From the NCBI GenBank assembly GCA_947499255.1, contig CANMNF010000001.1:1240001-1304000 (forward strand): a stretch of DNA of 64,000 bases, written 5' to 3'. The notes under the pieces are model-generated. The model made no database searches, was not told the DNA's origin, and saw only the letters and a program-made list of their open reading frames with translations. Positions 1-64,000 of this stretch are shown here, in pieces. Positions within the stretch are counted from its first letter, which is position 1. The number at the start of each line of letters is the position of its first letter. The stretch is from an uncultured Sphingomonadaceae bacterium (GTDB lineage Bacteria > Pseudomonadota > Alphaproteobacteria > Sphingomonadales > Sphingomonadaceae). A program made the translations under genes and the position numbers.

Positions 1-1
1 C

Positions 2-1474
2 GAAGACATGGCATGGCGTATCAGCTTCTTTGGCGATGATATTGAACAGATTGCCGAATTTGATCCTTTGACAGGCAAGACCGGTGCAAAGTTGGAAAAG
101 GTGCGCGTCTATGCCAACTCGCATTATGTGACGCCCGGCCCGACGATGAAACAGGCGGCAAATGCGATCAAATTTGAACTGCAGGAACGATTGAAAGAGC
201 TTCATGACGAAGGCCGCTTGCTCGAAGCGCAGCGATTGGAACAGCGCACCAATTTCGACCTTGAAATGATTGCGGCAACCGGCAGCTGCAATGGCATCGA
301 AAACTACTCGCGTTTCCTCACCGGACGCCTGCCCGGTGAACCACCGCCAACCTTGTTTGAATATCTGCCCGAAAACGCGCTGCTATTTGTGGATGAAAGC
401 CATCAGACGGTCCCGCAAATAGGCGCGATGGCGCGCGGGGATCATCGCCGCAAAATCACGCTGGCGGAACATGGTTTTCGCTTGCCCTCTTGCATCGATA
501 ACCGCCCTTTACGCTTCAACGAATGGGACGCGATGCGCCCGCAAACCGTGGCTGTATCGGCCACGCCAGGTAGTTGGGAAATGGAGCAGACCGGCGGCGT
601 TTTTGCCGAGCAGGTGATCCGTCCCACCGGCCTTATTGATCCGCCGGTCGAGATCAAACCGGTTGAGGATCAGGTGCAGGATTGCATCGCTGAATGCAAA
701 GCAACTGCGGCCCAAGGCTATCGCACGCTGGTCACCACGCTGACCAAGCGCATGGCCGAAGATCTCACTGAATTCATGCACGAACAAGGTGTGCGCGTGC
801 GGTATATGCATTCCGATGTGGAAACGCTGGAGCGCATCGAGCTGATCCGCGATTTGCGGCTGGGCGTTTATGACGTGCTAATTGGTATTAACTTGCTGCG
901 CGAAGGCCTTGATATTCCTGAATGTGGCCTCGTTGCGATCCTTGATGCGGACAAGGAAGGGTTCTTGCGCTCAGAAACCTCGCTAATCCAGACCATCGGG
1001 CGTGCCGCGCGCAATGTGGATGGCCGGGTGATCCTCTATGCCGATCGCATCACCGGCTCAATGGAGCGCGCGATGGCCGAAACAGAGCGCCGCCGCGAAC
1101 GCCAGCGCGCCTTCAACGAAGAACATGGCATCACCCCCACCACCATCAAACGCGACATTGCCGATATCGTTGCACACACCGCTAGCAAGGATGGCGTTGT
1201 CGTGGGGACCGGCGATGATGAGGTCAACAATCTGGTCGGCCACAATCTGCGCGGCTATATCGAAGACTTGGAAAAACGCATGCGCGATGCCGCCGCGAAC
1301 CTTGAATTCGAAGAAGCAGGACGCTTGCGCGACGAAATCCGCAAGCTGGAAGCCGACGAGTTGGGTATCCCTGATGGCGAGAAAAAAGCGCCTTTGGTGG
1401 GCAGGAGCAATGAAGGCAAGCCGGGGACTCGCAAGATGCGGTATGGACGGACGACGCGGAAGTTTGGGAAGTGA
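2..1474 (+). CDS. uvrB: UvrABC excinuclease subunit B, C-terminal two thirds (5' end outside window)
   Basis: UvrB is the damage-verifying helicase-like subunit of nucleotide excision repair. The frame is open from the first bases of the window, so roughly the first 200 residues, including the Walker A motif and the beta-hairpin, lie upstream. Visible are the YVTP segment, the conserved [11 protein letters not shown] block, the DESH Walker B box ([13 protein letters not shown]), the SATPG motif, helicase motif VI (QTIGRAARN) and the C-terminal UVR coiled-coil domain ([12 protein letters not shown]...[10 protein letters not shown]) that contacts UvrC. The Lys/Arg-rich tail is ordinary for the family. 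No sign of damage in the visible part. Confidence 0.97.
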
Positions 1475-1498
1475 TCGCGCCCACCGTCATGCTGCCAC

Positions 1499-1589
1499 CG
1501 TCATGCTGAACTTGTTTCAGCATCCATCTGGCAGCCCGCACCGGAAGCGCCGGTGGAGAAATGGACCCTGTAACAAGTTCAGGGTGACG
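1499..1589. repeat. Palindromic intergenic repeat element with three nested hairpins
   Basis: Two 29-base arms (1499-1527 and 1561-1589) are near-perfect inverted copies. Each arm is also a small palindrome around AACTTG/CAAGTT, and the differences between arms keep each arm's own stem paired (ATGCTGAA/TTCAGCAT on the left, ACCCTG/CAGGGT on the right). A third stem, ACCGG/CCGGT, sits at 1540-1554. A 14-base tandem duplication (CCACCGTCATGCTG at 1481-1494 and 1495-1508) runs into the left arm. Elements with this sequence are common between genes in sphingomonads, from memory. It may also stop or pause transcription leaving uvrB. Confidence 0.8.
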
Positions 1590-1659
1590 CTTCTACTTGG
1601 GAGGTGTACCAACCAGTAGCTCTGGCCGGACCCATAGATCAAGCTTTCCACATCGACGC

Positions 1660-2229
1660 ATGAGAAACCTCGCCCCTATCCTCCTCCTCACCCTCACCGC
1701 GTGCGGGCAGCCTGCCAGCGCGCCTGCTGATGCGGAGCGTATTCCTATCGCGCAAGGCGAAGCGCGCGGGCATGATCCTTTGGCATCGCCGGACACCGCA
1801 AATGCCAGTTGGTCGGTGGATGACAATGGCAAAGCCATTCATTTCGGCAATGAGAGTGCGGGTAAACCCTTCCTTTCGCTGGATTGCCTGATTGGCGAAG
1901 ATGCGCCGCGCCTTGCGATTATTCGCCATGCCTCCGCGCTGCCGGGGCAAGAGGCGTTGTTTCCGATCTATGGCAATGGGGTGCGCAGCCGCTTTTTGGC
2001 CGATGCAACTTTGCGTGATGGCGAGTGGCGCTGGGAAGCGGTGTTGGCGGCCGATGATACGCAGCTCGATGTGTTTTTGGGTGCGCGCAGGCTGACCGCG
2101 ACATTGCCGGGCAAAGGCACTTTGGCGATTGCGGGGAGCCGTTTGCCGGGGCAGTTTATTGACTGGTGCCGATCAGGCGGAAGGCTGGCGCAAGTGGTTG
2201 AGGAAGCGCAGGCCGATCCGGTGAATTAG
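1660..2229 (+). CDS. Small lipoprotein of unknown function
   Basis: A 189-residue protein starting MRNLAPILLLTLTACG, a short lipoprotein signal with lipobox Cys15, so it is probably anchored in a membrane facing the periplasm. The reading frame is open 21 codons further upstream, but only the ATG at 1660 puts the hydrophobic signal at the N-terminus. The mature part has no motif I recognise. It contains two Cys residues (in SLDCLIG and DWCRSGG) that could form a disulfide, and looks like a compact beta-rich domain. The 3' end overlaps by four bases the end of the convergent dsbD-like gene. No function is proposed. Confidence 0.8.
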   Translation: MRNLAPILLLTLTACGQPASAPADAERIPIAQGEARGHDPLASPDTANASWSVDDNGKAIHFGNESAGKPFLSLDCLIGEDAPRLAIIRHASALPGQEALFPIYGNGVRSRFLADATLRDGEWRWEAVLAADDTQLDVFLGARRLTATLPGKGTLAIAGSRLPGQFIDWCRSGGRLAQVVEEAQADPVN

Positions 2230-4352
2230 CCGCCGCTACCTTGCGCACGATCAATTATCGCATCCGGCCCCAAAACCTGCGGCAATTGCTCTGGCTCACC
2301 TCCATTGGCGGGATACCACAGATAAAGCGGAATGCCCGCCACGCCGCGCTCTTCCAAGAAACGCGCGATGGCGGGATCAGGCTGCGTCCAATCGCCGCGT
2401 ATCGCGACAACGCCGGCTGCCTCCAAAGCTTCGCGCGTAGCTTCACGCTCAATCGCAACGCCTTCACTCACTTTGCAGGTGATGCACCAATCGGCGGTGA
2501 ACCACACAAACACCGGTTGACCCGAAGCGCGGGCCTCGTTGAGCGCTGCCTCGCTATATGCGGCAGGTTCCAGCACGCTGGCACCAGCCTTGCCGGGGGC
2601 ATCAATGCGAAACGGCAGCGAGAACACGAAATAGATCGCCAACAAGCCCGCCACTGCCCCAACGCCGCGATAATTGCGCGCAAAGCCGATCATCGCCACG
2701 ACCAGCAAAATGCCAAGCGCACTCGCGGCAAAAGCAAAGCTGACCCCGCCCAGCCGCCAAGCCAGCCACACCAGCGCCAGCGCAGTCAGCCCCATTGGCA
2801 CGCTGAGGATTTTGCGGAACGTCTCCATCCACGCGCCGGGTTTGGGCAAAGCATTGCGCAGCGGCGGGATGAAGCCGAGCAATAAAAACGGCAGCGCCAG
2901 CCCCAGGCCAAGCGTTGCGAACAGCAGCAAAGCTTGCGATGTTGGCAGCAACAAAGCTGCACCCAAAGCTGCGGCCATAAACGGGCCAGTGCATGGCGTT
3001 GCCACAATCGCGGCGAGCAGGCCGGTGGCAAAGGCGGACAACGGCTCTCCCTTGCGGGTGATCGCGATGCCGGGCAACTCAAACAATCCGGCCAAATTGG
3101 CGGTGATCAAAATCGCCACCACCAGCAATGCGCCCACCACAAGCGGTTGTTGCAATTGGAACGCCCAGCCCACTTGTTGCCCCGCGGCGCGCAAAGCCAG
3201 CATCAGCGCGCCCAGCGCCAGACAGGCCAGCACCACGCCGGCTGTATATGCCAGCCCCTCTGAACGCGCCTGCGCTTCGGACCCGCCAGCGCGCGCCAGA
3301 GACAGCGCTTTCAAGCTCAACACAGGGAACACGCAAGGCATCAGATTGAGCAACAACCCGCCAAGCAATGCCCCGCCCAGCAGCACCAAAAGCGGCGTTT
3401 GCGCAGGGTCAGAAAGCATCGCAAATCCGCCCGTATCCGGCACATCGCCCAAAGCGGCAGAAAAGCGCACACCGCGCCCGCTATCATCAAAGGCCAGCAG
3501 CCCGTCAATCGCGGTGACATCTGCTTGCAGGCCGCCGCGCGGGATCTCGATCAGCAATTGATCGCCATCGCGGTAATAGGTCTGGACATTGGCGTAATCG
3601 ATCACGTCTTGTTGTTCGATAAACAGATGCGGGGCAGACAAATTAACGGCGGCTGGCAGTGGGATTGCAAGTCGCAGCCGGTCAGGCGTCAGCGCAAATG
3701 TCCCTGTGCTATCCAGCAAAGCCGGGATCGCGGCGCGCCAAGTGTCAAACCGGTCCTGCCATGCGGTATCGCTGGCCGAGGCATAGCGCAGATCAAGCCG
3801 CGCGCGTTCATTGATGCACAGGCTATCTGAACATGACAGCCACTCCGCCGTCACGCGCACCGGAGCGGCTTCTGAGGACGCGTCAGCAGGTACCGACAAC
3901 GGCACCAGCACGGCATAATCGCTGGTATAGACATGGTTGATCAGGCCGATCAGTTCCTTGCGCTCTGGCACAGGATAAAGCGGTTCGCCCGCCTCCCACC
4001 CATCGGGCAATTGCCAATCCAGCGTCATGCCTTTGCCCGCATCGCCGGGATTGGCCCAATATCCGTGCCAGCCTTCTTCGGGCACGAAGCGCAAAGCGAC
4101 CATCAAGGTCTCTCCAGCGCGCGGAAAATGTTCCGCCAGCAGATCGGCGGCGATGGTGTTTTGCGCCTGACCGGGAAGCGGGCCGGAAAGCGGGCCGGTG
4201 GTCTGGTCTTGCGCTTCGCTTGCCAATGGCTCTTGCGCGGCGCCGGGAACGGCCACCAGCCCAGCGACAAGCACAGCAACAAGCACAGCCAGAAGCGCGC
4301 TCATCAAAGTGGCGGGGCGATACCGATAATAGGCCATGGTGCTTGCTTGCAT
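2226..4352 (-). CDS. Protein-disulfide reductase, DsbD/ScsB type
   Basis: Membrane protein that carries reducing power from cytoplasmic thioredoxin to periplasmic thiol enzymes. It has a signal sequence rich in Leu/Val/Ala, an N-terminal periplasmic domain with a CSDSLC Cys pair, a central block of about eight membrane segments with one redox Cys in LMPCVFP and one in VATPCTGP, and a C-terminal thioredoxin fold with WCITC. All three redox centres are therefore present. In-frame ATGs lie at 4364, 4352 and 4337; 4352 is preferred because AGGG lies four bases before it, but this is uncertain. About 708 residues, larger than E. coli DsbD (about 565), because of the bigger N-terminal domain. Diverges from the ubiH-like gene with only 27 bases between. 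Confidence 0.9.
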   Translation of the reverse strand: MQASTMAYYRYRPATLMSALLAVLVAVLVAGLVAVPGAAQEPLASEAQDQTTGPLSGPLPGQAQNTIAADLLAEHFPRAGETLMVALRFVPEEGWHGYWANPGDAGKGMTLDWQLPDGWEAGEPLYPVPERKELIGLINHVYTSDYAVLVPLSVPADASSEAAPVRVTAEWLSCSDSLCINERARLDLRYASASDTAWQDRFDTWRAAIPALLDSTGTFALTPDRLRLAIPLPAAVNLSAPHLFIEQQDVIDYANVQTYYRDGDQLLIEIPRGGLQADVTAIDGLLAFDDSGRGVRFSAALGDVPDTGGFAMLSDPAQTPLLVLLGGALLGGLLLNLMPCVFPVLSLKALSLARAGGSEAQARSEGLAYTAGVVLACLALGALMLALRAAGQQVGWAFQLQQPLVVGALLVVAILITANLAGLFELPGIAITRKGEPLSAFATGLLAAIVATPCTGPFMAAALGAALLLPTSQALLLFATLGLGLALPFLLLGFIPPLRNALPKPGAWMETFRKILSVPMGLTALALVWLAWRLGGVSFAFAASALGILLVVAMIGFARNYRGVGAVAGLLAIYFVFSLPFRIDAPGKAGASVLEPAAYSEAALNEARASGQPVFVWFTADWCITCKVSEGVAIEREATREALEAAGVVAIRGDWTQPDPAIARFLEERGVAGIPLYLWYPANGGEPEQLPQVLGPDAIIDRAQGSGG

Positions 4353-4379
4353 ACTGCCCTGCATCTAGGAGCGGGAGCC

Positions 4380-5594
4380 ATGACGGACAAGCGCGATCTC
4401 CTAATCCTTGGTGGCGGCCTCGTGGGCATGACGCTGGCTCTTGCTGCGGCGAAGAAGGGGCTGGCCAGCCATGTGGTCGACCGCGCCGATCCTGCCGAAT
4501 TGACCGCAGAAGGTTTTGACGGACGCGCCTCAGCCATTTCCACAGCCAGTTGGAACCTGTTTAAGAATATCGGCATTGCCGATGGGTTGGAGCAGCATGG
4601 TTGCCGCATTTCCTCCATCGCGGTGACCGATGCGATGCGCCCCGGAAAGCTGGATTTCACACCCGAAGAGCATGAAGGTACGCTGGGCCGCATGTTCGCC
4701 AACCGGCAATTGCGGCTGGCTTTGTTCGATGCAGCGCGCGGTGAAGACAAGATCGCGTGGCATTCCAAAGCCGAAATCGTAGAGCGGATGCGCGGCGAAC
4801 ACGGCGTATCGGTAACGCTTGGCGATGGGGCCATGCTTGAGGCGAGCTTGATGGTCGCTGCCGAAGGGCGCGGCTCTCCCACGCGCGATGAGGCAGGCAT
4901 TGCGATTGCCAAATGGGATTATCGCCACCGCGCGATTATCGCCGGGCTGGTGCATGAAAAACCGCATGATGGCGTGGCGTGGGAAATCTTCTATCCCGCT
5001 GGCCCGTTTGCCTTGTTGCCTTTGCGCGATGACGAAAAGGGGCGGCACCGCTCCGCTATGGTGTGGACAATTAGCGAAGATGATGCCGCTGGCGTTCTGG
5101 CTTTGTCAGACAGGGCGTTTACTGCCGAAGTGCACAAAGCGATGCACGGATTGTTCGGCGATATCGAAATTGTCGGTCAGCGCGCCGGGTGGCCGCTTGG
5201 CTTCCATCACACCGCCCGCATCACATCACAGCGCCTCGCTCTGGTAGGTGATAGCGGGCATGGCATTCACCCGATTGCGGGCCAAGGCCTCAACCTTGGC
5301 CTGCGCGATGTGGGCGCTTTGGTTGAAGTGTTGGTGGATGGGATGCGGCTTGGTCTGGACCCCGGCGATGCGCAATTGCTCACCCGGTATGAGACATGGC
5401 GCGGCCTTGATAGCTTTAGCGTGGCATTGGCAACAGATAGCCTCACACGGCTGTTCGGCATTCCGGGCAAATTGCCCAGCGCCGCGCGCCGCCTTGGCAT
5501 GGCCGCAGTGCAGCGCACGCCCACACTCAAACGCTGGTTTATGGATGAAGCGCGCGGGATGAGCGGCGCCTTGCCAGAATTGCTTAAAGGTTAG
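4380..5594 (+). CDS. FAD-dependent ubiquinone-biosynthesis hydroxylase, UbiH/UbiF/Coq6 family
   Basis: A 404-residue aromatic-ring monooxygenase expected to hydroxylate an intermediate of ubiquinone synthesis at the inner membrane. It begins with the Rossmann motif LLILGGGLVGMTLALAAAKKG, has the central RLALFDAA segment, and near the C-terminus carries the family FAD-binding motif LVGDSGHGIHPIAGQGLNLGLRD. The frame is open far upstream, but the ATG at 4380 matches the family N-terminus and follows AGGAGCGGGAG. Which ring position it hydroxylates cannot be told from sequence by eye (UbiH, UbiF, UbiI, UbiL and UbiM are paralogues). The last bases are followed by a short direct repeat, GAATTGCTTAAAGGTTAG, overlapping the stop. 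Confidence 0.9.
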   Translation: MTDKRDLLILGGGLVGMTLALAAAKKGLASHVVDRADPAELTAEGFDGRASAISTASWNLFKNIGIADGLEQHGCRISSIAVTDAMRPGKLDFTPEEHEGTLGRMFANRQLRLALFDAARGEDKIAWHSKAEIVERMRGEHGVSVTLGDGAMLEASLMVAAEGRGSPTRDEAGIAIAKWDYRHRAIIAGLVHEKPHDGVAWEIFYPAGPFALLPLRDDEKGRHRSAMVWTISEDDAAGVLALSDRAFTAEVHKAMHGLFGDIEIVGQRAGWPLGFHHTARITSQRLALVGDSGHGIHPIAGQGLNLGLRDVGALVEVLVDGMRLGLDPGDAQLLTRYETWRGLDSFSVALATDSLTRLFGIPGKLPSAARRLGMAAVQRTPTLKRWFMDEARGMSGALPELLKG

Positions 5595-5617
5595 AATTGC
5601 TTAAAGGTTAGCGCGCA

Positions 5618-6580
5618 TTAAGGCGTGGTGGTGGACCGTTGACCCGTTGCCGGGCTGCGCTGGTTCACTTGCGCCCCATCGCTATCGCGCAATTCACGCG
5701 GATCGCGAATGGCGGCGCTTTCCAACACTTCCAAAGCGCGCTGCGCAGCGGCATAGCGTTCCGCATCGGCAATCCAGTCTTCGGCTTGCGCGGCATTGGG
5801 CAATTGCCGGATTTCTGCCACAGCCGGTTCAATCCGCCCGCTCTCGAGGAAACGCCGTGCGCGATCAATGCGCTGCGTGGCAACGGGGGACGGCGTATCT
5901 TCGCGGCGCACCACGAAAAGCTGCGCTATTTCGCGGCCAATATAGGTCAGCGTGCCTTCTTCGGCGGGGCGATCATCAAGCGTATTGGCCAGACCTTCAA
6001 AGCGGGCCAGCAATTGATCCAGTGTGACGGGATCTTGTGCAGCATCAACAATCGTTTGCACCGCATTGGGCCGCGCATCACCAAACCGCAGGCGCAATTG
6101 ATCGGTGAGATAGTTGAGCGGTTCCCCCCGCTCAATCGCGCGGCGCGATGCAAAGGCAATCAACAAAGCTTCTGCGCGCGCGGCATCACCGGCAGCTGAT
6201 TGCGATTGCAGATCGAGCCGGGTGAGACGTTGTTCCATCGCTGCAATCCGGCTGTCCAAACCGCCTTGCTGCACCACCACTTGTTCAACCCGCTCAACCG
6301 CCTGGCGCGCTTCTTCTGCGCCTGCTGCACCGCTCGGCTGCGCGGCGGGCTGCGTCACAGGGTCCACTTCGTCCAGCGCCACGCCAGTCATTGCTGGATC
6401 TTGCGTTTCAGACCGCACGGCAAAGATCGGAGAGCTGTTTTCACCTGTCTCACCGCTTAAAAACCACCATGCGCCGACCGCGCCCAGCACCATAGCAGCC
6501 AGCACAAGGCCGATCACCATGCGCAGCGATACGGCACCCTTTTTGGTGCTATCTGGCTGAAAGGTCATACCTTCTTGCAT
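5618..6580 (-). CDS. Mitofilin/Mic60-like membrane protein (COG4223 type)
   Basis: About 320 residues: a short cytoplasmic N-terminus, one membrane helix (MVIGLVLAAMVLGAVGAWWF), a low-complexity linker, a probable coiled coil (EEARQAVERVEQVVVQQGG...RIAAMEQRLTRLDL) and a C-terminal helical domain like the mitofilin domain. Alphaproteobacterial Mic60 proteins shape the inner membrane and are typically encoded beside haem genes, which fits: hemD and hemC lie immediately upstream on the same strand. Start choice is open among TTG 6595, ATG 6580 and ATG 6568; 6580 is a compromise. At about 320 residues it is shorter than many homologues. The Ser/Thr-rich C-terminus is unremarkable. It may be co-transcribed with hemCD. 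Confidence 0.72.
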   Translation of the reverse strand: MQEGMTFQPDSTKKGAVSLRMVIGLVLAAMVLGAVGAWWFLSGETGENSSPIFAVRSETQDPAMTGVALDEVDPVTQPAAQPSGAAGAEEARQAVERVEQVVVQQGGLDSRIAAMEQRLTRLDLQSQSAAGDAARAEALLIAFASRRAIERGEPLNYLTDQLRLRFGDARPNAVQTIVDAAQDPVTLDQLLARFEGLANTLDDRPAEEGTLTYIGREIAQLFVVRREDTPSPVATQRIDRARRFLESGRIEPAVAEIRQLPNAAQAEDWIADAERYAAAQRALEVLESAAIRDPRELRDSDGAQVNQRSPATGQRSTTTP

Positions 6581-6621
6581 ATTATCCCGAAACAATGCCC
6601 ATCATGTAAGAAAATCAGGCG

Positions 6622-7302
6622 CTATTCCTGCCACATCTCGCGCACCAAGGCCAACAATGCGCGGTCGCGCGGCTGTGGAGCAGCTTTGGCCTTGGCCCAG
6701 CCGTCTCCCGTTGCTTCAAGGATACGTGGCCCCAAAGCGGCGATGGAAATGCGCGATATGTCGATCGAAAGCCGCGCGCACTCGCTTGCCAAATGCCTGG
6801 CCGCTTCGGCGGAATGGAGCAGTACCAAGGCGCCACCGCGCAGCGTGGTGACCAGCGCACCGGGCATTGGCGCAGGTTCAGCGGCATAGACCACGCACAG
6901 CTCTATCGAAACACCCTGTGGCCGCTGCAATGGCACATGCACTTCGCCAGCCAGCCGCAACAAGCGATGGTCGCCCTCAGGCAACGCATCGAGCACGCCT
7001 TGCAACCCGCCATGCCCGATGCTGGCAATGGTAAGCCCAGCGGCACGCGCGGCGGCAGCAGACGCCTCGCCCACAGCATGAACGGGTTTGTCGCGATAAT
7101 CGGCCAGCTTGGCACCGGCCTGCTCAATCGCATTGCTGCTGCCGATAAGCAGCGCATCCAGGCATTCAGGCGGCGGCCCAATCCAATCGCGCGGCGCAAT
7201 GGTGAACAGAGGGTGCCCTTCGATGGGAAGGTTCATGCTTTTTGCCAAAGCAATGGTGGCATCGCAGCCTTTGGGCGGCCTGATAGCGATAATCGGTGTC
7301 AT
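6622..7302 (-). CDS. hemD: Uroporphyrinogen-III synthase
   Basis: Closes and inverts ring D of hydroxymethylbilane to give uroporphyrinogen III, the branch point to haem, sirohaem, cobalamin and chlorophyll. The 226-residue protein has the two-lobed family pattern with IAIRPP at the N-terminus, LLIGSSNAIEQAG, and HAVGEASAAAARAAGL. HemD is poorly conserved in general, so position helps: its start overlaps the hemC stop by four bases, giving translational coupling. The mitofilin-like gene follows. Confidence 0.92.
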   Translation of the reverse strand: MTPIIAIRPPKGCDATIALAKSMNLPIEGHPLFTIAPRDWIGPPPECLDALLIGSSNAIEQAGAKLADYRDKPVHAVGEASAAAARAAGLTIASIGHGGLQGVLDALPEGDHRLLRLAGEVHVPLQRPQGVSIELCVVYAAEPAPMPGALVTTLRGGALVLLHSAEAARHLASECARLSIDISRISIAALGPRILEATGDGWAKAKAAPQPRDRALLALVREMWQE

Positions 7303-8210
7303 GAGGCACCATCGAACACCGCCGAAATCCCCGGTGTCGCGCGTTTCAGCAAATCCGCTGCCAAAGCTTTGGGCGCATCATCATCACCGGCGGCAAAGCG
7401 CGCTTCGCCTTCGATCCGTTCCTGGCCATCCGCGCTGAAAATCGCTGCGCGCATGGTCAGCATGCCTTCGTAATGATCACACAAAACCGCGATGGGCGAA
7501 TGGCAATTCCCGCCAAGCTGCAACAGCAAAGCCCGCTCTGCCAAAACTTCCCCGCGACTGGGCGCGTGGTCGAGCGCGGCAAAAGCTTGGCGCGTTGCCG
7601 CATCATCGGCGCGGCATTCGATTGCAATTGCGCCTTGCGATGGCGCGGGAAGCCAAGCGGACGCATCCAGCGAGACACCAACGCTATCTTGTCCCAAACG
7701 CGACAAACCCGCCGAAGCCAGGAAAGTCGCATCCGCTTCCCCTGCTTCCAACTTGCCCAAACGCGTCGCCACATTGCCGCGAATGGGCACCACTTTGCAG
7801 TCGGGACGCTGATGCAGCAATTGCGCGGCGCGGCGCGGGGCGCTGGTGCCAACTCTCGCGCCTTGCGGCAGCGCTGCGATGGAGCGAGCACCGATCAACC
7901 TGTCACGCTTATCCGCACGCGGCAAAATCGCGCCCAGCGTGAAGATATCGGGCCGGATCGTCTCCACATCCTTTAATGAATGGACGCTGGCATCAATGTC
8001 GCCTTCGGCCAGCCATTGATCCAATTCCTTGGTCCACAACGCCTTGCCGCCAATATCGGCCAAAGGGCGGTCGAGTATCTTATCCCCGCTGGCCACCACA
8101 GGCACCAGTTCCACCGCATTGCTATCCCAGCCATGCGCGGCACACAGGCGTGCACGGGTTTCTTCCGCCTGCGCCATCGCGAGCGGTGAACTGCGCGTTC
8201 CCAGTTTCAT
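7299..8210 (-). CDS. hemC: Hydroxymethylbilane synthase (porphobilinogen deaminase)
   Basis: Polymerises four porphobilinogens into hydroxymethylbilane. The 303-residue protein starts [15 protein letters not shown], the standard N-terminus; the frame is open another 61 codons upstream but that extension would run into the divergent tsaD start. The catalytic Asp lies in VHSLKDV (about D81), substrate-binding arginines in SAPRRAAQL and [13 protein letters not shown], and the dipyrromethane cofactor is expected on Cys236 in LGGNCHSPI. The length is normal (E. coli 313). First gene of the hemC-hemD-mitofilin run, divergent from tsaD with 82 bases between. Confidence 0.96.
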
Positions 8211-8292
8211 GTCAGGAGGAGCTTCATATAAGGGGTGTCTGCCATTACTCCACCTTGCCCTAAAGCGCGATTGCGTCCAGTGGAACCCCACA

Positions 8293-9342
8293 ATGACGCC
8301 TGCACCGATCATAGTTCTGGGCATAGAAAGCTCATGTGATGAAACCGCAGCCGCGCTGGTGGACAGCGACCGGCGCATTTTGGCGCAGGCCATCGCCAGT
8401 CAGGAAGCCGAACACGCGCCCTATGGCGGCGTGGTGCCAGAAATCGCGGCGCGCGCGCATGTGGAGCGATTGCCCGGCCTGATCGCGCAGGTTTTGGATG
8501 AGGCGCAGGTTACTCTGGACGATTGCGATGCGATTGCGGCAACGGCGGGACCGGGCCTGATCGGCGGCGTGATGGTGGGGCTGGTCACGGCCAAAGCGAT
8601 GGCAATGGCGAGCGACAAACCTTTGTTGGCGATCAACCATTTGGAAGGTCATGCGCTAAGCCCGCGTCTGGCTGATGCAACGCTTACCTTTCCCTATGCC
8701 TTGCTGCTCGTATCAGGTGGTCATTGCCAGATTTTGCGCGTGGAAGGCATGGGCAAATATCAACGTATCGCCACCACGATTGACGATGCCCTGGGCGAAG
8801 CTTTTGATAAAACGGCAAAGATCCTCGGGCTTGGCTATCCCGGCGGGCCTGCGGTGGAAAAGCTGGCGTTGCAAGGCGATGCCAAAGCTGTGCCGCTGCC
8901 GCGCCCATTACTGCGCAGTTCAGAACCGCATTTCAGCTTTGCTGGCCTGAAAAGCGCAGTGCTGCGCGCGCATGATACTGGCACGTATTGCGATGCCGAT
9001 ATCGCGGCAAGTTTTCAACAAGCCGCGATTGATTGCATTGAGGACCGGCTGAACAAAGCGCTGGCGCAGATGGGCGATGTCACTGCGCTGGTGGTGGCAG
9101 GCGGTGTTGCTGCAAACAAAGCGGTGCGCGGCGCGCTGGAAGGTCTTGCACAAAGCGCGCAGCTGCCCTTTATCGCTCCCCCGATGGAGCTGTGCACAGA
9201 CAATGCGGCAATGATCGCGTGGGCAGGATTGGAGAAGCTTGCAGCCGGGGCAAGCGGCGATCCGCTGGATTTCTGCGCCCGCCCGCGATGGCCGCTTGAT
9301 CGGGATGCAGCACCGGCGCGTGGTGCGGGAGTAAAGGCATGA
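8293..9342 (+). CDS. tsaD: tRNA N6-threonylcarbamoyladenosine transferase, TsaD
   Basis: Transfers threonylcarbamoyl from the TsaC product to A37 of ANN-decoding tRNAs, with TsaB and TsaE; essential in most bacteria. The 349-residue protein begins [21 protein letters not shown], holds the metal-binding HLEGH motif of the ASKHA fold, [12 protein letters not shown], and TDNAAMIAW near the end. The frame runs further upstream but the ATG at 8293 gives the family N-terminus. Its stop overlaps the gpsA start by four bases. It is divergent from hemC, a pairing often seen in alphaproteobacteria. Confidence 0.97.
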
Positions 9343-10328
9343 ACATTGGTGTCGTGGGCGCTGGCGCATGGGGAACAGCGCTGGCGCAAATGCTGGCAGT
9401 AGAAGGGCAGGACGTGCTGCTCTGGGCGCTGGAAGATGGATTGGCGGATGCCATCAATGAAACGCATCGCAATGCGCTGTACCTGCCCGATGCCGCGCTT
9501 TCGCCCAGCATAAAGGCAACGCCCCATCTGGCTGATCTGGCGACCTGCGAAATCGCTCTTATCGTAACACCAGCACAGCATATGGGCAGCGTTTTGGACG
9601 CCATGCCCGGCTTCCCGCGCGATCTGGTGCTGTGTTCCAAAGGGATTGAAGCGCGCAGCGGGCGCATGATGCATGAGGTGGCCAAACAGGCAGCTGCGGG
9701 CAGCGCGATTGCGGTGCTTTCCGGGCCAACCTTCGCGCATGAAGTGGCCGCTGGCCTGCCCACCGCGGTCACGCTGGCTTGCGAAGGCGGAGAAGACCAA
9801 TGGCAGCGCCTTGCCCCGGCCATCGCGCGCGATACCTTCCGCCCTTATTATTCCGATGATGTAATCGGTGCAGAAGTGGGCGGCGCGGTGAAGAATGTCC
9901 TCGCGATTGCATGCGGCGTGGTTGAAGGGCTGAAACTTGGCCAGAATGCGCGCAACGCATTGATCACACGCGGGTTTGCCGAGATGTTGCGTTATGGCAC
10001 GGCACTGGGCGGGAAGCCGGAGACGTTGAACGGATTGTGCGGATTGGGTGATCTGGTGCTGACATGCTCCTCCACTTCCAGCCGCAATTTCTCACTTGGC
10101 AAAGCGCTTGGCGAAGGCGGCAAAGCAGCTGATCTGATGGCGGATCGCCGCACCGTTGCCGAAGGGGCACATACCGCGCCTGTGCTGCGCAAACTGGCCG
10201 CCAAGCGCGGCGTTGCCATGCCGATTGTCGAAGCGGTGGGCCGCTTGCTGGATGGCGATGCCAGCGCGCAAGAGGTTGTGCGCGAACTGCTCTCCCGGCC
10301 CCTCACAGCTGAAGGCGGAACAGGCTAA
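9339..10328 (+). CDS. gpsA: NAD(P)H-dependent glycerol-3-phosphate dehydrogenase
   Basis: Reduces dihydroxyacetone phosphate to sn-glycerol 3-phosphate, the backbone for phospholipids. The 329-residue enzyme has the nucleotide motif [18 protein letters not shown] at the N-terminus, the LCSKGIE block, [19 protein letters not shown], and the catalytic Lys in [13 protein letters not shown]. Translationally coupled to tsaD (ATGA overlap) and followed after eight bases by the flippase gene, so probably one operon of three genes. Confidence 0.97.
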
Positions 10329-10336
10329 GCCTCGCG

Positions 10337-11887
10337 ATGGAGGGAAACAAACCAGATAGCGGCGACCAAACGGGCGACCTGCAAGCCATCGCCAAAGGCG
10401 GGCGCACCAATGTGCTGGGCTTTGTGCTGCGTTTGCTGGCGCGTTTGCCGTTTTTGTTTATCGCAGGCCAGCTTTATGGCGCGGCGGCGGTGGGCATTTA
10501 TGCCTATGCGCTGCTGGGAGTGGAGCTGACCGCACTGGTCTGCTCCATCGGCGAAAAGCGCGGATTGGCGCAGCGTCTGAGCGAGGGCAAGGAAGCGCCC
10601 GCGCCGTTGATAGCGGATTCCATGCTGATCGCGCTGATCCTCTCTAGTGCGGTTGCAGCAGCGTTCTTCATGTTCCCCGCCCCGCTCTTCCCCAATGGGA
10701 TGAGCAATGAACTGGATCGCTGGATCGTGCTGGCGATACCGGGCTATGCGCTGACTGAAATCGTGTTGGCCGCGCAAGCTTACAAATATGATATTGCCAC
10801 TACCGTGCGGGCGCGCGCCATTGTTGAACCGTGGACGATTTCCATCCTTGCTGGCGCGTTCTGGTTTGTTCCAGCGATTGGCGATGCTGGATTGGCGATG
10901 GCATATCTCGCATCCATCTATGCAGGGCTTGCCACCGCGCTGATCCCGTTTTTCAAAAGCTATGGCCTGCCGCATGGCTGGGTGCCGCATCCCGGTCGCA
11001 TCGCTCGCATGGTGGCCCGCGCTGCGCCGCTGGCCGTGACCGATGCGATTGAATGGGGGACGCGGCGCGTTGATCTGTTGATCCTTGGCTGGTTTGCCGG
11101 ACCAGTTGCGGTGGGCATTTATTACATGGCGCAGCAAGTCGCCAGCCTGCCGCAAAAGCTCAAAACCAGTTTTGAACCGATCCTTGGCCCAGTCATCACC
11201 GCGCGTTTGAAAGAGAAAAACTACGCTGCGATTGCCAAACAGGTGTGTCAGGTGGGCTTCTGGATTATTGCCGCACAGCTTGGCATTGCGCTGGCTTTGG
11301 GCATTCCCGGCGAAGCTTTGATGGGTTTGCTTGGCGATGATAGCGAATTTGTGCCGGGCACAGCTGCATTGGCGTTTTTGCTGGCAGCCGAAGTGGTGGC
11401 GGCAACCGCTGTCGTTTCCGAAGCGGCGCTGGTTTACATGGCACGGGTGCGCAATTTGTGGGTGTCGATCGGCACAATCGGTTTGCAAGCAGTGATGACG
11501 GTGGCCGCGATGATAGTGATCGACACGATTGATTTTGCCAGCCCGGACCGCGCCGACATTTATCGCGCTGCTGCTGCTGCCGGAGCGCTGATGATAGCGC
11601 TGGGCTTCGCCTCATTGGTAAAAGCTGTAATGCTCAGCCGCATTCTGGGCCATTCAATCAACAATTGGCGCTGGGCTTTGATCTGGGCAACGGGCGCTGC
11701 TGTGCTGGTGGGCCAAGTGGCGATTATGCTGCCCGAATGGGCCGAGCTGGCCATCGGCATTCCGGCGATTTTGGCCGCTTACGGCTATGTCATCTGGACC
11801 CGCGGCTTTGGCCCAGAAGACCGGGTGCTGTTTAGCAAAAAGAAGCAGGCCGAAGCGGCCAAAGCGGCGACTTCTCCAGACCAATAG
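10337..11887 (+). CDS. Polysaccharide/lipid-linked oligosaccharide flippase (MOP superfamily)
   Basis: A 516-residue polytopic inner-membrane protein with about 12-14 hydrophobic segments. The N-terminal pattern GGRTNVLGFVLRLLARLPFLFIAGQLYG and the internal pseudo-repeat starting VARAAPLAVTDAIEWGTRRVDLLILGWFAGPVAVGIYYMAQ are typical of the PST/MATE-like exporters that flip lipid-linked sugars. The tail (SKKKQAEAAKAAT) is cytosolic and basic. It follows gpsA by eight bases. There are no glycosyltransferases nearby, so the substrate cannot be inferred. Confidence 0.82.
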   Translation: MEGNKPDSGDQTGDLQAIAKGGRTNVLGFVLRLLARLPFLFIAGQLYGAAAVGIYAYALLGVELTALVCSIGEKRGLAQRLSEGKEAPAPLIADSMLIALILSSAVAAAFFMFPAPLFPNGMSNELDRWIVLAIPGYALTEIVLAAQAYKYDIATTVRARAIVEPWTISILAGAFWFVPAIGDAGLAMAYLASIYAGLATALIPFFKSYGLPHGWVPHPGRIARMVARAAPLAVTDAIEWGTRRVDLLILGWFAGPVAVGIYYMAQQVASLPQKLKTSFEPILGPVITARLKEKNYAAIAKQVCQVGFWIIAAQLGIALALGIPGEALMGLLGDDSEFVPGTAALAFLLAAEVVAATAVVSEAALVYMARVRNLWVSIGTIGLQAVMTVAAMIVIDTIDFASPDRADIYRAAAAAGALMIALGFASLVKAVMLSRILGHSINNWRWALIWATGAAVLVGQVAIMLPEWAELAIGIPAILAAYGYVIWTRGFGPEDRVLFSKKKQAEAAKAATSPDQ

Positions 11888-11977
11888 GCGGCGCGGTTTT
11901 GCTACCAATGGTTCGTGCAATTGGCTGGCCTTGCCAAATCGCTCGACGGGAGCTGATATCCCGCGCTAGGGGGCGCT

Positions 11978-12727
11978 ATGCAGATTTTGCGTAGCCCTCG
12001 CCTTGCCCTTGCCATTGGTGCCTTTGTCTGCGCGATGATCGCCATTGTAGGCGCGCGTCTTACCACCCCTGCCCTGATCGCGCCGATGGCTGCGCTAGCC
12101 CCGGCCGCGATTGCGCAAGCGGGTGGCGGCTCGCAGGTTACCGCGCGCTTTATCTCGCCCACAGGCTCGCCCAGCCGCCATCCGATCTTGTCCGGCGCAG
12201 AACAGCTGGATGAACCGGTCCGCGCCCAGATAGCCCGCGCAGTTGCCGCCATTCCCGGTGTTGCGGGCGTGCGCTGGTCTGATGGCGATATGCTGGCCGA
12301 AGCGGATGTGCCGATTATCAATCCGATGCATTGTCAGGAAGATGTGCAAGCTTTGCTGCGTGCGCGCACCATCCGCTTTGAAGAAAGCTCTGCGCGTATT
12401 GATGCCGCCAGCCTAAGCTTGATTGACGAAGTGGCAGCGGCGCTCTCCCCCTGCCTTGGCGCGATTATCGCGATCACTGGCCACACGGACAGTTCGGGCC
12501 CGGAGCCGGGCAATCTGGCGTTATCGCGTGAACGCGCTGATGCGGTGCGCGCGGCCTTGATTGATCGCGCGATTCCTGCCGATGGCCTGCGCGCATCGGG
12601 CATGGGCTCTGCGCGCCCTGTCGAAGGGCTGGACGCTGCCGATCCGGCCAATCGGCGCATTGAATTTGCCGTTCTTGCCACCGATCCCATCACCCCCACC
12701 CCGGTTGACAAGCCGGGGCCGCGATAG
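11978..12727 (+). CDS. OmpA-family C-terminal domain protein with N-terminal export signal
   Basis: A 249-residue protein with an N-terminal hydrophobic segment (LALAIGAFVCAMIAIVGARL) and a second Ala-rich stretch ending AIAQA, either a long signal peptide or a membrane anchor. Middle residues resemble a BON-like fold (ARAVAAIPGVAGVRW). Residues about 125-235 form the OmpA-like peptidoglycan-binding domain, with IRFEESSARID, ITGHTDSSGPEPGNLALSRERADAVRAAL and NRRIEFAV. It likely ties an envelope complex to peptidoglycan. It heads a tight three-gene run with the 30-residue microprotein and the helix-hairpin-helix protein. Confidence 0.82.
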   Translation: MQILRSPRLALAIGAFVCAMIAIVGARLTTPALIAPMAALAPAAIAQAGGGSQVTARFISPTGSPSRHPILSGAEQLDEPVRAQIARAVAAIPGVAGVRWSDGDMLAEADVPIINPMHCQEDVQALLRARTIRFEESSARIDAASLSLIDEVAAALSPCLGAIIAITGHTDSSGPEPGNLALSRERADAVRAALIDRAIPADGLRASGMGSARPVEGLDAADPANRRIEFAVLATDPITPTPVDKPGPR

Positions 12728-12748
12728 AATTGCAGTAGAGGAATTTGC

Positions 12749-12841
12749 ATGCCCGTCTGGTTGGAATTGCTGGTTTTGACGCTGTGCGCTTATGCGACAG
12801 GGCTGGGTATTGGTTGGCTGATCTGGGCGCGCGCGGAATAA
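12749..12841 (+). CDS. 30-residue membrane microprotein
   Basis: A 30-codon frame starting MPVWLELLVLTLCAYATGLG and ending IGWLIWARAE. It starts 21 bases after the OmpA-like stop and ends ten bases before the next ATG. A good ribosome binding site, GTAGAGGAATTTGC, precedes the ATG. The sequence is one complete hydrophobic helix, with an acidic residue near the start and WARAE at the cytosolic end, which is what a single-pass small membrane protein looks like. The next gene also begins with a membrane helix, so the two may pair in the membrane. The function is unknown. Confidence 0.7.
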   Translation: MPVWLELLVLTLCAYATGLGIGWLIWARAE

Positions 12842-12851
12842 AGGTTTGAGC

Positions 12852-13424
12852 ATGACGGTATTGTTGCAGGAAAATTGGTGGCTGTTGGTAATCGCGCTTT
12901 TGATCGGCGTGTTGGTGGCGTGGTGGGTGCTTGTCGCCAGCCGCAAGACCACGGTGGAGCGTGAGGAAAAGCCGGAGGAAGATGCTGCGGCCAAGCGCAA
13001 TCAGGCGCTGATCGATGCCCCCCCGGTAGCGGCAACGACGCCTCCTGAACCTGAAGTTTCGACACCGCTAACCGCTGTTCCCGAAGCGGCAAAATTGGTG
13101 GAAGAGGAAGCGGCGCCCGCACCAGCGCCTGCACCTGTGCCAACTCCGGCACCAACTCCAGCACCCGCACCGGCCACCGCCTCTGCCGCAGATGATCTCA
13201 GCCGCATCAAAGGCGTCGGTCCCAAACTCGTCACCATGCTGCGCGAACAAGGCATTACCAGCTTTGCCCAAATCGCGGTTTGGGATGATGCGACGATTGA
13301 CCGGATTGATGCCGGGCTTGGCCGTTTTCAGGGTCGCATCCGGCGCGACAATTGGACAGAGCAGGCAAAGCTGCTCGCTGCTGATGATATTGCCGGATAT
13401 GAAGGCCGCTTCGGCAAGGTTTAG
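12852..13424 (+). CDS. Membrane-anchored helix-hairpin-helix protein
   Basis: About 190 residues in three parts: an N-terminal membrane helix ([21 protein letters not shown]), an acidic then Pro/Ala-rich linker of some 90 residues, and a C-terminal helix-hairpin-helix region, [20 protein letters not shown] followed by [21 protein letters not shown]. Such domains occur at the end of several alphaproteobacterial membrane proteins and sometimes in respiratory-chain genes, and can bind DNA without sequence preference. The ATG at 12852 is chosen over a TTG at 12846 because AAAGG lies eight bases before it. The linker would let the HhH domain reach away from the membrane. No enzyme active site is visible. 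Confidence 0.8.
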
Positions 13425-13483
13425 GCACGGGTTGGCGCAGGCCATATCGCGCGCTAAAGGCGGTTTCACAGGAGGCTTGTTTC

Positions 13484-14695
13484 ATGGCCAATACTGGCAA
13501 AAGCGATATGGTCCCATTTGACTGGGCCGATCCCTTTAATCTCGATGATCAGCTTAGCGAAGAAGAGCGGATGATCCGCGATGCCGCGCATGGCTTTGCA
13601 CAAAGCGAGCTGCAACCGCGCGTCACCGATGCCTATGCTGATGAACTCGATGCGCCGGAATTGTTTCCGTTAATGGGACAAGCGGGCCTGCTTGGCGTTA
13701 CCATCCCGCAAGAGTTTGGCGGATCGGGTGCGTCCTATGTCTCTTATGGCCTTGTCGCGCGGGAAATTGAGCGGGTGGATAGCGGCTATCGCTCGATGGC
13801 CAGCGTTCAATCCAGCCTCGTGATGTTTCCCATCCACGCTTATGGCTCTGATGAACAGCGCGCCAAATATCTGCCCGGCCTTGCCAGCGGTGAATTGATC
13901 GGCTGCTTTGGTTTGACAGAGCCGGACGCGGGCTCTGATCCGGGCGGAATGCGCACTGTCGCCAAGGCAGATGGCGATGGAGATAACGGTGGCTATGTGC
14001 TGTCTGGCAGCAAAACATGGATCTCCAACTCGCCTTTTGCCGATGTCTTCGTGGTGTGGGCCAAATCCGAAGCGCATGGCGGCAAAATCCGTGGCTTCAT
14101 CCTCGAAAAAGGCATGCAAGGCCTCGAAGCGCCGCGCATCAAAGGCAAGCTTTCGCTGCGCGCCAGCACCACCGGCATGATCGTGATGGATGAGGTGAAA
14201 CTGCCCGCCGATGCTCTGCTTCCCAATGGCCAAGGCATGGGCGCGCCGTTTGGCTGCCTGAACCGCGCGCGCTATGGCATTAGCTGGGGCAGTATGGGAG
14301 CAGCGGAATTCTGTTACGATGCCGCGCGCGCTTATGGGTTGGAGCGCCAGCAATTTGGCCGGCCATTAGCCGCAACGCAGCTGTTCCAAAAGAAACTTGC
14401 GGATATGGCGACCGAGATCAGCCTTGGCCTGCAAGGGTCGCTGCGCGTTGGGCGCTTGCTCGACAAAGGGGAATTTGCGCCCGAGATGATCTCCATCATG
14501 AAGCGTAACAATGTCGGCAAAGCGCTCGATATTGCGCGAGCTTCGCGTGATATGCATGGCGGCAATGGTATTTCAGAAGAATATCAGGTGATGCGCCACA
14601 TGGTGAATCTGGAAACGGTCAACACCTATGAAGGCACGCATGATATTCATGCGCTGATATTGGGCCGCGCAATTACAGGCCATGGTGCTTTTTAA
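13484..14695 (+). CDS. gcdH: Glutaryl-CoA dehydrogenase (acyl-CoA dehydrogenase family)
   Basis: FAD enzyme that oxidises and decarboxylates glutaryl-CoA to crotonyl-CoA in lysine and tryptophan breakdown. The 403-residue protein has the flavin-contacting ACAD segments [16 protein letters not shown] and [18 protein letters not shown], and the catalytic Glu (about 383) in [19 protein letters not shown], the signature that separates glutaryl-CoA dehydrogenase from other ACADs. An AGGAGG site lies ten bases before the ATG. It stands alone in the window with no other lysine-degradation genes. Confidence 0.93.
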
Positions 14696-14711
14696 CCCGG
14701 TATCAAAACCG

Positions 14712-14745
14712 CCTGTCGCGCTAAATACAGGTTTCTTCGTTTTTA
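14712..14745 (+). terminator. Weak possible terminator after gcdH
   Basis: A five-base stem, CCTGT/ACAGG (14712-14716 with 14727-14731), is followed by the T-rich run TTTCTTCGTTTTT. The stem is short, so this is only a candidate. Confidence 0.3.
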
Positions 14746-14831
14746 TAAAAATTCTCGGGAACATTCTTCAACGCGCCACATTGTTGGCCTTGGTTGGGGA
14801 GTACATCTCCTTATAAAGCAAGGGAATACCA

Positions 14832-16055
14832 ATGAAGAAACTGTTACTAACCGCTTCTGCGATCGCGCTTGGCCTGCCGGCCGCTGCGCATGCACAGGGC
14901 GTGTATATCGGTGCCAAAGGTGGCTATGTCATCCCGTCTGATTCTGACAACACAGGCGAGATTACGCAGGACATCGATGCAACTGCCGATTTTGACGCGA
15001 TCCCTATCGGCACGAGCCTTGGCTGGACCACTGAATTTGACAATGGCTGGGGTGCTGGCGCTTTTATCGGTTATGAATTCGATAACGGTTTTCGCATTGA
15101 ATTGAACGGCGATTATACAACCTACGACGTTGAGACGCACAGTGCGCTCGCAGTTGGCGGGACCAATATCGATGGCGTAGATAGCGCAGTTCTGACGCGC
15201 GGCGCGGCAGATGCAGCCAATCCTACGGTTGGCCAAGTGCTTGCCGCTGGCCAAGGTGACATTGAAAATTACAGCGCTTTTGTGAACCTGCTTTACGATT
15301 TCGATCTGGGCGGTGTCACCCCATATATCGGCGGTGGTGTTGGCCTTGAACGTACAGATGTGAATTACAGCCCCTCTGGTGTTGGCATTGTTGACGATGC
15401 CGATTGGGGTGCATCTTACCAGGGCATCGTTGGCCTGGCGGCCAATGTGACCGATTCTGTCGAATTTTTCCTTGAGTATAATTACCGTGATCGTTTCGAC
15501 GATGCGCAAACAGTTGTCTCGCTGCTGCCTGCCAATCTGGGTGTCGAAGCACAGCGGCATATTGGCTGGGCCGGTTTGAAAGTGAATTTCGGCGGCGAGA
15601 CAGCGCCACCGCCTCCACCTCCACCGCCGCCCCCTCCACCAGCGCCTGTTGCGCCGCCGCCACCTCCGCCTCCCCCACCGCCTCCGCCGCCTCCTGCGCC
15701 GGTGTGTAATTCGGGGCCATATATCGTGTTCTTTGACTTTGATCAGTCAGACATTACGGCAGAAGCGGCCACCGTGCTCAACAGCGCGCTTTCGGCTTAT
15801 GGCAATTGCGGTTCGGCTGCGATCATGCTGGCTGGTCACACCGACCGTGCAGGCAGCGTGGCTTACAATATGGGTCTTGCAGCACGTCGGAATGACAGCG
15901 TTGAGGACTATCTCACCGCGCGCGGCGTGCCCCAGATGCGTATCTCCAGCGAAGCGGTTGGTGAAAGCGATCCGCGCGTTGCCACCGAAGATGGCGTTCG
16001 CGAATTGCAGAACCGCCGTGTTGAAATCATGTACGGGCCCAATTCGGGCATGTAA
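14832..16055 (+). CDS. Major outer-membrane porin: beta-barrel, poly-proline linker, OmpA domain
   Basis: A 407-residue protein with a clean signal peptide (MKKLLLTASAIALGLPAAAHA). Residues about 22-255 form an eight-strand OmpA-like barrel with alternating hydrophobic strands (GVYIGAKGGYVIP, GGVTPYIGGGVGLERT, VEFFLEYNYRDRFD). Residues about 258-293 are an almost uninterrupted poly-proline linker, and residues about 298-400 are the OmpA peptidoglycan-binding domain (YIVFFDFDQSDIT, LAGHTDRAGSVAYN, NRRVEIMYG). It probably anchors the outer membrane to the cell wall and is likely highly expressed. A strong terminator follows. Confidence 0.93.
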   Translation: MKKLLLTASAIALGLPAAAHAQGVYIGAKGGYVIPSDSDNTGEITQDIDATADFDAIPIGTSLGWTTEFDNGWGAGAFIGYEFDNGFRIELNGDYTTYDVETHSALAVGGTNIDGVDSAVLTRGAADAANPTVGQVLAAGQGDIENYSAFVNLLYDFDLGGVTPYIGGGVGLERTDVNYSPSGVGIVDDADWGASYQGIVGLAANVTDSVEFFLEYNYRDRFDDAQTVVSLLPANLGVEAQRHIGWAGLKVNFGGETAPPPPPPPPPPPPAPVAPPPPPPPPPPPPPPAPVCNSGPYIVFFDFDQSDITAEAATVLNSALSAYGNCGSAAIMLAGHTDRAGSVAYNMGLAARRNDSVEDYLTARGVPQMRISSEAVGESDPRVATEDGVRELQNRRVEIMYGPNSGM

Positions 16056-16090
16056 TCATGTGGTATTGATCACATTTGTGACCAAAATGA

Positions 16091-16125
16091 TGGGCCGGAG
16101 GAGCAATCCTTCGGCCCATTGTTTT
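16091..16125 (+). terminator. Rho-independent terminator of the ompA-like gene
   Basis: A 12-base stem (16091-16102 with 16107-16118, one G-U pair) closes a GCAA tetraloop and is followed by TTGTTTT. It starts 36 bases after the stop codon. Confidence 0.9.
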
Positions 16126-16235
16126 GGCGGCCCTAGGGTCTGTCCTTAGCGTGGGGGTAATATCTCCACACTGTTTCACCCGTTATATCGGCTCCATCGC
16201 GTTTCAATAGCGATCGGTACCCCTCCTCGCTTGGG

Positions 16236-16271
16236 AATGCCGGAATGTGCCACTGGGCGCATTCCGGCATT
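16236..16271. other. Strong isolated hairpin between ompA-like and DUF3445 genes
   Basis: AATGCCGGAATG at 16236-16247 pairs perfectly with CATTCCGGCATT at 16260-16271 around a 12-base loop. Neither side has a proper T-run (the plus side reads TCTGGTTTGGG), so it is not a classic terminator. The rest of the 273-base gap holds only the ompA terminator. Confidence 0.6.
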
Positions 16272-16328
16272 TCTGGTTTGGGCCAGTTTGGTTTTGATGG
16301 GGCGCTGGGGTAGACAATAGGTGATGCG

Positions 16329-17168
16329 GTGCACTTTGATCCTGTCCAGATGAACCAGCCGCTTGGCTTTGGCGTCAATGCGCTGCTGCCCAAAGCGCGT
16401 GGCGGCGGCGCGTTAAAGATGGGCCTGACCGCATTGTCCCAAGAGGATTGGCTGCAACCCAAACCTGACCTCGCCACCCGCGCGGCGGCTTTCGATGCGC
16501 ATCCAGATGCAGTGTGCTTGACCAATCAGGCCAAGGCGCCGGGTGAAGAACTCGCCGCGATGATGGGTGTGCGCGGTGGGCTGGCCGATGCGGCGCGCGG
16601 TGCGTGGGAAGATATGTGTTTGCTGCAGGCAACACAGGGTGAGGCGGTTTATCGCTTGATCGGGGCGGCGGTTGCTTTCCCCACAGATTGGAGCCCGGCA
16701 GATAAGCTTGGCCTGCCATTGAGCGCACTTCATGCGCCCATTCACGGATATGCAGAACAGCTCGCCAGTGGAGTGGATCACTTTATGGCGAAACTTCGCC
16801 CAGGCCGTATTTTCGGGCGTTGCAATTGGTTTATCGCGCCCACTGGTGCCTTGCGCTGGCGTGAAAATCGCCCGGCCAGCGAAGCTTTTGCGGGCGTAGA
16901 TTCCGGCAATGCAGGTGAGCGATTGTTCGTGCGGTGTGAACGCCAGACTCTGCGCCGCTTGCCACAAACAGGCGCAATTGTGTTCACCATCGGCATCTAT
17001 GTGCACCCGCTTGCTGCGCTTACCCCGCAAAATTGTGAGCGGATGGCACAAGTAATCGCCACCATACCCCAAGCCGAAGCGCAGCGACGTGGAAGCGCGC
17101 ATTACGCTCAAGCGATCAAGAAATGGTTAGAGAACCGTAGTACAACCGCAGCCGTGTTACATTCATAA
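16329..17168 (+). CDS. DUF3445 protein, heme-dependent oxidative N-demethylase-like
   Basis: A 279-residue soluble protein. The segments FPTDWSPADKLGLPLSALHAPIHGYAEQLASGVDHFMAKLRPGRI and CNWFIAPTGALRW follow the DUF3445 (PF11927) pattern, a PAS-fold haem family related to dimethylamine monooxygenase-type N-demethylases. The His of LHAPIHGY and the RPGR segment are the most conserved parts as I recall them. The start is GTG at 16329; an ATG at 16350 is the alternative. No partner subunits are nearby, so the substrate is unknown. Confidence 0.72.
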   Translation: MHFDPVQMNQPLGFGVNALLPKARGGGALKMGLTALSQEDWLQPKPDLATRAAAFDAHPDAVCLTNQAKAPGEELAAMMGVRGGLADAARGAWEDMCLLQATQGEAVYRLIGAAVAFPTDWSPADKLGLPLSALHAPIHGYAEQLASGVDHFMAKLRPGRIFGRCNWFIAPTGALRWRENRPASEAFAGVDSGNAGERLFVRCERQTLRRLPQTGAIVFTIGIYVHPLAALTPQNCERMAQVIATIPQAEAQRRGSAHYAQAIKKWLENRSTTAAVLHS

Positions 17169-17346
17169 CACGGCAATTTTGCAACAGATTACGAGATTTT
17201 CACGTGAATTCACCCAGTTTCACACGAAAACAATTGCTCTGTCTGTCTGTCCGCGCGCATATAGCGGCGCGACAAAATGTAGTGGCGAGACTGAGGGTCC
17301 GGTTTTCGCGGATGATGAGTGTAGTGAGGGGTCTGGCAGAAATATC

Positions 17347-18780
17347 GTGATCCGTGTTTCTAGAAGAACTGCTCCGCTCGCAGCGGCGCTTATGCTTGCT
17401 GGCTGCGCTACGCCCAATATTCTTGTGCCTGAACCTGATGTGCCGATCCCGGAACAATGGGCGCAAAGCAACCCTGCGCCGCTCTCCACTGATATTGCCA
17501 CATATTGGGAACTGCTGGGCGATCCGCTGATCGTGTCTTTGGTGGAACAAGCGATCGCGCAAAACCGCGATCTTGCCCAAAGCGCCGCACGTCTCGATCA
17601 AGCCCGTGCTTCCTTGCGCCAAGCGCGCGCGGGGTGGCTGCCTTCGCTATCGGCCAGTGGTTCGGTGGCGCGTGATATTGGCGATTTGCAGCGCGATGGG
17701 GTGCAGTTCAATCTGGGCGCAGATGCGTCTTGGGAAGTGGATCTGTTTGGGCAGATCAGCAATGATGTGGCCGCCGCCGATGCTGAGCTGGCCGCGGCTG
17801 GATATGCACAAGCCGATTTACAACGCCTGATTGCAGGCCAGGTTGCGATATCTGCGATCAATGCGCGCGCTTTGGCGGAACAGCTGGCGATTGCGCGCGA
17901 TACGCTGGCTTTTCAGAACGAAAATCTGGACATTGCGCGATGGCGCAATCAAGCCGGCCTTGTCTCCAGCCTAGATGTTGAACAGGCCCGCACACAGCGC
18001 GCGCAAACCGCCGCAACCATTCCGCAGCTTGAATCCAGCCTGACCGCCACCTCTAACGCCATCTCTACTTTGATTGCAGAGCCGCCGGGCCGTGTGCTTG
18101 ATGCGTTTGAATTGCCCCGCACAATGGGCGCACAAAGCGCGCCGATGCCCGTTCCCTCCGCCCCGCTGCTCACCGGATTTGATGCGCCCGCAGATGTGCT
18201 GCGCAATCGCCCTGATGTGCGCGCTGCTGAAGCCAGCCTGTTTGCCGCAACCGCGCGCATTGGCATTGCGCGGGCTCAATTGCTGCCAATGGTTGGGCTG
18301 ACCGGATCTATTGGCACAGGGCCAACCCAGTTCAGCAATCTGTTCGATATTATCACCGGCGGGCTGGTGGGCAGCGTAGGTCAGCTGATCTTTGACGGTG
18401 GGCGCACACAAGCATTGGTGGACAGTTCTGAAGCGTCCGCGCGCGGCGCGCTGGCTGCGTGGGAGCAGACTATTCTGATCGCGCTGGAAGAAGTGGAAAG
18501 CGCCGCGGTCGATCAACGCACCGCCGATCAGCGCGTCGCCATCTTTGCCGAAGCGGTCGATGCGGCAAACAATTCAGCGCTTCTGGCGCGCAGTCAGTAT
18601 CAAGCAGGCCTGACCGATTTTCAGACTTTGCTGGTGGCCGAAAATCAGCTGCTTTCAGCACGCAATCAGTCCGTTGCCGCAGAGGCAGACCGGGCCGCAG
18701 CCTTTGTGCGCCTTACCCAGGCATTGGGTGGTGGATGGGACGTTTCCGCCCTCGCCTCCCCTGACAGGAATACGCCATGA
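17347..18780 (+). CDS. Outer-membrane efflux lipoprotein, NodT/OprM family
   Basis: The outer-membrane channel of the efflux system encoded here. The start at GTG 17347 gives MIRVSRRTAPLAAALMLAGC, a lipoprotein signal with Cys20; the frame is open 56 codons upstream but without a signal. Two repeated coiled-coil/strand halves follow (DLAQSAARLDQARASLRQARAGWLPSLSASGS, and later RPDVRAAEASLFAATARIGIARAQLLPMVGLTGS), the TolC-fold pattern. The NodT subgroup usually partners RND pumps, but here the gene leads directly into MacA- and MacB-like genes with four-base overlaps. The 178 bases upstream hold the presumed promoter; nothing specific is recognised there. Confidence 0.92.
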   Translation: MIRVSRRTAPLAAALMLAGCATPNILVPEPDVPIPEQWAQSNPAPLSTDIATYWELLGDPLIVSLVEQAIAQNRDLAQSAARLDQARASLRQARAGWLPSLSASGSVARDIGDLQRDGVQFNLGADASWEVDLFGQISNDVAAADAELAAAGYAQADLQRLIAGQVAISAINARALAEQLAIARDTLAFQNENLDIARWRNQAGLVSSLDVEQARTQRAQTAATIPQLESSLTATSNAISTLIAEPPGRVLDAFELPRTMGAQSAPMPVPSAPLLTGFDAPADVLRNRPDVRAAEASLFAATARIGIARAQLLPMVGLTGSIGTGPTQFSNLFDIITGGLVGSVGQLIFDGGRTQALVDSSEASARGALAAWEQTILIALEEVESAAVDQRTADQRVAIFAEAVDAANNSALLARSQYQAGLTDFQTLLVAENQLLSARNQSVAAEADRAAAFVRLTQALGGGWDVSALASPDRNTP

Positions 18781-20078
18781 ACGACACACACAGCACCGCT
18801 GAAATGGAAGATTATCTCGCGGCTGGCGAAACCCGCCCGTGGTATAAAAAGCGCTGGGTTTGGGTTGTCGCGATCCTGCTTTTGCTCGGCATTATCGCTT
18901 TGGCGGTGACATCTGGCGGTGATGAAAAGCCCAATTACATCACCCACGGCGTGGAACGCGGCACGTTGGACCTTACCGTTACAGCCACCGGCAATTTGCG
19001 CCCTACCAATCAGGTTGAAGTCGGCTCTGAAATTTCGGGCCGGATTGATGATGTGCTGGTGGATGTAAACGATCCGGTGACGCGCGGGCAAATCCTTGCT
19101 GTGATCAATACCGAAGTCATCTCCGATCAAATCACACAGGCCCGCGCGCAGCTAAATTCCGCGCGCGCTTCTGTACTGCAAGCGCGCGCGACGCTGGAAG
19201 TGAACACCGCGCAGCTTGATCGCCTGAAAGAGGTGCGCAAGCTATCGGGTGGCAAAGTGCCAAGCCAGATCGAGATGGAAATGGCCGAGGCCACCGTGCG
19301 CCGCGATGAGGCCGCTCTTGCCAGCGCACAGGCCGGTGTAAGTTCAGCGCAGGCCCAGCTCTCTTCATCACAGGTCAGCTTTGACCGCGCGGTTATCCGC
19401 TCGCCTGTCGCTGGCGTCGTGCTGGCGCGGCAGGTGGAACCGGGGCAAACCGTGGTCGCTGCGTTCAACACGCCGACTTTGTTTGTGCTGGCAGAAGATT
19501 TGGGCACGATGCAATTGCGCATCGAAGTGGATGAGGCAGATGTTGGCCAGGTTGCGCCGGGCCAGGATGCCAGCTTCACCGTGGATGCGTATCCCGGCCG
19601 CCGTTTCCCGGCTGCGGTGGAGCGGGTTGATCTTGCCTCCAACACCACATCTTTGACCGAACAACAGCAGCAATCGCAAGGCGGCAATCAAGTCGTCAGC
19701 TATGAAGCGCGCTTGCGGGTGAGCAATGGCGAGGGATTGCTGCGTCCCGGCATGACGGCGACCGCCACTATCGCTACCGATTCCACCGACAATCAGCTGC
19801 TTGTTCCCAATGCCGCTTTGCGCTTTGATCCGGGGGAAACCCCGGAAGAAGAAAGCGGCATGTTCGGGCCGCAAAGCTTCGGACTGGACCGCGAGGAGGA
19901 TGAAGCCACTATCGGCATTGGCAGCCGGCAAACCGTTTATGTGGTGGACGACAATGGCGATCCCGAAGCAATCGAAGTTGTCACCGGGCCAAGCGATGGC
20001 CGTTTGACCACCATCACCAGTGGCGCGCTGGAGCCGGGTATGGAAGTCATCGTTGGCGAAGGTGCAGCGCCGCAGTGA
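18777..20078 (+). CDS. MacA-like periplasmic adaptor of a tripartite efflux pump
   Basis: A 433-residue membrane fusion protein with an N-terminal membrane helix (WVWVVAILLLLGIIALAV), a lipoyl half (VEVGSEISGRIDDVLVDVNDPVTRGQILAVI), a long alpha-helical hairpin rich in Ala/Gln/Glu, the second lipoyl half (DRAVIRSPVAGVVLARQVEPGQTV) and beta-barrel and membrane-proximal domains. It links the MacB-like permease to the outer-membrane channel. It overlaps the upstream gene by four bases and the ABC ATPase gene downstream likewise. An acidic insertion (PGETPEEESGMFGPQ) near residue 355 is not typical of MacA. Confidence 0.92.
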   Translation: MNDTHSTAEMEDYLAAGETRPWYKKRWVWVVAILLLLGIIALAVTSGGDEKPNYITHGVERGTLDLTVTATGNLRPTNQVEVGSEISGRIDDVLVDVNDPVTRGQILAVINTEVISDQITQARAQLNSARASVLQARATLEVNTAQLDRLKEVRKLSGGKVPSQIEMEMAEATVRRDEAALASAQAGVSSAQAQLSSSQVSFDRAVIRSPVAGVVLARQVEPGQTVVAAFNTPTLFVLAEDLGTMQLRIEVDEADVGQVAPGQDASFTVDAYPGRRFPAAVERVDLASNTTSLTEQQQQSQGGNQVVSYEARLRVSNGEGLLRPGMTATATIATDSTDNQLLVPNAALRFDPGETPEEESGMFGPQSFGLDREEDEATIGIGSRQTVYVVDDNGDPEAIEVVTGPSDGRLTTITSGALEPGMEVIVGEGAAPQ

Positions 20079-20848
20079 ATGCGAATGCGCGCCCCCAGCC
20101 CCTCATCCAATTGAGCGGGATCACCAAAACCTTTGGTGAAGGCGCTTCGGCGTTTCAGGCGCTCAAAGGCGTTGATCTGACGATTGAGAGAGGCGATTTT
20201 GTGGCGGTGATGGGGCCTTCAGGCTCTGGTAAATCGACCACGATGAACATTCTTGGCTGTCTTGATGTGCCCACCAGCGGACGGTTCCAGTTTCGCGGTG
20301 TGGAAGTGCAGGATCTCAGCCGTGATCAGCGTTCATTGTTGCGCAGGCGTTATCTTGGCTTTGTTTTTCAAGGCTTTAACCTGCTGGCGCGCACAACGGC
20401 GTTGGAAAATGTTGAACTGCCGCTGCTGTATCGCGGAGAGAAGAAGAAGGCGCGAACTGAGGCGGCTGAACGCGCTTTGGACAAAGTGGGCCTGCTGCCC
20501 TGGGCCACACATACGCCGGCAGAATTGTCGGGTGGTCAGCAGCAACGCGTGGCCATTGCGCGCGCGCTGGTGACCGATCCTGATGTGTTGTTGGCCGATG
20601 AACCCACGGGCAATCTGGACACTGAACGTTCAACCGAGATCATGGAATTGCTCACCGAGCTGAACCAAACAGGCATCACCATTTTGATGGTGACGCATGA
20701 AGCCGAGATGGCCGAGTTCGCGCGCACCATCGTGCATTTTCGCGATGGCTTGGTGGAGCGGATTGATCGCGGCAAGCGCGCAAGCGGCGTGGCGGGCGTG
20801 GCGGGCGTTTCAGGCGTTTCAGACGTGGCAGGCGGAGAGCTGGCCTGA
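20075..20848 (+). CDS. ABC transporter ATPase, MacB/LolD type
   Basis: ATPase driving the efflux complex. It has Walker A GPSGSGKST (about 47-55), signature LSGGQQQRVAIARAL (about 149), Walker B LLADEPTGNLD and a switch His in MVTHEAEMAEFA. In classical MacB the ATPase and permease are one chain; here they are two coupled genes. The GTG start overlaps the macA-like stop. The last 20 residues are a Gly/Val/Ala repeat (VAG VAG VSG VSD VAG) created by tandem DNA repeats and are unlikely to be part of the fold. Confidence 0.94.
   Translation: MNANARPQPLIQLSGITKTFGEGASAFQALKGVDLTIERGDFVAVMGPSGSGKSTTMNILGCLDVPTSGRFQFRGVEVQDLSRDQRSLLRRRYLGFVFQGFNLLARTTALENVELPLLYRGEKKKARTEAAERALDKVGLLPWATHTPAELSGGQQQRVAIARALVTDPDVLLADEPTGNLDTERSTEIMELLTELNQTGITILMVTHEAEMAEFARTIVHFRDGLVERIDRGKRASGVAGVAGVSGVSDVAGGELA
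20789..20833 (+). repeat. Five tandem 9-bp units in the 3' end of the ABC ATPase gene
   Basis: Units read GTGGCGGGC, GTGGCGGGC, GTTTCAGGC, GTTTCAGAC and GTGGCAGGC, in frame, coding VAG, VAG, VSG, VSD and VAG. Two sub-types alternate in a way that suggests duplication by slippage. The copy number could vary between strains without shifting the frame. Confidence 0.85.
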
Positions 20849-22053
20849 TGTTTGGCATGATCGGCTCCACCATGTTGCTCGCCATGCGGGAAATTCGGCG
20901 GCATTTGATGCGCAGCTTCCTCACGACGCTTGGCATTATTATCGGCGTTGCCGCAGTGATCACCATGGTAACGCTGGGCCGCGGTCTTACTGCCAGTGTG
21001 CAGGAAGATATCGCCGGGCTTGGCGCGGATAATTTCATCATTTTCCCGGTGCAATCCGAAGCAGGCATTCGCAGCCCGTTTGAAGATAGCGATATTCGCG
21101 CCGTGGAAATGCAGGTGCCCGGTATTGTCTATGCCGCAGGTGCAGCGTCCGCAGGCGTGCTGGCGGTTCACAATGGGCAGGATTGGCGCACCACGGTGCA
21201 AGGCTCTGACATGGAGTTTTTCGCCGCCCAGTCGATTGAGTTGTCCGATGGGCGCGGCTTTCGGGAAAACGAAGAAGCCATCGGTGAAAGCGTGTGTATC
21301 GTTGGCCCCAAAGTGGCCGAAGAGATCTTCGTGGAAGGCGAAGTAATCGGCGAAGAAATGCGCGTAGGCAATGTCTCCTGCCGGGTGATCGGTACCACCG
21401 AAGAACGCAGCAATGCGCCAGGTGGCGGCAATGATGCCAATGATGTAATTTTCATGCCGCTCAAAACCGTGCAGCGCCGTTTTACAGGTGTAGGCGATGT
21501 GCAGTTCTTTGTGGTGAAATATGACAATGCCTATTCCCCGGCCTCCATCCAATCACAATTGGTGAGCCTGCTGCGAGAACGGCGCGTTTTGCAGGACGGG
21601 GAAGATAACAATTTCAACATTATCGATACCGGCGAAATCAACGATACGGTAAATGAGGTGACCGGTGTGATGACCGCCGTTGTCTCTGCCATCGCCGCAA
21701 TCAGCCTGCTTGTAGGCGGGATCGGTATCATGAACATCATGCTGGTATCGGTGACAGAACGCACCCGTGAGATCGGCATTCGTCTGGCCATTGGCGCGCG
21801 CGCGCACGAAGTACGGCTGCAATTCCTGACAGAAGCGGTGGTGTTGTGCTGTTTTGGCGGATTGATCGGGATAGCGCTGGCACTGGGTGTATCCGTTGGC
21901 TTGGCAGGTGTGATCGATCTGCCGTTCATCTTTGATCCAACGGTCAACATTATGAGCTTTATTTTCAGCGCGATAATGGGGATTATCTTTGGATATTACC
22001 CCGCGCACCGCGCCAGCCGCCTCGATCCGATTGACGCGCTAAGGCACGAATAG
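20848..22053 (+). CDS. MacB-like ABC transporter permease (FtsX domain)
   Basis: A 401-residue inner-membrane protein with the MacB topology: one N-terminal membrane helix (SFLTTLGIIIGVAAVITMVTLG), a large periplasmic MacB_PCD-type domain, then three helices with the FtsX motif (GGIGIMNIMLVSVTERTREIGIRLAIGARAHEVRLQFL) and a C-terminal PAHRASRLDPIDALRHE. It transmits ATPase strokes to the periplasm rather than moving substrate through the membrane. Its ATG overlaps the stop of the ATPase gene. Last gene of the efflux operon. Confidence 0.94.
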   Translation: MFGMIGSTMLLAMREIRRHLMRSFLTTLGIIIGVAAVITMVTLGRGLTASVQEDIAGLGADNFIIFPVQSEAGIRSPFEDSDIRAVEMQVPGIVYAAGAASAGVLAVHNGQDWRTTVQGSDMEFFAAQSIELSDGRGFRENEEAIGESVCIVGPKVAEEIFVEGEVIGEEMRVGNVSCRVIGTTEERSNAPGGGNDANDVIFMPLKTVQRRFTGVGDVQFFVVKYDNAYSPASIQSQLVSLLRERRVLQDGEDNNFNIIDTGEINDTVNEVTGVMTAVVSAIAAISLLVGGIGIMNIMLVSVTERTREIGIRLAIGARAHEVRLQFLTEAVVLCCFGGLIGIALALGVSVGLAGVIDLPFIFDPTVNIMSFIFSAIMGIIFGYYPAHRASRLDPIDALRHE

Positions 22054-22236
22054 AGCTTTCCTACGTGGCGGTCCGTCCGCAAGGCAGGCCCATGCCATGC
22101 CTTTTGCCGCCACCATTTCAGTTCAAAAGCCGCCCCGCCTGCGCGCTGCCCATTATGGCTGAACGAAGGGGGGTGGGCATTTTGAAATTGGCCGTTTTGC
22201 TCTTAGACTGTGTCCAACGTGTCCATTTTGTTGGAT

Positions 22237-22959
22237 TTACGCCGTCTCCACCAACACCACTTCACTGTCTTGCAACGCAGTGATGGACAGCGTCTCCACC
22301 TGTGCCACAGCCGCGCCATCGCGGGCGTTTACGCGGTTGCCATCAATCTCGATCACGCCTGTTGCAGGCACCAGATATGCCTTGCGATCCGCGCCCAGCG
22401 CCAGATCAAGCGTATCGCCCGCAGCAATGGTCGCGCCCAGAACGCGGGCATCGGCGTGGATTGGCAAAGCCTCACTATCGCCTGCTCCCTTGCTCGCATC
22501 ATCACGGCCACTCGCCAGCGTCACCCACTGTCCGGCACGCTCACCTTTGGGAAAGGGCTTTGCGCCCCAGCGGGGTGGTTGGCCGATCTTGTCACGATCC
22601 GGCAATATCCAGATCTGGAACAAGGTGGTCGCTTCATCCTCGCGGTTGTACTCTGAATGCTGGATGCCTGTGCCAGCGCTCATCACCTGCACATCGCCTG
22701 CCGAAGTGCGGCCTTCATTGCCCAGATTGTCAGTATGTGTAATCGCGCCGGAACGCACATATGTGACGATCTCCATGTCGCGATGCGGATGCGGCGGAAA
22801 GCCTGTTTGCGGTGCAATCGTATCATCGTTCCACACCCGCACATTGCCCCAATGAAGGCGTGCAGGATCGTGATAATCGGCAAAAGAGAAATGAAAGTTG
22901 GCATTGAGCCAGCCATGGTCAGCGCCGCCCAGGGTATCGAATGGTCTGATATCAATCAT
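22237..22959 (-). CDS. Pirin family protein (bicupin)
   Basis: A 240-residue pirin with two cupin halves. The N-terminal metal site is intact: HPHRDMEIVTYV supplies two His and GTGIQHSEYN supplies His, with a Glu a few residues on, as in YhhW-type pirins reported to act as quercetin 2,3-dioxygenases. The physiological role in alphaproteobacteria is unknown. It stands alone: the efflux operon ends 183 bases away on the other side, a gap in which I see only a small imperfect hairpin near 22079, and it diverges from the FGE gene. Confidence 0.9.
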   Translation of the reverse strand: MIDIRPFDTLGGADHGWLNANFHFSFADYHDPARLHWGNVRVWNDDTIAPQTGFPPHPHRDMEIVTYVRSGAITHTDNLGNEGRTSAGDVQVMSAGTGIQHSEYNREDEATTLFQIWILPDRDKIGQPPRWGAKPFPKGERAGQWVTLASGRDDASKGAGDSEALPIHADARVLGATIAAGDTLDLALGADRKAYLVPATGVIEIDGNRVNARDGAAVAQVETLSITALQDSEVVLVETA

Positions 22960-23087
22960 GCTAAGTCTCCATTTGAAACCTATATCGGTATCGCGTTACA
23001 GTGTATCAAGAGGCGCATAATGCCGGTTGACAGCGCTGCCCCTGCACCCGAAAACTGCTTGATCTATAGAGGATATCGCACAACCCC

Positions 23088-24125
23088 ATGACCAAATCTG
23101 CCCTTCCCCTCGCGCTTGGCGCGGCTCTGCTTTTGACGCTTGCTGCATGTAGCGAGGCGGACATCGCTGAGGATGGTGAGGCGCAAGTCGCCATCACCAA
23201 GACCTGCGTTCCGCCCTCTGATGGCGTTATCAAGGTGGATGGCGGCAGCTTTGCGATGGGTTCCGACTTCATGCCCGAAGAAGGCCCTGTTCGGCAAACC
23301 ACTCTCAGCGAATTCTGGATTGACAAGCATGAGGTAACCAACCGCCAATTCGCGCAGTTTGTGGATGCGACAGGATACGTCACGGTCGCAGAAAAGCCGG
23401 TGGACCCTGCAATCTTCGGCATTCCACCAGAACAGATCCCCGAAGAGATGCTGCAACCTGGATCAGCGGTGTTTGCGCCTCCTGCCATCCCCACCCATGA
23501 CTTTGGCGCATGGTGGACATATCGGCCCGGTGCCAATTGGCGCATGCCCGAAGGCCCTGATGGTGCACCAGCAGTGGATGAGCATCCCGTCGTGCATATG
23601 AGCCGTGACGACATGCTGGCTTACGCCCAATGGCGTGGTGGCCGTTTGCCGACAGAGGCTGAATGGGAATACGCCGCGAGCAAAGGTGAAGAACGCTATA
23701 CCGATCAACCCGATGGCGATACCGCCAATAGCTGGCAAGGCGTCTTCCCGGTGCAAAATCAGGAAAGCGATGGCTTTCGCGGGCTTGCTCCGGTGGGCTG
23801 TTATGAACCCAATGCGCTGGGCCTGTATGACATGGTTGGCAATGTGTGGGAGGTCACCAGCGACTTCTACCGCCCCGGCCATGATCTGACCGATACCAAC
23901 AATCCAGCAGGGCCAAGTGAGACGTCTGCCTATGACCCGGTGAACCCGGGCTTTGCCAGCCTGGTGATGAAAGGCGGTTCGTATCTGTGCGCGCCCAATT
24001 ACTGCCAAAGGTATCGCCCGCAAAGCCGCCAAGGCCGCGAACCTGGCATGGGAGCAAGCAATGTGGGGTTCCGCCTCGCCTATGACGCTGCCCCCGGGGA
24101 AGCGGCAGCAGGCAACACCACGTGA
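23088..24125 (+). CDS. Formylglycine-generating enzyme (SUMF1 type), predicted lipoprotein
   Basis: A 345-residue FGE-sulfatase family protein. FGE converts a Cys or Ser in sulfatases to formylglycine using oxygen and copper. Both catalytic cysteines appear to be present, Cys301 and Cys306 in KGGSYLCAPNYCQRYR, the same C-x4-C spacing as human Cys336/Cys341. The fold landmarks DGGSFAMGS, WIDKHEVTNRQFAQFV, RLPTEAEWEYAA and GNVWEVTSDFY are all visible. The N-terminus LLLTLAAC is a lipobox (Cys21), so the protein should be membrane-anchored outside the cytoplasm. No sulfatase gene is in the window. It is coupled to the following GST gene (GTGA overlap). Confidence 0.88.
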   Translation: MTKSALPLALGAALLLTLAACSEADIAEDGEAQVAITKTCVPPSDGVIKVDGGSFAMGSDFMPEEGPVRQTTLSEFWIDKHEVTNRQFAQFVDATGYVTVAEKPVDPAIFGIPPEQIPEEMLQPGSAVFAPPAIPTHDFGAWWTYRPGANWRMPEGPDGAPAVDEHPVVHMSRDDMLAYAQWRGGRLPTEAEWEYAASKGEERYTDQPDGDTANSWQGVFPVQNQESDGFRGLAPVGCYEPNALGLYDMVGNVWEVTSDFYRPGHDLTDTNNPAGPSETSAYDPVNPGFASLVMKGGSYLCAPNYCQRYRPQSRQGREPGMGASNVGFRLAYDAAPGEAAAGNTT

Positions 24126-24754
24126 AACTGCATGGCTATCATCGCAGCTCCACCAGCTATCGCTTGAGGATCGCATTGGAGCTGAAAGGGTTGGCGTTTG
24201 AAAGCGCGTCTGTGAACCTGCTCGCCGATGAACAGCGCGAGGAGAGCTTTCGCAAACGCAACCCGTTTGGCGGTGTGCCGATGCTGCAAGCCGATGGGCG
24301 GGACCGTGCGCAAAGCATGGCCATACTGGAATGGCTGGATGAAGCGCATCCGGCCAATCCGCTCTTGCCTACAGATATTGAAGACCGCTTCACCTGCCGC
24401 GAGCTGGCCTATGCCATTGCGACCGAATTGCATGCCCCGCTCAATCTGCCGGTCCTGCGCTACCTCAAACAGGATTTGGCGCAGGAGCAGGAGACCATCA
24501 ACACCTGGTATCACCATTGGCTGGCGCGGACATTGACCCCGCTGGAACAACGTTTGGAGCAGATGGGCACAAGCGATTACCTGTTCGATGCACCCGGCCT
24601 GTTCGAAGCGGTGCTGATCCCGCAGCTCTACAATGCGCGGCGGTTCCGGTTTGACCTGCGCGCGATGCCAAGAATGCGCCAAATCGAAAGCGCGTGCGTG
24701 GCGCTGGACGCGTTCGAGAAAGCGCATCCGGGCAATCAGCCCGATGCGCAGTAA
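24122..24754 (+). CDS. maiA: Maleylacetoacetate isomerase-like zeta-class glutathione transferase
   Basis: A 210-residue zeta-class GST. The N-terminal active-site motif SSTSYRLRIAL matches the SSxSxRVRIAL signature of maleylacetoacetate isomerase, which opens the last step of tyrosine/homogentisate degradation to fumarylacetoacetate; GGVPML and QSMAILEWLDE are the glutathione-binding parts. The start is GTG, overlapping the FGE stop. No other homogentisate genes are present, so a general GST role is possible. Confidence 0.82.
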   Translation: MKLHGYHRSSTSYRLRIALELKGLAFESASVNLLADEQREESFRKRNPFGGVPMLQADGRDRAQSMAILEWLDEAHPANPLLPTDIEDRFTCRELAYAIATELHAPLNLPVLRYLKQDLAQEQETINTWYHHWLARTLTPLEQRLEQMGTSDYLFDAPGLFEAVLIPQLYNARRFRFDLRAMPRMRQIESACVALDAFEKAHPGNQPDAQ

Positions 24755-24766
24755 CTGCTTAGGAGA

Positions 24767-27148
24767 CTAACCGCGATCAAACACCGTTGCAGCGTTCACG
24801 ATAGCTTTGGAATCGAGGCCGAAGTGGCGGAACAGATCTGCCACGGTACCGGTCTGACCAAAGCTGTCCACACCCAGCGGCTTCACCCGGTGACCCCGCA
24901 CAGAACCAAGCCAAGACAGCGTTGTGGGATGACCATCGACCACCGTCACGATCAAGCAATGCTTGGGCAGATCAGCAAGCAATTGCTCAATATGCGAGGC
25001 TTGCGCCCCATCATGCGATTGCGCGGTTCCCCACGCTTTGTGCAGCCGATCCGCGCTGGTGATGGCAAGCAAACCGATATCGCGCTTGGCTTCGGACAAA
25101 GGTGCCATTGCTGCAATCGCTTCGGGTGCAGTCGCGCCTGTATAGGCGACCACAACATCGCAATTCGCACCCGGCTTACGGTGCCAATATGCGCCGTTGA
25201 TAATGCCCTCTTCCAGTTCCGGCGTCATGGCACGCTTGGGCTGTTCAACCGGGCGGGTGGAAAGGCGCAGATAGATCGAGCCGCCTTGCTCATCGCACAG
25301 CAGGCCATCTTCAAAGCGGCCATCACCCGGCTCTGCCTGCATGAACTCAAAGCCAAAGCGCATGATCACCGAAAGCTCATCAACGAAAGCGGGCTCAAAG
25401 TAAGCAAGGCGATCCTGCGCCATGCCAACAAGCGGCGTGCCGATGGATTGGTGCGCGCCGCCTTCAGGGGCCAGCGCTGTGCCCGATGGCGTGGCCACCA
25501 GCATGAAGCGCGCATCTTGATAACAGGCATAGTTGAGCTGATCAGCTGCGCGCATAATAAACGGATCATAGACCGTCCCGATGGGCAGCAATCGCGCGCC
25601 ATTGATCGAATGCGAAAGGCCCAAAGCGCCCAGCATCACGAACAGATTGCTCTCCGCAATGCCCAGCTCAAAATGCTGACCCTCTTGCGAGAAAGACCAT
25701 TTGTAGGTCGAGGGAATCCGCTCCGCCTTAAACGTATCGGCCAAGGCCTCTTTCGCGAACAAACCACGGCGATTGACCCAGCCACCAAGATTGGTGGACA
25801 CGGTCACATCGGGCGATGTCGTCACGATACGATCGGCCAAATCACCGCCTTGGCGGGCCACTTCGGCAAGGATTTGCCCAAAGCCCATCTGCGTGGAGAT
25901 TGGCTTATCCTTGGGCGTATCGGGCAAAGTGGCAGGCACAGGAACCGCCGCATCTGTCAAACGGCGCGGGGATTGTGCGAAGATGGGCGCGGTATCGATA
26001 ATGGATTGCAACTTATCGCCATCAATGCGCGCACCTTCCCATTTGTCCCACTCATGCCCCTCGCGCACATTCATCGAGGAACGCCACGTATCCATCTGAT
26101 TGGGCGTCAACAATCCTGCGTGATTGTCCTTGTGACCGGCAAGCGGGAGATTGTGCCCTTTCACCGTGTAAGCGATAAACATGGTGGGCACATCGTCTTG
26201 CGCGGCTTCTTCAAAAGCTGCGATCAGTTCTTGATGATCGTGGCCGCCCAGATTGGTCATCAAAGCGGCGATCTCGTCATCGCTGCGGCGTTTCAGCAAC
26301 GCATCAAAATCGCCTTGATCACCAAGGTCATCTTGCAAGCGTTTGCGCCAGGCAGCACCGCCTTGATAGCTCAAAGCGGAAAACAATTGGTTGGGGCAGC
26401 TATCAATCCATCCGCGCAGGGTATCGCCGCCCGGCTCTTCAAAAGCGGCCTTTTGCAATGCGCCATATTTGATGATCGACACGCGCCAGCCGAAGCTTTT
26501 GAACATCTGTTCAAACTTCTCCCACAGCCCTTCACGGACCACGGCATCAAGCGATTGGCGATTGTAATCTACCACCCACCAGCAATTGCGCAGGCCATGT
26601 TTCCAGCCTTCGATCAGCGCTTCATAGATGTTGCCTTCATCCATCTCCGCATCACCGATCAGGGCGACCATGCGGCCTTCCGGGCGATCACCCATCAATT
26701 TATGCGCGCTCACATAATCCTGCACCAGCGAGGAGAAGAGCGTCTGCGCCACGCCAAGACCAACCGAGCCGGTCGAAAAATCAACGTCGTCGATATCCTT
26801 GGTGCGCGACGGATAAGACTGCACGCCGCCAAAACCGCGAAAATTCTCCAGCTTTTCCAGCGTTTGATTGCCCGCCATATAATGCAACGCGTGGTAAATG
26901 GGCGAGGCGTGCGGCTTCACCGCAACACGATCTTCTGCGCGCAAAACGCCGCAATACAGTGCCGTCATAATCGAGGCGAGCGAGGCGGAGCTGGCTTGGT
27001 GACCGCCAACTTTCACTTCGCCGCCGGGGCGAAGATGGTTAGCGTGGTGGATGGTCCATGTGGCGAGCCACAAGACGCGCCGCTCAATCTCGCTAAGCGC
27101 ATCAAAATCAATGTCGGAATTGGCTATGGCACCAGACATCGCATTCAT
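24767..27148 (-). CDS. Thiamine-diphosphate E1 component of AceE/MdeB type (2-oxoacid dehydrogenase)
   Basis: A 793-residue homodimeric E1-like enzyme of the transketolase superfamily. The ThDP motif starts GDAEMDEGN and ends about 25 residues on at VDYNRQSLD; FRGFGGVQSYPSRTKDIDDVDFSTGSVGLG and the later SFSQEGQHFELGIAESN are close to AceE. Length is shorter than E. coli AceE (887). Relatives include MdeB of Pseudomonas, linked to 2-oxobutyrate use, so the substrate may be pyruvate, 2-oxobutyrate or another 2-oxoacid. No E2 or E3 gene is adjacent. Start ATG 27148, with 27139 as an alternative. Convergent with the GST gene. Confidence 0.8.
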   Translation of the reverse strand: MNAMSGAIANSDIDFDALSEIERRVLWLATWTIHHANHLRPGGEVKVGGHQASSASLASIMTALYCGVLRAEDRVAVKPHASPIYHALHYMAGNQTLEKLENFRGFGGVQSYPSRTKDIDDVDFSTGSVGLGVAQTLFSSLVQDYVSAHKLMGDRPEGRMVALIGDAEMDEGNIYEALIEGWKHGLRNCWWVVDYNRQSLDAVVREGLWEKFEQMFKSFGWRVSIIKYGALQKAAFEEPGGDTLRGWIDSCPNQLFSALSYQGGAAWRKRLQDDLGDQGDFDALLKRRSDDEIAALMTNLGGHDHQELIAAFEEAAQDDVPTMFIAYTVKGHNLPLAGHKDNHAGLLTPNQMDTWRSSMNVREGHEWDKWEGARIDGDKLQSIIDTAPIFAQSPRRLTDAAVPVPATLPDTPKDKPISTQMGFGQILAEVARQGGDLADRIVTTSPDVTVSTNLGGWVNRRGLFAKEALADTFKAERIPSTYKWSFSQEGQHFELGIAESNLFVMLGALGLSHSINGARLLPIGTVYDPFIMRAADQLNYACYQDARFMLVATPSGTALAPEGGAHQSIGTPLVGMAQDRLAYFEPAFVDELSVIMRFGFEFMQAEPGDGRFEDGLLCDEQGGSIYLRLSTRPVEQPKRAMTPELEEGIINGAYWHRKPGANCDVVVAYTGATAPEAIAAMAPLSEAKRDIGLLAITSADRLHKAWGTAQSHDGAQASHIEQLLADLPKHCLIVTVVDGHPTTLSWLGSVRGHRVKPLGVDSFGQTGTVADLFRHFGLDSKAIVNAATVFDRG

Positions 27149-27325
27149 AACAGTCTGCTCTCTCTTTTAACGCAGGCAAGGGTGTGTCGCCTCGCCTCTA
27201 GCGACAAGCAAAATGGCTCACCATCGCCATCGGATACTTTACCGCCTCTCGGTTAAAGTTGCGCGGCAGGGCCTGTGGTCCCTAAGGAGCCGTGTGTTGC
27301 GAATCGACATTTGGAAATGAGAATA

Positions 27326-28195
27326 ATGGCCGAAACTGATCAAGGCTGGATCCTGACGCTATCGTGCGCAGATGCGATCGGCATCACCCATGCTGTGACA
27401 CAGGTGCTGGTCGATTTTGGCGGCAATGTGACCGAGGCCCAGCAATATCACGATCCTGATACGGGCCGCTTCTTCATGCGGATTGCCTTTACCGTGGCAG
27501 ATCCGGTGGGCGATACGGTGCATTATCATGACCAGTTCAATACCGTGATTGATCGGTTCACCATGGACTTTACCCTGCGCCGCGCGGACCGGGAAAAGCG
27601 CGTTTTGCTGTTCGTCTCCAAGTTTGATCACTGCCTGACCGATTTGCTGTACCGGATGCGTATTGGCGAATTGCGGATGGATGTGCGCGCGATTGTATCC
27701 AACCATCCGCGCGAAGCGCTCAATCTCACCAATTTTGACGACATTCCCTACCACCATCTGCCCGTGGCAGCAGATACCAAGGCCAAGCAGGAGGCCAAAA
27801 TCGCGGCCATTGCCGAAGACGCGCAGGCCGAACTGGTGGTGCTGGCGCGGTACATGCAGATCCTGTCGCCGGAACTGGTGGGGAAACTGGCGCATCGCTG
27901 CATCAATATCCACCACTCTTTTCTACCCAGTTTCAAAGGCGCAAAACCGTATCACAAAGCGTATCAACGCGGCGTGAAAATGATTGGCGCAACCGCCCAT
28001 TTCGTCACCAACGATCTGGATGAGGGGCCGATCATTGCGCAAGATGTTGAGCATGTGAGCCATGCCGATGTTCCCGGCGATTTGATCCGCAAAGGCCGCA
28101 ATATTGAACAACGCGTGCTCGCCCGCGCGGTTGAACTGATGTTGCAGGACCGGGTGCTGGTGAACGGTACCAAAACAGTGGTATTCTCCAAATAG
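27326..28195 (+). CDS. purU: Formyltetrahydrofolate deformylase
   Basis: Hydrolyses 10-formyl-tetrahydrofolate to formate and tetrahydrofolate, balancing one-carbon pools. The 289-residue protein has an N-terminal ACT domain (WILTLSCADAIGITHAVTQVL) and a formyltransferase domain with the catalytic triad Asn194, His196 (CINIHHSFLPSF) and Asp232 (DLDEGPIIAQ). The ATG at 27326 follows GGAAATGAGA; an upstream in-frame start at 27275 adds an unrelated extension. The 177 bases before it, shared with the divergent E1 gene, hold one imperfect inverted repeat (27237-27258). Confidence 0.95.
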   Translation: MAETDQGWILTLSCADAIGITHAVTQVLVDFGGNVTEAQQYHDPDTGRFFMRIAFTVADPVGDTVHYHDQFNTVIDRFTMDFTLRRADREKRVLLFVSKFDHCLTDLLYRMRIGELRMDVRAIVSNHPREALNLTNFDDIPYHHLPVAADTKAKQEAKIAAIAEDAQAELVVLARYMQILSPELVGKLAHRCINIHHSFLPSFKGAKPYHKAYQRGVKMIGATAHFVTNDLDEGPIIAQDVEHVSHADVPGDLIRKGRNIEQRVLARAVELMLQDRVLVNGTKTVVFSK

Positions 28196-28259
28196 TCATC
28201 GTGTGACGGACAGGCGCAAATTCGCAGCTCGGCATATTGGTGCATACCGATAGGCTGAT

Positions 28260-29081
28260 ATGATGATCACAAAGACCTACGCCTCGATTGCTGCTGGACA
28301 GGTGCACTTGCGCCATGTCGCAGGACCTGCGGATGCGATGCCATTGGTGATGCTGCACGCCTCACCCACATCATCGCGCTCGCTTGAACCTTTGATGGAA
28401 GCTATGGGCAAGCCATGCGCGCTGTATGCTTTTGATACGCCGGGCAATGGCCAATCCTGCGCACCAATAATCGCGCAGCCCAGTATCGCAGATTATGCCA
28501 TGATGCTGGATGAAGCTTGCGATGTTTTGGGCCTCGAAACGGTTGCGATTTACGGCACGCACACAGGCGCGCATATCGCCATCGAATGGGCTTTGGCAAA
28601 GCAGGAAAGAGTGGCCGGGATCATCCTTGATAGTGTTGCTTTAATCCCTGACGCTGAACGGGCGGAATATCTGGACCGCTATGCCCCGCACAAAGCGCCC
28701 GATGATATGGGCGGTCAGTTTCACTGGGCGTGGGGCTATATGCGCGATCAGATGATCTTCTTCCCGCATTACGCCAAAGATGCCGAACATATGCGACCCG
28801 GCGGCTCTTTCGATGCGCAATTGCTGCATGAGCTGACATTGGACGTATTGAACAATCTGGAGACCTATCATCAACCTTATGAGGCGGTTTTCCAGCATGA
28901 GGCCAAGGCCGCCCTCACCCGGCTTGATCTGCCCGCATTGATCCTGGTGGAAGGGAATGCCCCGCTCGATCCAGCCGGAGACACATTGCACGAATTGGTG
29001 CGCGGTTCGCAGATTGCGCGCGATTGCGCCGGGCCGGCGGGCAAAGCGGCCGCAATCACTGCATTTTTAAAAGGAATTTGA
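28260..29081 (+). CDS. Alpha/beta-hydrolase fold protein with His in the nucleophile position
   Basis: A 273-residue alpha/beta hydrolase. The oxyanion segment (MLHASPTSSRS) and a GNGQS turn are ordinary, but the nucleophile elbow reads GTHTG (residues 99-103), placing His101 where Ser, Asp or Cys normally sits. The later DxxxP and His-containing stretches are less clear. Members with a G-x-H-T-G elbow exist in hydrolase families, from memory, so this may be a distinct subgroup that is either non-hydrolytic or uses another mechanism. It is followed two bases later by the SDR gene, so it is co-transcribed. Confidence 0.8.
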   Translation: MMITKTYASIAAGQVHLRHVAGPADAMPLVMLHASPTSSRSLEPLMEAMGKPCALYAFDTPGNGQSCAPIIAQPSIADYAMMLDEACDVLGLETVAIYGTHTGAHIAIEWALAKQERVAGIILDSVALIPDAERAEYLDRYAPHKAPDDMGGQFHWAWGYMRDQMIFFPHYAKDAEHMRPGGSFDAQLLHELTLDVLNNLETYHQPYEAVFQHEAKAALTRLDLPALILVEGNAPLDPAGDTLHELVRGSQIARDCAGPAGKAAAITAFLKGI

Positions 29082-29083
29082 AC

Positions 29084-29830
29084 ATGGAAAAGCCTGTCTA
29101 TCTCGTCGCCGGAGCGAGTTCCGGCATGGGCCGCATGACCGCGCGCCAGCTTGGCAAAAGCGATAGCCATGTGATTTGTGCTGCCCGCAGACTAGACGCT
29201 TGTGACGAGCTGGCCGATGCGATCAAAGCAGATGGAGGCAGCGCGCAGGCCATGCAGTTTGATGGCACCGATGCCGCATCTGTTGCCGCAATGATGGATG
29301 CCATCGCGGATCAACATGGCAGGCTTGATGGTGCGTTTAACAATCTTGGCGACACGATCGGGTCGGCACCTCTGCATGAAATACCAGCTGATCAATGGAA
29401 CACAGCATTGGCGGTGAACCTGTCCTCCGTCTTCCACCTGATGCATGCACAAATTCCCCTGATGCTGCGCGCTGGCAAAGGCCGCATCATCAACAACAGC
29501 TCGACCGCTGGCCTTAAAGGCATAGCTTCTATGAGCGATTATTCAGCAGCCAAATGGGGCGTGATCGGGCTTACAAAATCAGCAGCGCTTGATTATGCAG
29601 GGCAAGGTTTGATCATGAACGCGATTGCGCCCGGCATCATCGCGACGGAAAAGTTTGAGCAAATTAAAGCCAATATGCCCGAGGTTTTTGACAAATTGCG
29701 CGAAGAAACGCCCGCTGGCCGCTTTGGCGATATGCAGGAGATTGCCGAGCTTGTGGATTGGCTGCTGCGTTCTGCGCCGGGGTATATCAACGGACAGGTT
29801 CTGCCGATTGATGGCGGGCGCACTGCATAA
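29084..29830 (+). CDS. Short-chain dehydrogenase/reductase
   Basis: A 248-residue classical SDR: cofactor motif GASSGMG (about 10-16), NNLG in place of NNAG, catalytic Ser near 140 (NNSSTAGLKG), Tyr153 and Lys157 (YSAAK), and the C-terminal GQVLPIDGG. The ARR after the second strand suggests NADP(H). The ATG at 29084 follows AAGGA by eight bases. The substrate is not evident. It sits between the alpha/beta-hydrolase and VOC genes, which start or end within three bases of it, so the three probably serve one pathway. Confidence 0.88.
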   Translation: MEKPVYLVAGASSGMGRMTARQLGKSDSHVICAARRLDACDELADAIKADGGSAQAMQFDGTDAASVAAMMDAIADQHGRLDGAFNNLGDTIGSAPLHEIPADQWNTALAVNLSSVFHLMHAQIPLMLRAGKGRIINNSSTAGLKGIASMSDYSAAKWGVIGLTKSAALDYAGQGLIMNAIAPGIIATEKFEQIKANMPEVFDKLREETPAGRFGDMQEIAELVDWLLRSAPGYINGQVLPIDGGRTA

Positions 29831-29832
29831 CG

Positions 29833-30930
29833 ATGCGCGGCGTTTTGCGCCCTGTCCTGACGCTGCTTGGCCTGATGGTGCTTGTCGCGGTCGTTGGCCT
29901 TGCTGAATTGCGCGCGAACGAAGCTGAGCCAATCAGTGCCCTTCCCTCCACCATCGCCAAAGCTCCAGAGCGTTGGGACGAAGCCGTAGCCATCGTGCGC
30001 GATGTGGAACAGATCACGCGCTTTTTCACATCCGTTGCACAATATGAAGTGATCGCCAGCGGCGCGGTGGCGCAAGGCGAATTGGTCAGCCTTGGACTTG
30101 ATGCCAGCACACGCGGCACCTTTGCGCTTGTGCGTGAACCGGGGCAGACACGCGGCGCAATCCGTCTCATCCAGCTCGACACCGATTTGCTGCAAGTCGA
30201 AGCGCGCAGCAGCGCGACCTTGTTCGATACAGGCGGCATTGCGGGCCTTAACGTCAGGGTTGACGATATCGATGCTGCCTTTGCCAAAATGCAAGCAGCA
30301 GGCTGGCGCGCTTTTGCCGATCCCTTGATGGTACAGCGGAGCAATTACGCTGTGGCCGAGGCAATCTTTCGCGGGCCCGATGGGCTGGTGATCGGGCTAA
30401 TCGAGCGGTCAAAGCCTGCCTTGGGGCCGCAATGGCAACTTACCGATGGACGGCTTTCGCGGCCCAGCCATGCCTTTGCCGTGGTGGCCGATATCGCGGA
30501 AGAACGCGCTTTTTTTGCGCAGCGATTGGGCTGGGAAAGCTTCCTGTCTGATCGCGGATCTGCGGGAGCTGCTGGCCCCAATTTGTATGGCTGGCCGCAT
30601 AATCTGGTGTCGCGCGTGGCGCGCAATGTGGAATGGCTGCATGGGGCGCGGGACCCGGCGCGCAGCGGATCGGAAGGCGCGATTGCTTTGATGCAGTTTG
30701 AAGGGTTGGAAGGCCGTGATCTGTCGCGCCGCACCGCTGCGCCCAATTTCGGCTTTATCGCGCTGCGGTTGCTGGGCGAAGCTGATCCCAATGCCGCGCC
30801 GATGATCGAAGGGGAGCGTATTCCTACTGTCGCACCTTATGGCCCGCAGCGGATCACCACCATGCGCTCACCCGCCGGGATCGTGGTGCAGGTGCTGCGC
30901 GACCCAACGCCGCGCGCACCTGCGCCATAA
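29833..30930 (+). CDS. Membrane-anchored VOC/glyoxalase-fold protein with two domains
   Basis: A 365-residue protein with an N-terminal hydrophobic helix (VLTLLGLMVLVAVVGLAEL) and two glyoxalase-like (VOC) repeats, about 50-195 (AVAIVRDVEQITRFFTSV...VRVDDIDAAFAKMQAAGW...FRGPDGLVIGLIE) and 205-360 (AFAVVADIAEERAFFAQRLGWES...MRSPAGIVVQVL). The anchor suggests it works in the periplasm. Expected metal ligands are hard to place, so catalytic status is unclear. Last gene of the hydrolase-SDR-VOC operon; convergent with kdgK nine bases away. Confidence 0.75.
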   Translation: MRGVLRPVLTLLGLMVLVAVVGLAELRANEAEPISALPSTIAKAPERWDEAVAIVRDVEQITRFFTSVAQYEVIASGAVAQGELVSLGLDASTRGTFALVREPGQTRGAIRLIQLDTDLLQVEARSSATLFDTGGIAGLNVRVDDIDAAFAKMQAAGWRAFADPLMVQRSNYAVAEAIFRGPDGLVIGLIERSKPALGPQWQLTDGRLSRPSHAFAVVADIAEERAFFAQRLGWESFLSDRGSAGAAGPNLYGWPHNLVSRVARNVEWLHGARDPARSGSEGAIALMQFEGLEGRDLSRRTAAPNFGFIALRLLGEADPNAAPMIEGERIPTVAPYGPQRITTMRSPAGIVVQVLRDPTPRAPAP

Positions 30931-30939
30931 TCACTGGGT

Positions 30940-31971
30940 TTAGCGCTGCACGCGGCCTGAGCCGTCGCCTGACATCAGCTTTTCAACTTCGGGCACTGTC
31001 ACACGGTTGAAATCGCCCGAAATCGTATGCTTGAGCGCGGAAGCTGCCACGGCAAACTCCAGGCTTTGCTGGCGATCTTCATAAGCGTTGAGGCCATAGA
31101 TCAGCGCCGAGGCAAAGCTATCGCCGCCGCCAACGCGGTCCACGATATCGGTCAGCTCATACTTTTTGGAAAGCTTGAACCCGCCTTCGCGTGTGCGCAG
31201 GCATGCAGACCAATTGTTGCGATCCGCGCTCAGGCTTTCCCGCAGGGTAATCGCGATGGTGTGCATATCGGGATAGATATCGAGCACTTTTTGGCCGAGC
31301 GCTTCGTATTTGGCCGTGTCCAGCTCACCTGATTCCACATCAACATCAACCGTGATATCGAGCGACTTCTGGCAATCTTCTTCATTGGCAATGCCAACAT
31401 CGACATATTTGACAAGTTCACGCATCACTTCAGGAGCGGTTTTGCCGTATTTCCACAGCTTGCCACGGAAGTTGAAATCGCAAGAAACCGTAACGCCAGC
31501 AGCCTTGGCTGCTTTCACGCAATCCATCGAAAGCTCTGCTGCCGATTCGCTCAACGCAGGGGTGATGCCGGTGATGTGCAGCCATTTTGCGCCTTTAAAA
31601 ATGGTCGGCCAGTCAAATTCGTCCGCGCTGGCATTACAGATTGAAGAATTTGCGCGGTCATACACAACTTTGGAAGGGCGTTGGTTAGAACCGGTTTCCA
31701 GGAAATAGATGCCAACGCGATCACCTGAACGGCTGACATGCGCGGTATCGACGCCAAATTTGCGCAGTTCCATAATCGCGTTTTCGCCGATATCATTATC
31801 GGGAAGCGCAGAAACGAAGCCGGAATTGAGGCCATAATTGGACAGCGCGACCGCCACATTGGCTTCGCCGCCGCCAAAGGTTGCCTCAAAACTTTGTGAT
31901 TGGAAGAAACGTTCGTGTCCGGTGGTTTTGAGGCGAAGCATGATTTCGCCAAAGGAAAGAAATTCAGCCAT
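30940..31971 (-). CDS. kdgK: 2-keto-3-deoxygluconate kinase (PfkB family)
   Basis: Phosphorylates KDG to KDPG, feeding the lower Entner-Doudoroff pathway. The 343-residue protein has the N-terminal PfkB pattern (GEIMLRL...[16 protein letters not shown]) and the C-terminal PfkB signature with the catalytic Asp ([18 protein letters not shown]). It is ten bases downstream of the KDPG aldolase gene on the same strand, with its own AGGAT site. KDG would come from mannonate via ManD, encoded 25 kb away in the window. Assignment to KDG rather than another sugar acid rests on this neighbour and general resemblance. Confidence 0.88.
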
Positions 31972-31980
31972 TAATAGATC

Positions 31981-32628
31981 CTATTTGCGGGTGTCGTCGG
32001 CAATCGCGAGAGCTTCACGTGCCAGTTTGGTGATTGCGTCGAAATCGCCTGCGGCAATTGCGTCTGCAGGTGTAAGCCAGCTGCCGCCGCAAGCCAGAAC
32101 ATGCGGCAAAGCAAGATATTCGCCCAGATTTGCGGTTGAAATGCCGCCAGTGGGCATAAAGCGCATTTCGCGGAACACCGCGCCCAGCGCTTTCAACATC
32201 GGCACACCTCCGGCCAGGCTGGCGGGGAAGAATTTTACCTCGCGCAGACCCATCGCATAAGCGCGCTGCACTTCGCCAGCGGTCATGGTGCCGGGATAGA
32301 TCGGCACCGAATTGCTCAAGCAATGCTCAACGATATTGTCCACAAGGCCGGGGCACACCACGAACTGCGCGCCGCTATCCAAAACAGATTTCGCCTGATC
32401 GAGCGTTAACACCGTGCCAGCGCCGACGATTACATCGTCAACCTGTTCGATGATCGCTTCCATGCACTGCTGTGCCGCATCCGAACGCAGCACCACTTCG
32501 ATGACCGAGAGGCCACCATCACGCAGCGCTTTGGCTGTTTCTACGGCAACAGCGGGGTCATTCCCGCCAACCAGCGGAACAACAGGGGCTGCGCCCAGTT
32601 TTGCCGCCAGATCGTTGTCAATCGTCAT
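31981..32628 (-). CDS. eda: 2-keto-3-deoxy-6-phosphogluconate aldolase
   Basis: Cleaves KDPG to pyruvate and glyceraldehyde 3-phosphate. This 215-residue class I aldolase has its Schiff-base Lys132 in LREVKFFPAS, the proton-relay Glu44 and Arg48 in VIEVVLRS, and the phosphate loop PTGGIS. It lies just ahead of kdgK, together a compact KDG-to-triose unit. The 94-base gap upstream, after the GMC gene, may hold a second promoter; I see no operator there. Confidence 0.93.
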   Translation of the reverse strand: MTIDNDLAAKLGAAPVVPLVGGNDPAVAVETAKALRDGGLSVIEVVLRSDAAQQCMEAIIEQVDDVIVGAGTVLTLDQAKSVLDSGAQFVVCPGLVDNIVEHCLSNSVPIYPGTMTAGEVQRAYAMGLREVKFFPASLAGGVPMLKALGAVFREMRFMPTGGISTANLGEYLALPHVLACGGSWLTPADAIAAGDFDAITKLAREALAIADDTRK

Positions 32629-32722
32629 TTCAATAGGTCCTCACGTGTTGAAGAATCGCGGTTGCAATGAAGTCTAACGCGCTTTGACGCAAGCCCTCGT
32701 TGCATGGCCCGGATGCAAACGC

Positions 32723-34417
32723 TCAGATCGCGCCTTCGGCCAGCATATCGGCACAATTGTTGGCAGCGCGCGCTGTCATCGCCATAAAGCTGATTGATGG
32801 GTTTTGACACCCTCCCGACGGGAACGCCGAACCATCGGTGATAAACACGTTTTTCGCAGCGTGGAGCTGGCTGAATTTGTTCGTCACCGCCTTGGTGGGA
32901 TCATCCCCCATCACCGCGCCGCCCATTTCGTGAATGCGATCACCAGGCTCGTTGATCCGGCCGGTGCGCTCGATATTGACAGCGCCTGCGGCCTCCAGAA
33001 TGGCTACTGCATCGTCGCTCATCTGCTCACCCATTTTATGTTCATTGTCTGAAACGCTCACATCAAAATGCAATAGCGGCAGACCCCATTTGTCTTTGCG
33101 GGTTGGATTTAGAGTGACGCGGTTATCGGCGCGCGGCAGCATTTCGCCAAAACCGCCCAGATCGATGGTCCACGAGCCCGGTTCACGCGCAGCATGTTTG
33201 TTCTGTGCACCAAAACCTGGCTGATTGGCGAGACGATCAGGACCAAGGCGCCGCGAATTGCTTTGGAAAGCACCGCCGCGAAGATACCCATCTCCTGGCT
33301 CCGACAAGTTTCGGAAACGCGGAATGTAAAAGCCCGTTGGCCTGCGCCCTTCGTAATAACGATCATCTACACCAAGGATCGTACCGCGCGCGCCTTTGCC
33401 AACGATATGATCGGTAATGTATCGGCCCACGCGATCATGCCCATTGCCCAACCCATTTGGCATTGCTTCAGATTGTGAATTCAGCAGCACGTGGACGCTG
33501 CCAAAGGCAGATGCACACAGGAAAACCGCTTTGGCGCGGTATTCTGCGCCGGCGCGTGTTTCTGAATGGACGGTGCGCACACCTTCGGCTTTTTGCGTCT
33601 CAGCGTTATAGATGATTTCAGACACAACCGTGTCGCTGATCACGGTGAGATTGCCAGTGGCCTGTGCTGCGGGCAATGTCGCGCTGACGCTTGAGAAAAA
33701 TGCGCCAAATGTGCACCCGCGATTGCAGTGAAGCCGCTTTTGACAAACCCCGCGACCAAGCGCGGTTTGCTCTTCAGTGGGCTGTGTCAAATGCGCGCAA
33801 CGACCATCAATCAAACGCCGTCCAGGAAAGTTTTCTTCCAGCTTTTCTTTGAGCACTTTTTCTGCGGCAGTCAGGCCAAAGCTCTTTTGAAAAATACCAT
33901 CGGGCACATTGGGAATGCCAGCTTGTGAACCAGCAATCCCGGCAAAGCGATCAACATGATCGTACCACGGCTTCATATCGTCATAGCCAATGGGCCAGGG
34001 AACGCCGTGGCCGTCCTTCGCATTGGCCTCAAAATCCTCTGGCCCCATGCGATAGGTCTGACGCCACCATAGCAGCGAACGCCCACCCAGATTATGTGCG
34101 CGAACCCATACAAATTTGGTGCCATCCTCAACGGTGTAAGGGGCATCTTCGAAACGGGTGAACCATTTCAAATTATCCGGGGTGATCGCATAATCGACAG
34201 TCGCCCATGTTGGATGATCCATCAATTCCTCGGGAATGAGGCCGTAATTCTCACGCTCCCAGGGTTGCAGCATATCGGTATATTCCGGGCCGCCATGTTC
34301 GATGTGACGGCCACGTTCGATCACCAGCACTTTGAGCCCGCGCTCGCACAACTCTTTCGCTGCCCAGCCACCACTCATGCCTGATCCCACAACGATTACA
34401 TCAAAATCTTCTGCCAT
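32723..34417 (-). CDS. FAD-dependent GMC sugar dehydrogenase, catalytic subunit with Fe-S motif
   Basis: A 564-residue GMC oxidoreductase, N-terminal FAD motif VIVVGSGMSGGWAAKELC, GGRSLLWW, and a C-terminal active site with His in HEMGGAVMG and Asn in CQNPSISFMAMT. Cys225, Cys231 and Cys235 are spaced C-x5-C-x3-C, the arrangement of the 3Fe-4S ligands of bacterial FAD-glucose dehydrogenase as I recall it. It has no signal peptide, but the next upstream gene encodes the Tat-signal small subunit that normally co-exports this type. Relatives include glucoside 3-dehydrogenases, which make 3-keto-glycosides; sorbitol, gluconate and fructose dehydrogenases are alternatives. No cytochrome c subunit is encoded nearby. 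Confidence 0.85.
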   Translation of the reverse strand: MAEDFDVIVVGSGMSGGWAAKELCERGLKVLVIERGRHIEHGGPEYTDMLQPWERENYGLIPEELMDHPTWATVDYAITPDNLKWFTRFEDAPYTVEDGTKFVWVRAHNLGGRSLLWWRQTYRMGPEDFEANAKDGHGVPWPIGYDDMKPWYDHVDRFAGIAGSQAGIPNVPDGIFQKSFGLTAAEKVLKEKLEENFPGRRLIDGRCAHLTQPTEEQTALGRGVCQKRLHCNRGCTFGAFFSSVSATLPAAQATGNLTVISDTVVSEIIYNAETQKAEGVRTVHSETRAGAEYRAKAVFLCASAFGSVHVLLNSQSEAMPNGLGNGHDRVGRYITDHIVGKGARGTILGVDDRYYEGRRPTGFYIPRFRNLSEPGDGYLRGGAFQSNSRRLGPDRLANQPGFGAQNKHAAREPGSWTIDLGGFGEMLPRADNRVTLNPTRKDKWGLPLLHFDVSVSDNEHKMGEQMSDDAVAILEAAGAVNIERTGRINEPGDRIHEMGGAVMGDDPTKAVTNKFSQLHAAKNVFITDGSAFPSGGCQNPSISFMAMTARAANNCADMLAEGAI

Positions 34418-34447
34418 GTCAGTGTACCTGCTTGTAAGGTCGTAGGA

Positions 34448-35068
34448 TCAAAGTGCCCAGCTACGGCCAACTTCGGAAAGCGGGGCATCAATGCGGGCAT
34501 TGGGGCCGGGATTTAGCTCATATTGCAGTTCCTGCGTGCACCCCACTTCGGAGTGATAATAACCGCGATAGATCACGCGTTTAAGCCCGCGATACCCGGC
34601 TTTCGCGGCAGCATCAGCATCGGTTTTGTCGTAGGCGTCTTTGCCAAAGCACGCAGCTTCATAGGCTTCGAGCGTGCTGACCTGCGCGCCATCGCCCAGC
34701 TCAATAAATTCCGCGCCATGCGCTTTGCTGGCAACATTATCGAGCATGTCGAGCGCAGCTTCGAAACTTTTGCGCGTTTCCGGCTTGGCCCAGCTTGCCA
34801 GCAGGCCATCGATATATTGCGGGACACCGGCCGTAATTGCCCCAGGCGTATCAGTAGTAGGCAAGATCATTTCGCTTAATTGTGCAAGTGTCTGGAAGCG
34901 CCAAGCGGTTAGATTTACAGGGGTTGCATCCACGATCATGGGCGGAATTTTTGACGAACATCCCGCCAGCCCGCCGGGCAGCGCCAACACGCCGACGATC
35001 GCAACGCTGGAACGCGAGAGGAAAGACCGCCGCGTCGAAGCGAAGCGATTTTTGATAGGCGCGGTCAT
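34448..35068 (-). CDS. Gluconate 2-dehydrogenase subunit 3 family protein, Tat lipoprotein
   Basis: A 206-residue small subunit of FAD-dependent sugar dehydrogenases. The N-terminus carries a twin-arginine motif (STRRSFLSRS, Arg13-Arg14), a hydrophobic stretch and a lipobox LAGC (Cys37), so it should leave by the Tat route and become lipidated. The gluconate_2-dh3 domain follows (ITAGVPQYIDGLL, AYEAACFGK, VIYRGYYHSEVGCTQELQYE). By analogy with FAD-glucose dehydrogenase it carries the folded catalytic subunit, encoded next, through Tat. The ATG at 35068 is chosen over 35080 because GGAGAGAG precedes it. Confidence 0.88.
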   Translation of the reverse strand: MTAPIKNRFASTRRSFLSRSSVAIVGVLALPGGLAGCSSKIPPMIVDATPVNLTAWRFQTLAQLSEMILPTTDTPGAITAGVPQYIDGLLASWAKPETRKSFEAALDMLDNVASKAHGAEFIELGDGAQVSTLEAYEAACFGKDAYDKTDADAAAKAGYRGLKRVIYRGYYHSEVGCTQELQYELNPGPNARIDAPLSEVGRSWAL

Positions 35069-35098
35069 ATCTCTCTCCATCCGATCCAGTTCAACACG

Positions 35099-36034
35099 TC
35101 ACAATGCCGCAGCCAGCGCACGCACATTTTCTAAAGCGCGCGCTTCTTCGCCGCGCACTGGGAAACATTCCAGGCCTATTGGGCCATCATAGCCCAGCGC
35201 CATCGCCTCTTTCAAAATATAGGCGTAATTCATCTCACCTGTACCAGGTTCACGCCGGTCCGGGGAATCGGCAATTTGCAACAGACCGATATGATCAAAG
35301 CCTTCGCGCAAATGATGTACCACATTGCCTTCATGCCTTTGCATATGGAACAAATCCCAGTTGATCTGCACATTTGGACTGTCCACCGCGCGGCAAATTT
35401 TCACGGCATCTTCAGCACCATAAATGAAAAATCCGGGATGATTGAACCGATTGAACGGCTCAATACACAAAGTCACATTGGCAGCTTCGAATAGCGGCGC
35501 GATGGCAGCGATATGATCCTGATACGCGGCCAGCATTTCCCATTTGGCCATACCATCAACGCTTTGATGCCCCACAATCGTGGCATAGCGCGCGCCAAGG
35601 GTGGTGATGTTATCCAAGGATGCGATTACGCTTTCACGTACTTGCGCAGGTGTTGCTGCGGCCATTTGTGCAGGCACATCAACGGTACAATGGATGATCT
35701 GGATTGCAGCTTCGCGGCTTTGTTGGCGCAGTAAAGTGGGATTACGTTCACCTTCACCCAAATTCCACATTTCAGCGGTGGTAAAACCAGCGCGGGCGGC
35801 CAAATCAATGCGTTTGTCAAGCGGCGCAGGCCGCCACCATGTTTCCAGATTGAGAGTAAAGCGAGAAAGACCAGCGCCTCTCGATTGCGTCGCATGGCCA
35901 TCCATTGCAGCGGATACCGATTGAGGCGCCCCCGCACACGCGGCAACCCCAACAGCCGAGGCAGCTGTTGCCAGTGCCGTGCGGCGCGACACACCGTTTG
36001 ACGTTGCGACGCGACTGTCACCCTGATTTTTCAA
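35099..36034 (-). CDS. Tat-exported TIM-barrel sugar isomerase/epimerase-like protein
   Basis: A 311-residue protein with a Tat motif (VSRRTALATAAS, Arg17-Arg18) and a possible lipobox VAAC (Cys33), then an AP-endonuclease-2-type TIM barrel. Metal ligands of this fold are visible: Glu in LCIEPFNRF, Asp/His in INWDLFHMQRHEG, and Glu in IGLECFPV. It resembles hydroxypyruvate isomerases, but a periplasmic location argues against that substrate. Within a 3-keto-glycoside context such proteins may act as lyases or epimerases on oxidised sugars. Overlaps the upstream gene by four bases. Confidence 0.82.
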   Translation of the reverse strand: MKNQGDSRVATSNGVSRRTALATAASAVGVAACAGAPQSVSAAMDGHATQSRGAGLSRFTLNLETWWRPAPLDKRIDLAARAGFTTAEMWNLGEGERNPTLLRQQSREAAIQIIHCTVDVPAQMAAATPAQVRESVIASLDNITTLGARYATIVGHQSVDGMAKWEMLAAYQDHIAAIAPLFEAANVTLCIEPFNRFNHPGFFIYGAEDAVKICRAVDSPNVQINWDLFHMQRHEGNVVHHLREGFDHIGLLQIADSPDRREPGTGEMNYAYILKEAMALGYDGPIGLECFPVRGEEARALENVRALAAAL

Positions 36035-36933
36035 GATATTTCCATACCCACAAGATGATCGCTTGCCGCTTTCAAACGCGCTTTATCAACCGTCTTCAAC
36101 CGGTCGCTTTCGACAAAGAAATGTTCCAGCCCGGCTTTTTGCGATTGCTTCAAGATCGCTGCGAAATTAATCGAACCTTCGCCCGGCAAAGTCATCAGGC
36201 CATCTTCTGCCACATCCTTGATATGGCACAGGGTGATGCGGCCAGCATGTTTGTCAATCAGCGCATCGACATCTTGCCCAGCGGCCACAGCCCAATAAAA
36301 ATCAAGCTCAAATTTCACCATCTCGGGATCGCTTTGCGCAGCAAGGATATCCAGACCCGTCAGTTCGCCATCGACAGCATCAAATTCAAAATCATGATTG
36401 TGATAGGCAAAGGCGATGCCTTCATCCGCCAACCGCGCGGCGGCATCGCTGCACAAATCAGCAACACCTTTCCATGCGTCCACAGAGCCGCGCATTTCTT
36501 CAGAAACCCACGGCAGCACAACATGCTGTACGCCCACCGTATTGGCGATGGAAATTACACGGTCCATCTGATCGGTGAGTTGATCGGGCATACAATGCAT
36601 ACCGGGCGCGGCGAGGCCTGTCTGGTCCAGAAAGGCGCGCAGTTCGACCGGGTCCTTTTCAAAATAGCCGCCTCCACCAAACTCTACTTCGGAAAATCCG
36701 GTATCAGCGACAGCTTGCAAAGTGCCCAGCGCATCGGTCTCAAAACTTTCGCGCACCGTGAAAAGTTGGATGCCAAGCGTAGTCAGTTTTTCGGCAAAGG
36801 GTGCTTTTGGCTCAGCCTCTTCGCCTGCTGCGCAGCCTGTCATCGTGGCAAGCAAGGTGGCACCGGTGACCTGGCCAAATTGTCGGCGGTTCCAATGCGG
36901 CGCAGCGATAATATTGTTCGCCGGTCCGCTCAT
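36031..36933 (-). CDS. Tat-exported TIM-barrel sugar isomerase/epimerase-like lipoprotein
   Basis: A 300-residue protein with a twin-arginine motif (WNRRQFGQV, Arg16-Arg17) and a possible lipobox MTGC (Cys34), followed by the same TIM-barrel fold as its neighbour but only distantly similar. Likely ligands: His/Asn/His/Asp in YHNHDFEF, Asp in FELDFYWAVAAG, His in LCHIKDV, and Glu in FFVESDR. The YHNHDFEF and HIKD motifs are typical of the sugar phosphate isomerase/epimerase family linked to 3-keto-sugar metabolism. Four-base overlaps with both neighbours show tight coupling. Confidence 0.82.
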   Translation of the reverse strand: MSGPANNIIAAPHWNRRQFGQVTGATLLATMTGCAAGEEAEPKAPFAEKLTTLGIQLFTVRESFETDALGTLQAVADTGFSEVEFGGGGYFEKDPVELRAFLDQTGLAAPGMHCMPDQLTDQMDRVISIANTVGVQHVVLPWVSEEMRGSVDAWKGVADLCSDAAARLADEGIAFAYHNHDFEFDAVDGELTGLDILAAQSDPEMVKFELDFYWAVAAGQDVDALIDKHAGRITLCHIKDVAEDGLMTLPGEGSINFAAILKQSQKAGLEHFFVESDRLKTVDKARLKAASDHLVGMEIS

Positions 36934-38180
36934 ATTGCCGCTCTTGATGGTTGTGCTGACAGAGGAGCTTTTTCCTGAGGCCGTTTAAGACGCAAAGCGA
37001 GCAAGATACCAAAGGCCACGATCAAAATGGCCGGGAGCACCGTAAGGCGTTCCAACACTGCTTGCCCGGCCACAAGGTCCGCCGCCGGCCCGGCTGCACC
37101 GCCAGCCAGCGCCGCATTCTTCGCATCATCAAGCCAGCCACCGATAATCGGCATCCAGATGCTGACGCCAAACATGCCCGCACCACCAATCAGGGAAAGG
37201 CCCAAAGCGCCGGTTCGGGGCTGATATTCGCCAATCACGCCTATCATGGTTGGCCAAAAGTAGCAAACGCCCAGTGCGAAAACCACGGCTGCAGCATAAG
37301 CGCTCGCCCCATCGGCACGGCTTAGCAGCATAAAGCCGATTGTGGTGACAACAGCCGACGCAAACAGCACGCCAACAGGATTAAGCCGGTGCACAATCGG
37401 CCCGGCGAAATACCGCCCAACGGCCATCACGCCTGTCACCAATGCCAGGATCAACATGGGCGATGCGCCAGTGCCGGCAAGGATCTGATTGATCCATTGG
37501 CCAGTGCCAAGCTCTGTCGTTGCAGTCAGCGTCATCAAAATGCACAAGCCAATAAAAAGTGGCGAGAACAGCGCCTTGATATTTTCAGCCGTTGAACTGA
37601 GGCCAGAACGTGTTTCTGGAAAAACCGTGGTGAAGATCATCACCCCATAAATCGCCAGTGGCAAAAGCATCGTCGCCAGCAAAAGCTGCCAGCCCAGCTG
37701 CTCACCAAAATAGAATGCAATCAGCGATCCGATCACGATGCCGCCGGGGAACCAAACGTGAAATTTGTTTAACATGGTGGTTTTGTTGTCAGGGTACATG
37801 TCCGCAATCAACGGGTTGCATGCCGCCTCAACCGATCCATTGGCAAACCCGATACAAAAGGTGGAAATAATCAGCAGCCAAAACCCATCGGCATAAATCG
37901 TCAGCACAATACCCAGCAAATGTCCGATAAAGGCGATAATCATGAGGTTTTTTGCCCCCACCTGATTATACAGCAGACCCCCGATCATCATTGCCACCGG
38001 AAAGCCAAGAAAGGCCATGGCGTTGATCCAGCCCAGTTCCCGGCTGCTAAGGCTAAAGCCGTCACCAAGCTCGCCCAATATCCCTGCACGAAGGGCAAAG
38101 GTCATCGACGTGACCGTGAGCGCGACACACGACATAATAAACAGACGTGATGGATTGATGCTTGATACAGCTGTGGCCAT
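36930..38180 (-). CDS. MFS sugar transporter
   Basis: A 416-residue major facilitator protein with 12 predicted helices, opening SRLFIMSCVALTVTSMTFALRAGILGELG. It is of the fucose/glucose-galactose permease-like branch common in glycoside and sugar-acid loci. First gene of the minus-strand run that continues through both TIM-barrel genes, the dehydrogenase pair, eda and kdgK. Likely imports a product of periplasmic oxidation and cleavage; the substrate is inferred only from context. Confidence 0.86.
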   Translation of the reverse strand: MATAVSSINPSRLFIMSCVALTVTSMTFALRAGILGELGDGFSLSSRELGWINAMAFLGFPVAMMIGGLLYNQVGAKNLMIIAFIGHLLGIVLTIYADGFWLLIISTFCIGFANGSVEAACNPLIADMYPDNKTTMLNKFHVWFPGGIVIGSLIAFYFGEQLGWQLLLATMLLPLAIYGVMIFTTVFPETRSGLSSTAENIKALFSPLFIGLCILMTLTATTELGTGQWINQILAGTGASPMLILALVTGVMAVGRYFAGPIVHRLNPVGVLFASAVVTTIGFMLLSRADGASAYAAAVVFALGVCYFWPTMIGVIGEYQPRTGALGLSLIGGAGMFGVSIWMPIIGGWLDDAKNAALAGGAAGPAADLVAGQAVLERLTVLPAILIVAFGILLALRLKRPQEKAPLSAQPSRAAI

Positions 38181-38364
38181 CCAGATTTTCTCCCGTCAAC
38201 GTCGACATTCTTGATTCGTCGATTCGTTCGATGCACGTTGCACACCAAAGGCGCGCTTAAATCCACCCCAAACCATGCTGTGCTGTTTGAACAAACCTTG
38301 AAAGCCACGTCGATTTTCGGTCAAAGCCTATAAAAAATACGGATCAACAAATGGAGAGTGCCTC
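38181..38364. promoter_or_regulatory. Divergent promoter region between the two glycoside operons
   Basis: This 184-base gap separates the starts of the MFS-led and TIM-barrel-led operons, so it must hold promoters for both. Visible features are GATTCGT repeated in direct orientation near 38212-38227 and TGCA-CGT-TGCA at 38231-38241. No FadR-type TTGGT-N3-ACCAA site is present. I cannot place -35/-10 boxes with conviction. Confidence 0.4.
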
Positions 38365-39429
38365 GTGAAAACCATCAAAGGCCCCGCGCTGTTTCTTGCA
38401 CAATTTGTAGGCGACGAAGCGCCCTTCAACAGTTGGGATTCCATCACAAAATGGGCCGCTGATTGCGGATATGAGGGTGTACAGGTGCCTGCCGGCGCTG
38501 ATTGCCTGATCGATCTTGATCTGGCGTCCACCTCCAAAGACTATTGCGATGAATGGAAGGGACAGGCGGCACAAAACGGCGTTGCGGTTACCGAACTTTC
38601 CACCCACCTTGAAGGTCAGCTTGTCGCTGTGCACCCGGCCTATGATGAAGCTTTCGATGGCTTTGCTGCACCTGAAGTGCGCGGCAATCCCAAAGCGCGG
38701 CAAGAGTGGGCCGTTGGTCAGGTGAAAAAAGCGCTTACCGCATCACGCCTCATGGGTTTGACCGATCATGTGAGCTTTTCCGGCTCGCTGGCCTGGCCCT
38801 ATATTTATCCTTGGCCACAACGCCCTGCTGGCCTTGTCGAAACCGCGTTTGACGAACTGGCGGCGCGCTGGCGTCCGCTGCTTGATCATGCCGAGGATGA
38901 AGGCATCAACGTCTGCTATGAAATTCATCCAGGCGAAGATTTGCACGATGGCATTACCTTTGAAATGTTCCTTGAACGCGTAGACAATCACGCGCGCTGC
39001 AACATGCTGTTCGATCCATCGCATTATGTGCTGCAATGCCTCGATTATCTCGATCACATCGACATTTATCACGAGCGCATCAAGATGTTCCACGTCAAGG
39101 ATGCTGAATTTCGTCCCACTGGCAGGCAAGGGGTGTATGGCGGGTATCAAAGCTGGGTTGATCGCGCTGGCAGGTTCCGTTCGCTGGGCGATGGGCAAGT
39201 CGACTTTAAGGGCATTTTCGCCAAAATGGCGGCCTACGATTTCACAGGCTGGGCCGTGGTGGAATGGGAATGTGCCTTGAAGCACCCCGAAGATGGCGCG
39301 CGCGAAGGTGCGCAATTCGTCAAGGATCACATTATCCGCGTAACCGAGCGCGCTTTTGACGACTTCGCCGATGGCGGAACCGATGATGCAGCCAATGCCC
39401 GCATGCTTGGCCTTGGAGATGCTTCATGA
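38365..39429 (+). CDS. Cytosolic TIM-barrel sugar isomerase/epimerase-like protein
   Basis: A 354-residue TIM-barrel protein with no signal peptide. Probable metal ligands: Glu and His in VCYEIHPGED, Asp and His in LFDPSHYVLQCLDY, His/Asp in FHVKDAEF, and Glu in VVEWECALKH. It belongs to a longer subgroup of the sugar phosphate isomerase/epimerase family usually found beside Gfo/Idh/MocA oxidoreductases, as here. Members act on 3-keto-sugars in some species. The start is GTG at 38365 after GGAGAGTGCCTC. The stop overlaps the next start by four bases (ATGA). Confidence 0.84.
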   Translation: MKTIKGPALFLAQFVGDEAPFNSWDSITKWAADCGYEGVQVPAGADCLIDLDLASTSKDYCDEWKGQAAQNGVAVTELSTHLEGQLVAVHPAYDEAFDGFAAPEVRGNPKARQEWAVGQVKKALTASRLMGLTDHVSFSGSLAWPYIYPWPQRPAGLVETAFDELAARWRPLLDHAEDEGINVCYEIHPGEDLHDGITFEMFLERVDNHARCNMLFDPSHYVLQCLDYLDHIDIYHERIKMFHVKDAEFRPTGRQGVYGGYQSWVDRAGRFRSLGDGQVDFKGIFAKMAAYDFTGWAVVEWECALKHPEDGAREGAQFVKDHIIRVTERAFDDFADGGTDDAANARMLGLGDAS

Positions 39430-40583
39430 TCGCAGTTCACAAGCGCCTGCGCCTTGGCATGGTTGGTGGGGGACAAGGCGCATTTATTGGCGCTGTCCAC
39501 CGCATCGCCAGCCGCATTGACGATGAATATGAGCTGGTCGCAGGCTGCTTCAGCTCGTCACCAGAACGCGGCGCGGCATCCGCAGCTGAGCTGGGCGTGG
39601 AAGCAGACCGCGCGTACAACAGCTTTGAAACTATGGCTGAGGCGGAGGCGGCGCGCGATGATGGCATTGATGCCGTCGCGATCGTTACGCCCAACCATTT
39701 GCACTTCCCCGCCGCCAAACCATTTTTGGAGCGCGGCATCCATGTCATTTGCGATAAGCCGCTAACCGCAATGCTGGATGAAGCCAAAGCGTATAAGGCT
39801 GCTGTCGAACAATCAGCATCGATCTTCGCGCTGACGCACAATTATTCCGGCTATCCGCTGATCCGCCAAGCGCGCGCTATGGTGGAAAGCGGGCAGCTGG
39901 GTGCGATCCGTGTGGTGCAGGCGGAATATCCGCAAGACTGGCTGACCGAAGATGTCGAGAGCGAAGGCCAAAAGCAAGCCAGTTGGCGCACTGATCCTGC
40001 GCAATCAGGCGTAGGCGGATGTATCGGCGATATTGGCACCCATGCCTATCAACTTGCACGCTTTGTGACCGGATTGAAGCTGGAGCGGCTGCGCGCTGAT
40101 CTGCAAAGCTTTGTGCCCGGACGCAGGCTTGATGATAATGCCCATGTGATCCTGCAATTTGCAGGCGGAGCGCGCGGCATGTTGTGGTCTTCCCAAGTCG
40201 CGGTGGGCCATGAAAACAGCCTGCGCCTGCGCGTCTATGGCGAAAAAGCCGGGATCGAATGGGCGCAGGAAAACCCGAACCAGCTTTGGTACACACCTTT
40301 TGGCCAACCCAAACAATTGCTCACCCGTGGCGGTGCAGGCACGAATGAGGCAGCCGAACGGGTAACGCGCATCCCCGCCGGTCATCCCGAAGGATACCTT
40401 GAAGGCTTCGCCACGATTTACAGCGAAGTCGCCAAGGCCATTCGCGCCACCAAGGCAGGTGAAGCGGTGCCCGAAGGCGTGCTGTTCCCTGGCATTGAGG
40501 ATGGCATTGAAGGGGTCGCATTCGTAGATGCTTGCGTACGCTCCTCTAACGATGATGGCGCATGGGTTTCACTCGACCTTTGA
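39426..40583 (+). CDS. Gfo/Idh/MocA family oxidoreductase, cytosolic
   Basis: A 385-residue NAD(P)-dependent sugar oxidoreductase: Rossmann motif LRLGMVGGGQGAFIGAVHR, the family Lys in VICDKPLTA, and the catalytic GDIGTHAYQLARF (Asp and His). It could reduce a 3-keto-sugar back to the parent aldose or oxidise an inositol-like compound. Coupled to the TIM-barrel gene by a four-base overlap, a pairing that recurs in glycoside catabolic loci. No export signal, unlike its relative at 53275. Confidence 0.87.
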   Translation: MIAVHKRLRLGMVGGGQGAFIGAVHRIASRIDDEYELVAGCFSSSPERGAASAAELGVEADRAYNSFETMAEAEAARDDGIDAVAIVTPNHLHFPAAKPFLERGIHVICDKPLTAMLDEAKAYKAAVEQSASIFALTHNYSGYPLIRQARAMVESGQLGAIRVVQAEYPQDWLTEDVESEGQKQASWRTDPAQSGVGGCIGDIGTHAYQLARFVTGLKLERLRADLQSFVPGRRLDDNAHVILQFAGGARGMLWSSQVAVGHENSLRLRVYGEKAGIEWAQENPNQLWYTPFGQPKQLLTRGGAGTNEAAERVTRIPAGHPEGYLEGFATIYSEVAKAIRATKAGEAVPEGVLFPGIEDGIEGVAFVDACVRSSNDDGAWVSLDL

Positions 40584-40687
40584 AACGAATGGTGATGCGC
40601 GTATGCGTTTAGGGCATACCAAACGCTATCGGTTTGTTCTCGAATAAGAATGCACATCCAGCTAGACTACCTGCGGGCGAAAATAGG

Positions 40688-41539
40688 ATGTCTCGATTTA
40701 TGATGCGTTTTGCGCGTAGATTTGCTGGCCTTGTGGTGGCGGCGGCGGCTTTGGCAAGCTGTGCAACCTCTGCGCGTGAACCCACGGCGCAGACAGCATC
40801 TTCGCCGCAGAACGCATCATCGATTGGTGCCCCGATGGCAGAAAGCTCAACGGCGATCTTGTTCGTGGGCAATAGCTATTTTTACTACAATGACAGCCTG
40901 CACAATCACCTCAAAAGGATGCTCGTATCAGCAGGCGCATTCCGCAATTCTGAACTGACTTTCAAATCGGCCACCATCGGCGGCGCGGCTTTGTTCGATC
41001 ACCCGATTGATCATCTGCTCGCGCACGATAATTTGCGGGTCGATCGGCCATTTGAGATGGTCATCATGGCCGGGCAGAGCAATGCCGCTCTAACACCGGA
41101 AAGGCGCACGCTTTTCGCACAAACCGCGCGCGAATATGCCGCGAAAGTGCGGGCAGCCGGGGGTGAGCCAGCTTTGTATATGACCCACGCTTATGTGCCG
41201 CCGCATCGCTTGGCGCGCGATACCATGATTGATGACGTCGCCTCTCTTTACATCGAAACAGGTGCGGACATTGATGCGCTGGTGATCCCTGTGGGGCTTG
41301 CCTTTGCAGAAGCCTATCGCCGCCGTCCCGACATCCAATTGCACAAGGGTTTTGACGGTTCGCATCCCAATTTGCTGGGCACGTATCTCGCCGCCGCTAC
41401 TGTTCTGGCGAGCGTTTATGGCGTGTCGCCAGTGGGCAATGCATATGATTATTTTGGCGAAGTCAGCGCAGAGGAAGCACGTTTCCTGCAAGAGGTGGCG
41501 CAAGACACGGTGGAGCAGTTTAACGCACGCAACCAATGA
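40688..41539 (+). CDS. SGNH-hydrolase-like lipoprotein
   Basis: About 283 residues with a lipoprotein signal (RFAGLVVAAAALASC, Cys25). After a Ser/Thr/Ala-rich linker comes block I of the SGNH fold, ILFVGNSYFYYNDSL with candidate nucleophile Ser63, and late in the chain the block V Asp-x2-His in GFDGSHPNLLGTYLAA. GQSN provides the block III Asn. It is probably an esterase or deacylase acting on a carbohydrate or peptide outside the cytoplasm. The ATG at 40688 puts the signal at the N-terminus. Confidence 0.75.
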   Translation: MSRFMMRFARRFAGLVVAAAALASCATSAREPTAQTASSPQNASSIGAPMAESSTAILFVGNSYFYYNDSLHNHLKRMLVSAGAFRNSELTFKSATIGGAALFDHPIDHLLAHDNLRVDRPFEMVIMAGQSNAALTPERRTLFAQTAREYAAKVRAAGGEPALYMTHAYVPPHRLARDTMIDDVASLYIETGADIDALVIPVGLAFAEAYRRRPDIQLHKGFDGSHPNLLGTYLAAATVLASVYGVSPVGNAYDYFGEVSAEEARFLQEVAQDTVEQFNARNQ

Positions 41540-41597
41540 CATTGGCCGACAATAAGCGCCGCAAAAGGTGCGCGCTCAATGGGAGTGAACGAGAGAT

Positions 41598-43067
41598 ATG
41601 ACCACCACAACGGCAAGCGCGGCAAAAGAAAACGCGAGCATCAAGCCCACCGGCATCATTGCGGGCATTCTGGCCGCCATCGCCGTGCTGCTGGTGTTCG
41701 ATCCGGCAGATCTTGATCGTCCGGCACAAATCGTTGCGGCAATTGGCGTCTTGATGGCCGTTTGGTGGGCAACCGAAGCTATACCCCTCCCGGTAACCGC
41801 TTTGGTGCCAATTATCGCGTTTCCAATTTCGGGGGTGGCCGAGATCGCAGATGCGGCAGCGCCCTATGCCAACCCTATCATCTATCTGTTTTTGGGCGGA
41901 TTTCTTGTCGCCCTTGCGGTTGAACGCAGCGAGCTTCATCGCAGGATCGCGCTGATCATCTTTCGGCTAATGGGAAAAAGTGGGCGCGGTCTTGTCGCTG
42001 GATTTATGGTCGCAGCGGCGCTTTTGAGCATGTGGATTTCCAACACATCCACCACCTTGATGCTGTTTCCGATTGCCGTATCGCTGGCCATGGTGGTCGG
42101 GGAAACTTCACCCAATCTGACCGACAAAGCGAAGCACGACTTCCAAATCGCGCTGCTTCTGGCGCTCGCTTATGGCGCGTCCATCGGCGGAGTGGCGACA
42201 CTGGTGGGGACGCCGACCAACGCGTTTATGGCGGGTTTTTTGCAAAGCGAGTACAATCTGGAAATCCCCTTCGCGCAATGGATGATGATCGGCATCCCGG
42301 TGACCATTGTTCTGCTGCCGCTTGGCTGGGTGTTGTTGACGCGGGTGCTGTTCCCCGTCTCCTTCGCCTCTTCGCCCGAAACGCTGGCGGAATTGGACCG
42401 CCGTCACGCAGCACTTGGCTCCATGTCGACTGCGGAAAAGCGCACTGCCATCTTGTTTGCAACGCTTGTGCTGGGCTGGCTGCTGCGCAAACCGATCACC
42501 GGCGCATTGGGCATTGAAGGGCTAACCGATGCAGGCGTAGCCATGGCGGTGGCGCTGCTCGCCTTTCTCATCCCAAGCGGCAAAAAGAGCGAAGCGCTGG
42601 TTGTCTGGTCCGATACCAAGCGATTGCCTTGGGGTGTCCTGATCCTGTTTGGTGGCGGCCTGTCTCTGGCCGCTGCGCTTTCATCTTCTGGGCTGACCTT
42701 GTGGCTGGGGCAGCAATTGGCGCCTCTGGGGGCCATCAATCACATCTTACTGATCGTTGCGCTTACCAGCCTTGTGATTTTCCTGACCGAACTCACCAGC
42801 AATGTCGCCACAACGGCGACTTTGCTGCCCGTTGTTGCAGCCTTGGCAGTGGAGCTTTCGCTTGATCCGCTAATGCTGGTTGTGCCGGTTACTATCGCGG
42901 CGAGCTGTGCCTTTATGCTGCCGGTCGCAACGCCGCCCAATGCGATTGTGTTCAGCAGCGGCGAGGTGACGATCAAGGAAATGATGCGGGCCGGGTTCTG
43001 GCTTAATATCGTATCGGTTGCCTTAGTTTCTCTGGTTGCGGCGGTGCTGGTCCCCGCAGTCCTTTAG
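41598..43067 (+). CDS. DASS/SLC13-family sodium-coupled anion transporter
   Basis: A 489-residue polytopic protein with the paired SNT motifs of the DASS family (SNTSTTLMLFPIA and LTSNVATTATLLPV), GTPTNAF and PVATPPNAIVFSSG. DASS members move dicarboxylates, citrate or sulfate with sodium. Placed between an SGNH lipoprotein and a D-amino-acid dehydrogenase, it may carry a di- or tricarboxylate or an acidic amino-acid derivative; the substrate is not predictable from motifs seen by eye. Confidence 0.9.
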   Translation: MTTTTASAAKENASIKPTGIIAGILAAIAVLLVFDPADLDRPAQIVAAIGVLMAVWWATEAIPLPVTALVPIIAFPISGVAEIADAAAPYANPIIYLFLGGFLVALAVERSELHRRIALIIFRLMGKSGRGLVAGFMVAAALLSMWISNTSTTLMLFPIAVSLAMVVGETSPNLTDKAKHDFQIALLLALAYGASIGGVATLVGTPTNAFMAGFLQSEYNLEIPFAQWMMIGIPVTIVLLPLGWVLLTRVLFPVSFASSPETLAELDRRHAALGSMSTAEKRTAILFATLVLGWLLRKPITGALGIEGLTDAGVAMAVALLAFLIPSGKKSEALVVWSDTKRLPWGVLILFGGGLSLAAALSSSGLTLWLGQQLAPLGAINHILLIVALTSLVIFLTELTSNVATTATLLPVVAALAVELSLDPLMLVVPVTIAASCAFMLPVATPPNAIVFSSGEVTIKEMMRAGFWLNIVSVALVSLVAAVLVPAVL

Positions 43068-43155
43068 GGACGCGCCCGCGCCTATAAAGCGCGGCTATGA
43101 CGGCGCGCCGGAATAGTGATGGGCTTGGGAGATTGGCGCGCTCACACTGCTTTGC

Positions 43156-44376
43156 ATGGGACGGCAAAAGACTGCGCTGATAATCGGTGCCGGCGTGATC
43201 GGCGTGACAAGCGCATACGCCTTGGCGCGCGATGGCTGGCATGTGCGATTGATCGATGCATCCGCGCAGCCTGCAAAGGGTGCATCTTGGGGCAATGGCA
43301 GACAGCTGAGTTACAGCCACACAAACGCGCTCGCTTCCCCGCATATCTTGCCGCAATTGCCACGTTTGATGTTGGGCTGCGAAGAGGCGTTTCGGATCAC
43401 GCCCCGCCTTGATTTTGCATTCCTCAATTGGAGTGGGCGGTTCCTTCGTAATTGCACACAGTCAGCTTTCCGGCGCAACACGCTGGCGGTGCTGGCATTG
43501 GCAGAGCAATCGCGGACCGCAATGGACGCATTGCTTGAGCGGCATCCGATTGAATTTGACAGGCAGCAATGCGGCAAGCTGGTTATCCTGCGCAGCGAAG
43601 CCGAAATAGGAAAGGCAAAAACGGCGCTGTCAGCCAAACAATCGGCGGGCCTCAAGCAGCGATTGCTTACACCAGCAGAGGCCATCGCGATTGAACCTGC
43701 CCTTTCCCAATCACCCGAAAGCATTGCCGGAGCGCTTTATGCACCGGATGACGAAACGGGCGATTGCCACACATTCTGCAAAGCTTTGCTGGAAGTGCTT
43801 CGCTGCGAATATGGGGCCGAATTTCTGGCGTCATCTTCGGCCAAAGCCATCGCGCAAGGGCGCAATCAATCACACATCATCTTGGAAAACGGGGAGCGCT
43901 TGGAAGGTGATCTGGTACTTGTGGCCAATGGCTGGCGCGCGCCGGATTTGTTATCACCGCTGGGACATCGCCTGCCCATCGAAGCGATGAAAGGGTATTC
44001 CTTCACCGCACCCAAAGGCAATGCTGCGCCCACCGCCTCGATTACCGATCATGCCCGGCGGATCGTGTTCACCGATATCGGGGACCGCATCCTTGTTGCG
44101 GGGATCGCGGAAATGGGACGCATCGATGCAAAGGTTGATCCCACAAGGCTCGCCAGCGTTGTCGAGGCAGCGCGCGCATCGTTGCCAGAAGCTGCCAATT
44201 ATGCCGCCGCTGATGAAGGCTGGACGGGATTTAGGCCGATGACGCCCAATTCCCAACCTGTCATCCGAATGCTGGGTAAAGGCCTCGCGGTGAATGCCGG
44301 ACAAGGAATGCTGGGATGGACACTCGCCATGGGGTCTGCGGAGCATCTGAGCGCCATTCTCCGCGAAAACGACTAA
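43156..44376 (+). CDS. D-amino-acid dehydrogenase-like FAD oxidoreductase (DadA family)
   Basis: A 406-residue DAO-fold flavoprotein beginning with ALIIGAGVIGVTSAYALARDG and GASWGNGRQLSYSH, and ending with the FAD/substrate segment GWTGFRPMTPNSQPVIR...NAGQGMLGWTLAMGSA typical of the DadA small subunit. It would oxidise D-amino acids to 2-oxoacids and pass electrons to the quinone pool. It is convergent with the N-acyl-D-amino-acid deacylase gene four bases away, a functional pairing. Confidence 0.88.
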   Translation: MGRQKTALIIGAGVIGVTSAYALARDGWHVRLIDASAQPAKGASWGNGRQLSYSHTNALASPHILPQLPRLMLGCEEAFRITPRLDFAFLNWSGRFLRNCTQSAFRRNTLAVLALAEQSRTAMDALLERHPIEFDRQQCGKLVILRSEAEIGKAKTALSAKQSAGLKQRLLTPAEAIAIEPALSQSPESIAGALYAPDDETGDCHTFCKALLEVLRCEYGAEFLASSSAKAIAQGRNQSHIILENGERLEGDLVLVANGWRAPDLLSPLGHRLPIEAMKGYSFTAPKGNAAPTASITDHARRIVFTDIGDRILVAGIAEMGRIDAKVDPTRLASVVEAARASLPEAANYAAADEGWTGFRPMTPNSQPVIRMLGKGLAVNAGQGMLGWTLAMGSAEHLSAILREND

Positions 44377-44379
44377 GCT

Positions 44380-45969
44380 TTAGCAGCCTGTATCCTTGAG
44401 CAACGGTTGGCCCGGCATCGCGTCTGTAGCAGCGCCATCGGCAATAACCGCCACTCCGTTCACGAATAGCGATTGCACGCCTGTCGATAGCTCGCGCGGT
44501 GACTGGTAAGTGGCCACCGGAGCAAAGGTGTGCGGGTCAAACACCAACACATCTGCGGCAAGTCCGGCCCGCAAATATCCGCGATCTGTTAGCCCGATAA
44601 TCTCCGCTGTCTGCCCACTGGCCCGCTGTACAAAGCGCGCCATCGACATATCGCCGTTCACCACCAGATCACGGTATGCTTTGGGAAAGCTGGCATATTT
44701 GCGTGGATGGCCGGTAGAGCCGTCAGAGCCTGTCACCACCCAATCCTGCCGCGCAAATGCAGCGATATCATCAGGGTTCATATTGAATGATGCGACCCGC
44801 GCATCGCCTTTCAGCAAAATGGCAATAGCGGCTTGTATTGGATCCAGATTGTTCGATGTGGCAAACTTCGCCAAGGTTTGCCCCACCGGCACTTGTGCAT
44901 CGCCCAATTTGCCTGTGATCAGCAGCTTGCCTGCACCTCCGCGCCGCGCCAAGCCTTCCTTCATTTCGGCACGGATTGTGTCCGCCATCGCATCATCGCG
45001 CAGCCGCATACGCAAAGCTTCCAAACCGCCTTCCAATGCCCAGCGCGGGACAAGCGCATTGCTGATGCGGGTGCCCGATGCCTCCCACGGATATTGATCT
45101 GCGGTAACGCGCAAACCTTCGGCGCGCGCGGCTTCGATGATCGCGATCATGCGCGCGCTATGGCCCCAAACCGCCGGGCCAAGCGCCTTGATATGCGAAA
45201 TGTGAACCGGCAACCCGCCGCTGCGCCCAATGGCGATCGATTCAGAAAGCGCGCCTGCAACGCCGATATTATAGGTGCTTTCATCGCGCATATGGCTGTC
45301 GTAAAAGCCGCCCAAGTCGCCCGCGACCCGGGCCATGGCTACAACTTCATCGGTGTGCGCATAATTTTGTGGGACGTAATAAAGCCCTGTCGAAAGGCCC
45401 CAGGCTCCCTCACACATCCCTTGTCTCACAAGGCTCTGCATGTGCGCCAGTTCATCCGCTATTGGCGCACGGTTTTGTGTTCCCAACACTGCTTCACGAA
45501 CAGGGCCAAACCCGACCATAAAGGTGACATTGGTGCCAACGCCTTTGTCTTGAAGGTCAGCTGCCTGCGCCGCGATATCGGGAGAACCAAAACCGTCCGA
45601 CCCAAGCATTACAGTTGTCACACCTTGAAAAGTATACGGGTGATTGGCGCGGCGATGCCGATTGGTGGATTCCAAATCGCTGCCCGCATGGGTATGCGGA
45701 TCGATAAAGCCCGGCGTAACGATATGCCCTGTCGCGTCGATGGTTTTGATCGCGTTGTACCGATCCTGCGCATCTGGCCCGACATAAGCGATTTTGTCAT
45801 CAACAATCACAACATCGGCGAACATGGCCGAATTGCCACTGCCATCATGGACCTCGCCGCCTGCGATTATCACATCGGCGCGGGTTAACGCAGCCTTGTC
45901 CGGCGCGCTTTGACACGCTGCAATCGCAAGGCAGCTTAACCCAGCAAGGATGGTGCGCAGGTTACTCAC
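44380..45969 (-). CDS. N-acyl-D-amino-acid deacylase (D-aminoacylase) lipoprotein
   Basis: A 529-residue amidohydrolase with a lipobox (LAIAACQ, Cys19), so it works outside the cytoplasm. Metal-binding landmarks: HxH in FIDPHTHAGSD, HISHIKALG, and the C-terminal Asp in VVTGSDGSTGHPRKYASFPK; GGEVHDGSG is the small beta-domain start. It releases a free D-amino acid from N-acyl or D-peptide derivatives. The start overlaps the end of the M14 peptidase gene by eight bases, so both are in one operon. Confidence 0.9.
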   Translation of the reverse strand: MSNLRTILAGLSCLAIAACQSAPDKAALTRADVIIAGGEVHDGSGNSAMFADVVIVDDKIAYVGPDAQDRYNAIKTIDATGHIVTPGFIDPHTHAGSDLESTNRHRRANHPYTFQGVTTVMLGSDGFGSPDIAAQAADLQDKGVGTNVTFMVGFGPVREAVLGTQNRAPIADELAHMQSLVRQGMCEGAWGLSTGLYYVPQNYAHTDEVVAMARVAGDLGGFYDSHMRDESTYNIGVAGALSESIAIGRSGGLPVHISHIKALGPAVWGHSARMIAIIEAARAEGLRVTADQYPWEASGTRISNALVPRWALEGGLEALRMRLRDDAMADTIRAEMKEGLARRGGAGKLLITGKLGDAQVPVGQTLAKFATSNNLDPIQAAIAILLKGDARVASFNMNPDDIAAFARQDWVVTGSDGSTGHPRKYASFPKAYRDLVVNGDMSMARFVQRASGQTAEIIGLTDRGYLRAGLAADVLVFDPHTFAPVATYQSPRELSTGVQSLFVNGVAVIADGAATDAMPGQPLLKDTGC

Positions 45970-47176
45970 CGGGGTCAGTTGCCAGCAGTGTTTCCATCAT
46001 CGCAATGGCAGCTTCGCGTCCTATTCGGCGCACGAGATTGCGATCAGTTTCATCACCCAATTCAAACGTTATCGCAGGGACGCCATACGTATCGAACACG
46101 TAGGCTTTGGAGATTGGGCGACCCGCTGCGTGGCGCGCATCGCGGTCAACATCGTAGCCGGGCATACGTTCTTGATACCTTTCCAGCCAGTCGCGGGTAA
46201 ACAATGGCGGATCGGTCGGCAGTTCATCAGGGATCGTATAAAATACATCTCGATTGGTGGAATGAAAATCGAGCATGAGCCGAAGCTGCTGATCAGGATT
46301 GGTATCCATTTGCTCCAGAAGATCGCGCATCAATCGTGTTTCAGGCTGAGTCCAAGGGCCCCAATCGCGGTTCAGATCGACGCCGCCTGTATTGTGCCGC
46401 CAATAACCAAGCACAACGCCGTCCGGATTGACCAGCGGCACCGCAGTAACTTGAAACCGGTCACGAAATCGCCGCGCTAGAGGATCATCGCCCAGCAATG
46501 TTTCCATAAACGGAAACATCGCCAATGCCCCGGTGACTTCGGGCGGATGTTGCCGGCCTACCAACAGGATCTGCTCGCGCGCTTGCGGATCGCCGATGCG
46601 GATCATCTCGATATCGCGCCCCTGCGCCGACTTCCCAAGCATTTCACGAGTGACCTGCGCATGCCCTTCAACACCATCAAGCCAGGCATCATATGTGGCA
46701 GGCACGATAATCTCTTGCGCAGAGATAAAGACCGGCTCTCCCGTGGTGCGAACCGTGATTCTGGCCTGATCGCTGCCCGCAAACTCGCTAACGCGAACAT
46801 CGCGTTGCGGCAGATATTGCCAGTTTACGCCGTCACTGCTGATCTTGGGCCAATACCGGTGCCCGCATGCTTCATAGCGCAATGTTATTTCCACCTTGCG
46901 TTCTTCGGCGCTGTGCAGACGGAACGAATACCATGGGCTGCAATTGATCGGCGGTGCGTCTTCCGGCGCGATCATCACTTTGATGTCGCCGTCCTCGTCA
47001 ATCTCACAACTGGCCAAAGCGCCTGATGGGAAATTGGTCTCCAAAGCCAGCATGTCGGTGGAACACCGCGCTTCGCTGGTCAAACTGGCAGGCTGTGACA
47101 CTGTGCGAGCATCGACGCCGGTGGTGCAGGCCGACAAGGCAAGCAAAACCGCGCCCGCGACAAGAGCATTACGCAT
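45962..47176 (-). CDS. M14 zinc carboxypeptidase lipoprotein
   Basis: A 404-residue lipoprotein (lipobox LSAC, Cys17) with an N-terminal beta domain and a C-terminal M14 catalytic domain. Zinc ligands His210, Glu213 (GRQHPPEVTG) and His305 (MLDFHSTN), and the catalytic Glu372 (ITFELGDETDR), are all present, with the substrate Arg/Asn in VDLNRDWG. It resembles the cytosolic-carboxypeptidase-like bacterial branch and would trim C-terminal residues of peptides in the periplasm. The ATG at 47176 follows AAGGA by eight bases. Overlaps the D-aminoacylase start. Confidence 0.9.
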   Translation of the reverse strand: MRNALVAGAVLLALSACTTGVDARTVSQPASLTSEARCSTDMLALETNFPSGALASCEIDEDGDIKVMIAPEDAPPINCSPWYSFRLHSAEERKVEITLRYEACGHRYWPKISSDGVNWQYLPQRDVRVSEFAGSDQARITVRTTGEPVFISAQEIIVPATYDAWLDGVEGHAQVTREMLGKSAQGRDIEMIRIGDPQAREQILLVGRQHPPEVTGALAMFPFMETLLGDDPLARRFRDRFQVTAVPLVNPDGVVLGYWRHNTGGVDLNRDWGPWTQPETRLMRDLLEQMDTNPDQQLRLMLDFHSTNRDVFYTIPDELPTDPPLFTRDWLERYQERMPGYDVDRDARHAAGRPISKAYVFDTYGVPAITFELGDETDRNLVRRIGREAAIAMMETLLATDPGE

Positions 47177-47200
47177 GGTGATCATCCTTGAACGAAAACA

Positions 47201-47234
47201 GGGGGCGAGAGAAACGCATGCTCCTCTCGCCCCC
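47201..47234 (-). terminator. Rho-independent terminator of the TonB receptor gene
   Basis: On the minus strand an 11-base perfect GC-rich stem (47224-47234 with 47201-47211) and a 12-base loop are followed by TGTTTTCG. It begins ten bases after the receptor stop and precedes the M14 peptidase start, so it probably lowers, without abolishing, read-through into the peptidase-deacylase pair. Confidence 0.85.
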
Positions 47235-47243
47235 CAGATATTG

Positions 47244-50200
47244 TTAGAAGTTCTTGCGAACGTCGAGTGAGATTTGGCGGCCACGAGCAGAATGGATGCT
47301 GCCGTAATAGCCAAAGCTTTCATCCGCGATCGGTGGTTCTTCATTGAAGATGTTGTTCAGTCCAACCCGGAAGCGCGTATCTTCCAATGGCCCATCTTCG
47401 ACAGTGTAGCTGACCGATGCGTTGAACGTCATATAATCATCAACCAGGAAGAACGCGGCTGTATCGTTTTGCTGCGCGCTATCGTCAAAGAAGGTATCGA
47501 TATAACGGCCAAAGAAATTTATCCGAACAGGGCCATCTTCATAGGTGACCGAGCCAGACAGGCGCCATTTCGGACGGCCGTCAATTTCGAGTAATTCACC
47601 AAAACCGCCAGGCAAAAGTGCCGCCAAATCGGAAATGGCGAGTTCGGGGATGGTCGCAAGGATGGCAGCACCTTCGCCAAATGTCTGGAGCGATGTTGCA
47701 TCCGGCTCTTGCTCAAAACCAAGCAAGCGCGCTGCATTGAACTGAAGGCTGAATTCGCCGATGTCTGTATCGAAATCGTAGAAAACTCCGAAATCCAAAC
47801 CCTCAGAGGTGCGTGTATCCAAATTCCTGTAAGGATTTAGAATCTGGATGATATCGCCGGCAGGATTGATCCCGGTACCTTCAAAAAGATCGATTTGACC
47901 AGCATCGGGCGCTTCGCGCTGAACATTCGGATTGAAACTGCCTTGCAAACGTAAGGCAAGATCCAGCAGGACGGCATTCCTATTACCGAAAATTCCAATG
48001 ATGCCTTCTTGCTTAACTCGCCAATAGTCAGCTGTAATAGTCATTCCAGGCAGGGCATTTGGCGTAAGAACAGCGCCCAGATTGATGCTTTGAGTGTCCT
48101 CTGGCTCAAGTGTGCGCGCACCTGAACGAAAATCAATCGTACCCTGCGTGCCACAATCAGGCACATCATCTTCAATACCTTTGATGATCTCGGCAACGCA
48201 TTCAACTGCACGCAGAACCGAGTTGGACCGCGTGGTGCCTTCATCATTGATCTGGATCAGGTTCGGCGCGCGGAAGCCTTGCGACCATGCACCGCGCAGC
48301 AAAAGCTCTCCTTTGGGAAATGGCCGCCAAGCCACAGCTGCACGCGGGACGAGCGCGCTTGAACTATCCGAAAAATCTTCAAATCGCCCTGCGAGTTGCA
48401 GCTCCAGCTCGTTGATTAGGGGGATCTCCATGTCAGGTGAGATGACAGGCACCAGCGCTTCGGCGAAGGCAGAATACACTTCGCGATTGCCATCTGTATC
48501 GGGAGATGGGCTGGAGCCTACAACATCGGACCCGAAGGTCGCATTTGTCACCGCGTTCGTGAAGGTGATCGTCCCATCAAGGCGCGGATCGCGATCATCG
48601 GCGAAAGTTTCGCGGCGAAATTCAACGCCGACAGCAAGACCGACACCACCACCGGGCAACTCAAACACATTCGCGTTGGACACTTCAAAGTCAGCCAGAG
48701 CCAAAGTTGTCTCGCCTTTGCGGAAAACATCGATCCGAGCGGTGTCCAGCACGGACTCCGGGTTAGGTGTGCAGTCATTGTTGTTTGCACCGGTAACAGG
48801 CTCATCGGGGAAGCAGCCCCCGTTGAACGGATTGTAAGCTGTTGAATCAGTGCGATTGATCGCCGCCTGCACAAGCGAGCTAGAAACCCGATTTCTGGTC
48901 AGATCGTTGGTGTTCGCCTGTGAATAAAGCAACCCGGCATCATAATCCCAATTGCCGATATCGCCACGCAACCCCAACACGGCGCGGTAAACATCTTTAT
49001 CAACGAAGCCCTGACGCGGGCCGAAATCGACAAAACGATAATCTTCCAGTTCAAGCGCACGTCCTGCATCGGTGACGCCAGAACCGATGCCATTATCCAC
49101 CCGATTGGGATTGGGCGAACCGTCCGCCAATAAAGTGGCCCCAAGCGGGTTCCAAAATGCGGTTGCTTCAATACCGAGTGGCACCGCACTCAGCATGGTG
49201 TTTTGTTCACGTTGGCGGAAGAATTCAGAGCGATAGTACGAGCCTTCGAAATAGACCTCGGCGGTATCACTAAGCTCATAACTAAACAGCGCTTGGAGGT
49301 TATAGCGATCTTTTTTGGAATAGAGCTGACGATCACCTGACAGGTCATAGCGGATCGCGCGGTCAATCGTGCCGCCATTATCGGCGCAAATACCATTGCC
49401 AAGATCGATGACGCGGCCATCGCTATCCGCTGCTCCGTTGGGGCCGAAAAGGCTGCAGGGTTGGAGATGGAAATCGTCATCACGCAGTGCAGTGGTGTTG
49501 GATGATGTTGCACCGGAACCTTGAATATCAAACGCACCCCAAGGCGAGTTGATCGAACGGTTATCAAACTGCGTATCGCCTTCAAAATCGGTCCCTACAA
49601 GGAAAGGTCGCAAATCGCTGCTGCGCGAATAATCGCGGGCATCTGCGGACACGCCATTCTCATGGAAATAATGCGCGTTGAGCGTCAGATTGCCGCGACC
49701 ATCGGCAAAATCGAAGCCATAACCTGCATTGACCGAATAGCTGTGCAGATCAATTCCGGTGGATTTGCGGAAATTGCCCTGCAGGAAACCACCCGTGCGG
49801 CCTCCGCGCAAAATCGTGTTGACCACGCCCGCCACGGCATCCGCTCCGTAAACCGCCGACGCACCATCGCGCAGGATTTCAACCCGGCGCACACTGCCCG
49901 GCACAATCGTGTTCGTATCGGGCGACACAACCGGCACAAACAGCTCTGTTTGGAAGCCAGGATTAAGCACCATACGACGTCCATTTATCAGCAGTAGCGT
50001 ATTGCCTGTACCCAGCCCGCGCAGGTTGATCGAAGCGATATCGCCGCGTGCGCCGTTCACACCGCCAGTGGTGCTCTGTTCGTTGAAATTCACCGCGCCT
50101 GCTTGTGGGATGGCACGAAACAACTCGTCTCCAGATGCAGGATCAATCGCATCGATCAACTCTTCGCCGACAACCGTCACGGGGAGAACATCATCAACCT

Positions 50201-50360
50201 GCGCGCCTTGAATGCTGGTACCGGTGACAATGATGACGCTTTCGGGTTCTGCAGCAGCGGTGGCAGGCGGATTGTTTTGCGCATATGCTGGCGCTGAGAC
50301 CAGTCCGGCAAGAGCGGTACCTCCCAGCAAGATGGGCAATGTCCGTGCGGAAATCTTCAT
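47244..50360 (-). CDS. Large TonB-dependent outer-membrane receptor
   Basis: A 1038-residue receptor with a signal peptide (ending APAYAQ), a TonB-box-like ESVIIVTGTSI, a plug domain (LINGRRMV, VEILRDGASAVYGADAVAGVVNTIL) and a long 22-strand barrel ending with an aromatic C-terminus KNF. It takes up large substrates across the outer membrane with energy from TonB. Receptors of this subgroup in sphingomonads are often beside peptidase genes, as here, so peptides are a plausible substrate; a glycoside is possible given the wider locus. The Cys-containing inserts are normal for the group. Confidence 0.93.
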   Translation of the reverse strand: MKISARTLPILLGGTALAGLVSAPAYAQNNPPATAAAEPESVIIVTGTSIQGAQVDDVLPVTVVGEELIDAIDPASGDELFRAIPQAGAVNFNEQSTTGGVNGARGDIASINLRGLGTGNTLLLINGRRMVLNPGFQTELFVPVVSPDTNTIVPGSVRRVEILRDGASAVYGADAVAGVVNTILRGGRTGGFLQGNFRKSTGIDLHSYSVNAGYGFDFADGRGNLTLNAHYFHENGVSADARDYSRSSDLRPFLVGTDFEGDTQFDNRSINSPWGAFDIQGSGATSSNTTALRDDDFHLQPCSLFGPNGAADSDGRVIDLGNGICADNGGTIDRAIRYDLSGDRQLYSKKDRYNLQALFSYELSDTAEVYFEGSYYRSEFFRQREQNTMLSAVPLGIEATAFWNPLGATLLADGSPNPNRVDNGIGSGVTDAGRALELEDYRFVDFGPRQGFVDKDVYRAVLGLRGDIGNWDYDAGLLYSQANTNDLTRNRVSSSLVQAAINRTDSTAYNPFNGGCFPDEPVTGANNNDCTPNPESVLDTARIDVFRKGETTLALADFEVSNANVFELPGGGVGLAVGVEFRRETFADDRDPRLDGTITFTNAVTNATFGSDVVGSSPSPDTDGNREVYSAFAEALVPVISPDMEIPLINELELQLAGRFEDFSDSSSALVPRAAVAWRPFPKGELLLRGAWSQGFRAPNLIQINDEGTTRSNSVLRAVECVAEIIKGIEDDVPDCGTQGTIDFRSGARTLEPEDTQSINLGAVLTPNALPGMTITADYWRVKQEGIIGIFGNRNAVLLDLALRLQGSFNPNVQREAPDAGQIDLFEGTGINPAGDIIQILNPYRNLDTRTSEGLDFGVFYDFDTDIGEFSLQFNAARLLGFEQEPDATSLQTFGEGAAILATIPELAISDLAALLPGGFGELLEIDGRPKWRLSGSVTYEDGPVRINFFGRYIDTFFDDSAQQNDTAAFFLVDDYMTFNASVSYTVEDGPLEDTRFRVGLNNIFNEEPPIADESFGYYGSIHSARGRQISLDVRKNF

Positions 50361-50495
50361 AACTGTAACTCCCCTATTTCAGGCCTTCCCCCGGCCCCTG
50401 ACCAGCGGCGTACGCTAAGGCCTCACACCGCATTATCTCGCAGAGTAAGGTGCGTTTCGCCGCAAACAATTTTGAGGAAACCTCATAGCAGAGGG

Positions 50496-51413
50496 TTATG
50501 GTCCGGGAGGCTGCATCCGCGCAATGGCAGAATTGATGTCGCTCACAATCTGACCCAGTTTACCTACCGTAGTGTCAATAAGGTCACGGTAGGGATGATC
50601 TGCCAAAGTGCTGGCGACCAATGGGAACATCGGCAGTTCGGTCAGCAAATACCGATGCAGGCCGCTGCCCAATTGCGAATACGCAGAAAATTGGTCCGTA
50701 ACCGCGAAGCCAATCTGCTTGCGCGCCAGGGAAACGGCGACATGATAGGTGTGCGCCCTTGCTACTTCGCGCGGTGAAATCTGACGCTCGGTCAAGCTAC
50801 TGCTTACAATTTCACCGACCGGCCCGGTTTCGCTCGTGCTGATGTAATCTTGGCCATCAAGAATACGCAAATCAGGTTTCTCACCGACCTCGGCCAAAGC
50901 CTTGCCGGACACCAAGGCCAGCGATCCGTTACCGACATTCGCGTTCGCAATCCGTTCATCTGCCGCATCTGAAAACCCGATACACAGATCAAAACGCTTT
51001 TCGAGCAGGGCTGGTGCGAATTCTTGGCTGTGCAATGTTGTCAGCTCGACGCTCATCTCCGGCTCGCTCTCGCGTAGCATTGCAACCAGATTTGGCCCTA
51101 CTGAAAGGCTTAGCGATGGCAGGACAGCAAGACGCAAATGCCCGCCTTTGCGATCACGGATATTTTCCAGTGACTGGTTGAAAGTGGAAAGCCTGCCATA
51201 CAGGTCTTCAGCCTCACGATACAGCTCTTCAGCTTCGCGCGTTGGCGTCAACCGACCCTTGTGCCGGTGGAATAGAGCATAGCCCAGCTGATCCTCGGTA
51301 TGGCGCAAAACCTTACTCACCGATGGCTGTGAAACATGCAGATCGCGCGCGGCCCCGCTGATCGAGCCAGCGCGAAAGACATGGTAGAAAATCTCAATTT
51401 GCCGCAATCGCAT
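50496..51413 (-). CDS. LysR-family transcriptional regulator
   Basis: A 305-residue LysR protein: N-terminal winged helix (MRLRQIEIFYHVFRAGSISGAARDLHVSQPSVSKVLRHTEDQLG) and a periplasmic-binding-like effector domain. Diverges from the GMC alcohol dehydrogenase-like gene; a 15-base palindrome lies six bases before its ATG. It may control itself, the TonB receptor group or the GMC gene; the effector is unknown. Confidence 0.93.
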   Translation of the reverse strand: MRLRQIEIFYHVFRAGSISGAARDLHVSQPSVSKVLRHTEDQLGYALFHRHKGRLTPTREAEELYREAEDLYGRLSTFNQSLENIRDRKGGHLRLAVLPSLSLSVGPNLVAMLRESEPEMSVELTTLHSQEFAPALLEKRFDLCIGFSDAADERIANANVGNGSLALVSGKALAEVGEKPDLRILDGQDYISTSETGPVGEIVSSSLTERQISPREVARAHTYHVAVSLARKQIGFAVTDQFSAYSQLGSGLHRYLLTELPMFPLVASTLADHPYRDLIDTTVGKLGQIVSDINSAIARMQPPGP

Positions 51414-51419
51414 GAGCGT

Positions 51420-51434
51420 ATGTTACGATAACAT
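51420..51434. promoter_or_regulatory. Probable LysR operator palindrome
   Basis: ATGTTA-CGA-TAACAT is a perfect inverted repeat that contains the LysR T-N11-A pattern. It starts six bases before the LysR start codon, a position suited to autorepression. Confidence 0.65.
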
Positions 51435-51540
51435 TGCAGCTTGGTATAGCTCCTCTTGGTATCTTGGGTCACACCGCGAGACTGTTTTTGCCCAACACGC
51501 GAACACTGCCCAATTTGTGACGCGGGAAAGCAGGCCTTGG

Positions 51541-51583
51541 ATGCAAAGATGATTACGATGCAAGGATGATTGCCATGCAAAGC
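51541..51583 (+). repeat. 17-base direct repeat, two and a half copies, spanning a start codon
   Basis: ATGCAAAGATGATTACG (51541), ATGCAAGGATGATTGCC (51558) and a partial ATGCAAAGC (51575). Each copy supplies an ATG; the second provides the AAGGA ribosome site for the third, which is the real start of the GMC gene. Confidence 0.8.
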
Positions 51584-53179
51584 TTCGATTTCATCATTGT
51601 TGGCGGCGGATCGGCGGGCTGCGTTCTGGCCAATCGTCTGTCGGCAAATCCAGCAAACAGCGTTCTGTTGATCGAGGCAGGTGGGCGCGATCTGTCACCG
51701 TTTATCAAAGTGCCAGCAGCGATCATCAAGCTGATCGGCAATCCGGCCTATGACTGGGGATTTTCGGTTGAGCCAGATGCCAGCCGCAAGGGGCGGCAGG
51801 ATTACTGGCCAGCGGGCAAAGTTCTGGGTGGCAGCAGCTCCATCAATGGTATGCTCTATGTCCGCGGCGCACCGCAGGATTACGATAGCTGGGCAGAGGC
51901 TGGAAATACCGGTTGGAGTTATGCCAAATGCGAACCCTATTTTCGCAAGCTTGAAAATTGCACTTTTGATACAGGGCAAGATCGCGGGTCGCTTGGCCCG
52001 CAAGCGATCAGCCATTTGCGCACGCGCCATGCCCTTGCAACGCCCTTTGTTGAGGCCGCGCAATCAGCAGGCCTGGCAAAGAACTCCGATTACAATTCCG
52101 GCTCGCAAGAGGGGATCGATGCGCCGCAATTGACGCAGCTTCGCGGGCGCCGTTTTAGTGCCGCCGACGGCTATCTAAAGCCAGCCAGGAACAGGCAGAA
52201 CCTCACAATCATCACAGGTGCTGAAGCAAAACACCTGCTGTTCGAAGGGCAGCGCGCCATTGGGGTGTGCTACCATCGCAATGGCCAAGACCACGAGGTT
52301 TTCGCCCGTCGAGAGGTCATCTTGTCCGCTGGCGCCTTGCAATCGCCCAAGCTGCTCATGCTATCAGGAATTGGGCGCGGCGATGATCTCAAAGCGCTTG
52401 GTATAAAGGTGCGTTACAACAATCCCCATGTCGGGCAAAACCTGCTGGAGCATCCCAATGCGCAGCTTGGCTTCACTGTAGACCAGCGCACATTCAACCA
52501 AGAGATCAACAGCTTGCGCGTTGCGTGGCATGGCCTGCGATGGCTGTTGCAACGCAAAGGGCCTGCCACCAGCCCTTATCCCCATGCCCTTGGGTTTTTC
52601 CGCTCAACGCCTGACAAGCCGTCGCCTGACATCCAGTTCATGTTTGGCCCCTTTGGTTTTGAATTGACGCCTCAAGGCACGGTTCCCTCGCGCGATCCCA
52701 TGGTGACATTGGTGGTGGGCTTGTCCTATTCGCGCAGCACAGGAAGCCTCACTTTGCGCTCCAAGGACCATCGCGAAAAGCCGCGGATCGCGATTGAGAT
52801 GCTGTCAGATCAACGCGACATTGCAGATTTGACAGCGGGCTGCCGCTTTATCCGCGAGGTCATGGCAAATCCTCCTATAGCCAATCATGTGCAGGCTGAA
52901 ATGACGCCGGGCCACGATGTGCAGACTGACGATGAATGGGAAGACTATCTGCGCCGGACAGTGGACCCAACATATCACCCCATCAGCACATGCCGCATGG
53001 CTGTAAAAGCGTCTAAAGGCGTGGTCGATCCGCAGCTGCGTGTGCATGGGATCGGAGGCCTTCGCGTTGTCGATGCCAGCATTTTTCCAAGCCACATTAG
53101 CGGCAACATCAATGGCCCGGTCATGATGGTCGCTGAAAAGGCCGCCGACCTCATTCTTGCGGACCACGCTCTCGCCTGA
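51575..53179 (+). CDS. GMC oxidoreductase, choline/alcohol dehydrogenase type
   Basis: A 534-residue flavoenzyme of the BetA/alcohol dehydrogenase branch: FAD motif FIIVGGGSAGCVLANRLS, GMC signature 1 (GGSSSINGMLYVRGAPQDYD), signature 2 (SAGALQSPKLLMLSGIG), catalytic His in DPTYHPISTCRM and Asn in SGNINGPVMM. Cytosolic, no export signal, no Fe-S cysteines, so clearly distinct from the GMC protein at 32723. The ATG at 51575 is favoured by the spaced AAGGA. The substrate, a primary alcohol or polyol, is unknown. Confidence 0.9.
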   Translation: MQSFDFIIVGGGSAGCVLANRLSANPANSVLLIEAGGRDLSPFIKVPAAIIKLIGNPAYDWGFSVEPDASRKGRQDYWPAGKVLGGSSSINGMLYVRGAPQDYDSWAEAGNTGWSYAKCEPYFRKLENCTFDTGQDRGSLGPQAISHLRTRHALATPFVEAAQSAGLAKNSDYNSGSQEGIDAPQLTQLRGRRFSAADGYLKPARNRQNLTIITGAEAKHLLFEGQRAIGVCYHRNGQDHEVFARREVILSAGALQSPKLLMLSGIGRGDDLKALGIKVRYNNPHVGQNLLEHPNAQLGFTVDQRTFNQEINSLRVAWHGLRWLLQRKGPATSPYPHALGFFRSTPDKPSPDIQFMFGPFGFELTPQGTVPSRDPMVTLVVGLSYSRSTGSLTLRSKDHREKPRIAIEMLSDQRDIADLTAGCRFIREVMANPPIANHVQAEMTPGHDVQTDDEWEDYLRRTVDPTYHPISTCRMAVKASKGVVDPQLRVHGIGGLRVVDASIFPSHISGNINGPVMMVAEKAADLILADHALA

Positions 53180-53191
53180 CCACCGCTGCAA

Positions 53192-53206
53192 ATTGGTTTG
53201 ACCAAT
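53192..53206. promoter_or_regulatory. FadR/GntR-type operator before the Gfo/Idh-DUF1080 operon
   Basis: ATTGGT-TTG-ACCAAT is a perfect inverted repeat, 68 bases before the ATG at 53275 and just after the GMC stop. It matches the TTGGT-N3-ACCAA consensus of FadR-subfamily regulators and agrees at 12 of 15 positions with the site between manD and the FadR-type gene. Confidence 0.75.
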
Positions 53207-53274
53207 ATGGATGGGCCAGTTATCTCCGCGTTCAAAGAATTATGATCGCATAATCAAGATAGGGACGGTGCACG

Positions 53275-54600
53275 ATGGCGACACGGCGCGATATCATCAA
53301 AGGCGCAGCAGCGGCTGGCTCGGTTGCCAGTATTTCTACCCTCTCGCCTGCTGCTTACAGCCGTGTCCTGGGCGCGAATGACCGGGTTCGCGTGGCCGCA
53401 ATGGGCGTGCGTTCGCGCGGTCTTACATTGATGGAAGCCTTTGCCGATGCCGGCGCGGATGTCAGCCATGCTTTCGATGTCGATGCGCGCGTGGAGGCCG
53501 CGGTAAACGAAAAATTTGCTAAAATGGGGGAAGCCCCGCCCGCCTTTGGCAAAGATTTTCGCGTGGCGCTGGATGATCCCACCGTTGATATCATCATCGT
53601 TGCAACGCCCGATCACTGGCACACCCCCGCCAGCCTTATGGCTCTCTCTGCGGGCAAGCATGTCTATGTTGAAAAACCTTGCGGGCATAATGGCGCAGAA
53701 GGTGAAATGATCGCAGCGGCGCAGGCCAAATCCGGCTTGCATGTGCAAATGGGCAATCAACAACGCTCCTCCGCGCCATCGCAGGAATTGGTGCAGCGCA
53801 TCCACGACGGTGAGCTGGGCGAAATTTATCATGTGTACACATGGTACGCGAACAGGCGCGGCACCATCGGCCCATCTGCCTCTGCGGCAATCCCCGATTG
53901 GCTCGATTGGGAGCTATGGCAGGGACCCGCTCCGCGTCGCGATTATGAAGACCCCTGGGTGCATTATGATTGGCATTGGAATTGGCATTGGGGCACCGGG
54001 GAAACCTGCAACAACGCAGCGCACGAGCTCGATATCGCACGCTGGATTATTGATGCACAAAACCCCGAAAAGGTCAGCACGAGAGCGAGCCGCCGGTTCT
54101 TCACCGATGATGCCTGGCAGATGTATGATACGATGCACGCCGAATTCCTCTATCCCGGCGATGTGTCGATCGTTTGGGATGGTCATAGCTGTAACCAGGT
54201 AAACCAGTTTGGACGTGGGCGCGGCGCTTTGGCCTTTGGCACAAAAGGTTCGGCAATTGTGGATCGCGAAGGGTATGAAATCTTTGATCGCGGTGGCAAA
54301 CTTATCGATGAAAGCAAAGGCGGCGGCGGGAACACGAACACAGCGGACACACGTGGCGGCGGTAACCTGACCACGCTGCATTGCCGCAATCTGGTCGAGG
54401 TGGTGCAAGGCCGCACCAGCGCCCTCGCCTCTCCGATTGATGAAGGCGCAACGAGTACGTTGATGTGCCATCTGGCCAACATCTCCTATCGCACCGGTGC
54501 CGACATTACAGTTGATCCTGAAACCGGCAGAGTGGCCGAGAAATTCGCGCAACCTTATTGGGGCCGCGAATATGAACCGGGCTGGATGCCGACCATCTGA
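53275..54600 (+). CDS. Tat-exported Gfo/Idh/MocA family oxidoreductase
   Basis: A 441-residue oxidoreductase with an N-terminal Tat signal (MATRRDIIKGAAAAGSVAS) and a Rossmann domain starting VRVAAMGVRSRG. It has the family Lys in VYVEKPCGHN, QMGNQQRS, and the active-site GETCNNAAHELDIARWII. Exported members, like glucose-fructose oxidoreductase, carry a tightly bound nicotinamide cofactor through Tat. It is followed 37 bases later by the secreted DUF1080 protein, a pairing typical of 3-keto-sugar loci. Confidence 0.88.
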   Translation: MATRRDIIKGAAAAGSVASISTLSPAAYSRVLGANDRVRVAAMGVRSRGLTLMEAFADAGADVSHAFDVDARVEAAVNEKFAKMGEAPPAFGKDFRVALDDPTVDIIIVATPDHWHTPASLMALSAGKHVYVEKPCGHNGAEGEMIAAAQAKSGLHVQMGNQQRSSAPSQELVQRIHDGELGEIYHVYTWYANRRGTIGPSASAAIPDWLDWELWQGPAPRRDYEDPWVHYDWHWNWHWGTGETCNNAAHELDIARWIIDAQNPEKVSTRASRRFFTDDAWQMYDTMHAEFLYPGDVSIVWDGHSCNQVNQFGRGRGALAFGTKGSAIVDREGYEIFDRGGKLIDESKGGGGNTNTADTRGGGNLTTLHCRNLVEVVQGRTSALASPIDEGATSTLMCHLANISYRTGADITVDPETGRVAEKFAQPYWGREYEPGWMPTI

Positions 54601-54637
54601 TGCAGAACACACGTTGCACAATAGACAAGGCTTGATC

Positions 54638-56077
54638 ATGATTGCCAAAACCCTTTTCCCCGCCGCCGCAGCTAGCATCTTGCTTACCCTTACCCCGGCC
54701 CACGCGCATGAGCATGAGCACGAGCATGAGGGCGATTGGGTGGAATTGTTTGACGGCGAAACGCTTGATGGATGGTCAACCAAAGGCGGTGCCGCGCCGT
54801 TTGAAGTGGTCGATGGCGTAATAGTGGGAACAGCGGTTCCCAATACTCCCAACACCTTTCTTACGACCGACACAATCTATGACGATTTCATTTTTGAGAT
54901 TGATGTGAAGGTCGAAGGCGGATTGAATTCTGGCGTTATGTTCCGTGCGGATGCCCGGCCCGATTATCGCAATGGCCGGGTGCATGGCTTTCAAGCTGAG
55001 CTGGACAATTCCCCGCGCCGTTGGAGCGGCGGCATTTTTGAAGAACAGATGCGTGGCTGGCTTTATCCGCTGACCCGCAATCCATCCTGCCAAAACGCCT
55101 TCAAACGCGGAGAATGGAACTCCTATCGGATCGAAGCGCTGGGCGATACGGTACAAATTGTGCTTAATGATACGCCATGTTCGCGCCTGCTTGATCCAGC
55201 GGGGCGGACCGAAGGGTTTTTCGGCCTGCAAGTGCATTCGGTTGGCAATAACCCGGCAATGGGTGCGTCCGGAGATAAGGCAAACTTCCGCAATATGCGC
55301 ATCAAGACGGATATCGACGCGGATGATTTGACGGTGTTTCCGGCGAATATTGTCGAGATCAACAGCCGCCCTAACACCTTATCAAAACGCGAAGTTTTGC
55401 ATGGTTGGCAATTGCTGTGGGATGGTGAGACAACGCAAGGCTGGCGCAGCGCGCGCGGCGAAAACTTCCCTGAACGCGGGTGGCGCATTGCCGATGGAAT
55501 GTTGATGGTCGAAGCTTCTGATGGCGGGGAATCCACCAATGGCGGTGACATCATCACCACTGACGAATATTCCGATTTCGAACTGCAATTGCAGTTCCGC
55601 ATCACGCCCGGCGCGAATAGCGGGATCAAATATTTCGTCGATCCAGACCTTTTGAAAGGCGAAGGTTCGGCCATCGGGTTAGAGTTTCAGATACTTGATG
55701 ATGAGCTGCATCCCGATGCGAATATGGGCGTTGCAGGCAAGCGCAAAACCGGCTCCTTATATGATCTGATCCGCGCTGATAATTTGAGCGAGATCGGCAT
55801 GCGCCGGGCCAAGCGAAATCTGCCAGCGGGCCAATGGAACCACGCGCGCATCGTTTCGCGCGGGGGCCATATCACGCATTATCTCAACCATGTGAAAGTG
55901 GTTGAATATGATCGCTTTTCACAAACATTCGCGGCGCTGGTCGAGTATTCAAAATATGCCGATTGGGAGAATTTTGGGCGCTGGCCGACCGGACCGATCC
56001 TGTTGCAGGATCACGGTGACGAAGTGGCGTTCCGCAGCATCAAGATCCGCGAATTGACCAACGCCGAAGCTGAATAA
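54638..56077 (+). CDS. Secreted protein with two DUF1080 (3-keto-disaccharide hydrolase) domains
   Basis: A 479-residue protein with signal peptide ending TPAHA, directly followed by HEHEHEHE, a run of alternating His and Glu that could bind metal. Domain 1 (about 35-225: WVELFDGETLDGW, NSGVMFRADAR, FKRGEWNSYRIEALG) and domain 2 (about 250-470: WQLLWDGETTQGW, NSGIKYFVD, LPAGQWNHARIVSRGGHITHYLN) are both DUF1080/PF06439 concanavalin-like folds, a family now associated with hydrolysis of 3-keto-glycosides. The ATG at 54638 places the signal at the N-terminus; the open frame further upstream overlaps the preceding gene. Convergent with manD. Confidence 0.88.
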   Translation: MIAKTLFPAAAASILLTLTPAHAHEHEHEHEGDWVELFDGETLDGWSTKGGAAPFEVVDGVIVGTAVPNTPNTFLTTDTIYDDFIFEIDVKVEGGLNSGVMFRADARPDYRNGRVHGFQAELDNSPRRWSGGIFEEQMRGWLYPLTRNPSCQNAFKRGEWNSYRIEALGDTVQIVLNDTPCSRLLDPAGRTEGFFGLQVHSVGNNPAMGASGDKANFRNMRIKTDIDADDLTVFPANIVEINSRPNTLSKREVLHGWQLLWDGETTQGWRSARGENFPERGWRIADGMLMVEASDGGESTNGGDIITTDEYSDFELQLQFRITPGANSGIKYFVDPDLLKGEGSAIGLEFQILDDELHPDANMGVAGKRKTGSLYDLIRADNLSEIGMRRAKRNLPAGQWNHARIVSRGGHITHYLNHVKVVEYDRFSQTFAALVEYSKYADWENFGRWPTGPILLQDHGDEVAFRSIKIRELTNAEAE

Positions 56078-56089
56078 TCACAGCGCCCA

Positions 56090-57298
56090 TCACCAGTTCC
56101 ACATCGTCCCGTCTTCCAAACGGGCGATGGGGAGCTGCTTGGGCGAATACGGATATTTCGCGGCCAGTTGTTCATCGATATCTACGCCAATGCCGGGCGT
56201 ATCGTCCAGATGCAGATAGCCATCATCGAAGTGATAGGAATGCGGAAACACTGCATCCGTTTCTGGCGTGTGGCGCATATATTCCTGAATGCCGAAATTG
56301 GGCACCCACATATCGAAATTCAGCGCAGCACCCATGCAAGCTGGCGATAGGTCAGTCGCACCATGAAAGCCCGTGCGCACCTGATACAAAGCAGCCAAGC
56401 CGGCGATCTGGCGCAGATGCGTGATCCCGCCAGCATGAACGATTGTGGCGCGGATATAATCGATCAATTGCTCTGATATCAGTTGCCGACAATCGTGGAT
56501 CGAGTTGAAGATTTCCCCGATGGCCAGCGGCGTAACAGTATGCTGGCGCACCAGTCGCAACGCTTCCTGATTTTCAGCAGGCGTACAATCTTCCATCCAG
56601 AAAAGCCGATACGGCTCTAGGCTTTTGCCCAATCGGCCCGCTTCTATTGGCGTGAGGCGGTGATGTACATCGTGCAGCAGCTCCACTCCCATGCCATATT
56701 CGTCGCGGATGCGGGCAAACAGCTTGGGCGCAAAATCGAGATAGGCCGAGGTGTTCCACAAGGTTTCCGTTGGCAGCGCATCATCGGCAGGCTCGTAATA
56801 AAGATCGCCCCGGCCCACGCCATAAGCGCCTTTGACACCCGGAATGCCGCTTTGCGCGCGGATCGCTTTATAGCCCAGGTCGATATAGCGCCCGACCGCA
56901 TCCGCAGTCTCTTCGATATCGGCACCATTGGCGTGGCCATAGACGAGCACTTTGTCGCGCGATGCACCGCCCAAAAGTTGGTAAACCGGCATCCCGGCTG
57001 CCTTGCCCTTGATATCCCACAAGGCGACATCGACGGCGGAAATCGCGCTCATCGTGATGGGGCCGCGCCGCCAATAGGCTCCGCGATAAAGCAACTGCCA
57101 GATATCTTCGATCCGGCTCGCATCGCGCCCTATCAAAAGCGGGACGACATGATCTTCAAGATAAGCGACAACAGCCTTTTCACGGCCATTCAAAGTCGCA
57201 TCGCCAATACCATAGACACCTTGATCTGTTTCGATCTTGAGGGTGACGAAATTGCGCCCCGGGCAGGTCACAATTACCCGTGCTGCGGTGATTTTCAT
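56090..57298 (-). CDS. manD: D-mannonate dehydratase, enolase superfamily
   Basis: Dehydrates D-mannonate to 2-keto-3-deoxygluconate. The 402-residue enzyme has every ManD catalytic residue at the expected number: Arg147, Tyr159, metal ligands Asp210, Glu236 and Glu262, and His212 (in LLHDVHHR), matching the Novosphingobium enzyme from memory. This points to the high-efficiency branch rather than RspA-like proteins of uncertain role. The ATG at 57298, not 57337, is chosen because AGGAGG lies four bases upstream. It diverges from the FadR-type regulator across an operator. Confidence 0.94.
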
Positions 57299-57342
57299 GG
57301 GGCCTCCTGTTGATCCCTTTGCCCTTGGCTCAACCATGCTGT

Positions 57343-57379
57343 ATTGGTTAGCGAAGTTTGTCTAACTGGTCAGACCAAT
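57343..57379. promoter_or_regulatory. FadR/GntR-type operator between manD and its regulator
   Basis: ACTGGT-CAG-ACCAAT at 57365-57379 has a core perfect palindrome TGGTC-A-GACCA. A half site ATTGGT lies at 57343-57348, 22 bases away, about two helical turns. The site is 16 bases before the regulator ATG and suits control of both directions. Confidence 0.75.
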
Positions 57380-57395
57380 TGTCACAAGGAAGTAT

Positions 57396-58142
57396 ATGAA
57401 AGGCCATCGCCTTTATGAACGCGTCGCGCGCGAATTGGCGCAAGTGATAGCCTCCAGGCGCTATGCCTTGGGGGATCGCATACCGTCAGAACGGCTTTTG
57501 GCACAGCAGTTTGCAGTCAGCCGGCCCACCATTCGCGAAGCCATGATCGCGCTGGAAGTGGATGGCATGGTCGAAGTAGTCACCGGATCGGGCGTCTATG
57601 TCCGCGCGCATTCACCCAAAACCTCTGTGCCTGCCACCGGTGATATCGGCCCGTTTGAATTGTTCGAAGCGCGCGCCGCGATTGAAGGTGAGGCGGCTGC
57701 GATGGCCGCGCGCAATATTGACGAAGCTGATCTTGCGTTGCTGGAACAGCTGATCGGTGAAATGGATGCGGCAAACAAGCGCACTATTCCCGAAGCCGAA
57801 GATGTCGATCGCCAGTTTCACCTCACGATCGCGCGCACCAGCAACAATTCCGCGGTAGAGATGTGTGTCACCATGCTGTGGGATGCACGTGCAGCCTCGT
57901 TGCAAAATGTGAAGTTTATGGAAAAGGTTCATGCCGAAGGGATTACGCCGCGTATTGATGAGCATTGGGCAATTCTGACAGCTTTGAAATCGGGCGATGC
58001 CGAAGCAAGCCGCAAGGCGATGCGCGCACATTTGCGGCGCGTGGCCGATATGGTGTTTGACGCGACAGAGGCCGAAGCTGTGGAACGGGTAAAGGCGCAA
58101 CTAGCAGGCGAGCGCCGCCGCTTTGCTGCATTGGGACAATAA
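57396..58142 (+). CDS. FadR-subfamily GntR transcriptional regulator (hexuronate type)
   Basis: A 248-residue regulator: N-terminal GntR winged helix (IPSERLLAQQFAVSRPTIREAMIALEVDGMVEVVTGSGVYV) and a C-terminal FCD effector domain with metal-binding Asp/His (DVDRQFHLTIARTSNN, DEHWAILTALKSGD, ..AHLRR). The layout beside manD and uxaC resembles ExuR/UxuR, whose ligands are hexuronates or fructuronate. uxaC starts four bases after its stop, so regulator and enzyme are co-transcribed. Confidence 0.92.
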   Translation: MKGHRLYERVARELAQVIASRRYALGDRIPSERLLAQQFAVSRPTIREAMIALEVDGMVEVVTGSGVYVRAHSPKTSVPATGDIGPFELFEARAAIEGEAAAMAARNIDEADLALLEQLIGEMDAANKRTIPEAEDVDRQFHLTIARTSNNSAVEMCVTMLWDARAASLQNVKFMEKVHAEGITPRIDEHWAILTALKSGDAEASRKAMRAHLRRVADMVFDATEAEAVERVKAQLAGERRRFAALGQ

Positions 58143-58145
58143 TTC

Positions 58146-59555
58146 ATGACACGATTGCTCAACGACGATTTTCTGCTGCCCCCAGATCCGGGCACGCGCG
58201 CCATCGCGCGGCGCCTGTACGATACCATCGCTGGCCTGCCGATTGTAAGCCCGCATGGTCATACGGCCCCGGCCTGGTTCGCAGATAATACACCGTTTAG
58301 CGACCCCGCCGAGCTTTTGATCACGCCCGATCACTATGTCTTTCGGATGCTGTATTCTGCCGGAGTGCGATTGGAGGATCTGGGCATTGCTCCCCAAGAT
58401 GGCAGCGATTTTGAGCGTGATCCGCGCGCAATTTGGCACACCTTTGCCAAGCATTATCACCTGTTCGCTGGCACGCCTTCGCGAATATGGCACGATTGGG
58501 TCTATGATCGCATTTTCGGCCTGACCAAGCCTTTGTCGAGCGATACCGCCGATCACTATTACGATGTTATTGCGGAGAAATTGGCCAGCCCCGAATTCGC
58601 TCCGCGCGCGCTGATGGATGCGTTCAAGATTGAAACGATTGCCACGACCGAGCAACCGCTCGATCCGCTGATCCATCATGCCAAGCTGATCAAGGATGGA
58701 TGGGGCAAAAGGGTGGTAACAACATTCCGTCCCGATAATGTGACGGACCCCGATTATGAAGGGTTTGCTGACAATCTCGCTGCTTTGTCGGGCATTACGG
58801 GCATCGCGGTGGAGAGCTATGACGGCTACCTTAAAGCGCTGCGAGACCGGCGCGTATTCTTTAAACAGCATGGCGCGACGGCGAGCGATCACAGTTACCC
58901 CACAGCCCAAACCGCTGATCTAAGCGATGAGGATGCCGCCGCGCTTTATCTGCGCATCCGAAGCGGAGGCGCAGCTCCGCAGGACAGGGCGCAGTTCCGC
59001 GCGCAAATGCTGACAGAGATGGCGCGGATGAGCGTGGAAGATGGCCTTGTGATGCAAGTGCATTGCGGGCCGCTGCGCAATCATAACGCGCCTTTATTTG
59101 AACGGTTTGGCCGCGATAAGGGCGCCGATATTCCTGACCGCATGGAATACACCCACGCCTTGCAGCCGCTCCTCAACAGGTTCGGCAATGATCCGCGCTT
59201 CTCGATGATCATCTTCACGCTGGATGAAAGCGTTTATGCACGAGAGCTGGCACCGCTGGCAGGGCATTATCCAGCGCTCAAGCTAGGCCCGCCCTGGTGG
59301 TTTCATGATAGCCCCGAAGGCATGCGCCGCTTCCGCGCGCTAACAACGGAGACGGCAGGGTTTTACAACACCGTCGGCTTTAATGACGATACGCGCGCTT
59401 TCCTGTCTATCCCCGCCCGGCACGATGTGGCGCGCAGAATGGATAGCGGTTTTCTGGCCGAAATGGTCGCAGATCATCGGCTGCGCGAAGATGAAGCGAT
59501 GCAGATCGCGCAGGATTTGACCTATAATCTGGTGAAACAGGCATATCGCTTTTGA
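58146..59555 (+). CDS. uxaC: Glucuronate/uronate isomerase
   Basis: Interconverts D-glucuronate and D-fructuronate, and galacturonate and tagaturonate. The 469-residue amidohydrolase-superfamily protein has an N-terminal metal motif (IVSPHGHTAPAWFADN), PDHYVFRMLYSAG, the TTEQPLDPLIHH segment, MQVHCGPLRNHN and LGPPWWFHDSPEGMRRF. Length equals E. coli UxaC. The reductase that would turn fructuronate into mannonate (UxuB) is not in the window. Convergent with modC four bases away. Confidence 0.95.
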   Translation: MTRLLNDDFLLPPDPGTRAIARRLYDTIAGLPIVSPHGHTAPAWFADNTPFSDPAELLITPDHYVFRMLYSAGVRLEDLGIAPQDGSDFERDPRAIWHTFAKHYHLFAGTPSRIWHDWVYDRIFGLTKPLSSDTADHYYDVIAEKLASPEFAPRALMDAFKIETIATTEQPLDPLIHHAKLIKDGWGKRVVTTFRPDNVTDPDYEGFADNLAALSGITGIAVESYDGYLKALRDRRVFFKQHGATASDHSYPTAQTADLSDEDAAALYLRIRSGGAAPQDRAQFRAQMLTEMARMSVEDGLVMQVHCGPLRNHNAPLFERFGRDKGADIPDRMEYTHALQPLLNRFGNDPRFSMIIFTLDESVYARELAPLAGHYPALKLGPPWWFHDSPEGMRRFRALTTETAGFYNTVGFNDDTRAFLSIPARHDVARRMDSGFLAEMVADHRLREDEAMQIAQDLTYNLVKQAYRF

Positions 59556-59559
59556 GCGA

Positions 59560-60171
59560 TCATCCCAAGCGCACCACATGACCAGCCAGCCGTGCGACTT
59601 GCGCCTCATCATGGCTAACCAGCAGGATCGGCAGATCAATCCGCTCAATCAATGCGGCCAGCACGTCCGCGCGCGATGCATCAAGCGAACTTGACGGTTC
59701 GTCCAGCAACAAGAAATCAGGTGCGCAAAGCAAAGCGCGCGCAATCGCGACACGCCGCGCCTCTCCGCCCGATAGGGTTGCTGGCCAACGGTCTTGCAAA
59801 TCGGCGATATCGAGCAGGCTGAGAAGCTCACTTTGTGCGATGGCCGCGGGCCGCCCGTCGGCCAGTTTTGCGCCGTAGGACAAATTTGCAGCGACTTTGC
59901 GATGAGGGAACAGCCGCATATCTTGAAACACAACGCCCGCGCGCCGATCCTGCGGGGCGATATCGATGCCTTGCGCGCTATCAAACAAGGTGCGTCCTGC
60001 GATCACAATCCGGCCACTTGCAGGCTGCGACAGGCCTGAAATGCAATGCAGCACGCTGGTTTTGCCAATACCTGACGGCCCGACCAGCGCGAGCACCCGC
60101 GCATTGGATTGCACGTCCAATGCAATGGCCCTCTCACCAATCTGATGAGATAGAGTGATCTCAAAGGACAT
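59560..60171 (-). CDS. modC: Molybdate ABC transporter ATPase, short form
   Basis: A 203-residue ATPase with Walker A GPSGIGKTS (about 31-39), Q-loop VVFQDMRLFPH, signature LSGGEARRVAIARAL and Walker B FLLLDEPSSSLD. It lacks the C-terminal molybdate-binding TOBE/Mop domain of full-length ModC (about 350 residues), so it cannot sense molybdate itself. It overlaps the modB stop by 11 bases. Function assigned from the ModA and ModB neighbours. Confidence 0.88.
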   Translation of the reverse strand: MSFEITLSHQIGERAIALDVQSNARVLALVGPSGIGKTSVLHCISGLSQPASGRIVIAGRTLFDSAQGIDIAPQDRRAGVVFQDMRLFPHRKVAANLSYGAKLADGRPAAIAQSELLSLLDIADLQDRWPATLSGGEARRVAIARALLCAPDFLLLDEPSSSLDASRADVLAALIERIDLPILLVSHDEAQVARLAGHVVRLG

Positions 60172-60862
60172 GCGCGCGCCCTCCCGATGATCGGCGCACC
60201 AACCATTCTGACAACAGCAACGCGCCTAGCGAAAGTATGACAGCAATGACTGCCAATCGCGCCACCATGAGATCGCTGCCGGGCACCTGTAGCCCGGTAT
60301 AAATCGCGAGCGGCAAGGTGCGCGTTTCACCTGCAATATTGGCCGCAAAAGTGATGGTCGCACCAAATTCCCCCAAAGATCGCGCAAAGCCCAGCATCGC
60401 GCCTGCAGCAATGCCGGGCAGGCTAAGCGGCAAAGTGATCGTGCGAAAAGCATGCCAGCGCGATGCGCCCAAAGTCCGCGCTGCGCCAATCAGTCGCCTG
60501 TCCACCGCCTCTATCGAAAGCCGCATTGCGCGCACCATTAAAGGCAGCGCCATCACGCCTGCTGCCAACGCCGCTCCTGTCCATTGAAAGACCAGCGTGA
60601 TCCCAAAGGTCGCCTCCAACCACGCGCCAACTGGCCCGCTGCGCCCAAAAGCGACAAGCAAAAGCCAGCCCGTCACAACCGGCGGCAGGACAAGCGGCAA
60701 ATGCACCGCTGCATCGAGCACCATTCGCCCTGGAAAACGCCGCCGCGCAATCACCCATGCCAATCCGTAAGCAATCGGCAGAGTGACAAACACCGCAACA
60801 AGGCTGACTTTCAACGAAAGCGCCACAATCGCCCATTCTGTAGCGTTGAGCCAGCTGCTCAT
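60161..60862 (-). CDS. modB: Molybdate ABC transporter permease
   Basis: A 233-residue inner-membrane permease with about five helices and the ModB motifs LPLVLPPVVTGWLLL, the EAA loop AARTLGASRWHAFRTITLPLSLPG, and LGEFGATITFAANI. Four-base overlap with modA (ATGA) and 11-base overlap with modC show a tightly coupled operon. Confidence 0.95.
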   Translation of the reverse strand: MSSWLNATEWAIVALSLKVSLVAVFVTLPIAYGLAWVIARRRFPGRMVLDAAVHLPLVLPPVVTGWLLLVAFGRSGPVGAWLEATFGITLVFQWTGAALAAGVMALPLMVRAMRLSIEAVDRRLIGAARTLGASRWHAFRTITLPLSLPGIAAGAMLGFARSLGEFGATITFAANIAGETRTLPLAIYTGLQVPGSDLMVARLAVIAVILSLGALLLSEWLVRRSSGGRAHVL

Positions 60863-61623
60863 AGTGCTTTTTCAAACCCGCGCGCGGCGAAGACGGCCTG
60901 CGCTTCATCGCTCGTGAGATAGGCGAGAAAATCTTGCGCTTCGTGATGATCGGATGTCGCCGTGATAGCGATAGGGTACAGGATCGCAGGATAACTTGCA
61001 GGCAACAGATCTTGCGCGATTTCCACCGCATCGCTCGCCATGGCATCACTGGTATAGACAATGCCCAATTCCGCCTCACCGCGCTCCACCAAGGCCAGTG
61101 CCGCGCGGACATTTTCTGCTGGTACAATATGAGGCTCAACATCGTCCCACAAACGAAGCGAAATCAGCGCGGCTTTCGCATAACGGCCCGCTGGCACGCT
61201 TTCCGGCTCTGCCAAAGCAAGGCGTTGATTGCCGGTAAGATTTTTCATATCCGTGATCGCCCCGCCCACGCTGCGCACCACGACGAGCCGGTTGCTCAAG
61301 AAATTGCGCCGGGTATCTGAACGCAGCATTTGTTGCTGTTCCAGCCAATCCATCCACTGCGCATCAGCGGTGATTACCAGATCAGCGGGCGCACCACCTG
61401 TGATTTGCCGCGCCAGTGCAGGCGTTGCCGAGAAAGAGAATACTGGCGCACCATGGCCTTTCTCAACCCATCCCTTCGCGGCATCCTCCAACGCCCCTTG
61501 CAAGCTGGAAGCGGCCAGCACGATAGGCCCGCGATCCTGGTCTGGATCAGCTGCGCAGCTTACAGCGCCAATAGTCATGGCGAAACACAAAGCTATCTGA
61601 AGAAATCGCAGGCGAAGTGACAT
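60859..61623 (-). CDS. modA: Molybdate-binding periplasmic protein
   Basis: A 254-residue substrate-binding protein with an N-terminal signal (LQIALCFAMTIGAVSCA, possibly a lipobox at SCAAD), LAASSLQGALEDAAKGW, FSATPALARQITGGAPADLVITAD and VERGEAELGIVYTSDA, the standard ModA profile. First gene of modABC. No ModE-like site was recognised upstream, where the histidine kinase gene ends 33 bases away. Confidence 0.93.
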   Translation of the reverse strand: MSLRLRFLQIALCFAMTIGAVSCAADPDQDRGPIVLAASSLQGALEDAAKGWVEKGHGAPVFSFSATPALARQITGGAPADLVITADAQWMDWLEQQQMLRSDTRRNFLSNRLVVVRSVGGAITDMKNLTGNQRLALAEPESVPAGRYAKAALISLRLWDDVEPHIVPAENVRAALALVERGEAELGIVYTSDAMASDAVEIAQDLLPASYPAILYPIAITATSDHHEAQDFLAYLTSDEAQAVFAARGFEKAL

Positions 61624-61656
61624 TTGCCATGCTTTATCGCCGCCCTTGGCCAGCGT

Positions 61657-63390
61657 CTACGTTGCAGACTGGTCCCTTTTTGCCTCACGCGCTGCGCGGA
61701 TCATAAATTCCTTACGCTGGCGCACCGGGACAAGCAGGACGCAACGCACGCCTTCGGGATCAAAATCCAGTTCAACAGGATGGCGCAATTCATGCGCGAC
61801 AACGCGTTCGATGAGATCGGTGCCAAAGCCTCTTGGTCGTTCTTGCGCAACTGGCGGACCGCCACGCTCCAGCCACTCCACACGGACCAAACCATCGTCG
61901 ACCTGCTCCCATTGTACCGACACGGTACCGCCCACTTTGCTCAAAGCGCCATATTTGGCCGCGTTGGTCGCCAGTTCATGCACGGCCAATCCCAAAGATA
62001 GCGCATCATTGGGAGCAAGCTCCACGTCTGGCCCATCGGCTGTGACATGGTGATCTCCATCCTTGGCATAGGGAAGCAATTCAGCGTCAATCACCGCACC
62101 AACAGGTGTCGAGCCCCAATCTGATTGTGTAAGGAGGTCATGGGTCGCAGACAGCGCGCGGATGCGGCCATCAAGACCATCGGCAAACTCATCAAGGTCG
62201 CTCGATCTGCGGCGGGTTAGCGCGATAATCGAAAGCACATTGGCAAGCGTGTTCTTTACCCGGTGGTTTAATTCTCTGGTGAGCGAATTGCGGATCGATG
62301 CCTGTTCGGCAAACCAATTGATAGAGGCCTCATCCTCCTGCGCTTGTTGTGTTAACATTCGCACAACCAACATCAGCAAGCTTGCCACCAACAAGCCAAA
62401 GATCAGCGTTGCCATAGAAAGGCCCGACAATCCCCTGTCCTGCGCCCTGCTTACCGTCAGCAACCATGGGTTTTCAGCCACGACCACAGTTTTGGTGACA
62501 AGCGCACGATTAACTCTGTTGCCGTCATACGTGCTGGCAAGAAGGCTGTTCTCGCTCGCCTCTTCATCATACAGCCTTATGCCGTAAGCCCCGGCCTCTT
62601 CCAGTTCGAGCGCGGAGTCGAGAAAATTTTGCGCGTTGAAAGGGCTGTAGATATAGCCCTTTAACGCTCGGCCTTGCGGTGTGCTTTTGAACACTGGCAT
62701 GTAAATTAAAAAACCCGGTGCCTGCCCCGCCCCTTCCTGCGAAACTGCTCCCTCTTGCGAAAGAACCAACTTGTCGGTGGCTGTTGGTCGTTCAGTCCGC
62801 TCCGCTTCGAGCATGGCTGAGCGGCGCACCTCTTCAGAAAACATGTCAAAACCCAACGCGCGGCGCGCACGTTCGGTATCCGGATTGAGATAGGTAACCG
62901 GCACCGCGTAAGGCTGTGTCCCGCTAAGCGCAGGAAACATTGATACAGGTTGCCGGACGGAAGATGTCGCCTGCTCGGCAAAGGCGTCTTCTTCGCCGGG
63001 CCGCACAATGCGCGCCCAACCGATCCCTTCGGCCCCGCGCGAATCCACATCAAGTCGCAGCTCTGCAACAAAACGCCGGAAATCAGCCGCGGGCACAGCA
63101 TCCATCGTCGAGATCAAAGCCGCCCCTGCGCGCAAATAAGCGCTCGATGCGTTGGCACGGCGTTCAAGCGCAGAAGCAATCGCAGTTGCGCGCGCATTGA
63201 GCTGTGCCAAATCACGCTGCTGCTCCCCTCGCTCTACAGCCCACACGCTCACGATAGTGATCGCAGCGATCAACAAAAAGATGCCCAACGGAAGCGCGCG
63301 CGGAAACCGGATTAGCCACCGTTTCGCCCTGCTTCGGTTATGCGCTTTATGCTGCATATACTGCTGCAATGTATCTACCCGTTCAATCAC
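61657..63390 (-). CDS. CHASE-domain HWE-family sensor histidine kinase
   Basis: A 577-residue membrane sensor: first helix (LPLGIFLLIAAITIVSVW), a periplasmic CHASE domain (about 80-300, GIGWARIVR, FPALSGTQPYAVPVTYLNP), second helix (about 322-344), then an HWE kinase core with phospho-acceptor His376 in ELNHRVKNTLANVLSI, N-box HELATNAAKYGAL and the WxE motif in VEWLERGG. HWE kinases feed PhyR in the alphaproteobacterial general stress response. Divergent from nepR-ecfG. The start is uncertain: GTG 63390 or ATG 63357, neither with a clear ribosome site. Confidence 0.9.
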   Translation of the reverse strand: MIERVDTLQQYMQHKAHNRSRAKRWLIRFPRALPLGIFLLIAAITIVSVWAVERGEQQRDLAQLNARATAIASALERRANASSAYLRAGAALISTMDAVPAADFRRFVAELRLDVDSRGAEGIGWARIVRPGEEDAFAEQATSSVRQPVSMFPALSGTQPYAVPVTYLNPDTERARRALGFDMFSEEVRRSAMLEAERTERPTATDKLVLSQEGAVSQEGAGQAPGFLIYMPVFKSTPQGRALKGYIYSPFNAQNFLDSALELEEAGAYGIRLYDEEASENSLLASTYDGNRVNRALVTKTVVVAENPWLLTVSRAQDRGLSGLSMATLIFGLLVASLLMLVVRMLTQQAQEDEASINWFAEQASIRNSLTRELNHRVKNTLANVLSIIALTRRRSSDLDEFADGLDGRIRALSATHDLLTQSDWGSTPVGAVIDAELLPYAKDGDHHVTADGPDVELAPNDALSLGLAVHELATNAAKYGALSKVGGTVSVQWEQVDDGLVRVEWLERGGPPVAQERPRGFGTDLIERVVAHELRHPVELDFDPEGVRCVLLVPVRQRKEFMIRAAREAKRDQSAT

Positions 63391-63450
63391 ATTTGGCCGC
63401 TAAAACAGTATCGCTTCTGCCCGTTGCCAATTTTCTCTTTGCTTGAGCAG

Positions 63451-63477
63451 GGAACCGGACGGCTCGCGTTTCGTTCC
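63451..63477. promoter_or_regulatory. Bidirectional EcfG-type promoter
   Basis: On the plus strand GGAAC (63451-63455), 16 bases, then CGTT (63472-63475): an exact match to the EcfG consensus GGAAC-N16/17-CGTT, 79 bases before the nepR ATG. On the minus strand GGAAC (63477-63473), 16 bases, then GGTT (63456-63453) faces the kinase gene. Each -35 overlaps the other strand's -10. Confidence 0.8.
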
Positions 63478-63554
63478 AAATCCACGCAATTAAGCAATTC
63501 GCATGAGGCCATGGATAATAGCTTCACGCCACAGATTAAGGACGGTTTGATCGA

Positions 63555-63740
63555 ATGTCGGAGTCGGGATCCGAAAAGAAGCTTGCCAAGGACGCGGCAA
63601 AAGCCGAGGATAACAAGCAGATAGAGCCGCAATGGGCATCAGGCTTGAAACATCTGTATGATACAGTGGTTGATGAACCGCTGCCAGATAGCTTCAAGGA
63701 TCTGCTCGCTCAATTAGACGACGAAGCCGGCAAGAAATGA
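63555..63740 (+). CDS. nepR: Anti-sigma factor NepR of the general stress response
   Basis: A 61-residue protein with the NepR core GLKHLYDTVVDEPLPDSFKDLLAQLD, the two helices that clamp the EcfG sigma factor and are released when phosphorylated PhyR mimics the sigma. The N-terminus is charged and disordered, as usual. Its stop overlaps the ecfG start (ATGA), which keeps the pair balanced. An EcfG-type promoter precedes it. phyR is not visible in the window; it may lie beyond the right edge. Confidence 0.95.
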   Translation: MSESGSEKKLAKDAAKAEDNKQIEPQWASGLKHLYDTVVDEPLPDSFKDLLAQLDDEAGKK

Positions 63741-64000
63741 GCAAAAACCGTAAAGACGGCGATAAGCCGACACGCAGCGCAGATGAGAAGCGCGCCTTCA
63801 AGCGGGAATTGACAGATGTCGTTCCGCATCTGCGCGCTTTTGCCCGCGGCTTGTGTGGGCGGCCCGATATGGCCGATGATCTTGTGCAGGAAACCATGCT
63901 CAAAGCTTGGGCTGCGCAAGACCGGTTTGAACCGGGCACCAGCATGCGCGCTTGGACTTTTGTGATCCTGCGCAATGCCTATCTCACCGATATGCGGCGC
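63737..64000 (+). CDS. ecfG: General stress sigma factor EcfG, N-terminal part (3' end outside window)
   Basis: The first 88 codons of an ECF sigma factor of the EcfG group. After a charged leader comes region 2: FKRELTDVVPHLRAFARGLC, ADDLVQETMLKAWA (region 2.2) and FEPGTSMRAWTFVILRNAYL (2.4, -10 recognition). Region 4 lies past the edge. Directly coupled to nepR, as in Sphingomonas and Methylobacterium general stress loci. Confidence 0.95.
   Translation, partial: MSKNRKDGDKPTRSADEKRAFKRELTDVVPHLRAFARGLCGRPDMADDLVQETMLKAWAAQDRFEPGTSMRAWTFVILRNAYLTDMRR

Follow-up and report, generated by a model that had tools for sequence, protein, structure and literature searches.

A 28-kb alphaproteobacterial region that probably holds two separate glycosidase-free sugar-release units

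Does the 28-kb region studied here encode one periplasmic system for the release of sugars, or several systems lying side by side? The window, i.e. the whole 64-kb stretch of DNA analysed, belongs to a small alphaproteobacterial genome. According to the original prediction, glycosides are oxidised at C3 by a GMC dehydrogenase, cleaved in the periplasm and passed on as uronic acids within a single system. We rather favour the view that the region comprises two separate glycosidase-free sugar-release units, A and C, arranged around an apparently unrelated unit B (Table 1). Two look-alike oxidative deglycosylation routes would thus be told apart, each with a testable substrate class.

Gene content and layout of the region

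The genes named by the original prediction were all recovered (ORF coordinates, Pfam, NCBIfam), and its enzyme families and Tat export were supported as well; the genes at 40634-53179 had been left out of its inventory. HMM search of the unit A proteins gave PF13618 and the GMC families PF00732 and PF05199 above cut-off as well as PF01261, both PF06439 (3-keto-disaccharide hydrolase) domains of the double DUF1080 protein exceed the Pfam gathering score of 26.8 (160.2 and 138.9 bits), and the models for UxaC, ManD and Eda pass their curated cut-offs. The call of KdgK stands as to the kinase family, but the NCBIfam scores lie under the curated cut-offs: 487 bits vs 700 for the best model (the kinase half of an Eda/kinase fusion), 229 vs 440 and 111 vs 400 for the KDG/KDGal kinase models, and 52 vs 400 for the KdgK model. 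Kinship to enzymes of the glycosidase-independent 3-keto route was supported by PDB matches (8ro4, 8bvk, 8tcd, 8tdf, 4jqt). Besides PF06439, no glycosidase family was detected among 30 proteins (Pfam, E<=0.001), and the missing nearby glycosidase lends weak support to a 3-keto route.

Table 1. Coordinates of the units, genes and putative operator sites in the window
Feature	Position	Strand	Basis or content
Unit A	30940-40583		resembles Agrobacterium 3-keto-glucoside pathway
PfkB sugar kinase, probable KdgK (2-keto-3-deoxygluconate kinase)	30940..31971	-	PF00294
KDPG aldolase Eda	31981..32628	-	PF01081, TIGR01182 passes
GMC FAD dehydrogenase, putative glucoside 3-dehydrogenase type	32723..34417	-	PF00732, PF05199
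PF13618 partner subunit	34448..35080	-	PF13618, N-terminal Tat motif, lipobox
TIM311, hydroxypyruvate-isomerase-like TIM barrel	35099..36034	-	PF01261, Tat motif, lipobox
TIM300, putative Tat-exported 3-keto-glycoside beta-eliminase, AtOGE type	36031..36933	-	PDB 8tcd, 8tcs, 8tct, 8bvk; Tat motif, lipobox
MFS transporter, proposed importer of cleaved sugar	36930..38180	-	PF07690
Putative cytosolic 2-hydroxy-3-keto-glucal hydratase (TIM barrel)	38365..39429	+	PDB 8ro4
Cytosolic Gfo/Idh reductase, probable 3-keto-glucose reductase	39426..40583	+	PF01408, PF22725, PDB 3v5n (4.5e-170)
Unit B	40634..53179	.	DUF4886, DASS transporter, DadA-like oxidase, amidohydrolase, M14 peptidase, TonB receptor, LysR, choline-dehydrogenase-like GMC
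Perfect palindrome, proposed GntR operator	53192..53206	.	ATTGGTTTGACCAAT, before Tat Gfo/Idh gene
Unit C	53275-59555		Tat Gfo/Idh, double DUF1080, ManD, ExuR-like GntR, UxaC
Tat-exported Gfo/Idh, relative of BT2158-type glycoside 3-dehydrogenases	53275..54600	+	PDB 8tdf, 8tdh
Secreted double DUF1080, proposed 3-keto-glycoside lyase/hydratase	54638..56077	+	two PF06439 stretches
D-mannonate dehydratase ManD	56090..57337	-	NF043051 passes (732.1 bits vs 550)
Second operator copy, putative	57365..57379	.	ACTGGTCAGACCAAT, one mismatch, ManD/GntR gap
ExuR-like GntR/FCD regulator	57396..58142	+	PF00392, PF07729
Glucuronate isomerase UxaC	58146..59555	+	PF02614; NF002794 passes (563.7 vs 387)

The claim of a single 28-kb system did not hold, as units A and C are split by ~12.5 kb of other genes, which look unrelated to both. 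Homologues were counted at set score thresholds in 97 fetched neighbourhoods, 70 of them anchored on the GMC gene and 27 on UxaC. At the thresholds used, the DUF4886, DASS, DadA, amidohydrolase, M14 and TonB genes of unit B occurred in 0/97, LysR in 4/97 and the choline-dehydrogenase-like GMC in 1/97 neighbourhoods; UxaC was found in 0/70 GMC neighbourhoods, the PF13618 subunit, hydratase or reductase in 0/27 UxaC neighbourhoods, and a GMC anchor together with UxaC in 0/97. These counts, the intervening genes and the presence of an eliminase in unit A itself argue against a single integrated pathway, with oxidation of periplasmic glycosides by the GMC pair, cleavage by the double DUF1080 protein, and entry of the uronic acids into the Entner-Doudoroff pathway via UxaC, ManD, KdgK and Eda. 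We regard such a pathway as quite improbable, even with all its genes lying within 28 kb and with KdgK and Eda (the sole PF01081 match found in the genome) placed in the GMC unit, ManD and UxaC in the other. It also draws support from the relatives: a GMC relative (31-46% identity) was present in 8/12 neighbourhoods centred on DUF1080 genes, almost all of the one-domain type, a DUF1080 gene and a cytochrome c form part of a unit A-like set in Sphingomonas parapaucimobilis, and LacABC-type dehydrogenases occur near single-DUF1080 genes, according to the available part of PMC9007349. Because single-DUF1080 genes stand near GMC genes in relatives, the split between units A and C by enzyme type is blurred.

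Unit A and the 3-keto-glucoside route

The GMC protein possesses a CX5CX3C motif, whose Cys triplet aligns with that of a fructose dehydrogenase large subunit in a full-length alignment. The PF13618 subunit, found in a single copy in the genome, probably serves, judging by its sequence, to export and anchor the GMC enzyme. TIM300 was aligned to PDB 8bvk, which was taken as AtOGE because it agrees in length and in all eight residue numbers; the metal and catalytic residues of AtOGE given in the available part of PMC10628242 include His132, Asp163, His189, Glu233 and the catalytic His134. TIM300 carries AtOGE His132, His134, Glu161, Asp163, His189, Glu233, His66 and Glu39, the whole Mn site and the catalytic His being present, and among 40 GMC-linked TIM300 homologues each of these eight residues is conserved in 34 to 40. 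A Tat-like RR pattern was observed in 38/40 of these homologues vs 1/25 hydratases and 3/25 reductases. The hydratase, assigned by its match to 8ro4 (1.2e-177 over residues 1-350), displayed no signal peptide at its N terminus. The second exported TIM barrel, TIM311, matches 3ngf (1e-21) and, more weakly, the 3-keto-D-glucoside 4-epimerase 6wn6 (5.4e-07), and is a candidate 3-keto-sugar isomerase or epimerase.

Taken together, these features would fit the following pathway. Exported together with its Tat partner, the GMC enzyme would oxidise neutral glycosides at C3 in the periplasm, and TIM300 would eliminate the aglycone to give 2-hydroxy-3-keto-glucal; the MFS protein would import this glycal, the hydratase would convert it to 3-keto-glucose in the cytosol, and the Gfo/Idh reductase would reduce the latter to glucose. 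C3 oxidation and cleavage in the periplasm, as originally predicted, are plausible. Among the GMC neighbourhoods the PF13618 subunit was found in 56/70, TIM300 in 31/70, the hydratase and the reductase in 25/70 each, and the MFS gene in 13/70; KdgK (0/70) and Eda (3/70) are outside the conserved unit A. The absence of KdgK from all these neighbourhoods bears against a highly improbable alternative, namely that the GMC enzyme acts at C1 or C2 and unit A oxidises free sugars or aldonates, KdgK and Eda then using the KDG so formed. The hydratase and the complete AtOGE-type eliminase likewise fit C3 oxidation rather than this alternative, which could appeal to Eda and KdgK being next in line, to PF13618 being named after gluconate 2-dehydrogenase subunit 3, and to fructose and glucose dehydrogenases being the best PDB matches of the GMC protein.

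The pathway preferred for unit A closely resembles the Agrobacterium tumefaciens GlycDH/AtOGE/AtHYD/reductase operon, which, as far as the available part of PMC10628242 describes it, also has a GMC-type dehydrogenase with a TAT-pathway partner, a Mn-type TIM-barrel beta-eliminase, a hydratase and a Gfo reductase. Its eliminase, hydratase and reductase end in glucose in that part of the source, and unit A has its own set of the three; the product of the GMC unit should be a neutral hexose, and the predicted route from GMC oxidation to uronic acids finds no support. The differences are the MFS gene and the second Tat-exported TIM barrel added in unit A, followed by Eda and KdgK, and the Tat signal of the eliminase, for which AtOGE, with 259 aa, appears from the alignment to have no room. 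The kind of pathway is known, and the variant is a predicted periplasmic eliminase conserved in this bacterial order. This suggests that eliminative cleavage is periplasmic in the order, and the reactive glycal would therefore need import.

A further relative is Caulobacter LacABC, the third component of which, besides the GMC enzyme and the PF13618-type subunit, is presumably a cytochrome c. Pfam revealed no cytochrome c as electron taker among the nine unit A proteins, so the three-component set is incomplete there. Unit A also differs from LacABC with DUF1080 in having no DUF1080 gene, and shares with it, according to the available part of PMC9007349, a periplasmic dehydrogenase accompanied by a transporter, a reductase and two epimerase-like proteins.

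Unit C and its proposed link to hexuronates

The original link to hexuronates was kept, though for unit C and not for the GMC unit, where it found no support; the oxidoreductase concerned is then not the GMC enzyme, and the DUF1080 protein is the two-domain one. The classical glucuronate regulon consists of UxaC, UxuB, ManD or UxuA, KdgK and Eda, with ExuR as regulator. Unit C shares with it UxaC and ManD, both over curated cut-offs, and an ExuR-like GntR whose upstream site is conserved (the nearest NCBIfam model is ExuR, at 141 bits vs 396, under the cut-off); it differs in adding the exported oxidoreductase and DUF1080 pair, and in that its UxuB candidate, one mannitol-dehydrogenase-family gene, is elsewhere in the genome (contig C2, outside the window). 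No GH67 core domain was found in the genome, and no glucuronidase was recognised in the window.

A 2024 Nature paper is said to describe a broad pathway for BT2156-BT2160 of Bacteroides thetaiotaomicron. Unit C resembles this system, whose BT2158 is periplasmic according to the available part of PMC11300592, in having a relative of the Gfo/Idh glycoside 3-dehydrogenase and a DUF1080 protein; it differs in its single Gfo/Idh, its two-domain DUF1080 protein like 4jqt (3.5e-140 over 441 residues), the lack of a TIM barrel, and an ExuR-like regulator that links it with UxaC and ManD. The Tat Gfo/Idh scores 132.5 bits against NF058561 (BT2158-type glycoside 3-dehydrogenase), far under the cut-off of 750, and its match to 8tdi, named glucuronide-3-dehydrogenase (1.2e-07), is weaker than that to 8tdf. 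For the double-DUF1080 layout a structure is solved (4jqt), and no function was found in the literature consulted on it. In unit C the variant would be a glucuronate regulon that has taken up a Bacteroidota-like pair.

The palindrome and the relatives of unit C

The palindrome ATTGGTNNNACCAAT stands before the Tat Gfo/Idh gene, with a one-mismatch copy in the ManD/GntR gap, and these are the only sites with <=1 mismatch in the 64 kb. Through it the ExuR-like GntR may control unit C, so that this putative regulator-operator pair predicts glucuronide control of the double-DUF1080 protein. In relatives with the GntR a site (<=2 mismatches) lies upstream of GntR, ManD or UxaC in 4/5 loci (0.2 expected), vs 0/22 loci (0.4 expected) in those without it. 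Unit A has no copy with <=1 mismatch and a single two-mismatch copy, at 38752 inside the hydratase gene, which again speaks against one integrated pathway. The shared putative operator and a second locus, L042, from one relative, support the hexuronate link of unit C. L042 reads sulfatase, UxaC, UxuB-like, double DUF1080, Tat Gfo/Idh, and is the only other locus tying the Gfo/Idh and double DUF1080 pair to UxaC; its only site (<=2 mismatches) falls within the ORF that precedes the sulfatase gene, ~500 bases ahead of the latter.

Two observations, the perfect palindrome immediately before the pair and the row of genes in L042, which includes UxaC and a UxuB-like gene, weigh against a rather unlikely alternative, according to which unit C amounts to an ordinary glucuronate regulon and the pair acts on a non-uronate glycoside, its genes being chance neighbours after horizontal transfer. 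So does Bacteroides finegoldii, where the double DUF1080 gene adjoins Gfo/Idh genes, with GH115 and GH88 nearby. This alternative would account for the pair being Bacteroidota-like and nearly absent from the sampled relatives: a double DUF1080 (E<=1e-60) was found in 2/385 class and 1/398 phylum genomes, own genome included. It is also consistent with Persicobacter, where the double DUF1080 gene adjoins Gfo/Idh genes beside GH92 and not uronate genes, and with the loose palindrome being common in the genome (143 places vs 75 for the reversed control), so that other regulators may use it; a further perfect 15-base palindrome lies at C1:107807. In both Bacteroidota loci ordinary glycosidases are also present, and six close Gfo/Idh relatives on plasmids have no annotated DUF1080 gene within 8 kb.

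We retain unit C as a candidate glucuronide unit. The Tat-exported Gfo/Idh would use a bound nicotinamide cofactor to oxidise a glucuronide at C3, the double DUF1080 protein would cleave the product by lyase and hydratase steps, and reduction, perhaps by the same Gfo/Idh, would free glucuronate for UxaC, UxuB, ManD, KdgK and Eda in turn. In the fullest form of this reading, which we judge possible but less likely than not, Alphaproteobacteria would have in unit C a complete route for glucuronides that needs no glycosidase: the cofactor-bound Gfo/Idh would first oxidise the glucuronide and afterwards reduce the 3-keto-uronate, which would make an electron acceptor unnecessary, the two DUF1080 domains would divide the lyase and hydratase steps between them within one secreted protein, and the ExuR-like GntR would drive the pair, UxaC and ManD. 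As to gene starts, the double DUF1080 ORF spans 54497-56077 with a likely start at 54638, and ManD probably starts at ~57298.

Gene content and linkage across relatives

The window (C1:1240001-1304000) comes from a genome of 2.96 Mb split over 6 contigs (family label f1, probably Sphingomonadaceae in the GTDB sense), and every gene listed in the original prediction was confirmed to be present in it. That list omitted the middle part, here unit B, which encodes a DUF4886 protein, a DASS transporter, a DadA-like oxidase, an amidohydrolase, an M14 peptidase, a TonB receptor, a LysR regulator and a choline-dehydrogenase-like GMC protein. Elsewhere in the window, two long ORFs (810 and 793 aa) overlap on opposite strands, the plus-strand one giving no match in a Pfam scan.

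Positions and gene content of the features discussed (window coordinates unless another contig or locus is named)
Feature	Position	Strand	Content
Overlapping ORFs	24767-27256	both	
Unit A	30940-40583		GMC/PF13618 set
Unit A, run in transcription order		-	MFS, TIM300, TIM311, PF13618 subunit, GMC, Eda, PfkB kinase
Unit A, divergent pair		+	TIM354, Gfo/Idh protein
TIM311	35099-36034	-	TIM barrel
TIM300	36031-36933	-	AtOGE-type eliminase
TIM354	38365-39429	+	hydratase
Gfo/Idh protein of unit A	39426-40583	+	reductase
Unit B	40634-53179		
Peptide or D-amino-acid unit	41598-50360		DASS transporter, DadA-like oxidase, amidohydrolase, M14 peptidase, TonB receptor
Choline-dehydrogenase-like GMC	51566-53179		
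Palindrome, perfect	53192-53206		
Unit C	53275-59555		Tat Gfo/Idh, double DUF1080, then ManD, ExuR-like GntR, UxaC
Palindrome, one mismatch	57365-57379		
L042 (G101:C245), sulfatase gene	4197-5645	one strand for all	sulfatase, directly before UxaC; then mannitol-dehydrogenase-family (UxuB-like) gene, double DUF1080 (51%), Tat Gfo/Idh (51%, truncated by contig end)
L054 (own genome, C2:995000-1011592)	8404-13074		UxuB-like gene between Gfo/Idh gene and sulfatase-like ORF; SGL-family gene after
L055 (own genome, C3:52000-71999)	9218-16487		one run: TIM barrel, MR_MLE enzyme, GntR-like gene, 2-hydroxyacid dehydrogenase, 909-aa protein (weak cytochrome c match), single DUF1080 protein

GMC homologues were found in 62 of the 147 genomes of the order (E ≤ 1e-30) and UxaC in 28 of them, the own genome being counted in both cases; a contig search retrieved 6 loci for the GMC protein. 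Neighbourhoods of up to ~20 kb around the anchors (for GMC, matches of at least 400 bits) were searched with the window proteins at per-gene score thresholds set by hand, with weaker matches lying beneath them (e.g., TonB in L053 and L121, the unit A reductase in L119). The own-genome loci L054, L055 and L142 were excluded from the counts. The 70 GMC neighbourhoods contained the PF13618 subunit in 56 cases, TIM300 in 31, the hydratase and the reductase in 25 each, MFS in 13 and TIM311 in 12; rarer were Tat Gfo/Idh (4), Eda (3), the double-DUF1080 query (2), ManD (1), KdgK (0) and UxaC (0), and the position of the Eda and kinase genes by unit A is thus not conserved. These 70 loci are not independent. 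One contig enters them under two names, L036 and L067, which agree over the 4,000 bases compared; four loci come from other named genomes (L037-L040), some are cut off by contig ends, and the set excludes some GMC places of the order search, e.g., G073:C128, G089:C10 and G101:C198. Both G066, the source of L067, and G101 carry the family label f8 and the genus label g42. Around UxaC, the 27 neighbourhoods, which are all those outside the own genome, contained ManD (7), KdgK (6), GntR (5), TIM300 (1), double DUF1080 (1) and Tat Gfo/Idh (1), while the subunit, hydratase, reductase, TIM311 and MFS were each found in 0/27. LysR was present in 3/70 GMC and 1/27 UxaC neighbourhoods. Across all 97 anchor neighbourhoods, no gene of the peptide or D-amino-acid unit reached its threshold.

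The best explanation, which we consider rather probable, is that two independent units, A and C, flank unrelated genes. The original prediction saw instead one integrated 28 kb system leading from glycosides to uronates, and a point in its favour is that a GMC relative stands in 8 of the 12 neighbourhoods of other genomes' DUF1080 genes (L043-L046 and L050-L053 of L042-L053). With identities of 31-34%, six of these eight relatives score too low for the 400-bit anchor limit; in S. parapaucimobilis, DUF1080 and cytochrome c genes lie inside its unit A. In relatives, single-domain DUF1080 proteins therefore do accompany GMC dehydrogenases; the double-domain protein of the window accompanies the Gfo/Idh. 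Since, at the thresholds used, UxaC was missing from every GMC neighbourhood, and the subunit, hydratase and reductase from every UxaC one, the single 28 kb operon system was set aside and appears improbable.

Unit A and the probable location of its enzymes

In the PDB search the GMC protein resembled the large subunit of fructose dehydrogenase and that of glucose dehydrogenase over nearly its full length, and its CX5CX3C triplet, read as an iron-sulfur site, is kept in the alignment; the PF13618 subunit had no PDB match. TIM354 matched 8ro4, named 2-hydroxy-3-keto-glucal hydratase (1.2e-177), and the Gfo/Idh protein matched 3v5n (4.5e-170). The PDB matches of TIM300 were 8tcd, 8tcs, 8tct and 8bvk, the last taken as AtOGE, the eliminase of Agrobacterium tumefaciens. 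PMC10628242 already describes the chemistry of unit A in A. tumefaciens, as does PMC10066097 in levoglucosan degraders; the former assigns AtOGE four metal ligands (His132, Asp163, His189 and Glu233) and a catalytic His134, plus, on the other subunit, His132, His66, Glu39 and Glu161. Counted along the alignment, these residues stand in 8bvk at the published numbers, and all are present in TIM300. Across 40 GMC-linked TIM300 homologues of other loci, only two of the eight vary: His134 is present in 39/40 and Glu161 in 34/40.

A loose Tat (RR) pattern, sought in stretches that may take in untranslated bases, occurred in 38/40 TIM300 homologues and 47/57 PF13618 subunits, in 1/25 hydratases and 3/25 reductases, and in 5/13 TIM311 homologues, many of whose alignments begin inside the protein. 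This distribution suggests that in GMC/TIM300 loci oxidation and elimination would proceed outside, and hydration and reduction inside. Such an arrangement would imply glycal import, for which the MFS gene may be the natural candidate. A lipobox-like Cys follows the Tat motif in TIM300, TIM311 and the PF13618 subunit of the window, and is uncommon among their homologues (2/40, 0/13 and 4/57, respectively).

Eda of unit A is the only PF01081 protein found in the genome, and hence should serve any KDPG that the cell makes. For the kinase the best NCBIfam model is an Eda/kinase fusion, which fits the neighbouring Eda and kinase genes.

Two neighbourhoods from genomes of family label f8 (L087 and L094) each contain a cluster in which multiple GMC genes are interleaved with multiple TIM300 genes, a pattern that looks like duplication of the pair to handle different glycosides.

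Unit C and its palindrome

The closest PDB entries to the Tat Gfo/Idh protein were 8tdf and 8tdh; 8tdi, named glucuronide-3-dehydrogenase, matched more weakly (1.2e-07), and the BT2158-family model gave 132.5 bits, far under its cut-off of 750. A double-DUF1080 protein had been predicted here, and the HMM search for PF06439 indeed recognized two domains in the protein encoded next, which matches PDB 4jqt over 441 residues (3.5e-140). Its ORF begins inside the Gfo/Idh gene, and judging from the sequence, a start at 54638 would give a plain Sec-type signal. Both domains keep a His (LQDHG and LQVHS). In the available text of PMC9765024 no putative active-site residues are given for DUF1080 proteins, and PMC13273386 reports an H275N variant of a B. 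thetaiotaomicron 3-keto-O-glycoside lyase without hydration activity. If this lyase is BT2157, given as 290 residues long in PMC11003636, His275 would fall approximately at the His of these motifs.

BT2158 is a periplasmic glycoside 3-dehydrogenase according to PMC11300592, and PMC11501099 records no growth defect of BT2157 and BT2158 deletions on raffinose-family sugars; for Caulobacter, a periplasmic dehydrogenase with DUF1080 was proposed in PMC9007349. A literature search, with most subscription papers outside its coverage, found no prior work on a glucuronate-linked double-DUF1080 unit.

Preceding the Tat Gfo/Idh gene, a gap of 95 bases contains the perfect palindrome ATTGGTTTGACCAAT; its one-mismatch copy stands in the ManD/GntR gap, and no other site in the 64 kb comes within one mismatch. 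Allowing two mismatches brings the number in the window to 4, where shuffling predicts 2.5; since 25 of 100 shuffles reach 4, the loose pattern carries no meaning by itself, and it is the placement that counts. The palindrome was first defined on this window before its sites in relatives were counted, and the background rate was derived from GMC loci. Of the UxaC neighbourhoods, 4/5 of those with GntR (0.2 expected) and 0/22 of those without it (0.4 expected) have a site with up to two mismatches in the 300 bases preceding UxaC, ManD or GntR, this zone having been chosen after a first look at the relatives' sites. Across the own genome, each strand has 143 occurrences of the core when one mismatch is allowed, versus 75 for the reversed control; the core is perfect at five places, at two of which (the window copy and C1:107807) the full 15 bases are perfect. 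Similar sites are probably used by other regulators too.

The choline-dehydrogenase-like GMC protein of unit B was rejected as the C3 oxidase of unit C, as the palindrome stands after its gene and a homologue was present in 1/70 GMC and 0/27 UxaC neighbourhoods. Among glucuronidase families the genome search covered GH67, which had no match and was dismissed as the glucuronidase.

Distribution of relatives and other sugar loci

DUF1080 matches were found in 30 of the 147 genomes of the order, and besides the own genome G101 alone aligned over both domains. At E ≤ 1e-60, double DUF1080 was present in 2/385 genomes of the class and 1/398 of the phylum, own genome counted and G101 not among them; the Tat Gfo/Idh search of the class at the same threshold returned the own genome only (1/385). 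The UxaC locus of G101 (L042) has the Gfo/Idh-double DUF1080 pair. No palindrome site lies in its 300-base zone, a single two-mismatch site standing ~500 bases before the sulfatase gene, within the preceding ORF. The sulfatase is a hint of sulfated uronides as substrate.

Among plasmid records, relatives over both domains came from Bacteroides finegoldii and Persicobacter psychrovividus (49-50%) and Persicobacter sp. JZB09 (45%). In the first two the gene adjoins Gfo/Idh genes, accompanied by GH115 and GH88 (B. finegoldii) or by GH92 plus a sulfatase-like gene (P. psychrovividus); in JZB09 the Gfo/Idh and double-DUF1080 matches are ~120 bases apart. Within the ten best Gfo/Idh matches, another six plasmid records lacked an annotated DUF1080 gene within 8 kb. 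The unit A hydratase is closer to rhodobacterial and rhizobial plasmid copies (81-83%, the best among the matches listed) than to full-length matches of its own order (59-71%, one distant 21% match set aside), and this comparison suggests that it, too, was acquired by horizontal transfer.

The only mannitol-dehydrogenase-family (UxuB-like) gene found in the genome, on C2 (L054), is likely UxuB; three palindrome cores tried at this locus were absent. A second DUF1080 locus of the genome (L055) lies on C3, next to an AbgT transporter.
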